In this document: positions 1-64,000 of the stretch, one piece after another | How positions within the stretch are numbered: position 1 is the first letter of the stretch | How the letters are laid out: every line of letters starts with the position of its first letter | Assembly: GCA_020055645.1 (NCBI GenBank) | Contig: CM034546.1 | Coordinates: 93,124,001-93,188,000 of the forward strand | From: Tomocerus qinae | Lineage: Eukaryota; Arthropoda; Collembola; Entomobryomorpha; Tomoceridae | Reading direction: 5' to 3' | DNA: 64,000 nt | Position numbers and translations under genes: made by a program | Notes under the pieces: model-generated | Told to the model about the DNA's origin: nothing | The model's input: only the letters and a program-made list of their open reading frames with translations | Databases searched by the model: none

Positions 1-2432
1 TGATAAATATGGACGAAGTTGTGTAAGTTTTATTTTTATAAGATAAGCTAACAAGATGATTTTGTTGGCAGCCTAACAAGAAACAGGGTAAGAGAGTTGG
101 AATCGCGAAGATCTTTACTACATAATGTCATGTCATGTTAGGTTCTATGTTAGTCATAGAATAAAATGAGCTCGGTCCTGTATCTTTATAAAGGAAAGTA
201 AGAGTAATAGTCGGAGAAAGCGGAGCTTATTTCAGTACCCTGGTTGAGAGAGAAAGAAAGAAGTATGCTGGAAAGAGAGCAAAGTAACGGAGCAAGGAAC
301 TGCGAACTCCGTCCTAGGAATCTACGGACGAACATCAGCAAGCTCCGGGAAGCATCACATCATCAGCGCAACGGCAATGGAAATACATCCAGAGTTTTGG
401 AATAAGTTTTATAACACAGGGTAAGGAGGGAAACAGGGAGTCGTAGTCAGTCCAGTCTATACTAGAGGCAAGGAAAGCAGAACGAGAGTCCGGGAGGAAA
501 ACTCCGACTGTGAACCGAATCCAGAGAGAAAGAGTGAAGAGCAGTGGCCGTGGTGTGCACACTCCAGGACTACACGTAGACTAGACAGTCGAGTCAAAGG
601 AAAGTAAGTCAAGCTAAGGCAAGTAGGGAAAATGGAAGGAAAAGGACTTTAGTGGAGAAAACCGAACAGACGTGAACGGAGGTAGAGATAGGGCAGATGA
701 AAGTCATACAATAGAGAAGAAGGTAGCGTATGAATCGGAATCTTTGCTCACTGAGTCAGGTTTTACAGTGGATCGATAGTTGCTCGACAGAAGACACTTG
801 TTCACCTGAGAGCTCCTCACTCTCTAATAACTTGAACCCAACCAAACTGCTTTTCTCCAGCTGAATCTACGTACTGGAAAATACTATACACTTATACTAC
901 ATTAACAGATCACGACCAACAATAGAAAAAGCAGAAGCAGCAGTCCTAGCCACGACGACCACACACACAACCCGACTGAAACCCGACATCTATTTCCTCG
1001 TTATTCTTACCCAGAATAACATTACTCATTCATAGGCACACTTTCTCCAGCTCAGTACGTGCAGAATACTTTCTAATCTCCTTTCTCCTCCATTATACAT
1101 CCACCACACACAGAAAACACCTTTCTCCCCTTTAATCCAAATCTAAGATTCTAATTCTAAGAATCAGTCTACCCTGAAATTACTCAAATCTAACTAGTAG
1201 ATCCATCTCACTCTCATTATTAGTGCTTCCCTACCTACCTCCCTCCTCCGAGTCGTTGCTCATCCTCAGCACACAACCTGAGCTGACTTGACAAGACTTA
1301 CTACTACCGCGAACACAATACACCAGCCTTACCTACTTACCAACCCAACCTACACACAGCTACAGCAGCACCTAACTTCACTAACAGATCACCGAACTCG
1401 CATTCAATCCTCATCATACCACGACTAGTCGGGGACTAAGAATACCGAACAGACTTGGCTAGAGAAACAAAACACTTTTGTTAGCAAAGGTGAAAGCTAA
1501 CTCGACTGGAGTGGATACTCATTAAATATTTACTCGTCCATTTACCAAAATCTTCTAGCTATAAGTAGATTTCAACCTTTCAAAATACAAGTACAACTTT
1601 CTAAAAGGCTTATTTCTTTATCCTTCGGATACAATCTACTTTCCTTGTTGAAAACAAATTTTACATTTTATACCTTTAAAAGAATAGTGTTTTCAACGTG
1701 TGGGGTTACAGTCTATAATTAACACAACTGTTAAGGATATATCTGTCAGGGACGCTGCTGCTGTCATCACGATACTCCCTATAATATATACAAACCTCTC
1801 CGTTCCTTATACAGATTGATGTGACTTTGAAGAAGGTCTGACCAAGCCAACTCTTGCAATAAAACCTAAAACTCAATTCATTTCATTTTCTATGCCCTTT
1901 ACATGGAACAGTTCAACTGCAAACATTCATTTCCAAACAGTCAATCACTTTCCGCAGCAAACCACACCAGCCATCCAATAAACTAAAGCTTTTCCAGAGG
2001 GACTCAGCTTTTCAGACGAAACTGAAACTTCTGTGGAGGAAACAAATTCTACTTGCTTCAATCAAATTTCTCAGAACCTTATCTCCCTTGGCTGGAAATC
2101 GATACAACACAGATATAGTAGATAACTAAATATACAGTGATATTCCCAATATCAAAGTACTAAATACTACTTGATATTTTAACTTTCACCTCTTGCTACA
2201 TTCCAAAAGCTGAAATGCTTGCTATCATCACCAATTCTTATACAGATACTTAGGAACTTGGGACTAAAACAAGGAAAATTGACATTGCCATTGACATATA
2301 GTTATTTTCAAGATACCAAGTCAAAGATTGAGCTCATAGTCTTGCACCGCAAAGAAGAAATTGAATAACAAAAACAAGATATTTATTTGCCGTATTTCCA
2401 ATCGTTTTTGAAGTCTCGTCCAGAAAATCAAG
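1..2432. other. intergenic / upstream of gene A, no gene recognised
   Basis: Nothing coding can be supported here. Positions about 1-800 are purine-rich on the + strand and about 850-1450 are rich in C, A and T (many 'acctacc'-type words), giving a strong strand-composition switch near 800. Any reading frames are short and low-complexity. The right end would hold the promoter and 5' UTR of gene A, but I could not identify a convincing TATA box or initiator. Confidence 0.5.
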
Positions 2433-4441
2433 ATGTACACAAGTACAATCATCAGCAGCTATAATACTATAGCTAATGCGGAGCACACATTGATTATGAA
2501 ACCTCCGGTGAAAAAACAGCCGAGGAAAACCAGGAATTTCGCGATGGAGAGCAGAGGAAACAGTGCAGATGCAGACTCGCCGAATTTTGTAAATCTCAGT
2601 TTGCTCCCGGAAATTCCACAAGTGTTGCCCGGACTCGAGTGTCTCGCAGCTCTTCAGTCGGTCATCATCAAACCTGACAGAAGTAGGTACGCTTTCTTTC
2701 TTGTAACGCTCAACGCTCTCTGGCTGATTTAACCATGTATTTTGTTTGTTCAAAAACTGAATTTCATTTTTTTTCTCATGTCAAAATTACTTTGCATGTA
2801 GTCTCTCCATACCCATTCTAAAATATGGAGTTTTTTGCTGTCTTCTCTTTCGTATTGATGTTTCAGTCCAGTTTTAGGGCTCAGCCTCAGCTTACACTCT
2901 TGGATAGCTTACGCTTGTAGGAAATTAATTGATATTGATTTATTAATTTGATACGCCCACAGCTTAGCATATGGATTAGATTAAAATACGTAGTGAAAGC
3001 TTACAAAAACTATCCATTATGCTTAGCGGAGTAGAAAAGTAGGATAATTTATTCGCATTAACAGGGACAAATGACAAAAATGTTTGTTTTACTGTATGTT
3101 ATTATAGTTTGTGGATCAGAGTACCGGAACTTTGGCTTCACTGTGAACATTGAAGGAGGCGAAAACATTCTGAAATGTGTTCCAACGGATCCAAGCTGCT
3201 GTAATTCAGCTCGATCTTTAACGTTCATGAGTCAAAACGATGTGCCCATTTTGAATATCAAAACAGACGGCTCATACTGCTGTTCATTATTTACAGTAAT
3301 AAGACTTTCTAACCTCTTTTCCCTAATACATTTAGCATATTATGCATATTTTATATTATTACGACTTATATCATAATGGTATTTACAACTTCCGAGACTT
3401 GGCTGGTTTCCTTACTTGGGTCATGTCATGGTTCGGTGGATAAACTCGGGAAATTGGACAGCGGCGCACGCATTAAGTTATTTACTGTGGAAGACTGTGG
3501 ATTTTGACTACATCGCATCTCAGAGCTGTAGTATATAAACAGTAAATGCATATATTTACAGGCCTATCCGTTCTATGTTACAGGATCGTGAAGCTAAGTT
3601 GACCATACCAGCCGGAAGGCATTTTGGAACGATCGTGAAAACTGCTTATGGAGCTTGCAATTGTGGTCACAAGTTTACAATCAACTGCTTTGGGAACGAG
3701 AGTGAGAAAGTCGTCTTTGATGTGGATATCATCCTGTCTCCATCCGAATTTCGGGTATATAACCCACCATATGCATACTCAGTACTATAAGCTAGATCAC
3801 TTTACTAAAAAGATAAGTAAAACCCCAAACGAGAGAAGCCGGAAAATGCCTTAGGGATTTTCCTACTCTCTCTCTTCCTTTTTCCTATTATTTTGAATGC
3901 CCTACGAAGGCCTTGGCTGTAATAACGGGCTCCTCCGTTGAGCTCTGTCATTCTGTCCTGAATTTCGGGCTATGCTGTTATTATTACACATGTAATTAAT
4001 GCACTTACTTAGAGGCTACGTTGTAACTGCTAACTAAAGTTTTAATTGCTTTCAGATCAAGCGGAATGACGAAGTGGTGGCGAAAATGATTTCCCAGCGA
4101 GCTGGCTGTTGGAGCTTTTACAAATTGAGCTTCACACAGGAAGAGCTTAGCCCAAATCTCAAAGGACTGTTTATCGTCTTTGCCATGGTTCTGGTGCGGA
4201 TCCCTCTTAATACATTCGACAAAAATAAATCCATTACACTTTAACCTCCATGATATATAGTCGCAAATTCGACTCTTGTCCTTATGTAATGACAACAGGA
4301 CAGAGAGCCTGGCTAATAACATTTTATTATCTTTCCTCCTTACAGCACATCATATCGTTGGAGAATGTCAACACGTGCAATTGCATGTGCATGTGTTTCG
4401 CTGGAGTTTGGAGTGCGGCATTGATTTTATGGTGTGCTTAA
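2433..4441 (+). CDS. gene A: divergent phospholipid-scramblase-like membrane protein
   Basis: Five exons: 2433-2682, 3108-3295, 3584-3754, 4056-4193, 4346-4441, giving 280 aa. Introns are GT-AG with phases 1,0,0,0. The N-terminus has a basic, Pro-rich stretch (about residues 24-34), then LPGLECL (65-71), matching the PGLEYL motif that precedes the domain in scramblases. Residues about 85-235 follow the family's beta-strand pattern, including an IPAGRHFGTIV segment where human PLSCR1 has a PPG...GYV segment. A hydrophobic helix (about 237-252) follows. The last exon adds a CxCxCxC linker (260-266) and a second hydrophobic segment ending at the stop. Known scramblase-family proteins move lipids between leaflets or act in signalling; activity here is inferred only. 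The start may be 2433, 2496 or an unseen upstream exon. Where B, C and D have Asp after the first helix, A has His250. Confidence 0.78.
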
Positions 4442-7400
4442 AATTTCTCGGAAACTCATTCCAGACCAGTACCATGCCATGTCACATGAAAATTCCGTAC
4501 AATACCAGTAGAAGCACCAAAACGAAGACTAATTCTATCTTATGTCTTTTCCTGAGTTGACCTGACTTGCGTTACGTTACATTACAGCAGCAGCAGGAAT
4601 AATAACAACTCTATTGGATTTGTACATGCCGACTGCCAAAAACGATTGCAGGCCGGCCATGAATACTTACAGCTGGTTTTCTTTTTTTTTCTTATCAACT
4701 AGGAATGGGAAGCGGTGGATTTCATTCGATAGACAAAACGTGCAAGATGTGAGAAGATGAAACGAACAGAGGAAATTATTCTATAAGTATACATATATAT
4801 ATGCTATAAGATATACAATATTGATGTACCTATATTTAACGAGCGAAAACCAAAGGTCTAGCTAGATTAAACTAACTACCATAAATATACCTACTTGATG
4901 TTACTAACCAAAGAAAATCAAAATAATAATGGCGTTTGTGGATGTTTTCATGCATGCTATCTCCATTTTGCCATCTGTATCAAATTATAAATGTTGTGTA
5001 AGTAGTAAGTAGGCATTGTCCACACCCGTCGACCCTTATGCATCCTTTGTGTGTAAAACTATTAATTGATACGACTTATCTGTACGGAAACATGTTGAAG
5101 CTATTCTAATAGTATAACAGAGAGTCAGAAAATCTCTATTCTATATTGTTGTATGTAGTGCTATGTTCAGATTCCAAGGATGTTATATAACTAGGTACCT
5201 ACTCTTCTACTCTTCCTTATAACTGCATGACCTTCCTACATCTATTACTAAAGAGATGATATAGCTACCGAAATAAATCTTTATAAATGTGAAAAGTAAA
5301 ATTATCTTTAATTACCTACAACAACCATGAGATTTCCAGTTTAGAAATATTCTACGAATATATACCTTTCAGATCGGATCAATCGATGTATATTATTATG
5401 TACTTTGTTATAACAGATTCGCTTTGAGATTGTTTATACTTGTGTCGTGTGTGTTTGTGAGCTCGTCTTAACAGTGTTAGTATTATACTATCATATATTA
5501 TTGTACCCTAAAGTTTGTTGATCCACAGAAATAAATTAGCAATGTGGCATTGTGTATGTGTACCAATCCAAAAAGGAAAGTGCATAAAGCATATTCTATT
5601 TTGGTCCCTGGGCCCAACCTGTAAGTTAACCATGTTAAATTGCACGTAGAAACGAACCGATGGGATGGAGGAGCTATCGCTCTACTATTATGTATATAAG
5701 TTATAATCATTAAGGCATAGCATTATACTTCCATACAAGTAGATAGCTGCGATAGGTGTACATGACAAACCTATTTATCTTTACATAATGCATACTAGTC
5801 CAAAATGGCCACGTACGACAACATACTTTGTTAATGACAGTATGACCTACCTACTACATGATTGGCTAATTTATTATAATGGGAAAATAGCATTTAGTTT
5901 TCAGGAACAGTAATCTAATAAGGTACAAGTGAACGAAAAGCTTATCGAATCAAACAATGCCATAAATAGTGATATGCTGTATGTTGGAATGCATTCCATA
6001 CATAATTATATTCAGTGCAAATACCTTTGCATTATTTTGATGGTATCCCTCGCCCGGAAAAGGGAAATGTAGCCAAAGAAGCAGAGAATGTAAAATTAGA
6101 AATGCCTCCGTTAAATTGGTTAGTTTGTGTGATGTCATTTATTTTCATTGCTCTGGAGCACGGCAGATCAAATAAGTATTATTCCGTAGCCAATAATGCA
6201 GGTCTGCATTGCTGTAAACAACAATTTTGAGTTTTCACCTCAGCCCGAGTTCTATCTTTACTTTTATACTTGGGTGGGTTAAACTGATTGTCAGTTGAGT
6301 GGAATGCTAAGTAGAAATACTACCTGTGCCTACGGAAGCGTTGAGAAAACCCATAAAATGATAAATCGATCCAAGATTTTTGGTGCCAGCATTAGTATCC
6401 GTCGTACATATTTATTCCTATGTAATACAGAACCCTATATATATTTCATGGAAGTTTACACTAACTTAGTCTATATCCATACTCGGCCACTCACTACGCA
6501 GCAGATGTAATTGAATTCGCTGTTCTATAACTAACAATTAGAGAAGTCTTGAGTTTGTTGGATTCCTTATAGCGAGTTGCCTGACAAGATGTATGTACAA
6601 CGCACTGGATTCATTTATTCCAGAAATTGGTTATATATTAGATTATGTGTATACACGGATAATATATGTAATCAATACCTAATTGTGAGTTGCATGGAGC
6701 ATGCTGAGAATGAAATGAAAAGTATATGTTTCACATTCACAGAATAAGTTTCCTCGGGCAGGTAGCTGAAACTAAGTAAGCGTACGCAGCTCGATCAGAC
6801 TTTGGATGGAGAATGGGAAAGCGATTGCACATTAATGCGAAATGTACTGAAGCGTTAAGGCTTTGTGTTCCATTATGTTTAGCCTATAGCTAATAGTTGA
6901 AGGAGAAAGAGATTTCTTTCTATCTCTGTTTCTGGTGGAGAAAGTAAAGTAAAAATCATTCTTAATATCCAAGTGGAAAAATTACAAGTTATATAGACAG
7001 GCCAATATAAAGATAAAAATGTTGGACGTACGTATGAAGATTTAGTCACATTCTGTGTCGCTTGAAATTGCTAGAATGTGGAAGGACACGTTATTGTGAG
7101 TTACTGAAAAGGATAAAGTTAAAGAAACGTAAAAGCACGCATCCTTCTTTTTTCTCACATTGTGAACATTGAAACGGAGCTTACGTACTCCATTAGAGGA
7201 ATGAAAAACGAAAAGGTCTCACCCATATATAGCACACACAAAATTTCTGATGTCTTTCGAGCATTAACCTCCACTCTAAAAGTCTCTCTGTCTTATTCAG
7301 ACTCTCTCCTTCATGTTTTCTGCACGTGTGCCAATTCTATATCTGCCAACTATTTTCTGTCCACACCACTTTCCCTTCATTTGATGGAAAGTTTCTGATT

Positions 7401-8783
7401 TCATTTGATTAGATACTGCTTCTTACGAAATAATGGTAACAGCAGCGTCCTATCAAATGAAAATATCTCATTAGCATTATTTAATTACTTTTCCTCCTCG
7501 CGCAGCTCTCCAGCTATTCCAACCATGTATTTGTATAAACACAATCTGTTTTATTGCGCTTTTAGTTTTCGCATTTCGTAGCGTAAACAAGCCTACTTTC
7601 CCTCCAGGCCATATCACTTACATAAAAGTAAAAGCTTATTTAAAAGTCATCCCTACCTCTTCAATTTTCAACTTAAGCTAACGCCCAAGAACATCCAATA
7701 ATCAGAATTGCAATACACTATTTAAACAGTCACTAATGCATATTTTAATTATGTATACGCAACAAACATGAGCATCACTGCATTTTCAAGTACTAATCTG
7801 GAAATCAAAGAGCCTGTGTAAATAGTCATTTCGTGCATGGTTCTCCCTCAGAAATCAATAAAAGAACTGTGGGGCACTCAAAGCTAATTAATATTAATGA
7901 TATGGTGCATTATTATGCATTATAATTTAATACATGTAAGTGCTGTGTCGAAGAATTATGTCACTGCCCAGCATACAGCCAGCTAGTATAGTTACGTATA
8001 AGTCCTTATTAATACAGAATGGAAAGGGTATCTATAAATGAATTAGGAATCAGTCACAAACTACTGAATTGGACAGCTGTACTGTAAACAAACTTTCCAA
8101 TTCCAACTATAGCAGTCAACCATTGTATATATTATGTTACATAATTATCGCCAAACACTACGTAGTTAACAACTTGCCACTACAGCTCAATTTACAATCT
8201 ACTGCACTGTTGCAAATACAAGTGAAATATATTGACATTACCACTAGAGTTGATTCTGCACTTGTACTTGTTTACTTTGTCATACAACACAAATATGAAA
8301 CACTACTATCCTAAACTAAACCTTAACATAGCAATGTCTGTTTCGGCTGTCTCGTTAACTAATAAACACTAGTTTCAAAATACCGCAAATATCTACTGTG
8401 TACTCTGTAGCATTTGTGGACTTTACAGAACCCAACTATCTACTATACTTAAAATGTTAGTTTATGTGTACATTTACTAACTACATTGTACTATAGTCTT
8501 ATACATTCTAAGTTAAATTCACATTTGTCCTAACCCATATAAAACTGCCACTTTATTTGTTGAGTAATTGTATATAATTAAAACAGAATCGCAGTAACGA
8601 CTAAATAGTAGCATTAGTACTCACTCACCCTATATGTAATATACAACCTTGATGAATGATGAACATAAAAGATGTAGAATATCAAAAATCATTGAAAGCT
8701 CATGATAAAACAAAATATTGTGTCGGTAGGTAGAATGAGGATCTGTATTTCGATAATATCTGTTGGGTGCTGGGTAGGTAGTG
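4442..8783. other. intergenic spacer between gene A and the LTR element
   Basis: No supported gene. AT-rich sequence with a short AT dinucleotide run near 4790-4810. Open frames up to about 95 codons occur but lack domain-like composition or paired splice sites. No clear AATAAA lies close behind the gene A stop; the first one I see is near 5270, so the 3' end of gene A is undefined. Confidence 0.45.
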
Positions 8784-9271
8784 TATTAGGCCGTATAATA
8801 TGGCCTGCGCTGATGCACTATAAGAGAAATGAGCGGCAGAGGGAGAGGAGGAGCAAATCAAACAACGACGACGAAACCCAACTGACTCAGAACACTCTTC
8901 TTCGGGCTTAGGCCCCGACCACTACTCTTCGGCTCTAGCTCCTGCAACGACAATCTTGTTGTGGTCTGCCTGTCGTGCTTCGCCATTCCTTCAAATCTTA
9001 TTTTCAATTACCTTTGATTATTAATTATTATTCTTTCAGTTACTACTACTACTTATCATTTCTTATTGAATCTATTTGAGTGCAAATATCTGGCTAAATA
9101 ATAATTGAACTGTGAGATAAACTATTATTGCGTTGAACTGGCATTACTGTATCGTGGCACTATAGAATTCATCCCCCGAGAACCGGCAATCATACTTGCA
9201 CCGCATCCGTTGACTTTATATTATTGTTTAGTGACTGGTTTGCAAATAGTAGCCTACCCTTCTCACTAACA
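8784..9271 (+). repeat. 5' LTR (488 bp)
   Basis: Begins TATTAGGCCG and ends CTCACTAACA, with the same length and apparently the same sequence as the copy at 12223-12710. It contains a purine-rich stretch near 8830-8860 and a (TAC)-type short run near 9040-9055. The promoter and polyadenylation signals expected in an LTR are not obvious by eye. Confidence 0.93.
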
Positions 9272-9272
9272 G

Positions 9273-9290
9273 TGGCGCCAACGTGCTTTA
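9273..9290 (+). other. candidate primer binding site of the LTR element
   Basis: TGGCGCCAACGTGC starts one base after the 5' LTR. A leading TGG is expected because it pairs with the CCA end of the priming tRNA, and TGGCGCC-type sites are common in retroelements. I cannot assign the tRNA without a search. Confidence 0.75.
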
Positions 9291-10225
9291 ACAGTTTTGC
9301 CAAAATTTCGACGTAAATTTGAAGACTTCTCATGCAAAAATCCTGACCGGCTGTTTCTACTACATTTTGGCTACCCTTACCTTCAACAATTACCTGCACT
9401 GTATTCGGCATTCTACTCTTGTTTGGTAAAACAGTATCGTTCCATTTCATATAATATTAAAAATAATATTATGCAACTTATCACTATTGCAGACATTTTT
9501 ACTGAAAATTTTTTAAGATCAGGCTTTATAAAAATTCAGCCATCTCAATTACCTGCTACCTACACTGAACATAAAATTTGTCTTGGCGTAGAAATTCTTT
9601 TCAATCGGCGATTGTTTTTACAGAATTTCAACGAATTGTCTACCACTCTAATATATTGTTCCATGAACGGTTACAAATTCTTTTCACTTACCTTACTAGA
9701 GTACCTGCAAACAAGAGTGAACGAAAACTAAAAATTAACTTAACCTATTCTAATATCATTTTATTTAAAAATTTTAGAAAATTCTTTTTGCGTATCTTTT
9801 CGCCCCGGACTTCGTTACAGCCGAAGAATTTGGCTGTTCCTTCTACTACCGGCGGCCATCTTTTCTACTCCCATGCCTCTTTTTACAAGGACATTTCCAG
9901 AACGAGAAAGAAGTTCATTCGCACCGGATAACCTTATCTACATAATTTCAATAACTACGTCTACCCAGCTTGGTATGCACATCGCACTTATCACTATTTT
10001 ACCTACATTAATCTACGTGAATATTATTCTAATTCTTGAAACCTACCTATTGCATAAATCCTATTACCACGTATCCTTTATATTACTTCAATAATTCAAA
10101 TTAACTTTTCTTATTCATTCAAATTATTATTACGACTTTAAGTCGGCAGTCATTATCATTTTTCAACAGCCACACAGAAACATTTTAATAGTACTATTTA
10201 GGCGTTTCTTGTATGACTGACTGAA

Positions 10226-10846
10226 ACAGAAGAGCACAATCTCGTAACCAAATTAGGGAAAGACAAGAGCTAGAGTTAAAACAAAGGCAAGCACAGGCAC
10301 GACAATACTTACCTACTCCTACAGTACATTCTAATCCTGATCTAGACGCTATCTTAGAAATAGTAGACGACAGACTTACTAAACCTTACTCAAAATCTTT
10401 AATACTCAACATTCTGATACTATTTTACTAATTCTCCTATCAATAATCAAATCATGGTCTATCCTAATATTACCCAAAAAATTCTAAATGATATTCCTGA
10501 GAAAAGACGTGACCTTTTACAGAGATACATTCAACAAGCAATACAAGCTGCACTAGATGCAAATGCTGCTCGTGGTAACCGTATTGCTGGTAACCTACAA
10601 GCAAATGCAATCATTCCTGCACAACAGCAACTAAATAATTTACCTCAAGATTTACATAACATGTCAATTATTGTCAATGCTCCTAATCCTAATATGAAAA
10701 TTCTTTTTTATGATTCTAAGTCTAGTACTGCAAACAACTATCTTCATGATGTTGAAACTTATTTTCGAGTACAGCATTACGACCGTGACCTTTGGTTTAA
10801 CTTGATTCTTAATATTTTAGCAAAGGAAAATAAGCAATGGTACTGA
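10226..10846 (+). pseudogene. broken Gag (capsid-like) remnant of the LTR element
   Basis: Two adjacent frames make one Gag-like remnant. The first (10226-10431) has no ATG, is rich in Gln, Arg and Glu, and ends in a TAA. The second starts at ATG 10454 and runs 130 codons to 10846. Near its end the residues FYDSKSSTANNYLHDVETYF lead to a final ...KQWY. A Phe, then a hydrophobic/aromatic 'YL..VE.YF' helix, then a closing 'WY' is the usual capsid signature of Ty3/gypsy Gag. The frame stops exactly after WY, and no zinc knuckle or pol follows. The protein is therefore truncated and probably non-functional, although the short frame could still be translated. Confidence 0.7.
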
Positions 10847-11220
10847 TTCACTTATACAGACAATGAAAGATTTATATTTTCATTTACATTTATTTACTAA
10901 TAATATAATATGCATACATTTTCAGTTGTAATAACGATAAAATACTAATAATGTTAACTACTACAAATCTTTCACATTAATGAAATATGTTAATCTCAAA
11001 TATGCATAAGATATAAGATTGACTTTACTAGAACAATGAAACCTTATTCACATTTCTACTGATTATTTCAGTCGTTCTATTCCTGAACGTATTAAAGATT
11101 TTCTTTAAGTTTAGCATCTACTAGCCTAGCCTATCAGAAATAATAGAATATGTTAGTCTGATTTTCTCTCACGATAAAATGTACGCGATTAAGAGTGGTA
11201 TTTTGTATAATATGTATATT

Positions 11221-11430
11221 AAAAATCCTGTAGCAATTAAAAATTCTCTCAGGTAGTGCAGCTAGCGCAATGCTTCTCGCACAATGTATAGAAAATCCTA
11301 TAACGGCTCAGTCCTTCATAGGTAGTGCAGTGACGAAATATCACTCGCACATTATAATATAAAAATCCTACAGCGAAAATATTTCCTCGTAGGTAGTGCA
11401 GCTGGCGACAGGCCTCTCGCACAAATAGGG
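11221..11430 (+). repeat. three 70-bp tandem repeats inside the LTR element
   Basis: Units start at 11221, 11291 and 11361. Each begins AAAATCCT, has GGTAGTGCAG in the middle and closes with CTCGCAC. They have diverged in between, so they are older than the insertion. Their role (RNA structure, packaging or an internal terminator) is unknown. Confidence 0.8.
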
Positions 11431-12210
11431 ATAGGAATAACCTTCTGACCTCCCAAGATAATAGTAATTTTTGGCATGGAATGAACAAATTGTGATTTCC
11501 TAAGTACACCTTTGTACGAATGCCAAGGGTTTAGGTTTCTCACAACCACTGTTAACGAAAATGAAAATTAATTTAAAAAATTATCTGTTCCACTCCTACC
11601 AACCAATACGAAAACATTTATCGTATCTAATAATTAAATTCCATTATTCTACTTTCTAAAAATAATAGCAACTTCATGCTAACTGTCTTTACTATGACTC
11701 TTTGGGAAGTTCCCATAATTCCTTTACTTATTTGTTATTGTCTTCGTCATTAAAATTCTGTAAATAATACTAAATTTCAATTTAATTTCAATTGGCTAAT
11801 TAAAAATATTTTGTCTCACAGTTATACTTAAGAATGTCTAAATATATGAAAAGCGAAATCAAAAAACTGTAACCAGCTTTGGTGTCCAAATCCAAAGATG
11901 TCTAATCGTGACGTGTGCCGAATTATTTGGCACTTCCTAACTTCCACCAATTAACGAGATCTGACATTATACTTTCACTAAACAGATAACAACTTTTCAT
12001 AACCTAAAATTCGTATTATCATTCTATAATGTTCAATAAGCACCGATTTATTTTAATTATTACATGAATTCGGACAATTTAATGAATTTAAAACATACTA
12101 ATTTCCATTTTTCTTCTCCAGCTCCTCAAGTTAACCAAACAATGAAACTCTTTACCTCTACATTATAGTTTTTCGGTTCGTTCATCCTCAAAAAACGGAT
12201 TCACGAAGTC

Positions 12211-12222
12211 GGAGGGGGAGAG
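12211..12222 (+). other. polypurine tract of the LTR element
   Basis: GGAGGGGGAGAG directly abuts the first base of the 3' LTR, the position where the plus-strand primer of reverse transcription is made. This fixes the orientation of the element as +. Confidence 0.85.
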
Positions 12223-12710
12223 TATTAGGCCGTATAATATGGCCTGCGCTGATGCACTATAAGAGAAATGAGCGGCAGAGGGAGAGGAGGAGCAAATCAA
12301 ACAACGACGACGAAACCCAACTGACTCAGAACACTCTTCTTCGGGCTTAGGCCCCGACCACTACTCTTCGGCTCTAGCTCCTGCAACGACAATCTTGTTG
12401 TGGTCTGCCTGTCGTGCTTCGCCATTCCTTCAAATCTTATTTTCAATTACCTTTGATTATTAATTATTATTCTTTCAGTTACTACTACTACTTATCATTT
12501 CTTATTGAATCTATTTGAGTGCAAATATCTGGCTAAATAATAATTGAACTGTGAGATAAACTATTATTGCGTTGAACTGGCATTACTGTATCGTGGCACT
12601 ATAGAATTCATCCCCCGAGAACCGGCAATCATACTTGCACCGCATCCGTTGACTTTATATTATTGTTTAGTGACTGGTTTGCAAATAGTAGCCTACCCTT
12701 CTCACTAACA
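12223..12710 (+). repeat. 3' LTR (488 bp)
   Basis: Direct repeat of 8784-9271 with no difference that I could find by eye. It is followed immediately by AGTG, the same four bases that precede the 5' LTR. Confidence 0.93.
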
Positions 12711-12714
12711 AGTG

Positions 12715-14810
12715 GAAAGTGGAACTATTCTTTAGAGGTTACAATGCAGAAAATTGAAAATGTAATAGTATCTGGCAACTATCCAACAGTAAGCTTTGAA
12801 TTGGAAAACAATATTTGAAAGATGAGGGTTCATTACAAAAAGGGTTACTCATTGCATGTAGTTGCGTGCATTTATATTAATCCCTAGTGTATTGGGACGT
12901 GTTTGTACACATTCTGCCTGGTTCTGAGTTACAGAATTGGTGAGTCGTTAGTTCACGTCCCAGAAGAAATCTATTGTCCATTTTCTCGGTCAGTGTAAAA
13001 TTGTCGTGCGTCCAAGTCGTAAATAACGAATGAAGTCTTCACAGAGTTAGGAAGGACGGAAATGAAAAGCAAGAGAAGTAATCTGGCCCTGGTCTACGGG
13101 ATTGAGATTTACACAGTTACCGTCGACTACTTACATCGAACATGCACGGTGCAATTCGCGACCTAAAGAGCGCATCATGGAGCTACACACATTACATTAG
13201 TGCACAGATACTTGTAAGTTAATACTTGCAAAGATTCCTTAGAGACTCTCGTGCGGACGAATGCATAGATCTTCTAAACACAACAGTCGATTGAACTTGC
13301 TACGGCACGGCACGAAGGCAAAAAATCTTATCTTTTGTTTCTCATAATATGAGTTTTACCGTAGTCTCATACTTTATGGTATCAACGTTGAGTGCGGTCC
13401 GTCTAGTGGTAAGATACAATTTATACCTATACTCTCCAGTGCAGAAAGAACCATAAAACAATGATAAAAGTAAGTGGGTATCAGTCAGCAATGCGATGTC
13501 CGTATAGTTGGCATTTATCTTGTCCTCGCTACCAGAAGACCTCTATTTCCTCACGGACACTCTCCAGTTCTTCTAACTTTTGGAAGAAAAGAAACGAATG
13601 GTTTGGACTGAAAACTTTTTCGCACTCTTGGGAATAAAGTCCATCGATTTCGGTGGTTGAGTCGTGGAGAAGAATTAGTCGTCTGCTCCCATTTATGCTT
13701 GGCTTATAAAAGAAACTGTAATTGGGCGACTGTAGCCATCATCTATTAGTATTACTCCTGCTGCATAGTAGTGAGGGTGGAAAATGGGCCTTAATGTAAT
13801 GTTAGTCGGAGCAGCATAATCACAGTCGGTTCCAGTGAAGCCATTACCTGGCAGTTCAGCCTTTCAACGTAGGGAAGGTAAGTGTCGGTGAAAACGAGAG
13901 GAGAGTTGTTTTTACGGCTTGGACATTAATGTAGCGCCTCTTTTCTTTAACCAAAAAGCTTTCTTCGGTAAAATAAAGTTCCCAGCAGAGACGCAGAAGA
14001 TAAGTAGTTGGAACATTTGCATTACAAATGCCAACGAACAAAACGCAAAGTAAAATAAAGTAATGGCCATTGTAAAACTCCTGCGATTAGTTTGTGCTCA
14101 GCAATTGTTGTACTAATGTAATGGAAGGTTAGGCGAGTTCAGTCTCACTTCAGTTCTCACGGCCAATGACATACCCAGATACCAGTCTGAATGTAGTGGA
14201 GTGTGTGGTCGCAATTTTATGTGTGAGCTAATACAACTGAAATTGCAAGTAGGCATTCACCACAGCAAAATTACATTTGTAAGAAACAGTAGCAGGATAA
14301 AATGAAATTCTTAATTGAAATCGCCTTAATGAATCATGCCAACTGAACTTGATGGCAAATAAAAGAGAAACAATATCAGCAAGTATTAAATTCTCTCTCT
14401 CGCTGAAACAGCTATTTAGGATTTTAATACATCTTCATTTCAACCTACTATAAATAGAACTTGGAACTTTCTCAAATAACATAGCTCGTAAATTAGAGTG
14501 CAAATTTTAATGAAGATACGGTTGCACTAAATACAAATACTTTTGAGTGCCTATTTATCAAATTGTGACCTTAGGACCAATAATAAAACTTATTATAAAC
14601 CTGATATATGTTTAGTAGCACAAAAATGCCAAAAATACAGTAATGAAAATGATGTATAATAATATAATTCAACTACATGTATGTACTATTAATGTATGTC
14701 TGTATTAAACTGCAAAAGTGTAATAATAATAAACTGTGTTACACACAGGATGTAAGCAATAAGAGGTCCAAAAAAGGTCAAAGGTTAAAAAACGGTAAAA
14801 TTTGTGTTAA
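12715..14810. other. spacer, no gene recognised
   Basis: No supported gene or clear repeat boundary. The last few hundred bases lead into the hAT-like end near 14864 and may belong to that element, but I could not find its partner terminus. Confidence 0.4.
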
Positions 14811-14814
14811 ACAT

Positions 14815-14864
14815 CGTGGGGCCCCAGGCGGCTGCCCATTTAGCCCCCAGACAGTCCGGCCCTG
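14815..14864 (-). mobile_element. hAT-like transposon end (solitary terminal sequence)
   Basis: Read on the minus strand from 14864 inward the sequence starts CAGGGCCGGACTG and continues GC-rich, in sharp contrast to its AT-rich surroundings. CAGGGCCGG is a very common hAT-type terminus in animals. No matching end or 8-bp duplication was found, so the element is incomplete or its other end has decayed. Confidence 0.45.
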
Positions 14865-15554
14865 AAATGTATTTTGAATGCATTCGGTAACATGAAAAGT
14901 GCATAGGAGTCAAAAGAAGTGGTTAGAATGAACAGAATGAAAGTTACCCACTTCCCCAGACGGGGGATTAAGGTATTTGTCATATAGTATTTAAAAAGGA
15001 GCTTTTTTCGGAAGAACTGTTACACGACTTTATGATGTAAAAAACCAATTGAATTTTGAAAACAGACACTGTTGAACTAAAAGACCCGAAGGAAATCTAG
15101 CCGCATTCCACCTCACTGAGTGAGTTACGAAAACGACGGCAGTGCAGTAGTAATATTTCAAAGTTGACCTAGATGTTCCACTTTCTATACCTCTCGTGTT
15201 TCCCCATAATGCAGAACTAGATTTTAGTTCATTAGTTTCCCCACCGCCCACATCAATCCCTTTGACAGTGGTTTCGGTAGATAGTAGACAGGGACAATGG
15301 GACCCATAAAAGTGTCATAGTTACTTCCGCCGTAAATTTTGGTTTGGTGACTTTCTTATGGTAAAGTTTGTAAATGTAAAATGAGTGGGCAGCTGTGTTT
15401 CACACCATTCGCGAAAATAATTTTACGATGACCGTTAAATTGTACAGTTGATAATATTTAAAATATAAATACGAAATAATTTTTCGATGACTACCGAATT
15501 TGAATGTCAATGTGATGATGCACGCTAGCTCAAAATATCCATAATCAAAGTTCC

Positions 15555-15915
15555 GCATTGTCAACCTTCACACGTTTTCGATTTATTGTGTTTTGGCAGG
15601 TGCTGCATTGTTTTTTGAAAACTTTTAGCAACGGCATCCCTCTGCTTCTCCGGTGTACGCACTGTGGGATCCAGTCTTGCTATTTTATGAGCTATTGAAT
15701 CCCTCTGCTTTTCTGGTGTACGTATTACTGGATCCTATTTTGCTTTTTAATGAGCTATTGCATCTCTCTGCTTTTCTAATGTACGCATTACTGGATTATC
15801 TCTACATTTCCTCATAAATCAGCATTATTTTTTCGGTGATAATTTTCGCATGTTTCTTTTTCTCTCGGTCTTCTTGCAGGTTTTGTTGTACACTCTTCTT
15901 TTTTAATTTGGGCAT
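15555..15915 (-). pseudogene. decayed coding repeat, three 21-residue units, transposon-like
   Basis: Three units of exactly 63 bp lie at 15627-15689, 15690-15752 and 15753-15815. On the minus strand they read as 21-residue repeats of the type D-P-x-V-R-T-P-E-K-Q-R-D-x-[IV]-A, followed by a Lys/Gln-rich tail. Upstream on the same strand a Lys-rich 36-residue frame begins at ATG 15915. Stop codons and a frame shift break the reading, for example TAA and TAG within the middle unit, so it no longer encodes one protein. The layout recalls the roughly 23-residue 'score and three' (STPR) repeats known from insect proteins and some Helitron-associated frames. That family link is inference; the repeat and its exact codon-multiple period are directly visible. 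Confidence 0.6.
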
Positions 15916-15959
15916 GATCTGAATTCAAAATAAAAATTTATTTTTGCATTGTCAGTGAG

Positions 15960-16310
15960 TCAAAGTAGAGTATGATGATGAGTGATGGAATAACAGCTGA
16001 GGTAAAATAATTGAGTAATTTTACCACTGAGTAAAACAGTCAACGTCAATGGGAGGAACGAAATGTAAAATATTGATGTCTTCAACGGGGAGGAGAGAAC
16101 TGTTGAAATGTGAAATCAAATATAATGATGAAATCGACGTAAAATATGTGTAAAGGCAATAAGTACCTTTGACGTGTGATGGAATAAAAAACGAAGGAAA
16201 ACAAATAATTTCACGACGATTGAGATAACTGTTGAATTGTGAAGGTAAATGTAATGACGAAATCGACGTTAAATAGGAGGAACGAAATGTAAAATATGAG
16301 GAAATTGAAG
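15960..16310. repeat. diverged tandem repeat of about 200 bp
   Basis: Shared blocks recur: GGAGGAACGAAATGTAAAAT near 16050 and again near 16273; AACTGTTGAA..TGTGAA followed by AAATCGACGT near 16100 and again near 16230; and TGATGGAATAA near 15983 and near 16179. The distances of roughly 130-220 bp differ from block to block, so the repeat is degenerate. It neighbours the decayed 63-bp coding repeat and may be part of the same element. Confidence 0.5.
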
Positions 16311-16642
16311 TACGAATTGTAAAGTGACGCTTGACAGGGACGTAAAGCAGAATACGCAGTGGATATACGAAAATTCAAGCCACAGTGGAATGAAAGGAAC
16401 AAGTAAAACATGTGGCAGGTCTGCGGGAAACTGGAATGTCGCATCATATTGAAACTGGAATGGAATGTAACGGTTATCGAAATTAAGTCACTCCTCCTGA
16501 CCTGTGGGTGTGACCGATGTGACCCATTAACGAACTCGATCTCATGTCATACGTCTTGTTTCAGGATCCGAAGACAGAATGTAAAAATTTTACTTCTGTC
16601 AAAAGTTATTGACCATACAGCTTATGCATGGAGGGGTGGGTA

Positions 16643-16670
16643 CACAGACAGACGGACAGACAGACAGAAA
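16643..16670. repeat. (GACA)n microsatellite
   Basis: A short imperfect run of GACA/GACG units on the + strand. No gene significance is seen. Confidence 0.8.
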
Positions 16671-16699
16671 CACAAACTACTTGCAATAATAAGAGCGAA

Positions 16700-19072
16700 C
16701 CTCTTATTAATAAAAGTTACAGTTACAGCACTAGGCCAAAACTAACAAATTGTAGTTTCAGCAGACACCTAAAGACGTAGGACAAAGTTGGCATATCATT
16801 CTCTCAAAATACCTAGGAGTACATAGACATGATAAATGATAACGAACTGAAGTAAGGAATGATCTTTGAGGTCTGAAAATGTATAAATCGTTAACCTCTG
16901 AAATCTCAAGTTTGTATTTTAAGACTGCAGTTGGTTTAATATTTCAGTTCATAACGTTTGGAGAGATTCGCATATAAAATATTCCATTAGATGAAGTACA
17001 GTTTGAAGCACCACTTCAAGTAAGAAGTTTTAAGTATCACATCACATCCTGTATTTAGAATTTATTTCGTAGCATGTTTACATTTCACATCAATTCTTAA
17101 TGTCTCATTCATAAGTTGGGAGGGGTGTGCATTGTTCGTGGGTTAAGTAGGTGCGAGGAGAGACCAGACATTAATGAGGCGAGCTTTTACACACTTCCCT
17201 GTATTCATTGTCCTTTGCGTGGTCTAGATATTTTCTTTAGACTAACCTCAAGTTGAATGAAGCTAATAGAGTGCTAAAGCATGGAGGATAACAACTGAGA
17301 CGCGGCTAGAGTGGGACCGAAATTGAGGGAGAGTCACGTTTGTTTTTCAACTACTACTGTGAAGAATCTGTCTTGGTCTCTCGCTAAAGTGTGTTGTGTT
17401 TTGTTGCATGAATTATCCATGATTTGACAGGAGAGACAGTCAGAGTTGCTACATCCTCTCTAGAGTGAACTCCTTTGATGTACATAGAAAATAAAACATC
17501 GCACGAAGAAAGGATCGTTACACTCGAGAAGAAGAACAAAGCGAAGCACTCATCGTCAAAGCAGATGACAATCTAAACGAAGTACGCCACACAGAGAGAC
17601 TATTATGACTCATAAGCGAGTGACTGGCCTTCTGCTGAGATTATTGCATTTGTATTATTATTCCTCTGCTACGAAGATATCATCACAACTTGCACACACC
17701 AATAATATGCATTAGTGTGTGGTGGGTGCATCGAGTGAATTTAATAAAAGAGACACACCGTTTATTACTCGGGACTGGAGAAGAATCGTATCAAAGCCAT
17801 TGTCCATATTATAAGGTCGAGAGAATGCTCATTTCATCACTGGATTTGCAAGTAATATCAGAGGTGGGGCAGAGGAGATTTAATTTGAGCGATGCAGAAC
17901 AGAAGAGCGGAGAGAGTGTTGTTAAAGTCAAATAGACATGCTAGATTATTTCAAATAATATAATCGCAGCACTAGGCCAAGTGTGGTAAAACGCTTTAAT
18001 AGCGCTACTAGAGAACTACGAGGTAGGAACTTATGGTTTATTTATCAGCTAATCGCTCCGAGCAATGCTTCCCTTCTCCAAAATATACTCAAGTGGGAAA
18101 CAACCGGTTTAACTTTATCCCATCACATCTCACTGATGGATAATAACCCAAAGGCTATTTTGACGTCATGAGATTCTCTCCTCCACTACGTTGAACACAA
18201 AATACCAAAGTGCATTAGTGTCTTCACGTAGTATTGAGCTTTGGAGCTGTTGTACTGTAACAATGAGCCAAGATGAGCTAAAGATTTTTAAGCTGCATTC
18301 TATTGTACAGAAGGTGAGGATTACAAAGAAAAGGATGCGGAGAGTTTACACAAGTTAAGGCCCTGGAGAAAAAACAAGACCACGCGTAGTTTACGGCTTA
18401 GAGCCACAGTTTCAAATGTGACACTTATTTTGTTTTCTTCCACCAAATAGAGATTTATTTGGTCAATCCTCTCAATTAACTTGATTTTATTGCATGACCT
18501 GTCGATTTGACTCTGTCTTTGGGGAATTACGGCAAAGATACATCGCACGCAAAGCTATTGTACTTCTGTAGTGAACAGTGTTTATTTTGCTACATTATAT
18601 ATATACAGATGGAAACCCAAAGGAGTGTTCTTCTGTTCTGAAAACATAAACAACAGCAATGTTTCGAGAAATCCAGAAGAATTAATTTGAGACGATTGAA
18701 AGCGCAAGTGTTACTTTACTACAATGGTGGATTTGTTTAGGGAGTCTTTATTAGCAGCAATCCAATTAGCGTTAAAAGATTAAAGTGGCCAGTGAAGTGC
18801 TTTACTTACGAAAAGATATCTGAACAGACCTTAGCCCATAATTTTCCTGAGACTATCGAAGGTATTTTCTCGGAACGAAAAATCGATTTCGGCTCTTCAT
18901 TACCTTTCAGTCTGTATTTCGTGTCTTTTAATTACAAATCACAAAAGATGAATGAGCTCAGCTTTCTTTCGTAATTATTATGATGATGAAAATAGCAGCT
19001 CGAGTATTCACTTACATGAGCGTATAAAATTGGTTCATGATTACCTAAGCAAAAGTATAAAGCACTATCATC
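16700..19072. other. spacer upstream of gene B, no gene recognised
   Basis: No supported gene. The 13-base word AGCACTAGGCCAA appears at both about 16728 and about 17968, possibly marking a dispersed repeat, but the flanks do not match for long enough to define one. The promoter of gene B should lie at the right end. Confidence 0.4.
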
Positions 19073-21329
19073 ATGGAGGATACTTGTGAGCTTTCCACTA
19101 CTTTGATATCAAAACCGAAACCGGAGGAAAACAAGAATTTCGCTGAGTTGTCTGCTTCATCTCAAGTCACCCGTGTCGATATTCCAATGAGAAATAAGTT
19201 CGACTTTGAGTTTTTAGATGAATTCATACGATTCGACGTAACTAGAACAGGTAATAAATAATGCACCCGATTTTCCGTCCTAGATTCCTGGGAGTTTTTT
19301 GATCCATAATCCGTGCTATATTCTTTCAGGGGTTTATTGCTGCTCAGGCTACGAAATCAGTGTTCAATATGACGACTATTTTATAAAGGGGAAATCCGAC
19401 GCTTTGTGTTGTGGAATGATTTCCACAGAGAATTCTATAAGTCTGAAACACGATAATGAAGTATTTTTACACGTTAATTTTTTATCATCAATGATCAGGT
19501 GTAGATCAAAGGTAAGTAAACTCAATGCTGTAACTACTATGTACTAGAATCCAATTACTTTTTTTTTACTTAATGGTAAAATTAATGCATTAGAACAGAG
19601 GATTTGCAATCAAAGTGCCAGGCGAAGATAAATGCTTGGGAACGGTTCGTATGAAAAAAATAGGACAAACTCTACTAGAAGTCGAGAATCTGATAGAAAA
19701 ATGTTCCTTTACTACTGAAAAAGTTGATCATAATCTTTATTCCGTAAGTAAGAGCAACTATATTCGTTGCAATTTGTTACAGTTTAATTTTCAGACTTAT
19801 TTTTTGATTTATCTTCAAACGAGAGTATTATTTAATATTCCTATTTCTGCCATGCAATGCAGGTTTCATGTGAAAACGGAACTCAAGTTGCTACAATTGC
19901 CGTTTATAGAGATTTTCGCGGAGGAATATCAACATACGGACTCACTTTTATATCTGACACGAGTCCTCTGAACAAAGCCTTATTAATTGCCTTAACGCTC
20001 TCCATGGTACGTTTCATGAGATATTGCCACAGTTCCAGTTCACGCACTATTTCACTCTTTATTGTTTTATTACTGTCATTGTGTCATTTAACTCAACAAT
20101 TCTCCCAACTAGAGTGACTCTTTCATTTTCCTCGATTGTTATCTCGGCTCTACTAGTCCCGAACACAGTTTGGCTCACTTTCCGCCACAGCATACTGCAC
20201 GAATGCACTCTAACACGCCTGGAATTGTTGGTGCGCATGATGTCAGTTATTTTGCATTATTACATCCACATGTTTTGTCGGTTTTAGACAGCTTAATTTT
20301 CATCAATTTGGCATACAGTTGTATGCAAGGAAATCAGCATATTTAAAATTAAGAGATAAATCGGTACTATTAATAACTCACCCCAGGCCCGTATAATGTT
20401 TATAATACGTATGTACAAAGGTGCCTATAAGACAGTCATAAAATGAATCTCTATATTTTGTACACCTTGATATCGAGTAGTCCTTACAACCTAAGACGTG
20501 GTTGACAACTATCGATACCTCTTCGGCCCGTATTATTGGTCTAAGTTCTGAGATCTCCCCAAGACGTCCAAAAAGTTTTTGAAAATCAGCTTCTTGACTG
20601 CTTCTAATGAAAATTAGGCAAAGGTTATAATTCAGTTATTGATTTCCTGTAAACAATTAATGTTAACTTCAAAATTGTACTTCATTATTTAGGAGGCATA
20701 AATCTGAAGAGTTGACAATGTAATCAAATCTGTAAAGTTAACAACTTTCCAGGGTTATTTAGCAGTTAGCCGTAATCGTTATTATTTACAATAATATGTA
20801 GCAATATCCGATGTCAGGCGAACACTAATCCTACATTCGCTGAAGTGGATGTTACTTATTACCACGAACATAAGATAATAAATATCTATCTGTTAGAGTT
20901 AAATTCATATAGGAACATTACCAGGACTTTTATTTATATCAATATATCTGTTGTTAGTACTTTTGTCAATATACTTATTTCGTTCAAAGTTTCCCTTATA
21001 AAGACAAATTTTATGCTTGTTTTTGTAGCATTCTGGATTTCAGTATCCACATAAAATTATATGGCTAACAATATACGAACTTTACGCTATACCTATGTTA
21101 TTAGAATCTTTGACGGGAATTGATAAGAGTTGGCAGTTGTAATATTATCTGCAAAGCTGTAGGAGTATACATATATACGTATTTGCTGAAGGAGTTTTAT
21201 TTTCTTTTTTGGCAGGATATAAGAGAACGTGAAGCGGAAATGAGCTGTTGTTTTTGCTACATACCCCTGATAGCGGCAGTTATCATATTACTGTTTGTAT
21301 TCTTGCCACTGATGTTCATTTCGGACTAG
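19073..21329 (+). CDS. gene B: divergent phospholipid-scramblase-like membrane protein
   Basis: Five exons: 19073-19250, 19330-19511, 19594-19743, 19863-20006, 21216-21329, giving 255 aa. All introns are GT-AG with phases 1,0,0,0 as in gene A; the last intron is long (1.2 kb). The N-terminal 60 residues are polar and lack the PGLExL motif. Residues about 61-205 follow the scramblase strand pattern, with a KVPGEDKCLGTV segment and the typical closing order of polar strand, Leu-rich strand, then helix (NKALLIALTLSM, 207-218). The last exon starts with Asp219, equivalent to the Asp inside the scramblase C-terminal helix, then has CCFC (229-232) and a strongly hydrophobic helix (about 234-252) before the stop. 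It is probably tail-anchored or a two-pass membrane protein; lipid transport is not shown. AATAAA lies 18 nt after the stop. Confidence 0.8.
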
Positions 21330-21346
21330 AAGAAGTAATTTCCAGA

Positions 21347-21352
21347 AATAAA
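21347..21352 (+). terminator. candidate polyadenylation signal of gene B
   Basis: AATAAA 18 nt downstream of the gene B stop codon, implying a very short 3' UTR. Confidence 0.6.
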
Positions 21353-24300
21353 GTACAAATCATAATTCACGAAATGGAAAATATTAGATAAGTCTAAAGA
21401 ATGTGCTGCGTGTGTATTTATAAAAAGTGATTTGATGTATTGCTACTGTACTAATGACTAAACATAACGGAATGCCGAGATAAATTAATCCTTTCCACTG
21501 AAGTCGTTGATAATCATAACAATATGTTTCTTGTGACAAATATATGCTGAAGATTAAGAAGCCCAGTTGCACTGTGGTCCGTTTTAATGAAATTTATTCA
21601 TTTGTCTCGCAGGGACTTTGCATGTTATGAAATTGGAATGTAAATTTTATAATCTCGGACAGGGATATGTCGCAAACCGCGGGGAGAATTTTCTTTAATG
21701 GAGATGAGCAGAATCCACTTCTCGTCAGTAAAGCGTAGAGAAATAGCTGAGGGCATTTTTCAAAATTTATTCCAGAGTGAATAGTCATAAATTTTATAGA
21801 ACAGCTTCTACTTTATTCCCATGGTCTTGAAATGCAATATGCATGTGAGGCTAGAAGGAAGCCTCATTTTTGAGAGGATTGACATGCATGATAAAGGAAA
21901 GAGCAGAATTATGAATTAGCAGTAAGTGTTCTGGGGAAAGATGAAAGCTTCATTTAATTTGAGTAACAGCCGGAAGAGAAGAAATGAACTAAAAGCTTTC
22001 AACAAGATCTGTATGAAAACGAAACCAAGTAGACACTATATCTTTGCTAGTTACTTATTTTGTGTTACTTTACATTAAAGGAAATGACATGTCATAATAA
22101 CCAGATAAAGCTGGACTGATCAAGACTGCGGGAGTCGTGGCTTTACCGCTTCTATTTGTACTCCACTATATTTGGTTTCCAGCCTTTTCAACTTTGAACA
22201 AGTGTCGCGTTAGAAAGATCAAAGAGTGAAAGCAAGATAGAGCTAGTCATCATAGTTGGTTATCAGTATTTCACCACAGTCAGGGCCGCATACAACCAAG
22301 CAGGCACAGGTTCTTTGGTTTAAAAGGGCAACAAATTGCAAAAATTGTCTACTACAAAGTCTACAGTAATTTAGTGGGCTTCTCGTGCTTTCTGGTTGCG
22401 GCCCTTGTCAGAGTAATGTAGTTATAGAATTTAACTTCTACTAGCTCCACAAATACGCTTGGATAAATGGTAACTGGAAAAGTCATGAAAATGAAATTAC
22501 AGAACAGTGCACAACTAAGAGGTAAGTAATGTAAAAGGAAAAAAAATTCCCTTTGGGGAATTCCAAAAGATATTAGGAACTTTAAGTAAATATAGATGTT
22601 AGAGCAGGAAAAAGTAGATGTGAAGGTAAGTATGATAAGACCACTTGTATAAAGTAAGTACTCATCCAAACATGTTCCTACATTGCTTCCTCAACCAGAA
22701 ATATTCGAATGATGAGTGGGCTGCTTGGTCGCATCTGCCAGGAGGCTTCAACTACAATAATATTATATTCAAAAGAAAATGGTCTTTACTCTTCTGGACT
22801 GGCCCAGAGCTAGGTTGGTTTCCGTTACGTATTGTTACAATTCACCCGAATGTTATGTATACTTCTGAATACGAAGAAAGCACAATTTTCTTTCGTTTTA
22901 CTAACATAGATACTTATTCCACTGACCTAAAGCACATAGATTTACATAGAATCCATGTTTACATGTACACCAGATGGTACAACCGACCATAACTACCCTA
23001 ATATGTGTGTATTCAGGAGTCAGATCAGAATGCATACAAGTCAAGACATGTATGTACATACAAGATGGGAGCAGACTTAATATATATATATAGCAGCGTT
23101 GGTAGGTACAGCTGTACATCATGTTAAGTGACAATAACTCGGGGGTAGCGCACTTACTTTACTTAGCTGGGGATGTGCTCCATGATCTGGATTGAGTAAT
23201 AAATTCCATCTCCCTTCACTTGGCACACAAACTACTATCTTCCTCCGTATAACTGCATACGGAATGGGAGACAGCAAGATTTATTCCAGCTCAGAGATCC
23301 ACTGAATGACTTGAGAAAGATTTACTAAGACAATTACACTCCGTATTTCTTTATGGCTCAATTACAACGATGGGAATAGTGATAGGCATATTATCTGTAC
23401 CCCGACCACGACATCCTCTTTTCGCTCCACTAGTTTACAGCTTCCATCCACACAGAAAGTAATGCATTTTATGTACTTCCGTCAGGAGCTGATTTTTGGT
23501 CAGACATAAAAAGGTATTGCACCATGTCCCTTCATTCCAATTATTACAGTATTTTATATCCCAAGCAAAGCTCTCTGATAACCTGAATGATTTTTACCTT
23601 GTCAGAGTAATGTCGAAATAGGAACGTCCTATACGCGATTTACAGCATAATATCTTAAAATACCTTTTACGCTAAGAACCATTTTGTTTCAAATGTATCG
23701 TTAGTTCTTGCATACATCGAAGTATGAATACTATTTATTGGTATCTAACCGGCCCCACAGATTACATTCAAAAAACTGTATCCTATAAAGCCACATTATA
23801 ATAAATGCACTTAACAATAGGCACCTAACCTAATTTCGTACAGACTATAATAACCATATAACCAAAAAATATTGTTAATTGATGTTATTAATACTACTGT
23901 TAATCAAACACTATCAAAATAAATGTGCTATCATCGCACTTGTAGGAAAAGACATTTATTGCGCCACTCTTGGGAAATGCTTGAAATACTGCTTAGAAAA
24001 TTGCACCGGGAAGCACTTAATAGGCAATATAAATGTAAGATTAATTAATTATACTCATAGTATGTTGGGAATGGGAGTTGAATTACACTTCAATTCGGTT
24101 AATCGGGTATTTAAATGGTCTTTATGGGGCGGAGGATGAGGATCCGATGACCTTTGAATCGATTTCTCCTGACAACAGGAGAATCAATAGAGAATTCATT
24201 AACGAGTTGCCTCACATCTAAACTAAAGTGGTGGCCGGAGTACCAACTGGTATAAGTCAGTGTAAACTAAACAGCTCGCAGAGCAGTCAGTCAGGTAAGA

Positions 24301-27191
24301 TGTGATAGGATTAAAATGAGAACTGGACTTTCTCTGGCTACTTACTTAATTGAGAATCGCAAGAGGCTTCTGTGATGGAATAAGTGACTTTGCTTGATTA
24401 TGCAGCTACTAAAGTAAATAAATGCGCAGTGAGTAGCGTCCTTTGGGAAAATGTGTTTCAATGTAGTTTACTCAAGAAGTAAATCTCAGTAAGTTAGCCC
24501 TAACCCATTTTGATTGGAGTTGACAAGACGAGTTGGAGTCAGCACTGAGTACAAGTCACGTTCGTAGCCCACTCTGCATCACAGACAGACACAGAGAATC
24601 GTTTCGTAAGTAATGAGAAAGATTTTCAAAACAATTTCACGGAAAACTGAGTTGGATCAAGTGTCCCTTAACGAATTTAGTTGAATGCAACACATGTTCC
24701 TTGACAAATGCACTGTCTGAATGTACTCTAGTAGAGGACAGACGTATTACATTATCTAAAATCTAAAGACACTGCTACTGAAATAAAATAATGTCAGGAT
24801 TCGTCTCCCACTCTGCTACAAGAGCACTTAAAGTCGGAGATCTTTCTTTTTAATGCTAACAGACGTTTACAAAGGAAAATAAAGGATTATTACGCTGTTT
24901 TATGTGTAGGATTAGAGTAAGATGGGAGAAAATCTTTGCCAAAGTTTTTCCTTAGTGAGAACTTGCTACTGAAAGTAGGCTTCTACAGAATTGGTTCGGG
25001 TTTACCAAGAGCCATACAATTGTATCCCAAAAATGTTTCGTGGATAATATATTAAGCACAAATTGCATAGAAACAGAAGCGAAATACAAGAACTTTCAAA
25101 ACTATATCCATACATATGGTATCTCTGCGGAAAACTAATTTGCAACTACAGATACCTACCACAGATAATCACAGGATACGTAGAAGTTACTGCAAAGGGT
25201 AATTACATTAATATGACACAAGTTGAAGCAACAATTTGCTGTGTTCACAAAACATTAATATTAAGTTTTCTCTTGCAAGAATTGCTATTTCTATCGTAGC
25301 TACTGAAATTCAAACCCTCTTAAGAATGTTAGTATAGCAGACAAAGCCAGAATCCTGTGGCTCCACTTTGTCGAAAATTCTTTCGGTAGATGGTGGATGG
25401 AATTCTGTTGGGGAAAGTTCTCCTTTCTCCCTTACAGCGACGAAGAATTTGCAAAGAATCTCATTTCATCCTTTCTAATGTACTTACAGGCTGAGACTCT
25501 CGCTTTAGGCTTCAACACTTTCCAAGCCCAAAATCCCAATACTAATAGTCTAGCATTAGCACATGGATTAAATATGAGTTATGAATTCAGATTTTTCCGT
25601 CAGCGCTGTTGGTTTTGTTGCAAATATGAAAATATTACATTCCTTCCATCCTTCCATAGCATTTGCTTAACATCATACGTTTCCTTTATGATTTTATCAA
25701 TCGTATTGATGTATAGCATTACAGATAATTGAATATTGAGCACAAAGGAAGCAGATTAACAATGTAGTAGCTTTTCTTCTATTCTTACTACTTTATTACA
25801 TTTTATTACATGAATATTGCAAAAGCACTTTACTACCAATTCCATACTGTGCAACTGAACATCAGTTACATAAATATTTACACCCTTTGAATGGCAAATG
25901 TGTAGACTTTCTCAAACTAAATGTAATTTAGGCATCGAGTACCTATAGCCGAAAACTTGTCAATTAAATTCCAAGATACGTGCCTGATCGCCACACAATA
26001 CTCATAATTTTTCTGGATACCTACTTTTTGAAATTGAGTCACACAGTCACACATGCTAGGGGCTACTAGATATTTAATTTACTGTTGATCCTAGAGGGGC
26101 AGCGGCACTAGTAACGTCTTTGGACGTGATATGCTGCTGTGCAAAATGGAGTCGGTTTATACAGGTCAAAGGATAAACATAGAGTCCTTATACCTGCATA
26201 TCATCAGGAACTCGACGTCCGAAGCACTTGGAAACTACTACTCCAACTTGGAATAGCGTTGCTGAGTATGAACTGTGACGTATCTTTGTAATTTCTGGCC
26301 CGCATCTTCATGATTGTGCTATGACTTGTTCATTTGCTATTTTTCATGGTAGTACTAATTATTTTATCAATTGATGTCTAGGTGGATGCAGCCAAAAAGT
26401 ATCCCGAAAAGAGCCCAGACGAATACATCTAATCTTTACAGGGTTTCAACCTATCCAAACAGCACTTAATAAAATAAACGTCTGCTGAATTGTCATCTTT
26501 GTGAATTGGTAAGTAATTTTATGTTTTTTGTAAAAATGTTTTAATTTGTGGGTATTTTCTGTTCATATGTCACAGCCCCACAGCTCATATTTTGCGTTCG
26601 GTACTGATGTGTGTGTAAAATATCTTGGGTAGTATATTCAACACAAATTAAATAAGTTTGTTTACAAAGTGGATTATAAGTTTAATGGATAATTACACTA
26701 AATTTTCAAGCTGTAAATTATCTTGCGTGTGGCATCCTCAATTTATCTTCGTTATAATACAGAACGACTGCTGTGATTCTATTCATGAAATGTTCAATTC
26801 AAGTAAGCATTAGTACAAGAAGTAAAATGCATCTTTAAAACCCAAGTTGATATTTTGTTGGCATTCTAGTCGCATTATAAACGGATTGTTTGGTTGTTTG
26901 AAGAAAATTACTTTGGATAGCTTCCTCGCTGAGTTGGTGGTGCCTGTAGCTTATTATGTGAGCAGTCGTGTCCTCCACGCAATGTCATTTCCAACACAAG
27001 TGGCTGTTATCCTGAAGCAAAATGACAGCTGCCTGTGGTTGTCCTATGCTCCAATGCCCCATTCGTATAAGTAAATTAGCTTCGCCTAATTCACAGGCGT
27101 TTATTCCTAATGTCCCACTTTTGTCACAATTACATCTCTCAGATCATTCATGGTGTGCTTATGAAATGAAAATAGTCCTGCGAAGCTGAAA
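21353..27191. other. spacer, no firm gene
   Basis: No supported multi-exon gene. A single frame at 23882-24139 begins with a hydrophobic run and has several Cys in a CxxxxxCxxxCxxxC-like spacing. It has no homology I recognise and no clear signal cleavage, so I do not call it. Near 22281-22406 short inverted ends CAGGGCCGCA / TGCGGCCCTTG suggest a tiny hAT-like fragment without a target duplication. The rest is featureless AT-rich DNA. Confidence 0.4.
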
Positions 27192-28101
27192 ATGATGCGA
27201 ATGACACCGGATGGATTACATATTGAGATTCCCAGTGACGATGTTACGAAACACTCAACTTTACTTCTCAATGGCAGGAAATATCCATTTCATAGAAGTA
27301 AGTGTAGTCAATTATGCTTTCAATTTCATTTGGTATTTCATGTACCTGTTATGTCAAAATTCAAATATTCTTCCTAGAATTGCAAATGGAACTATAAAGG
27401 ACATCCGACACATACAATACAAATAATGGCTTCCTTTCCTTGTACCGAACAACATTTTAGGACCATATAATTCAATAATGTTACATTATACTCATATTGA
27501 AAATTGTACACTCGAGAACCTCCGTAATACTACCACAGAGATTGGGAGGAAGTTCTCAAGGACGGTTTTAGGCACTTTTATTGTAAAACCTTTTATGTCG
27601 TGTACTCTCAGTAATTTAAATCATGCTCCTTTTCCTTATTCTATTATCTGAGTAATTCAATTACAACTTATTGAATGATGATAAAAGAATTTTACTGGTA
27701 CGATCGTGTGTGACATCTTTATATATGACAACATGGAGAAATGCTTGAATTTCGAGTGGATTGAGCTTAGGGGTGTCAATTAAAATAAAATGGCAGGAGA
27801 TTTACCATTCTAGAGCGTTAAGCTATCAGGAAGGGTGAAAGTATTCTTTGTAGATAGAAACGATGAACCATTGACAGCAGTTGAGAACATTAATATAACA
27901 TCCGGAGAAGTGTGAGCATTGCAATAACAGTCAAAGAGTTTGGAAAAAGCACATCCAAGTGTCACAGATGGAGACTACTCTCGCTCCATATACGTCAATC
28001 ATTGTTTCAATGAAGAACATGAGTTAACTGGTTGCTTTGCTTTGCTCAAGTGTACACTTACGGATAGATATTCAGACTGTCAGGTTAAAATGAGATTATA
28101 A
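27192..28101 (+). pseudogene. locus F: protein-like two-exon frame with two internal stops, unrecognised
   Basis: Exon 1 is 27192-27297 (ATG start, 35 codons + 1 base) with a strong donor A|GTAAGT. A phase-compatible acceptor gives exon 2 at 27830-28101, ending in TAA. The joined frame looks protein-like: DGLHIEIPSDDVTKH in exon 1, RVKVFFVDRNDEPLTAVENI at the start of exon 2, and a C-terminal part with four Cys spaced roughly 10, 6 and 9 residues apart. The frame is broken only at 27910-27930, 21 nt that start GT, end AG and contain both TGA and TAA in frame; reading continues normally after it. So this is either a recently disabled gene or one with a 21-nt intron, which is too short for ordinary animal splicing. 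The RVKVFF segment loosely resembles a scramblase strand, but I do not assign the family. No signal peptide or membrane helix is seen. Confidence 0.5.
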
Positions 28102-28329
28102 TTTAAGTGTGCTCTTTCATACTCTTTTATACTCCCACTTTAAAATTAGGCTTCATTATTTCATACTTTAGTTTGTAAATTGCTCTACTAAAACACTAAT
28201 TTCGCACAATATCGATTTGTTGAGTCATGCCAGTATAAACTCGGGTACATTCATTCCTAATACAGTAGGTATGCATATGATCTGTATTGGAATTCTATCT
28301 TACTAGTACTTATACGTTCTAGGTATATT

Positions 28330-28812
28330 TGTGGTAGTCCAGAAGAGCAGGGGCGCCAGTAGCGCTATTGGCTAGTCCACAGGAGCACTGCTCTAAGGGC
28401 TTAGCCATAGGCGCTATCGACTTTAGTACATAGGAGCAGTTCTGATTTCTTTGCATTAACAGTACATATTTATTAAAAATATTATTATCAGTCATTATAT
28501 TATTAGTCATTAGTTAATATTGCATGAAAATACTTTGGATACAGTAAAATTAATAAGTACCATCATTAAATTAGTGAATCAGAGTAAAGGAGATTAATCT
28601 CAGTGAACATTAATACAATTATTGTTGCCTAAATTTGACCAAGGTCCTACATTAGATTCGTTTTCCCATGAGTCTATGATTCCTTTACCACATTGTAATT
28701 GAAGATTTCCATGTCCACAGGAGCACTGCTCTACGGGCTAAGCCCGTAGAGCAGTGCTCCTGTGGACTAGCCAATAGCGCTACTGGCGCCCCTGCTCTTC
28801 TGGACTACCACA
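28330..28812. mobile_element. MITE-like inverted-repeat element with internal palindrome
   Basis: The first 76 bp (28330-28405) are repeated in inverted form at the right end with one mismatch. The ends read TGTGGTAGTCC and GGACTACCACA. TATT flanks both sides (28326-28329 and 28813-28816), fitting a 4-bp target duplication. The inner part of the right arm (28713-28767) is itself a palindrome of two 27-bp arms with a one-base centre. The interior of about 300 bp is AT-rich and non-coding, so the element is non-autonomous. Confidence 0.88.
28713..28767. repeat. near-perfect 55-bp palindrome
   Basis: GTCCACAGGAGCACTGCTCT and its reverse complement form arms of 27 bp separated by a single A. This sequence could extrude as a cruciform or form a long hairpin if transcribed. 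It sits inside the right arm of the inverted-repeat element. Confidence 0.9.
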
Positions 28813-28816
28813 TATT

Positions 28817-31800
28817 CACACACAGTAGTGTGTATACAAGAGACACCTAGCCGGACTATCAGCTTCCTGTGCATACTTTGACTGACGTGAATGAATGATT
28901 TACTCTTAAGCGAAGAAATCTAATTACTTTTTAAGCAGCTCTGACGTTCCTTTCTACCGAGCTGCAGTCTGAGAAAATGTTATGTAAATTCTTGACAGAT
29001 TACCATTTATGCAAGAAATCATCGGGGAGTGGTGTGAACCAGCTAAAGTCTACCAAGGAACCTTTAGGACATTTTGGAGACATGCCAAACCAAATGTAAC
29101 ACTTTGGGCTAAATGTGGACGAAATTGTCTGATCAAGTGTCAAAAACTCGTTTATTCCCACTTCATTGAAAGTGTTGCTTTCTCCAAAGATAGTGTCGGG
29201 AAACCCGTTATGTAATATTGTAGGGAAATGTGGTAAGTACGTCACACTTTGAATTTCTATCACTAGGGGTTTGTTAAAAATTGTGTTATTCTAAAGATGC
29301 TTTATTCTGTGCATTGTGTTTTTATACATATTGGAGGCACGAAGTATTCAAAATTGTAATGTTTAAAAATCTTCCGTATAAAGCCTCTTGATGTATTGAA
29401 TTTTTGTATGATGTTTTGAATGATGAGGAATTTTTAAATAATCTCAGCTTTCGGATTGTTTTTGGAATGTTGTTATACTTCTTGTAAAGATTCATATAAT
29501 ATTTGCTTCCTTCATGGCTTTAATGGCTATAAGGCGAAAAACAGCAAGATGCTCTCCAAAAGGATAATGTCAAATTGTTGATGACTTTGAAACCACTTTT
29601 TCCACTTTCATCGCTATTAATATTAATAAAATGAAGCCATTAGATTCTATCTACAATTTTGAACAATTACAGCTGGATAGTAATCTTATTGCGTCACATC
29701 AAATAAAACTGCACCCATTAACATTATATTGTAATGGAAGCAATTTATGTAGACATCCTATCAATATTTTCATTACGCACGCCTGCTGTATTCATAAGTT
29801 GAGGTTGTCAATACATTTACTCAAGGTAACCAACAATCAAGTAAATACGTATTCGTTAACGTAAAACTGAATTAAATTGTGGTTGATGACAGTATAGGAT
29901 GGTGAAGACCCAACGAAGCGTAAACTGAAGAAAGTTGTGTCTAAATGATTACTCTTCAATCATTTAAGATCAAAAGCTCATGAATAACTAGTTCAGAATT
30001 TACATATCCAGTTTCTCAACTGGTACGTAATAATTGGATCGTAGTTGCTAGTACATGACAAAAAAATGTCGTAAGTTATATTTATACTGAATCTATACTT
30101 GTAAGAAAAATTTTTTACTACCCGCACCCATGCTCAACAATACTGTACAGAAAAGGATAAAAGGACGATACGTTTTTTCCTGTTTGATTTCATTTTCCGG
30201 TAAGGTAGTTTACTTGTGTACATAGGTACACTTACATTTTCATTTCCCTCTTCTCTCTAGCCAACTTTAAATTGCTCTAGTTCAGTAAGTGCTCATTATT
30301 TACGCATCACCAAAGGAAAAAAATTGAAATGATGCTAATTTTGCTATTGATTTAGAGTCTTGTGTGTAACAAGGCCTCAATATACAACATGCGATTTAAC
30401 TCAATACAAACTTATTTGCCTCGCTGTGTGAGTAACCATAAAAAGTGGCTCATATCTTGCTGATATCAACAAAAGCCTTCCAGTGCTATACTAGTGAAAC
30501 ATGGGTGGATATCTTAAACCCAGTATTATATCTGTTCTGCTCTAATTATCCGTAGCAATTCTGCCGTGAGTGCTTCTATTTGTTAAAATGGAGAATTTCT
30601 TGTACAATGCATTTGATTTCCCAATCAAATTTGTTGGCTTCCATTTCTTGGTAAGGATCCTTAGGCTATTCAGTGTTGGCGTATTTATATATTTTAGCAT
30701 GATGAAGTTCCACTAGCAGAGAATTGGATTTAGACGTAATATTTGTGCTGGAAGGAATCAGTTTGGCAGCGAAACAACGTTAGTGATAGTTAGTCTTCTA
30801 GGTAGTTCTTTGTAGTATCTTTACAAGTCCCTTTTAGTCACTTGGACGAGTGTTTGATTAATCCCTAGATCAGAACAAACTGGAAAATACATCCATAGTA
30901 CAAGAACCAGGTCATTTCACACGATAGAAGATATTGCTTTCAACATAGGTGTATAGCATGAAGAGTTTAGTCCTACTCTTAATACTTACATAATGGGCAA
31001 AGCTGTACTACTACGGATTTCTATTCCCCGCATAGGCACGGTGCAGATAGTTGGTATCTAAGAGTATCTTCTTTATCCTCTAGTGCCTGAATCTTCCAGT
31101 TGCTAGTAACTTGAGCAGTTTAACTCAATCAGTTCAGTTCAGCTGTTGAGCACACAAGCAACTTACCTATTTCCACGATCGGGCGCAGTGGGTTATTTCA
31201 ATTTGCAACACCTAATCTTTGTCTTTTCTCTCAATTTTGTATGTAAAGCCCCATTTCCCAATGAATTTCAATGTAGAGTGTAGACAAGCCCTAAGGTACC
31301 TGAAACTACTGGCTTGGCTTTATTTATTACACTTATACTCTTGCATCTAATCCCCTCACTCCTCCCTCCTATATATTATCTTTATGAGAATAATGCATAT
31401 AATTCAATGACTTTTACCAGAATTTCCAAGAAAATGACACGAAGCACAACGGATTCTACTACGATATACGACGATCTAGTAACTTAGGTATGTTCCTCCA
31501 AATCTATGTCGAATTGAGATTTTTATTCATTCATACTTGTGTGATTTTCCTTTTCAGCGAACAGCTCATGAATGTTTAATTTAACGTAGCGTAGCGAGTA
31601 GCGACTCACTGAGCTTACTTGACTCAACTGAATTTTTACTCCGCATTTGCATTTATATGCAACGAGTCGACATTCTAACAATAAGTCCTATCGCCACGAT
31701 ACAATACAAAATATACATAGTAGACCGAAGAGTGAATCATGACTGGAGACCTGGCCAGTGCGAGTGCAAAACAGTTTCCGCATGTACTAACTGAACTATG

Positions 31801-34800
31801 AAGATGTTCCCTTTTGTTTTATGCTCGATTTTGGAATACTAAAAGGAATATCTTTTGCAATATACACAAGTGGGTATATGTATATTGAATACAAATCTTT
31901 CTATAAATGTACGTATAATCGTAGAATTATGAATCATCTGTACTAAGCTCATGCCCTGCACTAGATACATATAAACATTACATACATACGTGAACATTAA
32001 GCTTGAAGAGGATTTGTATGATCATAGTGTCAGGTTCGTCGAGTTGAGGCGAGTCCCGTCTATTCAATGCAGTGAAAATGCAAGAATTAAATAAGATCAG
32101 TCTCTTGAGATTTTATATTGCTACTCCAATACGTGCCTACAGGCTCGTACACATTCTCCTGCGATTTCGTATTTCGAGTTAAGCTTCGTGTAACTCTAAA
32201 GGAGGTAGACAATAAACTTCTTTTCAATATAACTCGTATTCATATTTGTATATTATAACAGCTATTTCCAATAAGGAAATCTGTATCTACTTTCACATAT
32301 TATTATTATTGCAGATACGTGAGCATTAGGCGGTTGGTTTTACTAAAACTACGATGGCATAATACTCTCTCAGAAGAGAAACGAGTGGAAAGATAAGATA
32401 AAGAGAAGCTGTGAGTATCTCCGGGAGAAAAATTCATCCTCCTTGTATTTCATTTCAGTTTAGGTTCATCCGAACGAAGAAAGGAGAAACTGTATCTATT
32501 CAATCTTTCACACGAAGTGTTGATATGCATGTACTACTCGACGTGAGTCACATGAAATGAATTTCAATTAATGCTGGGTGTGCATTGATCCATGCCGTCG
32601 AGGAATTAAAAATTCCTCCTTTCATTCAAACCCATCAAACCAAGTAGATATTAAATATCTTCAGAATAGATAAATGCATGTCGTGTTATATTTAGGAGAC
32701 TATAACATCATGTCACTTTGAAAATTATATATAAAATATATACTAATATATATAGTTGTTTTGAAGTCTCTGATATTAAATCTTAATGTAAAGCTCTACC
32801 AAATATTGAAATCATAACTGGGTAAGATAAAGGAATTTCCCATATTATACTTTCTATCATATCGTCTTCAAGTATATAAAAATGCCATTTCTACGAGGAA
32901 ACTTGTGCTGTGCTGTACATCTTACATTACATCCAGGCAACTGAGACGGTGCTATGCATGATCTATTAGATGCTGGGAATTTGGGAAACGAATTGCTGAA
33001 TGCAGCTAGATTATTTCCTTATCTGATTCACACATGAATTTCAGAGTAGGAATTTGGGAGAGTGAATGTTATCTACACACAGCCAACCAAATAACCAAAC
33101 TGTCATTTCCACTTGCTTTTACCCAACAGCAGGCAGCATACGCTTAAAGCACATATAATATGATTTCGCCAAGTAGCCCACTGGGAGGATGATATTACGG
33201 GAGAATGAAGTCTGTAGTTGGCCAATAAAAATTTCGCAAGTAATAATCATAATTGGGATAATTACACATCCTACTAGAGTATATTACTATACACTACGAT
33301 CTTACAGATAATTAAAATTGCATCACTGCAGGGGGTTGTGCTATAATCGTAATATTTATTCCTATTTAATTAGCCTCTAAATTAATTAGTGCCTCAGCAA
33401 AATTAGTACCTACTCCACGTTCTGTCATTCAAAGGATACTAATAAATACCTACTTTAGCATTCAATACCACGAATATTCTTGAGGGTATTCCTTAATAAA
33501 TAATTATTATTTAGACGTATAGCTTTAAAATAGTCTGCTTGATTATCTCTACAGATAATGCACCTATAAGATTCGTCTATGTCATTGTTAGAATAAACAT
33601 GTATACGCAACCCCGTTGTTAGCCTCCTATTTTACTCTGTACAACTAAAGGTTTGTCAGTGAAATGAAAGTCTAGTTTACCTCTCAATTCCCATAAAGGA
33701 TTGATGAGTAGCCATAGCCAAGCAAATCGATGTCAAATTACAATCGGAAATATATTATTAATATTGCTATTGCATACCATTTAACATAATCTTTGTTACC
33801 GAAATTAAATTCATTTAAATTAGGGAACAAAAACGATACACCCACATCGCACATTCACACTGCTAAAGAGAATTTTAGAGTAATTTCCTAAGTATCGGAC
33901 TTTCACTTCAAATACAACTTTCTCCAAAAAGAGAGTAGTTACGTTCTTGTTGGCAAAAACATTAGTTTTTATCGATATTAACTGGAGAAAGAAAAGTATT
34001 TTAATGGTGAAAGTACTGTATAAGGTACATGAGTGAAAGTTCAGCTTTCAAAACTCAGAAATAGAGCAATGTCTGCTTCTAGTCAAGGTGTCGAAAAGAA
34101 ATGCTTCTTATGACTTTGGTATGAAATGAGACGGTGTTATTAAACCTTTTAATAAATCTCAGATAAGGGTAATGTTTGAGAGGCGGAACAAAAAAGTATG
34201 TTGGTCAAAAAATAAGAGGAATTGATTTAATGTTCGTATGTTATTTACTTATCCATAATATTATTACGAATTGATATCTATTTATTGCGTTGTATTTTCT
34301 ATTCCCCTGCATTCTTTTCCCGTGTGTGAGTGGCTGAGTATACCGTAACTTGCACCAAAGTTAATGGGGAGAGGTGGGGACCACCTTTTTCCAAATGTAC
34401 ATGGCAATATAGCGCAATAAAGAGTGAGGTACAAAACAACACGATCAGTACATTTTAGGATAGATAATCCGATATGCCTCAACGTTTTATGATAGTGATT
34501 TAGTGATACTTGATGAAAGATGCATTGAAGTTCTTTAATTACTGTAATTATGATTGTAAAAGAACACGTGATGAATGTCAGGTTTTTTAAATTAGTCATG
34601 CAAGCAACATGATGGTACAGTAGTAGAAACACAATCAATCCTTTACGTGTAATCACACGTAATCTGCTATGTCCTTCGTTCACAAATTTAAGCATAATGA
34701 TGAAAGTCATCAAACACATTTCAGTTACTTAGTATTTGTAAATTGCAGTTAGTGAACAAGTATTACTACTTGACATCATTCTGCTTCCTTCCCTTTGTCT

Positions 34801-37440
34801 GCCCAACTGCTTTCGATGTCGTCGGCTGTCGTAACAAAATTTCATTTTTATTGTTTCCTTTCTATAAACTTTCCACTACTTAACTATTAGCCATCTGAGC
34901 AATGTGTTGCACGTCTTTTAGCTGCCAAACTATTAATAACTACTGAGCATCTGAGCGTAAATCAAATATCCTCGCTGGATACTACTTATAATTTGTGTAG
35001 GAAGTGTATAATAAACATGCAATTTGTGTAAAAACTTTCATAGCTCTAATTTACATACGATATGAATAAATTCGGATAACAAAACTGAGTGAACTGTACT
35101 ATGCACCGATGAGATATTATGCATGTCAAAGGCACAACATCCGAATGGAAGGTTAGCTGCTGGAGAAGCAAACGAAATTCTTTGAGACTATAGAAATACA
35201 AACTACGATAATATTAATAATCTTACACTCCGATTTGGAAAAAGGTTGAATCATCAGCAGATTTTATTGTAATATAAATAGTTACAATTTTAAGCCAATA
35301 AACAAGATAAACTTGGTTAATTGTGCAAATCTTCAGCCTCGAGGCATTATGATAATCTATAAGCAGAAAGGAAGTATTGTATGACTAAAATATCAAAACT
35401 GTAATCCCTTGTCAGGAAAACGTGCATCCTCTCGTCAACTTCAGCAAGATAGCATTACTTTTTATAATATATCCGTAAAACATTAATAGTACTTTTTCAT
35501 ACTGGAATGTATGTAAAATCCATTTTGACAACTTAATGCTGGAGTCTGCAATTCTCCGAACACTTCCAGCCTTCTACTTTTGAGCTTTCAAAATTGGTGC
35601 ATACTACAGCACAAAGCTATGAGTCTACCCAAATGTGGATGGTTAAAATTGTGTATGTTTCTGTGCACGTATACCATGACATATGCACTCGTGAGTCATG
35701 ACGGAATTCTCTACAACAAAACAACTCAAGTGAAAATGATGAAATTGTGAGTTTTCTCCTACTCCACTACTTTGTGCCTCTACTCTCATGTCAATTCTAA
35801 TTCCATCCTAATGAAAAGAAACTAGAGCTTTGATCAAATTAAGTATTGCGTATACGCTTTGCGTCATCTTCTCTTTCCAGTTGCCATTTCACCTCTTTAA
35901 AATTTGTTAAACCTCTTAAATAATTTTTTAAAAATATAATCTCTCTTCACACACGTTTACTAAGAATGTTGCTTAGCTGGATAATAAGCTGGAGTGGAGA
36001 CGCGGTCTTCATTGAGTAAGTCATTTACTATTTGCCTTTGGTCATTTTATATTTCATTAGTGAGCAGCAAAGTCTGGAATTTGAATTCATGCGTGGTATG
36101 ACTTTTCGCCTAATGACAAGGGAGTGTTCTTCAAATACTTTTCATTCACGAAATCTTTCGTTATTGAATGTTAATGCATTGGGCAATTCAATGCAAATAA
36201 AATAGTTATACAATATCACTCGACTATAACATTTAAAGTAGCTTATTAATCCAAGGATGCAGAACGCTCAAAGCAAAGAATATTACAAGAGCATTCAGTT
36301 TTTATTAGACATGTTTGCGTTTACATGTACACCAAAGATACTCCAAGTTAAGTGCGTCCTTCATCTTATGCTTATACTACATGTACAAATACAAATACAG
36401 ATTTTGGTATTCCGGCCTTTCACCGTTATCTCTACCAAATTAGTATGAATGTGAAAGTATGGGCCTTCAAAATTTAGATTAATTGTTCTAACTAACTACT
36501 CTATTTACTGTCAGCCTTGTTACAGTATCCCACCTTAAAATCCGCATTGTGCAGGGCATACAAAACATTTACTTTCTGAATTCGTTTTCAGTCATTAAAT
36601 GACAGCCATTTTCAAACATTTTAAATTATTGCGAAGTAACATTTTAGAGTAAAGCGTATTTTGAAAACATGTCAGCTAGTTACAGCTTTTCTATTTAGGT
36701 GCATGACTTGGTGTAGACTAATTGGCTGCCATATGTTGTAAAGACAGTTCGGGAAATGTATTGTAAGTGCGCCGTATTTAGGATTCATGAAGGGAGATGG
36801 ATAACCATTGTAAGTTAGACAGTCGTCTGTCTTGTATGCGAGAAGTTAAAAGTACCTGAATTCAGGAGGATCCTTCCATAAGTACATAATTGCAAACACT
36901 TTGCAATCTAATATTTATTGGAAAAAGTAGTTTTTCTTTTGATATAATCAGATACGTAGTTATTTTCTGCAAATAGTATTTTCTGGAGTATTGCGTAAAA
37001 ATGCATGAAGCTACCTTTTCCATTTATTAAATATTTACTAACTTCAAAGTTGTGTTGTAAGCACACGTGAGTGTAATATAATACAATGAAGTGTTGTGAG
37101 CGAGGCAGTGGGTAAATCTATCTGTAGGATCTACACTATCTCTTTGAAACGGGAATGGAGCATAAAGAAAGGATTTACAGAGAAAAGTGAGTCAAGTCTC
37201 ATCTTTGTTAAGTTCTCTCTCCTTCCCAAAGAGTTTATCTGTATTAGAATTCAATTTCGATGAATGTGAATCGTTATCTAGTAGACTGCCTTGGTTCCCT
37301 TGCCGTGCTTTAGCATGGTGTAGCTATTTCAGATGTTCATGTTCCCTGTACAAGTTGAATAATGGGAAAGTGATGGGATGTGAAGTCAATGCTTAGCACA
37401 ACGACGACTAGGTCCATATCTGTATACAGCCACCGGATCA
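28817..37440. other. long spacer, no gene recognised
   Basis: About 8.6 kb of AT-rich sequence in which I find no frame with both protein-like composition and usable splice sites. Overlapping frames on both strands near 29000-29263 look slightly protein-like and could be an old transposon relic. A 145-codon minus-strand frame at 34282-34719 has random-looking composition. Neither is called. Confidence 0.4.
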
Positions 37441-37475
37441 CGGATAACTTGTATAAAATGTTTCGTATATGAGGG

Positions 37476-37643
37476 TAGTGACGTCTTGTATATACAAAGG
37501 GATAGCCCGTATATGGATAGTGACGTCTTGTATATGCAAATGGATAGCCCGTATATGGATAGTAACGTCTTGTATATGCAAAGGGATAGCCCGTATATTG
37601 ATAGTGATATCTTGTATACGCAAATGGATATCTCGTATCGCAT
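37476..37643 (+). repeat. left-arm 42-bp tandem repeat (about 4 units)
   Basis: Units begin with TAG at 37476, 37518, 37560 and 37602. Because 42 is a multiple of three, several frames on both strands stay open here and give Tyr/Ile-rich peptides that are artefacts of the repeat. Confidence 0.88.
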
Positions 37644-38261
37644 ATTTGTGGTATCTGTAAATCTGAATAAGTAAGGCGGCTAAAGGTAGTGTGAATGTTA
37701 ATCGTGTAGGTGGACTGAGATTTAGTTCTCTTTGTACATTTGACTTGGCGAGAGCTCGTGTCAATGATGGCTGAAATCACTGGTGTCCGATTCTTAAAAT
37801 CTCAAAGAGGAAAAGAAAAACTAGCCTTCGCCGGATACGTATATAGTCATAGTAAAGATCTAAAAGGGGCTATATTGGTATCAAAATTTAATAAAAATTG
37901 ACTCTCATCAATGGAAAGCCCCCAAGTCCATATATGTCGATATTGATGAAAAACTAATTAAAACAATGAACACCTACAACACTGTAGATATTACTATATA
38001 TTGCCGTTCAATAGCGCACTTACTGAAGGTTCACCACAGAACTCTCGGGAAAAAGAAAATCAAAAAGTCTAATCCTAAAAACAATGAAAATGTGCTCCTG
38101 AACTACTTCCTATCCTAACATCCTATTTTTTCTTTGACATAACCCATAATATTACAATTATTGACAGTTTTTCCGTGATTAATTAAATTTCATTAAATAT
38201 CATTGAAAAATTCCTGTGTTTGCATTTGCACTCTATGACTATAATCCATACTAAGAGCATA

Positions 38262-38428
38262 ATATACAGGATATCCTTTTGCATATACAAGTTATCACTA
38301 TCGGGATACGAGATATCCCTTTGCATATACAAGACGTCACTATCCATATACGGGCTATCCTTTTGCATATACAAGATGTCACTATCCATATACGGGATAT
38401 CCTTTTGTATATACAAGTTGTCACTACC
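38262..38428 (-). repeat. right-arm 42-bp tandem repeat (about 4 units, inverted)
   Basis: Inverted counterpart of the left-arm repeat. Single-base differences between units and arms show that both arms have diverged since the element formed, or have been only partly homogenised. Confidence 0.85.
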
Positions 38429-38461
38429 CCCATATACGAAACAATTTATACAAGTTATCCG

Positions 38462-41400
38462 GACCAGCCACCAGCCCATACTACTAAATATAGTACAGAC
38501 AACCAATGGACCACAGAGACCAGAGATTCAGACTATCTGAAATGAAACCATATCAAACTATGAACTAGACCACAAGTCAGCCGCTCACTCACTCAACATT
38601 CACTCTGTCAGAAATGTATTTGTACATCGCTATGCTATGTTGGAAGCACTTACACTAAAGTGGTAGTCTAGTAATCGTCCTCCTTCCCACTCGATACTCC
38701 ACAACTCCTATATGTCCAATTTGTACTGCAACCGACAATAATATTACTACCTAAACATGTATACTAATAGATAATGTAATAATGTGCGTTCTATATTCTA
38801 TTGTGTTCTTTACAAAACTCCGGTACTTACCCAGACATTCATATCAAAACACATTTTAGCTTTTATTGAAATACAGAAAAGTACGAGGGCGTCACTACAA
38901 GGGGAAGTGTACCGCTAAATTTCATGTCACAACAGACACAACCCTGTTAGAGAATGAAACAAGGTCAATAATGGTGTAGGTAGTTAGCAAAGTAAACTTT
39001 ATGCGGTTTTTGTGTACACATTTCTAATCAGAACTAGTTGTCGTTGTCGTTACATACAGCGTGTATTTCTGAGGCTTTCCAGTTAATGAATTCGAGAAGG
39101 ACCTGATAATAATATGGCATTACTATTTATGTTGTATAAGAGCATGACAGAAGTGTTGATTTTGCAATGGATCAATGGCAGACCGTAGCTGGAAATTATT
39201 TTCATTCATTTCAGGTTTACTATTTACCTATACTTGGATATCATACTTGCGAGACTAGGGAATCTATCTTTGGAAATCACGCAACATCATAGTGAAAGTC
39301 CGGGGAGGAGATATACTTGACAATGTTAAGTGCCTGCCGCTTGCACGTACCAGGACATGAATGTATATCTTATTTCTACATCACATCACTGTCACGTGTA
39401 GAGCTGGTGTGAGACTGAAGGACAGACAACTGGAGGAAAGACATCATATTGAATTTAAATTCTGTTTTCAGCCATTACTACATTTATCTGTGTCAACTAA
39501 AATTTAGACAGACCAACATTGAAACCAACATGACGACTCTACGTGATGGAGTAATGCAGAAAAATATTAACGGAGATGAGAGCTATCTCTAGACATTATT
39601 ATTGTGGGTAGTACTAAAGTACAAAGTAGAACAGTAATACATACATTAAAACACAATTCCCAAAGACGACAAAATGGATGAATACTATATTTATGTCATA
39701 GTACTACAACATATAGTTTAGTTTAATGTAGAAGTGGGTTAGGACAAAAAGAAGGGAAAGTTATTGTTGAAATGGGTATTTTAAAGGTGAAGTGGGGAAC
39801 AGACGTTTCGGTATGTTTTGTCACGTCAGAATGAATGGAGATATGTAGTTGATGCTGATGGGATGTTGAAATTGGAGGGATATTCAGTACCTGTAGTGCA
39901 GAGTGCAGATAGTTGTGGAAAAGTTATAGAGGATTTTCATTCCCAGTCATTCAATCCTGGGACGAGCGACATGACATAACAATAAGTGCATCGTGCTCAG
40001 AAACTCACTCTGTATTTATGTCCGTTGGTGTAGCACAGTGCACAGTAGGACATGAAATGAAAGCATCTATTTTATTTTATGGTATTGTACAAGTACGAAG
40101 CGAGAGTACTAAGCTAATGGGATGTGGTAGGAAGGAATAGGCTCCGGAATGATGAAAAAGACTGTTCTTCTCTTTGCTTACGGAAGAATTTAGTTGGCCT
40201 CCATTTACTCTACTTGAAGAAGCACAACTGTTTATGACCCTATAGTACATAAAATGAAACAAAGTGGAATTGTTTTCCTATGGAGAACCTATCTAATACT
40301 AATAAAGTGCTACTAGTCAGAAAATGAAACAAAACAAAATGCGATACGACCGTGTTATGATATTGAATACATACAAAATGAATTCCGTTCACCACTGAAA
40401 AAATCCTGGGTTTACGTGAATGGCATATCTACACAGATATGGTATAAGCATTAAGGGAGACGCTAATACGGCTTTCCCCTTAAATGTTATGTTTGAAGAA
40501 ATTCCACAAGAGTTGAATGAAGAAGGATGATTGTCATTGCTTTTTAATGGATGTTTGTATCTATCCCTTCCTCCTATCTCTCAACTCAAGAATTGTTTTA
40601 TTATATTTCATACCCGGAAAGGGGGACTGTTTTACTTATTGCAAATTGAGATTCGTTACTTCAACTGCTGCTGTTATTCGAGAAAATACCTTGTTGGATC
40701 TATTTGCAACTACTACAGCTATGGAATATAAATTGTACAAATGTTGAAAAACACATAGTAAAGCTCAGTTGGGTTTCACCGAAATGTAAATGAGTTGGTC
40801 GAGGTTTTCTCTTTTGTATTGATATATTCAAACATTCATGTAAAATACAATTCCGCGATGTGTAAGTGTACATGGAAATGTATTACAACAGACGAGGCTG
40901 GAGAATGAATTCAAAGAAAATCTTTCCTTATTATCACTCACAGGGCTGACTGGGAAAAATTACTGAAGCGTTACGAAATAGGAAACATGTGTTGTTCGCT
41001 CTTTTTTGCATTTGATGGATTACAGTTCACTTTGTCACTGTGTCCTTTCTCTGGCTTGTTTTCTCTTATGTTGCGCAAGAATCCTGTAGATCTATTGCAA
41101 CAGTATAAAAGCAGTTATAATACATACCGCTTATTATTATTATACCTTCAGTTACTTTATCCTTAAGGTTGTTCCACTTCTAAAAGTTTTCTTCCTTTAA
41201 ATCTTTCTTACCCACTATATATGAAGAACTTATATATTTGTATGAATTGAATTAAGAACGGACTGTGGAGAAAGGAAAAAATGCACACATTCTATTCTGT
41301 ATGCCCACGAAGAAACTACACCGTCAATACATTATTTCAACCTTTTTTGTGCTCAGGAAAAGCAATGAGTGCCATAGATCAAAAAAGTATTTCCTTTTGC

Positions 41401-44400
41401 GTACTACTGCATGCATCTACATCTGGAGAAAGTAAGCGTTTGAATGATAGGTTACTTCTTTGAAACATCTTTCTTTTGAAAATTTCTTTTTCATGGTTGA
41501 CAAACGAACGAAGCGGATGTACAGGCAAATTTTTCATCCTCGCTGAAAATTTGTTGGGCATTTATTATTTAAATGTACAGAAGAAAGCATTTTACTCAAA
41601 CGAATAGTTGACCTAAAATCTATTTGTATTGCATTTCTTAGAAATGAATTTCAGTACAAGTACAATAGAAAAGATACTTTGCTGAAAAAGATACTTAAAA
41701 TCAAAAATGTAACTTGACTCCACCTAACATTTCAGGAAGATCACAAACAAGTATGATGTTACCCATCAAGTTGCAAACCGGAACCTGAACATATTTTTCA
41801 TGTATAGAGAAAACCTTCAACGGAGTTTTAGGAACGGAAGCGGAACAACCAAAAAGAGACGCTGAGAGTCTTCTCAAATCTGTTTGTACCTTTATTGTAA
41901 AAGTGAACTTAGTGAACTCGACTGCAGCCTGCATTCTCAGTATACTTATAGAAGGACATTGAGGAAACTGCGAACTAAAGTTGACGAGGGAAACATAACA
42001 ATAATTTTCGTTGGTGAAATCCGCGTAGAGCTGAATGACACAAGAGAGACAGAAAGTTGGAAAGAGTTGAATTGCACTTGTAGTAGCTGTAAGTATAGCA
42101 AGAAAGGAGATAGCTACACATACTTGATATTTCTAACTTGGTCTAGGTATTCCTGGGGCAGAGTGATATTGAAAATGAGGATCTGAGGTGCAATGCAAAG
42201 TAGAGTAGCGCAGACATGTATTATTTGGCTCTAGAAATAGGAAATTCGTACTTGAGAGAGTTAAGTGTAATGCAGTGAACCCAAACTGCACTGCGTAGTG
42301 CTTTGGAGAAACATACATAACACCGAGGAGAGCAAGTACGAAACTAAGTACATAAGTCCACACTCCATACCATTCACTATACCGTGCTAGCAGTACTGCA
42401 AATACTGACATTATTGAATTGAGTGAGTAGAAAGCGACTAGCAGAGAATGGAAGAGCGAATGTGTATCTAGACATAAATACCAGAGATATTGGTTTGGAT
42501 AGCTCTGATCTACTCTTCCGTTCATCTCACTTCCAGACATTACTCCTTCCAAACTGAACAGAAGGAACAGTCAAATAAAGAGTTCCAAGCGAGATAAAGT
42601 AACTCTACCTAGCTAAATATCTACCTCCGACTACTTCCCTCTTTCTACAATGCAGCTCTACGGACGCCTCAAAAGGAATTCATTCAAAGAGGAGAGGAAA
42701 TGCTAAGAACGTGGCACAAAAGACTCAGATTCTTGTTCTGTTCAATCAAACTTCAGTTCAGCTCAAAGATTTGTAGTTTGTGCCACAGGATCGCGAGGAA
42801 AGACCTTGTCTCTATCTGTGTACTCTTCCTTCTCTACAACCTACCTATGTACACAATTATTACATACATTTACAAATTTAAAGCACTTAAATACTTTTTA
42901 CTATTTCAGAATTATACCCAATACCAATACAAGTTAAAACAGGGTTGGAAAAAAACATTTTTCTTAGGATCGATTTCCTAATGTTACTTTGGATAAAATG
43001 GCAAAAATACTAATTTCTGGAAAAATTCCATAACAGATTTCTAAATTCTCGATATCAATAAATTATAAGCAAGAGATAGGTAGTAGGAGAACCGACAGGT
43101 GCAAAGCACTACTTTTTTTGGGTAAAAACACTATCGGATCATTTTGGCACATCCCTAAGCGGGTGAAATTTTTGGACGAATGATACTTTTTTTGTTCAAT
43201 GCAATGTAAATATAAACTACTGTGCCTCTGTCATATGGAGAAAGTTTGGATCCTAACTTAATCCAAACGTTATATTTTGGAATCCTCCAATGAAAAATTC
43301 AGTTTGGGATCAAGATCTTAGCATCCCAAGTTTATTCCATCACTGATTGCAGAGAATTCAAGTTTTGCCGTACCTACTGCCTTTTACACTACAATACAGC
43401 ATCCATAGTAGTTTAATCTTTAGGAGCAGCTACGCTCAAACTAGAGCAAACTACGGGTAAGTATATTTATATAATAATAGTAGGTACATGATTTTGTTAG
43501 TTCGTCTCATTTTAGAGTCTGGACTGTCTTCCTCTCTATTTTAGACATATTGCTACAAGCTACGAATAAACCGAAGCTATATGTTGATGGCATTTAGATA
43601 TATATTAATGCATATAATATTGGAAGGTTTTTATAAAGTATCACTTTGGATATGCTACACAGCCCGTAATAGCATTGGTTGGCATATCTACTCCTAAAAG
43701 CCTAAACACATACTACATCCAATAGTTGGCAATATCCCGTGGTAGTAGAGACGGAACCTAACACTATGATTGGTTTTACTAAAAGTTGAGAATTCAAGTG
43801 AAGTTTAGAGTTGTCGACCTGCTCATGTCTATAGGGCAAGAGAGAGGAAGGAGAAATTCACTTTACAACTTCACACTTGCACTGGAGAACTCAGATTCCA
43901 TATCTAGTCCTACTGGCAATACCACAGTCGTACACCAATTACAAAACACTGTACTCCTAGTGTACAGAAATAGTAAAAGTACATTGTAGTAGTGTATTCC
44001 CACACATATGGACTATGCGAATTTTACTATAGAGTCTAAGTACCAACTGACATGCATAATAACACTTAAGTTCAGGAAATAGAGTAACTAAATAAACTAC
44101 CGCTGCTAGTATACTACTATATGTAACAAGTAAAGGGAAAGTACCTGATACCAAAAAACAAGCAGACTTACATACACAGAGGAGACATAGGTATTCTAAA
44201 TGTTGCTTGATGTAGGTAGCAGAAGAAGATGCAAACATTCAGTATATGCATGTACAACGAGAATATATAATGTTCGGGTGTTAATGTGTAATATACATAT
44301 AGATGCCTGCATTAGCTACATCATGCAACCGAAACTAAACTGAAGTGAAATGAGATGAAGCAAAATGAACTGGAGGAGTAATAAGCAGGAGAAATGATAT

Positions 44401-45662
44401 ACATTCGTAAGTATGGATGTCCGATTCTTATAACAAGTACTCCACACGTATCCATTGACTATGTTATGTAGCATCGTACAACATATTTTTATGTAGTCTG
44501 TCTGAATATACAATGCATGTATATTTTGAGAAAGTGGGAAGACAGGGACAGATGCATATTGTGAAGCAAGTTTTGTATAGTTTAGTATAAGGTCCTGTTT
44601 ACCTAGTTTCCCTGTGAAGGTATAAGTCGTCTACATACACTGTTACATATCTGAACCCTTATAAGTTGTGCAGTGCTGCGGATAGCATATCGATCCAAGA
44701 GAGCGTACAAGATTGAACATGCAGGAGAAGGGCTGGAGTGAAAGCAAAGGAGTCTGTACGGGAGATAAGTATTAGGGAGTGCGGACGGAGAGCAGAGTAG
44801 TAGCAACCACCTCCTAGACTAGACTACATACGGTTGGAGAAGAAACTCAGAGTTTTCCAGGCTCCCGAGCCCGAAAGCTAGCGAAACGACGTGATCCTGC
44901 TCTCTCGCTAGACTTTCCCTCAGTTCCTTTCCTCTGTTAATAAGTAGAACTTGCTCTCACTTCACTTTCTCCGCTGTGCTGGCTGTATCTGCAGAATTCA
45001 GAGCTCTGCTCTTGATCCTCGGCTGTCTTCTCGTCCTCGCCACTTTTCCCTCTATCTCCATTCTCCTGTCTATTGTGCATAGATCCTGCTGCTTGCTTTC
45101 CCTTGCTCTTCTTCCCCTGAAACTTTCTCTCAATCCTTCTGTAGTCAACATCGGTCGATTATTCCTACACCACTCCCAACCACCGCCAAACTACAAAAGC
45201 GGCTCTCTTTTACTACATTTTACTCATTAGTTTAAGGCAGTTCGTAGGGGTAAGATCGAAAATGGTTATCTTGCCAAGTTAACTTACCTCTACTGCTGGC
45301 ACACTCCAGTCCACTCTGTAAACACCGTTATCATTTCCTTGTGCTCTTCTTCTGTGTCGAGTGTTCCGTGAAATCTGGATAAAAACAGCTAGCCACGCGT
45401 CGTTTAGATATTCCAGCTTTCTCCTTCAATTTCATTTCGTAAGAAACTCTCGGCGCTCCTTTGTTTTCCTCTGTGTAGGCGAAGACACGACAGGACAGAT
45501 TGGAGAATAAACATGCTTTCAATTTCTTGTAAACATCCCAAATATCCACATTCACTCCGGTGCGATGTTGCTTGGTTGTGAAAAGAGAAAATTTAGGCGG
45601 CCTATTTACCATCCTCATTTTTAATGAAAAATTAGTCAATACCGCAGGATTTGGAAAGGAAA
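38462..45662. other. spacer upstream of gene C, with one weak exon candidate
   Basis: No firm gene. The 41280-42190 interval has overlapping open frames on both strands, and the minus-strand frame at 41719-41921 resembles scramblase exon 2 (reported as a finding). A minus-strand 139-codon frame at 42133-42552 has two hydrophobic stretches but no recognised domain. A CT-rich tract occupies about 44880-45200, just upstream of gene C. Confidence 0.4.
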
Positions 45663-48600
45663 ATGAGTGATCCGTATTACCCCAGAGCCCCGCCAGGTAA
45701 AAAATCAATTTCGTTAACCTTATCTGGTACTACTACAACATTATTACTCCTATTTAGTACTTATAAGAATAATATTTATCGCTTCGAAATAAAATGATTA
45801 TCAGTCACTCCACCTATACCAGTTGACATTGACAGTGCAAGGATATCTTAATAATTTTCAGAATTCGACCGGCAGCCATCGAATTACAAAATTTATCGTC
45901 CTGAAGATTCGTTTTCGACTGTACCTTTAGGAGAAGTGATAACTGAGCAACCAATACAGTCCTATGGTTCACAAATATCAACGGGAATGCCCGCCTCGTT
46001 CGGAAGAACTCCAATGACAATGATTAGCCCTCAAGTAGGGATTCCATTGCCTGGACTGGAAATGCTTGATAGACTTCCATCATTTAAAGTTCATAATTCA
46101 GGTAAATTAAGTGTTCTAATCTATAATATTATATCTACAAGAGGAGTGCAGAAGTAAGCGATCGATGAGAGTACTTCATGAGTTTATCTCAATTTCCAAT
46201 TATATATTTCAGGCGTATGGAAAATGGAAATTCAAGTAGTCATTCATACGTGTTATTATTACTCATAAATATAGCCTGACTGATATTTCGCTTAAATACT
46301 TCAAGTAATCGAGATAGGAAAGAAAGAGAAGGATCTATTTTCAGTTAGCCTCTGTATTTATGAAAACACTTTAGAGAGTTGGGCAGAGAGAAGCGTTTCA
46401 ATCATGAATTACTCACACACTATCACCATGAATGTAGTACGAGATGTAATATCGTAGGGTCCTTGAATTTTGTTTCGTAGAAACTGCAACGTGCCAGGAA
46501 TTAAATAGACTAAAATCTTTTGTATCTCCAATTTTCTTTGGCAGACACGATAAAGGCTCTTTACTGTTTGCTATCATTTTAGAAATAAGACGTTGGCAAA
46601 GATAGTGAGGAACATCAAACCCAGGTGTCTTCCTTTAGGGAAAAGTACTCCTCTATCTAATCCTTTGATTCTGACAGAATCCATTCTATCTCATCTACAC
46701 GTAAGAACGTTTTAACACTTTCTTCAGTAGATATTTATATTCTGTCCTACCACCGTGGGCCTTTTCACTCAGTAGTATATACCTCTGAAACAAACCGAGA
46801 AAATGCCTATCAAACGGACTGAACCGAAATAAATCCTAGACACACGCCCATGCAGCCAACACTTCACTCACGATTTCCTAACGGAGACAGACATGCTCAT
46901 CGCATAACATAAAAACGTAACGAGTTGTAAGCAGTTTACAGCAAACTACTACTACAGTAGGCATCCCTTGAGTTTAGTAGACCATTTGCTGCAGCCAACC
47001 CACAAGTTAACATAAATTCAATCTGCAATATCCACGTTGTTCCTCACAGTACGTGACATTTATTATGACTGAGGTGTAGATATGTTGAGTTATTACTTGC
47101 ATAAAATTACTTTACGTGTTTGCTTCTGACTTGGTTACTCTTATTGCTCTCCAACAAATACGCGCTACAAAATACTATTATGTAATGTAAAATTCAGCGT
47201 TTATATTCAACGTTTTCTATACCTTGGTCTCTGGACACGAAATGTTCTATTATCTTCCCATAAATATTCTGAATATGTTTGCCGAACTCAAACACGACGA
47301 AATATTTAATTAGTGTTTCTCTTAGCTAACTATTCCTCTTGAGAATTCACATTATAAAATGTCAACACTAATACACGCGCCCGAATATTCGGCACCACAC
47401 ACGACTCGAAATTTAGAATTCTTGTTCGTAATTAGTGGGGCACGCAAATGTACGAATATTTTATCAGCCTTAAATGAGTTACTATCACGAACGATCCTTT
47501 CAAATTCCATTCTCTTTTGCAAAAACACGAAAACCGGAATAGGTAGGAAATGAAGTTCTTCAACCTTTAGTATTCCTAAGCTTTACTACCATTATAGGTA
47601 TAGTAGAGAGTGTATTTTTTGCATCTATAGGTATTACATAATTTGATACTTGACTCCTCTGGTTAGGTTTATTTATGTCACAGGATATTATGTCCTGCAT
47701 ATGTTCATGACAATCCAGTTGTGTAATGTCATTATGTCATATGTGTAGTTATATTTGGTCTTAATGAAAAAAAATTGATGTTAATAGCAGGCATATTATC
47801 TGGAGGCTCCACCTGCTCTCCTGGTTATAAGATTTATAACCTTAATGGTGAACAAATGCTCAAAGGCACCTCAGATACCCTGTTCTGCCCGTTCGACTCA
47901 AAGCAGAAAGCTGTTTCCATCAAGGATATGAATGAAGACTGCATTTTTCAAGTCAAGTTTACACCCTCCATCTGCGAATGTGACTCGGAGGTCAGTTTTG
48001 TAAAAAACTTACACGAGCAAATTACGTTTCCTCATTTTCATCACTTTTTGTTGACAAAAGTTTAGCAAAGTCATTTGTGACAAATGGAAAATAAGATTTA
48101 GATTGCTTTTCTGTATTTGATATATCTCGGGGGCTCACTAACAGCCCATTGTCACATAGAGTAACAACACAAAGTTCGTGGAGCCAAACAAATGTTGCAG
48201 TTCACATTGCATGACAGCGCAACTTTAATCTCCAATTCTGAAACAATCGATTCATGGAAAATGACCATATACTTTTTTACTATTTCAGGAGAAACGCTGT
48301 TTTGCGGTGTTTTCGCCCGTTTTCGAGAATCCATTCGGAGCGATCCTATTCGAAGCTGGACAGTTAAAATACTCTCTAAAGATCTTGAATGCTCTCGAGG
48401 GAGAAACATTTGCCGTTCAGTTTTTGGGCAGCTCTGATTTTACTGTGAGTCCTGTCTTCACTTTCACACTTGCAATAAACTATGTCCCCGTAGTAGTGTG
48501 AGCGCTATTCGTATTTGTAGTGCTGTAATAACGTAACTCAGTCTTCGGCTATCAACTTCCAACAAGGAAATTCTAGCACCCTCCCTTCTCCATTAGCTAG

Positions 48601-49442
48601 CATTTTTACGATTTTCGCTAAAATTCCGCCTTATGGTTCTTAAATTTTACTGCCCACACTTGCTCAACCTAGTTTTGTTTGGTTCTCTTCTGGTAGCTCT
48701 GAAGAGGAAAACTCCATTAAAGACGACTAGTCTTTTGAAGTGATTCTCACTTTTAAAAAATGACGGATGAATGGTCCAATTCCTTTGAACGGGCTCTTTG
48801 GATGTTTATTTGATTTCCTTTTTGCGTTTTTGTCTAGGGAATTACTTTTATCCTCACTTAACTTTGATTTACTTTTCCTCCCTCCTCCTGTGCAAAAATG
48901 TAGTAAACTTGTCGTGGTTGTGAAATTTTAATGAAATGTCTACAACAAGATTTCAAATGAACAGTCAATATTTCATTTTGCCAATTTTTGTTAACTGCTA
49001 TTTTACACTGCTCTGTTGTAGATAAAAGGAGCGGATGGAACAACCGTAGCCGTCGTAAATATTCATAGAAAGCGGGGAGAATGTCAAAAGTATACACTTA
49101 CACTTATGGAAGAAATCAGCTCAGCAAACAAAGCCCTTTTCATTGGTTGTATAGTCACTCTGGTAAGGACATTTGTTGAATTTTTGATAAAAGGGAAAAA
49201 GTCTATATGCGTATTATGTTCATTACTTTCTGACTATAAATCTATATTGTACTAAGTCTCATTGTGAACGTGTCGGTGGGAGTTTTGCTAAAAGGGCCTT
49301 TTAATTGTTTCAGGACCTAGTCAGTTGTGAAGGAGTTTGTACAAGATGTATTTGCTTAGCCCCGATTGTCCTGGCCTGTCTTACTATACTCGGACTATTC
49401 ATTGGTTCCGTAAGCTCAACAAAAGGACCACCTAAACTTTGA
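45663..49442 (+). CDS. gene C: phospholipid-scramblase-like protein, most canonical member of the cluster
   Basis: Six exons: 45663-45696, 45862-46101, 47791-47990, 48289-48444, 49022-49162, 49314-49442, giving 299 aa. Introns are GT-AG with phases 1,1,0,0,0. The N-terminal 70 residues are rich in Pro, Tyr, Ser and Gln (starts MSDPYYPRAPP), like the proline-rich head of scramblases, and lead into LPGLEML (74-80), the family motif before the domain. Exons 3-5 follow the scramblase body: Tyr-Lys-Ile strand, a Cys/Phe turn, a VFSPVFENPFGAILF segment at the PPG...GYV position, then a KGADGTTVAVVNI strand and the helix NKALFIGCIVTL (246-257). The last exon begins with Asp258, has Cys at 262, 266, 269 and 271, and a second helix (about 272-290), then a short polar tail. 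AATAAA lies 11 nt after the stop. Scrambling activity and calcium dependence are not demonstrated; no clear EF-hand-like loop is kept. Confidence 0.87.
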
Positions 49443-49452
49443 GTTCTGGCTA

Positions 49453-49458
49453 AATAAA
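49453..49458 (+). terminator. candidate polyadenylation signal of gene C
   Basis: AATAAA within TAAATAAAGCC, 11 nt after the stop codon of gene C; the transcript end may lie further on. Confidence 0.55.
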
Positions 49459-52400
49459 GCCAATTCGATGATTTGGTGATGCAATGTGATGGTTTGACTT
49501 CCTTCCTTATTGCAGTAGAAAGAACAAGGATGGATAATGATGACGAGGACAAATTACAATGGTTACAGTTTTAGACAATCTGCCGTGTCAGGCTTATATT
49601 GATCATTGAGGAGGACGGCACACGACTACGTAACGTATACCACTAACTAGGAAATACTATTCAACTAGGAACAATAGTAGTAGTAAAGAATCACATCATC
49701 TTCATCCGACATGAAAGAATGGAACATAGAGGCACACGGAGTACAATAAAGATGTATCTACATACTAACTAAAATTAACTACCTACTATACCGTTAACTG
49801 TACATACGGACTCTTCTCCAATCTCCAACTCAATTAGTTTAGGGGAAAACTATAGTAATAAAATGGAAATGAATTTCTCTTTCTAACGGAAACTCATACA
49901 AAGAAATGGTCTGTGAATGCTCTACTTTAGGATGACTACAAGTATGCACCAACCAGATACTGAACTGAAATTCTCAGCTTGAAAACCGAACCAGCTAACA
50001 ATAAGAACAGAAGTTTTCAAAAAAAATATTTCACATGTCAATGTCAACTTGTCAGCGTTTGTGTGCAGAATACCCCGCCAATCTGTTTTTGGGAGGCCAA
50101 GTATTGTCCTATCTTCCATTCTTCATCACTTTCTCTCTATTACCCGATACTAAACTACTAAGTACTACAATAAACCAGCAGGCGATATAATAATATCTAC
50201 CCAACGAGAGATCCCAATAACCCACGTACTATACTTACCTATACCATAAGATAACTATTATTGGAAGGGAATGTATGTACCGACTACCGAAATCAATTCT
50301 CAATGCATCGTTATCACACAGGATTTCCTCTTTTACAAAAACAAGCGCAAACCTCACCTTATTATTGTAACCAGAATCAAAATCATCTACAAAACAACGT
50401 AATCTAAAGTAATAATATGCCAATACTATCCATTAAGTAAACAATTTTCAATTCACAATCGTCAAAAATTATCTATGTACTACATAACATGAAACAACTA
50501 GTGATAATACATTTGATTAAAAACTATAATTACCTACATGTTCTTTTTTAATTCACTACGATGATCCCTGAGTGTAAAAACTGAAAAAACGATATTATCT
50601 GTATTGTACTACTAATGTCAATCTATATACTAAATAATCTACTAAACTTTAAGCACCAGTACCAAACCAACAACATGACATTATAAAATAGAATATTAAA
50701 TTGATACGAATTATTATCTAACTTGTACACTATTATTACTCTTTTGAGATTGTATACTATGTATTGAATACATCCCTCTTCACAGTAATCTATAAAACTA
50801 CTCCAAACTCTATACAAAGGTTAACGAATCAAATCATCCCAAGCGAATTCCTGTAATGAATTCCACATAGGTACTTATATTATAAGTATTGTATCAATTT
50901 AATTAAGTATGCAAACATAAAGTAAAGTGTTGCACGTATAATTAAGAGAGGAGAGTAGAAGTCAGATACGCTTCACTAGCTATATATAGTTGCCTACCGG
51001 AATAGGAGATTGTAATGTTATTTAGACTACGAACTACTATAAAGCTTTAGAGTACACTCCAGCATTAATTGCTTACAAGTACCATACCTACATATTACAA
51101 ATACTTTAAGTACTGTATATAAGTATAGCGTTCCCAATTACAAATAATACAATACAAAAATATGACTCACTACACAAATAACAAAAGTATTTTCTAGACA
51201 TGTTGGGATAATTGTACAGTTATGTAAGTATGGATGGAAGATGATAATTAATTCAGTTTTGTTTAGTATAGTGGGACAAGTACAAGGCATGCCGCATGAG
51301 TATAGCATGGGTAGAGCCAGAGTGTGCACGAATTTGATAGCATTCATTCAGCCTAGCCAAACATTTCTATTCAAACAAGTTTTTGTACCGTTAATTACTT
51401 GAGCCAGAAACGCACTGGAGCGGAAAAGAAAACTGTCTAATTAAATCAAGTTCTTTTTAGTAATTTTGTAGTGCTATAGACTATATTCTAACTTGAACAA
51501 TTAGTCGAGAATGATGTCAGTCAAGAACCGGACTAATCACCAAACTATCAAATGTGTTTTTCATGCCATTCTTCACACCTGGCCTACTTTAGAAACTTTG
51601 TAAAGGAGAAGAAACTTGTACTTCAGTGACACTGTCTGACAATCCATAATTTTGTGAACACAAGTGTGTATGGCTAAGTTGGGTGCATGTATTTAATTGC
51701 TACTTATTTCCTTGAATATCGAAGTAACAAAAATTATCAAGTCCGCCATTATTGTTTAGGACCTGTAAATCTACATTCAATTTCTAATACTATAAGCGCA
51801 ACAAAATGTTACAATTCGTTGACTGCCATGATACTAACGAAAACACTGTAATATGCAATAAATCCTGAGCAAACTACTCAAGTCTCTATTAAAGCTCTCA
51901 AATCTTGAGATTTATGCTTTCGTGAATGATTTTTGTTTGCTCATTAAATATTCCTTATATAGGATATGAAACTGAATAAATGATGATGTGTAAATGGCTT
52001 TTCAAGTGAATAAAAGTATGTTATCTGTAACAAAAGACTAAATGGTAACTGAGTTTATTATCTATATGATTTACTGTATGTAATGCATGATTACAGTTTT
52101 TCATACTACTACAGATCCTATGTTAACTGTCTATGTAACCCAATCCTTGAAGGATATATCGCACAAGTGATACTCACGAAAAGCAGTGCTTTAGAGCAAA
52201 AAACAAATAACATGAATTATCCTGGTTAATTGGATATAATGCTCCATGACTGTATTTACCCGTATGTATTTCAAAGACAAATAACACTGCTTTGCTTGGC
52301 TAATTAAACCATGCATACTACGCACTCTACTACCCACGTTAAGTTTTTCAGGGAATCTAATTTCATCATCTACATACAGGGTTATGTTTAGCAACACTAA

Positions 52401-55400
52401 GAAAAATCTTCCTTTTCACGTGCTAATACCATGTGACCACTTTTCAGAGACTTTCACCACTTTCACCAACGACTTTGTTATTATTTCCGACAAAGTTTTT
52501 GATGTCTCTAGTGCTAGGGAACATAGGGAAGATGTGGGTGGTATCAATCCTTACTAAAATCACCCTGTATATGAGAAGGTGGCCAAAGTTAAGATAACTA
52601 TCATACAACAGAGCAGAGTAAAAGAAAACCACATCCTGTGGATTAACAAAAAGACCTGAAAAGAGAGATTTAGACGCAGCTGTCTCTTTCTTTACTTTCA
52701 TTACAGAGTTCAACGAACCAGAACCAGTTCGACATGAGATTGAGACGGAATTAAAACTGTTATTATCTGGTGCTAAGTACCAACTACAAAAGAAAAAAAA
52801 TAGAAATAATGGGTTAGGGTATTAGACTTTCAGTAGATCTCTGGCCACGTTCACTTGTTATGATAATAATTCACCCATGCCCATCTTTTATACTATTTAT
52901 CACGACACAAAACACAATTTGAGACAACATATATAAATTACGGCATTATTATGAAACTCACTTTCTCAAGTCTATTCATTAAAAAAACCTTGACGCTTTT
53001 CTGTACTAATTTCTCTCTAACTTTTATAGCCATATCTAAATATAATAGGTAAGTTTAAAGAAAAGTATGATGTAATTCTGTGTTTGGTTATTTTGTTTTA
53101 TTTTCGCTTTAGAAACTTGGAACTATTGCGATTTGCGTATTATATACTACATTATGCATTTACTCTGCACACTTATCATCAATTATGCATGTGTTCGGGT
53201 GTCAAACTCGTTTTGAAAAAAGCTTTTCATCGTGAACAAACAAGTATATTTATGGTGCCAGAACTTCTGCATTTCAAAAATGGTCCCTGAAATAGTTTTT
53301 CTTTTTGTGTTTCGAAAGATAGGAGCAGAGGAGTGTATTTTGGGTAAAATAGGTTCATTTACAATGTCAAATGAACTCCATAGAAAACAAATGCTATATA
53401 TAAGATTGCAGAAGATGGGAGGAACAGGGAGTCAATGAAATGGTGTGTAATAAAAGGAAAGAGAAAGTTTCTCTTGGGGGAGTAAAAGGTCAAGTGAAAG
53501 TCTGCTGAACGAAGAAATCGAAGGTATGTTAGTCGGGAGTTGTATGTAGTAGTAGTGTTGTGATTTAAGGTACTACTTTAGATACTTTAAGGAGAAAAAT
53601 ATTTTAGTGAGTTGATTGTAGTGCTAAGAACAGAAATACTGCGGAGAATGAGACTTAAGTTTTTGGAATGTCTTTTAATATACTTACTGTGTATTATGAC
53701 TAGCCTTCTTTAATGTGGAAAGGGAGTTTGTTGTTCAGAGTTTTTATTACTTGACGCCTGTTCTTAAGTGCTCTCGTGTCTTTCTTGAAAGTCATAATTC
53801 GAGGAGCTACTCTCTGAGTGAGCCAAAGCAGGCGAAACAGGTTACGACATTTTATTTATATCCTACGTCCGCCAGAAGGAAAATACATTGGAGACACCAG
53901 TAGAGAAACTAACTAAAGACATTCTTGACTGGAGTCTTGAATTAGATTGAGTTGTTTTGCTTTGCTTTTCTTTACGTTGCTTTGGTTTAACTCCCCATCG
54001 TCCTGACGTGCTCTAAGCAAGGATCAGCTTTTATAGAATGATGAGAAAAGGAAATAAGTTTCTACTCGAGTAGACAAACACACCACTAAGATTACGCCAA
54101 ATCTTTACAGCATTCCACTCTCTGTGCCAATAATGCCAAATCCAGGAGCAAAATCGTATCCTTCGTACCCTCTCCTGTCCTTCTTGTCGTTTCCTATATA
54201 ATTGCATGGCAGTGTACAAGATAATATATAAATCTGTATCCCGGTATAAAATACTACATTAAATATATCCAAGGTAGACATTTTTCATGTCACACTTTGA
54301 CTCATTTCGGAAAGTAGAGTAGAGTTAGTGTACAGGGACGAATAAAAGAGAAGAATGGTGAAGGGAATGAAAAGATCAATCTCATCCCCGTAGTAAGACC
54401 GATACGAAGAGATACCCACACCGGATACAATGCAATCTACTCCTTAGAGACTGGGAGTATCTAATCAAAGGAAAAAATCTCTGCGAAATATTTCCTTATT
54501 TCTTTTTGCTCGTACATCATTGGTTTGCTCGGGTGGATGTTCAAGATCCTACTGTACACTACATTACATCACCTTAGATTTACTTTGTGTCATCCATCAT
54601 GCTTGAGTAGATTAGCATCAGACAACTAACGTGGCGCACTCGATTCGACTTTAGTTTTAGCTTTCAGTCCTGGTTATCAATACCCAACTCTTTTCACCCA
54701 AATATTTCATACACATCTAAAAATATAGTCTTCGATAGATATTGATATGCCTATTAGACTCAAGTATAAGTCGCGCAGTGTAATTCGAAAATAATGCACG
54801 ATGACATGACAGACTGGTTTCCACAACGGTATACCGGATGAAAGCACCACAAAAAACACCCAATCACCAGCTCCATTCGACCTCTCCCTCTGACCTGTCT
54901 CTAGCTCCATGTAGCTGCTGGAGTAGTAATAGTAAAAGTCAACCAGGACAAAGGAAAACAAAACAAAGCTTTGGTTATCAGTTATGTTTCCTCTCTCCAG
55001 CCCTCCTTCACTCTACTTACGACTACCACTCCACTTCAATATATGGAAAACAGAGCCGAGAACAAAGAGAATGCTTTTCACTGCGTCTTCATTTTCCCAC
55101 TTTTCAATTTCAACTTGAAAGATCCTCTTGTATATCTTTGTCGTTTTCTTTATCCCGTATGAATGACAGCCAACATTCCATGTGGCTCGACTTGATTTAC
55201 TTATACTTTTTGCATGGCTTTCCCTTCCTGTTTCTAAAAAGAGACCCTCGATCCTCCTGCCTAACAAACTGTCTTCTGTATTTTTCTTTCCCTGCAATTT
55301 TCCTATTTAGTATCGTTAAGACGCTAAGCACGTAGTATTTCCTCTAGCCGTGAGAGAATTATGTCGTGATGTGGTTGAACTCTGTTCCTATACGCTGTAA

Positions 55401-58172
55401 ATACAATTCGCGAATCCTCCTAACTAACTTCTGGGTGACTCTACAAGGGATGTCTCACTATCGTAGAATAACTCTCTTTGTATGTATTGTCTGTACAACT
55501 CAAATGGACGGTGCGGGAACCCAGATGTAGGTATTGGGTATTTTATATCTTCCTTTCGTGTACACAACAAGATACTGAATTGTTAACATACAATAATACA
55601 AGCAGATGGTCATATTTTTCCTTTTTCGAGGACGTGGCTCTTCTGTTTTGGAATGGTATGGGATGGGAAGCATTGTTGGTCTATTCCTTTGATCCCGAAG
55701 AGGAAAGGTGAAAGCCAAGCATTTCTATATTATTCCAAGGAGTCCGTGCTCCAGAATTTCTCAAGAGAAAAAGCATGGAGGCAGAACAACTTATATGAAT
55801 GCATGATGTTTGCACTTATCAGATCACATAACGTTCTAGGGTACCTTGGCCTGAAATCTAAACGTAGTTGAAGAAGTAAAAGGCTCTAGGCTTAAAGTTC
55901 TACTCTCATCCTGAAGGATATTTTCAGTCTTCGACCGTAGAGAGAAGTGTAAAGTGGGTTCTTTAATGCGTCCAAATTCCTAGCTTAAAAGTCAACGCTG
56001 CCTACAGATAAGATAAACCCAATTCAAGCTTGCTAGATTCCCAGCCAGCAGCAGAATCCGCTATAGATGATGACTAAATCAACGGCATATTGAGCATAGG
56101 CGAAATAGTTTAGACATCTAGGCAATGTACTCAAATAGATATACATTCTTTTCTAACTGGGAAATTCTCCTCAAAATTCAGGGTGTCGGGTGGCTATACT
56201 TATCGGGTATGCCACTTTATTATTATAATGTACTACAGCTTATAGAAATCCTTAGGATTGGAAACTCCTTCAGGATTGGAAACTGGCTGGATTCATAGAT
56301 ATGGTTTGTTTGTCTTCCTCCACTTCTTGTCTGTTGACCCAAAGTTCTACTTTCGTGCATTTTAAATTTCCTTCTGTCTACAATATAAGTTTCCTTCCTC
56401 CCACTAATGCCTATAGACTGCAATGAACTTAAGGAAAATGTGCGAAGAGTGATAAAGTTATCATATTAAGTATTAGTACTTAACTTAGATAGAAGTCCAA
56501 CCATACTCCATTAGCTTAAAGAGAAGTTTCTATTTGTAGCTAATGCGAGACTGGTTAAATGTCAAATGGGAATTTACACGTATAAACACCATCATACAAA
56601 TTCGTAATGAGCGTTTATACAGCGACAGCTCTGCGGTTTCCTACTAATGACCCATTAAGAGTTATATTAGAGGACTTTTATTACTGCAATAACATCCCAT
56701 GGAGTTTCATGAGCTACACACTATCCCAAACTGTTTTCTTTCTTGTCCACAAAGTTAGCCCAATTTTCAAAAACTTTGACAATTTACTAAAGTAGCCCCA
56801 TAAACCAAAATGTGTACGGATAGCACTATCACTTCATTCTCTCCTACCTAAAAGTTAGTAGACATCGTTATTACTGCCTGAACCTAATGTACAATTATAA
56901 AAACCATTTTTATACAACCCAAATTGTAGTATGCAGTTCAGCGAGTTCCAAATTCCCAATTTTCGCGAAAATGAGTGGCGATATTTCTGGGTTTTATAAC
57001 TCATCAACTTGTATATGCCAATTCACACAAATATCCCAAAAATTGCAATGCGATTTAAAATTAAGATGGTCTTCAATGATATTGGGTCTACTCAGTGCTT
57101 AATATGAATCCCCCACCAGGAAACACATTCACATACAAATAAAACCAATGTCAAATTTTCTAAATTTATACTAACGATAGAAGAGATATCAATCCTCTGA
57201 GTTTGAACCGTAAATTGGTGTTAGTTGTATATACGTTAGTATTATAATGCAACATTACTTAGAAAATCCATAACATCTTAAATCGCTACCCGACATATAC
57301 AATTCTGCATCTGAAAATCAACATAGTGAACCGAAGCCTTCGTGAAATATTCCATTCTATGCAGGTATTCACTATTCACAATGCAACTGCTCTATACAAT
57401 CATGGGCAATTTCACATCCACAAGACAATTTCCATAAATCATATTCAATAATCAGTAATCCTAAGGAAAATTAGTGGCTGGATGATTCACCAAGTTTTAA
57501 GATTGTATTATGCACCATTTTGTGTTCTGCAAACCGTTTGTTAAAGTCATGCACATAGTAAAGTTCAAATTACATAAATTGTCACTGCAGCATTCTGCAT
57601 TTGCATTTATGTTGTGGAACCGCCAACAAAACCATGAACTTTGTGCATAACAGTACATCATATTAGTCGTGTAAGGTGTGCTGTTGTAAATTTGTAATTG
57701 TCGCGTCGCGCATCGCTGTCTCATGTAACTTTTCCACGAAATTAATGGAGCAATAATCTTATCTTTAACTAATAATAATAACGCAGTTTTCCTACAATTT
57801 TCCTAATGCTACCATATTGTATACAACGAAAGAATTTTATTCGTCACATAACTATTGGTCGTATTTATAAAGTATTTAGCCTTGCAAACTTAGGTATTTC
57901 AACATTTTATGACTGCCATTTCGTCTACACCTTTCCCTGCTATTACAAAATAATTTGGTTTCTTGTTCTTGTGGTCTTGCCAAAAGCATAACAATGTCAA
58001 ACCACTTCCTCAGTTAATTTCCCAAAATGCTTTTAGATATCACAAGTTTGAGTAAATACTTATTATCAACTTAGTAATTCAATTTCTTTGCTAACACCAC
58101 AAAGTTTAGTTTGTAGTTCGATTTGCAAGCAAAAACTATATTTCAAAAGCAGTGAATTATACATCAAGAATA
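49459..58172. other. spacer, no gene recognised
   Basis: About 8.7 kb of AT-rich DNA. A 165-codon frame at 54838-55335 is the longest uninterrupted frame in the window but is Ser/Phe/Leu-rich, lacks any domain pattern, and overlaps another open frame on the opposite strand, so I treat it as chance. Two copies of AGGATTGGAAACT 18 bp apart occur at 56254-56284. Nothing else is supported. Confidence 0.45.
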
Positions 58173-58911
58173 ATGGCCAAGACACTAATTTTGTTTTTAA
58201 TGATTACTTTAGCAGTTATCTTAGCAGCAAACGCCCAAGAGTACTATGATGATGCTGGTGTAGAAGATTCAGAAACCTCAGATGACTATAAGCTGGGTAA
58301 GAAAACTTTTCTTCTCGGTTGTATGAACATTCTAATTAATAAACTATTTTCACAGGAGATTTCAATGATTACATCTCCGGGAGAAATATCCGGCTGGTAG
58401 GAGACTTTGTGAAACGTGAAGTAAGTTGCAAAAGATTGAGTAACGGTGGGAGTAGATGCGTCAAATCCAACGGATCTGTGTATTACCTTGCAGCAGGCTC
58501 TCCATGAACATGTTGTTGATGTCGTCGTTGAAAACTTAAAAAAGTAATTTTCGTCTTGACATTTGTCCTCCACTCTAAATCTCAATTTCCCAATTTTGTC
58601 CGCGTTTTAATGTTTCTAACTATATTCTACTTGTTTTGCTATGCTTGAATTTTGAAAGAAAATAAATCTTGTCTTGGGAAAAAGGGAAACAAATCTTACT
58701 TTAAAATTGCTTCACCTAATCTAACTATTGCATACAGGAAAAGAAATCTAGTTTTTCTTTATTAGCATTATTACTTTTGAAATAAAGTTTATGTTATCTG
58801 CAGTTACAAAGTAAAGTGCGAAGAGATGTTGTAATTTTCGTAGCTCTCGGGATTTCTACAGCTATAAAAGGTACAAAGCCAGAAGGTGAGCACATCTGCA
58901 GTATAATATAA
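58173..58911 (+). CDS. locus E: small secreted peptide precursor with two alternative 3' ends
   Basis: Exon 1 is 58173-58296 (phase-1 donor G|GTAAGA) and exon 2 starts at 58356. Residues 1-21 are a classic signal peptide ending AANA, with likely cleavage before Gln22. Residues 23-38 are strongly acidic. A Lys-Arg site at 61-62 precedes the C-terminal part. Form 1 reads through to TGA at 58507 (91 aa); its tail has two Cys (66 and 76) enclosing a 9-residue loop. Form 2 uses the strong donor GAA|GTAAGT at 58420 and joins exon 3 from 58804 to TAA 58911 (98 aa); its tail holds an amphipathic/hydrophobic stretch DVVIFVALGISTAIKG after KVRR. A further donor at 58885 could extend it. The signal, acidic spacer and dibasic site suggest a processed secreted peptide. 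I do not recognise the family, so no activity is claimed. Confidence 0.6.
58661..58666 (+). terminator. candidate polyadenylation signal for the short form of locus E
   Basis: AATAAA about 150 nt after the read-through stop at 58507 and upstream of exon 3, consistent with a composite terminal exon ending inside the intron. Another AATAAA occurs near 58780. Confidence 0.45.
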
Positions 58912-61712
58912 TTTTACAAGCTCTCGCTTCTGTTTCCTGTTTACTTAAGGGATTATTTATCTTTCGAAGAAAAGGAAACTTGACTATTTACATGGCCAAC
59001 CATCCTTTAGAAGCTTTTGCCATTTGTCTTTAGCATCCCAATAGGGAAGATTAGCAATACGCTAGTCTTCGTTCAATTACATTTCCTATCTATTTTGCTA
59101 GCATTAAATCATAAATGAATTTCGAGAGCGAAAAGCAATCAACTGATTAGAAAACTTCCGGTACAATATTATATGATGGAAAATTGCAATTCCCAAAGAC
59201 ACAACTAAAATAAGAGAAAATGATTATTTCCCAGAAGCCTAGTTAAGCTTCAAGATCCGGTCGGAGTAGGAACTCGTTGTAATTAAACTCGCAATTGATT
59301 TTTCAAGAAGGATTCTGGGGTTACGACGACTAAGCTCCTTCTGTAGTTTAGTTTATCAGTTAGGACAAGGCTATGAAGAAGAAAACCGCTCTAAGGATTA
59401 AATTACGACAAGCTAAACTGCCTACGAAGTAAAACTGCTCACATCATACCATGTCTTACCACCCATCAACTATTTAACTACCTCGTTTTCAACATTTATT
59501 TACTTTAGAAACTTGTCTTTCATTTGAGGATGAATTCACCAGTACAAGTACAAACGGAAACACACTCCTACCTTCCACACACGTTTTCATTACTCTGCTT
59601 CCACTAACCACTGTCGGAACCGCACACTGTAATTACATTTCTCTCACAGGAACTGCGTCTTACAAAGTTTCATCTCACAAAAGTTAATCCACGTCCCTTT
59701 TATTTCCATAATTAGCACATTCAGCCATAAACACTCTATCTATAGAAAAATAGATACAGGCTCCTCGATACACTTCCAAAACGGTTCATAAACATCACTA
59801 TGGTCTACTGCTCTGGTCTGCTAATGCTAAGATAACTACGATTATATAGAACAAGTTTATTTTAATAACCAAAACCCAAAAACTGCCAAATCCCATCTTA
59901 ATTTTAGTACTCAAAAGTATTTATTTGTGTAATATTATCAAACACAACCCAAACATCTGCACTCTCTTTTAGAATTAAAAAAACAAAACTATTTCGCGTG
60001 TTAATCGGAATTAAATCGTTGAACGCAATTTCTCTGAGTTGCAAACTGCAAAGGGAATATTTATTTACTGAATATTCATATATATAGCAGTGAATATTGA
60101 ATACATAAAGTTGTGTGTATATAAGCAGGGCTAGGAATAAGAGGCTGAAAAAGTGATTTGGCCAAAGAAACAAATAACCCGAAACTTTTTTTAATCTTCC
60201 CAGTCAACGCTGCAAGGGAATACTTTTCATGCATAAATGATGAGAATAGCAATATGAGATGATTATGAGCGATGATCCCTTGATCTCTCAGCTATTTATT
60301 GCATATTGGTTGAGTTGACAAAACTGAAGTATTTAGGTGAAAACCGAACGGAAGGTCTAAGGCAAACTATCTGGGGCGAGTTAGAGTTGACTGACAAATG
60401 AGACTTGTAATCTACACAAAAAATCGCATTTGATCTTCTCATCATCGATAAATTACATAGTAATTTTCGAAGATAGCTGAGGGAGAGTAGCTACTAGACA
60501 TTTTGAAAAATAGGTTTATTACAATAGAAAGCGACTTGACTGACACAGTCATATATTATGAATGAAAAAGGAGTACATGGTTTATTTGGTAAAAGAAGCT
60601 GAGATTTGAGATAGGGATATAAGGATAGGAGAAGTCAGAGGGTAATAGCGATACGAGGCGGGGAACCAGACAGGACTCTTGGGATGTGATCTGGATACAT
60701 GTACTCACATTTTCTGTCTGCTTCATGTACATACTGATACATAATATTTGTACGAACATTACAATCTATACCTGCATAAAAATCTCTGCTCCTAAAAGTT
60801 TCCAAGAAAAGTTTTCGTTATATTTTCGAGAATTGATAAACTTTATAGAATGGTATTGATTCTTAGTAACATACTTTGTGCCTACTTCTACTGGATGCCT
60901 ATTTGAGGATAAAGACTCTGAAGAAACACCATAGGGCTAATAGCAACATTCCGAAGTAACAAGGATCATAAATCTTATTGGTGTGGATGTTATGTAAGAG
61001 TGATCACGGTGATCGGGGCTTTGCTCTTTCCTGTAATGTATTTCTTTCTAAATCCGATGAATTTCTGGATAAAAACTGAAGTAAATGGGTGTAACGAGGA
61101 ATTGGGCAGAGGAGAGAGGAGCGAAACAAAACAAGTCGAAGGACTGCTATATTGCCACTACTTACTTCTAACAAACAATATATGTAAGTTTGTATTGATC
61201 GGTGAAACTTTTAGAATGTAGAAATGACTCGGATGCCTTCCTTTCAAATACACTATTTTACTATTCTGCTTTCTTTGTCCGTATCTGAAGTTAGGTAGGT
61301 ACTTATACTTTATACGGAGTCTATCGAGTGAGTTAGTGAGTATTCTGTATAATATTGTGCATAGGCTCAATTCAGCTTTTGCTGGAACTCGAGTTCGTCT
61401 GACAAAATCAGCAGGAGCCAAAGTAGAGTAGTAAAGGAAAGCACGGGGAAAGTTCCTGCGCATCAGTTCCGTGCTGGCTGCCTTTCTCCAACTTTCTCAC
61501 ACTCATTTATCCTTACTAGTAGATAGGTACGTAATGTAACGTAACGAAATGAAACGCCAGACGATATTACTACCTACTCTAGTACTTTATACTATTCCGC
61601 TGCCAAGGGATTCATTTGAAAGGCTACCTCAGCCGAATTTTTTTGATTTCTTTCTTTTCCTTTGATTCGAGAGATAACTGGAGGCTGGAGCTGCAGCTGG
61701 AAGAGACATACA
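58912..61712. other. spacer upstream of gene D, no gene recognised
   Basis: No supported gene. Open frames are short on both strands and lack paired splice sites or domain-like patterns. The promoter of gene D should lie at the right end; no core element is convincing. Confidence 0.4.
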
Positions 61713-64000
61713 ATGGATACGAAAACTTGTCGTCGTGGTAAGTTGACTTAAGTCAAGTCTCGTCCTTGTCAAGTGACATGGATTTTTCATTTAAACTGTC
61801 CCCACATACCTTTTGTGTCTTTCTTTCAACTTTCCTGCATGCATTAATTTTCAAGTAGACTTAAGTTTACTTTCACGTTACGGAGGCCTATCCTCCGAAC
61901 CTTTTCCATTTGCTTGACTATCTTTCGCATTTTAGCAGAAATCAATACTTTTGCTCACATTCACATAGTTATTATATCGACTTTTCCATCGACTACCTAC
62001 CTATAAAAACTATATAGGACATACTTACATTTCCCATCGACAAGTCCAAAAGACATTAATAGATACCTGCGTTCTTGAGTTCGTTTAAAGGCAGGCAACG
62101 ACATGTTCGCCCGTTTTCCTTATCGTTAGTTCCTCGCAACTTGTTGGTGAGTGTAATACATTGAAAATTGAAGGTAAATATGTAGTTAGATAACCAGGCA
62201 GGACCCAACTCAAGACCTTTTGGTGCCCCTTATTCCACTCAAGTAGAGCTTGCCAAGGTTCCAGTCATTTGTAACTTGTAGATCTAGAAACAATTGAAAC
62301 TTACATTTGCACATCCTCTCCTCTAGATAGATAGTAGAACAAATTGACTTTTGCCAAGATTTTGGTTGATAAATGAGAAAATCAACTTCTGTTTCTTCTA
62401 TAGACGAAAACTGTTCACCTGTTGGAGTCTTAATGGAATTGGAAATGGAAACGACATCAATGGTTCGAGGTGACGAGGGGGATGCTGTACCTGAAATATT
62501 CGAAGATCAAAATCAAAACAGAATCAAAACTCAAGTCCAAACGGAGATAGACATGGAAACTATCAAGCTGAGGGTAAAAGGTGCGGAAGCTGACGAGTCA
62601 GAAGAGGAAATCATCTATGAAAATTCCATGCACTTCTTTCCATCTACTCCTGCTGACCTGGAAATTCTACGAACTATTCGAAAAGTCAACCTCAAGCTTT
62701 CTGAAAGTGGTACTAACTATAAATATTTATTCTTTATGTGCTAGTAAAATAGCCCAGTATATCGCCGATTACTCTGATTACCATCTGAACGTTTTTTCTT
62801 CACAGGTTTACCATGTAGTTATAAAATCACCGACGAAAGCCACGAATGTGTCTTTGAATCTTTACAAGGAGAAACGAACGGAGGAATTTGGTCTAAATAT
62901 TTCAGACAGCAACAAAAAATTATTCTGATGCAAGATAAAAATCAACATGCTATACTCAAACTGGAATTTGGTAGAAGCAGAACAATTTCGTGTTTTCAAG
63001 TAAGTCCAAAATCTTCTATAACATATAAAAAAATTACTATTTACTTAAGCCTTGGTGGAGGCAAATTAAGCGGATGATACTGGATATAAAATCATTAATT
63101 CAACCCATTCTCTGTCTATCTTCACAGACATTACGATTTGTGGCAATGACACTACATTTTAAATCGAAATCTGAAGATCCTCTGTGCATAGTATTTAAAG
63201 ATCGAGGGTGTTTCATTTGGTCTTGTTGCTGGTCAACAGTGAGATAATTACCATATTTTATATTAACTATAATGAGCTATTACACTGCGTGTACCTATAT
63301 TAATTACTAAACGGTGATTTTTCTAAAGGTCACTTATGAGACGGTTCCCCAATCGGATAACGTGAGTTCTTTCACGGTGTCAAGCAAAAGACAATGGAGG
63401 AACAAAGCTGAATTTATGGTAAAATCCTTTTACATTCATTCATGGATAACTACGCACGCAATTTTCACATATATTACAAGAGCAATAAAACAGAAAGTCA
63501 TTCGAATCTTTCACCTTCTCTTTTGTCTTTGTATTTGCTTTAGGTAAAGCATAGTGATGGGTCGATTTTAGCGTTTATCGACCGAGAAAAGAAATCCTAC
63601 ACTTTAACTATGGGAGAAAACTTAGGGCCTAGTATGAAGGTTTGCTTAATTGGATTCGTTATCGCAATGGTAAGTCGTAGGTTCAATTCTATTGAAGCTA
63701 ACCATTTATAAATAGCGTTTAGCAATAAAATTGAATCAATATTTCAGTCAATTTTGTAAATTCGTCCTAATGGATTGCTTTATAAAGACAACGAAGATAG
63801 TAGTAGCCTCTGCATGCATTTGTCGTGCATAATTAATAACTTTGCTTTTCTTCGCTTACTCAGGACATAATGGACAGGGAAGATACGGGGAAGTTGTCGT
63901 GCAGGTTGCGCCCAAGTACTTATGTAACCATTCTCTTTCTACTCATCCTCTTTTTGATGATTGGAGCATTTCTGCTGCATTTTATCATGGCGATGATCTT
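61713..64000 (+). CDS. gene D: divergent phospholipid-scramblase-like protein, 3' end outside window
   Basis: Seven exons: 61713-61737, 62404-62706, 62806-62999, 63128-63238, 63329-63418, 63544-63669, 63864 to beyond 64000, giving at least 328 aa. Intron phases are 1,1,0,0,0,0. A tiny first exon (8 codons + 1 base), as in gene C, joins the phase-compatible acceptor TTTCTTCTATAG. The N-terminal about 100 residues are acidic and Glu-rich. At the PGLExL position it has PADLEIL, so Gly is replaced. The body keeps the strand pattern (SYKITDE, KIILMQDKNQHAILKL), and an extra phase-0 intron splits what is one exon in A-C. The helix MKVCLIGFVIAM (272-283) is followed, across an intron, by Asp284, a Cys at 295 and a long hydrophobic helix (about 303-325). 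An alternative start at 62373 is in frame but less likely, because a strong acceptor lies inside it. Confidence 0.8.

Follow-up and report, generated by a model that had tools for sequence, protein, structure and literature searches.

Results

Gene models and shared intron plan

The window, by which we mean the whole 64-kb stretch of Tomocerus qinae DNA that was analysed, carries four multi-exon genes on the forward strand: gene A at 2433–4441, gene B at 19073–21329, gene C at 45663–49442, and gene D, which starts at 62373 and runs past 64000, so that the window end truncates its last exon. The original prediction described this same-strand cluster, and GT-AG introns and open frames do allow each gene to be assembled, with splice sites that are our own choice in all four models. 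The earlier models were amended at the truncated end of D, the 34-bp first exon of C and the last donor of A. We also looked for a fifth copy within the 64-kb window and found none. The exons are given below; ranks come from leave-one-out exon profiles compared with the window's other six-frame segments (n = 2157; 2158 for block 3).

Gene A exon 1, 2433–2682, forward: Met1 to the PGLECL segment; ends in phase 1; closely preceded by an in-frame stop; PGLE peptide rank 3
Gene A exon 2, 3108–3295, forward: rank 50 of 2157
Gene A exon 3, 3584–3754, forward: rank 163 of 2158
Gene A exon 4, 4056–4193, forward: canonical C-terminal helix; donor CTG/GTGCGG; rank 1 of 2157, by a narrow margin
Gene A exon 5, 4346–4441, forward: Cys-rich segment and second hydrophobic segment, TAA; rank 95
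Gene B exon 1, 19073–19250, forward: peptide at the PGLE position, rank 613
Gene B exon 2, 19330–19511, forward: rank 1
Gene B exon 3, 19594–19743, forward: absent from the leave-one-out listing
Gene B exon 4, 19863–20006, forward: canonical C-terminal helix; rank 1
Gene B exon 5, 21216–21329, forward: CCFC and second hydrophobic segment, TAG; rank 1
Gene C exon 1, 45663–45696, forward: 34 bp; MSDPYYPRAPP; phase 1
Gene C exon 2, 45862–46101, forward: PGLEML segment; ends in phase 1; PGLE peptide rank 1
Gene C exon 3, 47791–47990, forward: rank 1
Gene C exon 4, 48289–48444, forward: rank 477 of 2158
Gene C exon 5, 49022–49162, forward: canonical C-terminal helix; rank 1
Gene C exon 6, 49314–49442, forward: CTRCIC and second hydrophobic segment, TGA; rank 2
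Gene D exon 1, 62373–62709, forward: acidic N-terminal part, PADLEIL; ends in phase 1; two in-frame stops just upstream; peptide at the PGLE position, rank 141
Gene D exon 2, 62806–62999, forward: rank 4
Gene D exon 3a, 63128–63238, forward: first part of the third block, which an additional phase 0 intron divides
Gene D exon 3b, 63329–63418, forward: second half of the split third block
Gene D exon 4, 63544–63669, forward: canonical C-terminal helix; rank 2
Gene D last exon in the window, 63864–64000, forward: second hydrophobic segment; truncated by the window end; rank 1455

As predicted, genes A–D have four intron sites in common, with phases 1,0,0,0. Genes A and B show this series as it stands, C has an additional 5′ intron (1,1,0,0,0), and D has an additional intron in the third block (1,0,0,0,0). 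For exon 4 of gene A, the donor 4187/GTTCTG was dropped for 4193/GTGCGG, partly because the position of the intron then agrees to the codon across genes A–D; this donor adds two residues to gene A. The earlier Pfam scans, the pairwise comparisons, the Ca2+-loop alignment, the trimmed and untrimmed alternative alignments and the profile comparison scoring 47.3, all described below, used the version of gene A that is two residues shorter.

Divergence and recognisability of the exons

The predicted divergence is strong: identity over the intron-anchored domain is 20.7–30.7%. For comparison we used canonical probes, namely two scramblase domains (human and insect-type) whose sequences were entered by hand rather than taken from a database. 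In an alignment with the shorter gene A, B and C are about 2.0 substitutions per site apart, versus 0.59 for the two canonical probes, and these long branches agree with the fast local expansion that had been proposed. In pairwise local comparisons the similarity between A and D is within chance (91 of 1000 shuffles reach the score), and for D and the insect-type probe 75 of 1000 shuffles do so; gene A and the hand-entered human probe gave a z of 8.5, a score reached by 0 of 1000 shuffles.

In the leave-one-out comparison, block 4 ranked 1, 1, 1 and 2 in A, B, C and D, with narrow margins in A (E 0.013 versus 0.018 for the best other segment, the exon end then being 4187) and D (E 0.019 versus 0.0089). 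The ranks were 50, 1, 1 and 4 for block 2, 95, 1, 2 and 1455 for the tail exon, and 3, 613, 1 and 141 for the PGLE peptide, which was our own choice of peptide; block 3, compared in A–C, ranked 163 in A and 477 in C and had no rank in B. Blocks 2 and 4 are thus clearly recognisable by sequence in B and C, while position, phase and splice sites are the grounds for block 3, exon 2 of A and the tail exons of A and D. The exons were not singled out by a profile built from just the two canonical probes.

These ranks bear on the idea that at least one of the four is a decaying pseudogene, with divergence but no new function. Sequence alone does not identify the third-block exons in the three genes compared and barely identifies the tails of A and D, and the last donor of gene A is off consensus, as decay would have it. 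Against this, all 22 exons are open with GT-AG borders (one being truncated by the window end), and codon-position bias is significant in every gene: it exceeds that of the window's non-coding stretches, random stretches matching it 8, 10, 11 and 16 times per 1000. We regard decay as most improbable.

Relationship to the scramblase family

The original prediction had named a profile search without a scramblase hit as an outcome that would speak against it, and this is the outcome that the four single proteins gave. None of the four reached the curated cut-off of 25.4 bits for the Pfam Scramblase family (PF03803), the best score being 12.8 bits: gene C scored 12.3 whole and 12.8 trimmed, gene B 11.8 when trimmed only, and the scan gave no match for A and D. 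Other Pfam families scored equally well or better, all of them below cut-off: YpsA for gene D (E 0.0029 trimmed, 0.0078 whole), a phospholipase A2 family for gene C (E 0.05–0.06) and DUF7699 for gene A. When ten further proteins or ORFs from the window were scanned as a control, four of them produced six matches to random families (E 0.034–0.089). Since other ORFs give such matches too, single-protein Pfam matches were dropped as proof of family. A PDB profile search with the four proteins returned five matches, from which scramblase, Tubby and LURP-one were all absent. No match was obtained in an NCBIfam scan of genes A and B or in an Rfam scan. Searches elsewhere also returned nothing: the two canonical probes in bacterial and archaeal genomes and in viral contigs (two short peptide patterns per scan), the B and C alignment in viral contigs (likewise two short peptide patterns), and the human probe in plasmids by tblastn.

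The comparison of profiles gave a different picture. For the main comparison the four-gene profile was aligned solely by the shared introns and compared by hhalign with the two hand-entered canonical domains. It scored 46.2–47.3 over 176–177 of 211 columns (P about 1e-6), 47.3 being the score over 176 columns with the shorter gene A and 46.2 that over 177 columns with the corrected one. Column shuffles reached the score in 0 of 700 cases, with maxima of 21.0 in the 47.3 run (n = 400) and 23.7 in the 46.2 run (n = 300); 67 E. coli decoys, compared in the 47.3 run, reached at most 18.3, and reversed probes scored 17.0. With this intron-anchored alignment and these hand-entered probes, the four-gene profile is collinear with scramblases over the whole domain. 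Other alignments score lower (19–33), some of them near the controls: the first whole-protein alignment gave 25.4 (P 0.0078, 63 columns), untrimmed MAFFT alignments 26–33 and the body alone 19.3, and the first trimmed alignment minus C or D 23.5, within the shuffle range (maximum 24.4). With intron anchoring, the scores were 32.2 for the body by itself and 26.7 when A was left out; the 700 shuffles belong to the full four-gene profile. The proposed scramblase assignment thus fails in single-protein Pfam scans (at most 12.8 versus 25.4 bits) and stands in the intron-anchored profile–profile match.

The genes could instead belong to an unrelated tail-anchored family that shares the PGLExL motif and a hydrophobic helix with scramblases by chance. 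Four proteins below the Pfam cut-off, no NCBIfam match for A and B, no scramblase among the PDB matches and several weakly scoring alignments would all fit such a family, but the collinear intron-anchored profile, which exceeds all 700 shuffles and all 67 decoys, and the mere 17.0 of the reversed probes would not, and we consider chance resemblance distinctly unlikely.

Motifs and the second hydrophobic segment

Genes A (LPGLECL) and C (LPGLEML) retain PGLExL, as originally noted; its place is taken by PADLEIL in D and FDFEFL in B. According to an excerpt of PMC8202325, the EF-hand-like loop of scramblases carries Asp at its first and third positions and Phe at its ninth, positions crucial to the activity of human PLSCR1. 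Both key Asp residues are lost in all four proteins (positions 1/3 are C/S in A, G/S in B, E/Q in C and deleted in D), and the stretch preceding them is shortened in all four. Only A and B have Phe at position 9; A, B and C have an acidic residue at position 12. In B, C and D the last exon begins with the equivalent of Asp301, where A has His. The palmitoylation Cys cluster, given as CCCPCC in the same excerpt, is eroded to one or two Cys (YCCS in A, RCRS in B, CECD in C, SCF in D).

All four genes encode a separate hydrophobic segment past the canonical C-terminal helix. Its best 19-residue hydropathy is 1.95, 2.99, 2.76 and 2.94 in A, B, C and D, and that of the best separate window at the old helix 1.74, 0.97, 1.88 and 1.67; the hand-entered human tail reaches 1.71. 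A Cys directly precedes the tail segment in A, B and C; in D the two are some nine residues apart. PLSCR is a single-pass protein in which no hydrophobic segment follows the C-terminal helix (PMC9002267, in excerpt), whereas one does follow the old C-terminal helix in each of the four proteins.

The genes might also encode ordinary scramblases, old and divergent and still working, whose second segment would complete a two-helix membrane hairpin. The collinear domain, the Asp301 equivalent in B, C and D, the Phe at position 9 in A and B and the acidic residue that A, B and C have at position 12 are what such proteins would keep; the loss of both Ca2+-loop Asp and the shortened stretch before them, each in four of four, and a B–C path more than three times as long as that from one canonical probe to the other are not, and working scramblases seem to us rather unlikely.

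Discussion

We read the four genes as a fast-diverging local subfamily of putative tail-anchored scramblase-fold proteins, and we propose the following scheme. One scramblase-family (PF03803-type) gene, probably in an animal, would have duplicated locally to give four paralogues, A–D, which then diverged fast. Each protein would be a cytosolic beta-barrel of the scramblase/Tubby type, with the old C-terminal helix still packed inside the barrel, and the last-exon segment may be a new helix that serves as the C-terminal membrane anchor. Judging from the residues of the loop, Ca2+-triggered lipid scrambling was probably lost, and the four proteins are probably no longer Ca2+-activated scramblases; most likely they would serve as adaptors that bind lipid or protein while tethered to a membrane, with selection on them relaxed or diversifying. 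We think it fairly probable that local duplication, fast divergence, scramblase-fold tail-anchored adaptors and a probable loss of Ca2+-scrambling jointly explain the data. That this is a lineage-specific radiation of scramblase-fold proteins, unseen by family profiles and with the membrane anchor moved to a new helix, is a tentative view that we hold to be possible rather than probable.

The four proteins resemble PLSCR/Scramb (PF03803) in the PGLExL segment (A and C only), in the domain found collinear by profile–profile comparison, in a Lys-led C-terminal helix and in the Asp following it (B, C and D). They differ in falling below the Pfam cut-off, in the lost Ca2+-loop Asp and eroded Cys cluster, in the human nuclear signal GKISKHWTGI, which is not conserved in the four, in the extra C-terminal hydrophobic segment, and in being only 21–31% identical between neighbours. 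The Tubby-like and LURP-one-related superfamily folds as a barrel of 12 strands with a C-terminal helix inside it (Bateman 2009, cited in PMC4725246, in excerpt). Should the barrel model be right, the old helix would correspond to this central helix; the separate tail segment sets the four proteins apart. New here are the second hydrophobic segment in four of four, the loss of the Ca2+-loop Asp and the erosion of the Cys cluster. Among the matches listed from a search of the open-licence literature, no title concerned a divergent invertebrate scramblase gene cluster.

The same excerpt of PMC4725246 calls the placement of the canonical PLSCR C-terminal helix not clear. If the anchor has moved in these proteins, the barrel helix and the anchor would be separate, and the dispute over a transmembrane versus a buried PLSCR helix would therefore become directly testable; the extra tail segment would be a natural test of where the canonical helix lies. 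The original prediction also assumed few scramblases per animal genome, which agrees with the counts given in an excerpt of PMC12458967: Drosophila has two, one ant three, human and mouse five, and nematodes eight. Such published counts presumably rest on detectable similarity, and four neighbouring genes below the Pfam cut-off suggest that they can miss local subfamilies. If the radiation reading is true, published animal scramblase counts could be too low.

Results

From candidate regions read in three frames, four neighbouring scramblase-like genes were assembled:

2433-4441, + strand: gene A, 280 aa
19073-21329, + strand: gene B, 255 aa
45663-49442, + strand: gene C, 299 aa
from 62373, + strand: gene D, 331 aa, its frame still open where the window ends

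The cluster structure described in the original prediction, four same-strand genes with common intron sites and phases, was borne out. Spliced genes mark the window as eukaryotic, probably animal. GT-AG borders flank all 18 introns, at splice sites picked by us, and the phases are 1,0,0,0 in A and B, 1,1,0,0,0 in C and 1,0,0,0,0 in D, with one extra intron each in C (at the 5' end) and D (in the third block between shared introns). The last shared intron lies 10 residues past the same Lys in all four genes, in A with a corrected donor (moved from 4187, GTTCTG, to 4193, GTGCGG, which adds two residues); the residue after it, equivalent to human Asp301, is Asp in B, C and D and His in A. In-frame stops stand directly upstream of the first Met in A, B and D. 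The first exon of gene C (45663-45696, 34 bp) encodes the Pro-rich MSDPYYPRAPP; canonical scramblases are likewise described as Pro-rich at their start.

All four genes show a stronger codon-position bias than the non-coding part of the window: 8, 10, 11 and 16 random stretches per 1000 reached the values of A, B, C and D, respectively. Leave-one-out exon profiles were run against 2157 other six-frame segments of the window (2158 for block 3). Block 4, the canonical C-terminal helix, ranked first in A, B and C and second in D, by narrow margins in A (E 0.013 versus 0.018 for the next) and in D (E 0.019; a different segment scored 0.0089). The ranks for A, B, C and D were 50, 1, 1 and 4 for block 2, 95, 1, 2 and 1455 for the tail (the last exon), and 3, 613, 1 and 141 for the PGLE peptide (the N-terminal PGLExL segment of A and C or its place in B and D), a peptide picked by us; block 3, run for A, B and C, ranked 163 in A and 477 in C, and B was absent from the matches listed. 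Based on these ranks, blocks 2 and 4 of B and C are clear from sequence alone, while the remaining exons lean on position, phase and splice sites.

Matches of the single proteins to the Pfam Scramblase family, PF03803, expected under the original prediction, were not obtained at its curated cut-off of 25.4 bits: C scored 12.3 bits (12.8 when trimmed, the best value), B scored 11.8 bits (trimmed only), and A and D gave no match. Non-scramblase families scored equal to or above PF03803, all below cut-off: D matched YpsA (E 0.0078 whole and 0.0029 trimmed), C matched a phospholipase A2 family (0.057; 0.05) and A matched DUF7699 (0.15; 0.093). Since 4 of 10 other window proteins or ORFs also gave such matches (six, to random families, E 0.034-0.089), sub-cut-off Pfam matches were discarded as family evidence.

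As comparison probes we used two domain sequences that we take to be a part of human PLSCR1 and an insect-type scramblase. Their Pfam scores are E 5e-99 and 4e-89, and their motifs CCCPCC, GKISKHWTGI and D[A/S]DNFGIQFPLD match those in PMC8202325. In pairwise local comparisons, the shuffles per 1000 equalling the real score against the human and insect-type probes were 0 and 3 for A, 20 and 11 for B, 2 and 2 for C, and 4 and 75 for D; between genes they were 6 (A-B), 0 (A-C), 91 (A-D), 0 (B-C), 8 (B-D) and 0 (C-D).

In profile-profile comparison with both probes, a whole-protein alignment (A1) scored 25.4 (P 0.0078, 63 columns) and the motif-trimmed domain 36.5 over 173 columns; none of 300 shuffles reached the latter (maximum 24.4; reversed 14.4), and dropping A, B, C or D gave 36.4, 35.8, 23.5 and 23.5. 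Other MAFFT modes gave 39.8 and 45.0 trimmed, 26.3-32.8 untrimmed and 19.3 for the body alone; 67 E. coli decoy pieces reached at most 18.9, a control for the trimmed query only, not the untrimmed or body versions. We also anchored the alignment on introns (blocks between shared introns, extended by 24 residues ahead of the first of these introns and by 7 past the last), chosen so that it uses no scramblase knowledge. With the earlier gene A, two residues shorter, this profile scored 47.3 over 176 columns (0 of 400 shuffles, maximum 21.0; 67 decoys at or below 18.3), and 44.4 and 30.7 against the human and insect-type probes singly. With corrected gene A it scored 46.2, aligning 177 of 211 columns at P 1.6e-6, a score that none of 300 shuffles reached (maximum 23.7; reversed 17.0), and 26.7, 47.7, 37.7 and 42.5 without A, B, C and D; its body alone scored 32.2. 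We conclude from these comparisons that the four as a group are homologous to scramblases, with A and C the strongest cases and B and D weak ones when taken individually; the scramblase assignment made in the original prediction is probably right.

Exon profiles of all four genes found no other convincing segment in the window (best non-member E 0.15 for block 2, 0.66 for block 3, 0.051 for block 4 and 0.35 for the tail). A profile of the four genes and two probes recovers the domain exons of the four, its best outside segment (E 0.53) standing slightly ahead of gene B exon 1 (0.78). The two probes alone found nothing significant in the window (best E 1.3); therefore, no canonical scramblase is visible there, and A, B, C and D likewise went undetected.

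Between A and B, direct repeats at 8786-9265 and 12225-12704 (480 bp each, core identical, 99.4% over 500 bases) enclose roughly 3 kb, within which lies an ORF (10418-10843) that we labelled gag-like and that has no significant Pfam match; together they are probably a young LTR-type element. Between C and D, 58173-58507 is a candidate gene of two exons whose product would be a small, secreted peptide that contains Cys (91 aa, signal-like N-terminus, no Pfam match found). There are also an inverted pair of 42-bp tandem arrays (37441-37638 and 38264-38461; arms 90% complementary, 625 bases between) and an inverted repeat resembling a small foldback element (28327-28406 and 28736-28815; 80-bp arms, 98% complementary).

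Discussion

The four proteins share 20.7-30.7% identity over the intron-anchored domain. A six-taxon tree of these genes, with A two residues short, and the two probes joins B and C (82), then D (98), then A, the canonical probes being separate (100). Along this tree B and C lie about 2.0 substitutions per site apart, whereas the two probes are separated by 0.59. The Cys cluster is down to one or two Cys. As aligned here, Asp positions 1 and 3 of the Ca2+ loop are replaced in A (C/S), B (G/S) and C (E/Q) and deleted in D; positions 1, 3 and 9 are crucial for human activity, according to PMC8202325. Because this loop is lost, Ca2+-activated scrambling would be unlikely.

All four genes encode a second hydrophobic segment in the last exon, past the canonical helix and more hydrophobic than it (best 19-residue hydropathy mean: A 1.95, B 2.99, C 2.76, D 2.94), which from its hydropathy we infer to be a helix. 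In A, B and C, Cys stands just ahead of this segment; in D, one Cys lies about 9 residues ahead. We count this segment as additional relative to human PLSCR1, since PMC9002267 describes the latter as a single-pass protein whose tail is short. In the simplest reading, the barrel and central helix would remain cytosolic, the new C-terminal segment would act as a tail anchor, and the nearby Cys may be acylation sites. In fly nephrocytes, Scramb1 and Scramb2 are non-redundant and Scramb1 requires its palmitoylation Cys (PMC11335299).

According to a preprint (PMC12458967), nematodes have eight scramblases, human and mouse five, an ant three and Drosophila two. Among the matches listed from the open-licence literature, no title concerns such a gene cluster, an absence that is weakly supported. 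What is new here is the profile-profile evidence with controls, the corrected splice site, the additional tail segment that all four have in common and the loss of the Ca2+ loop.
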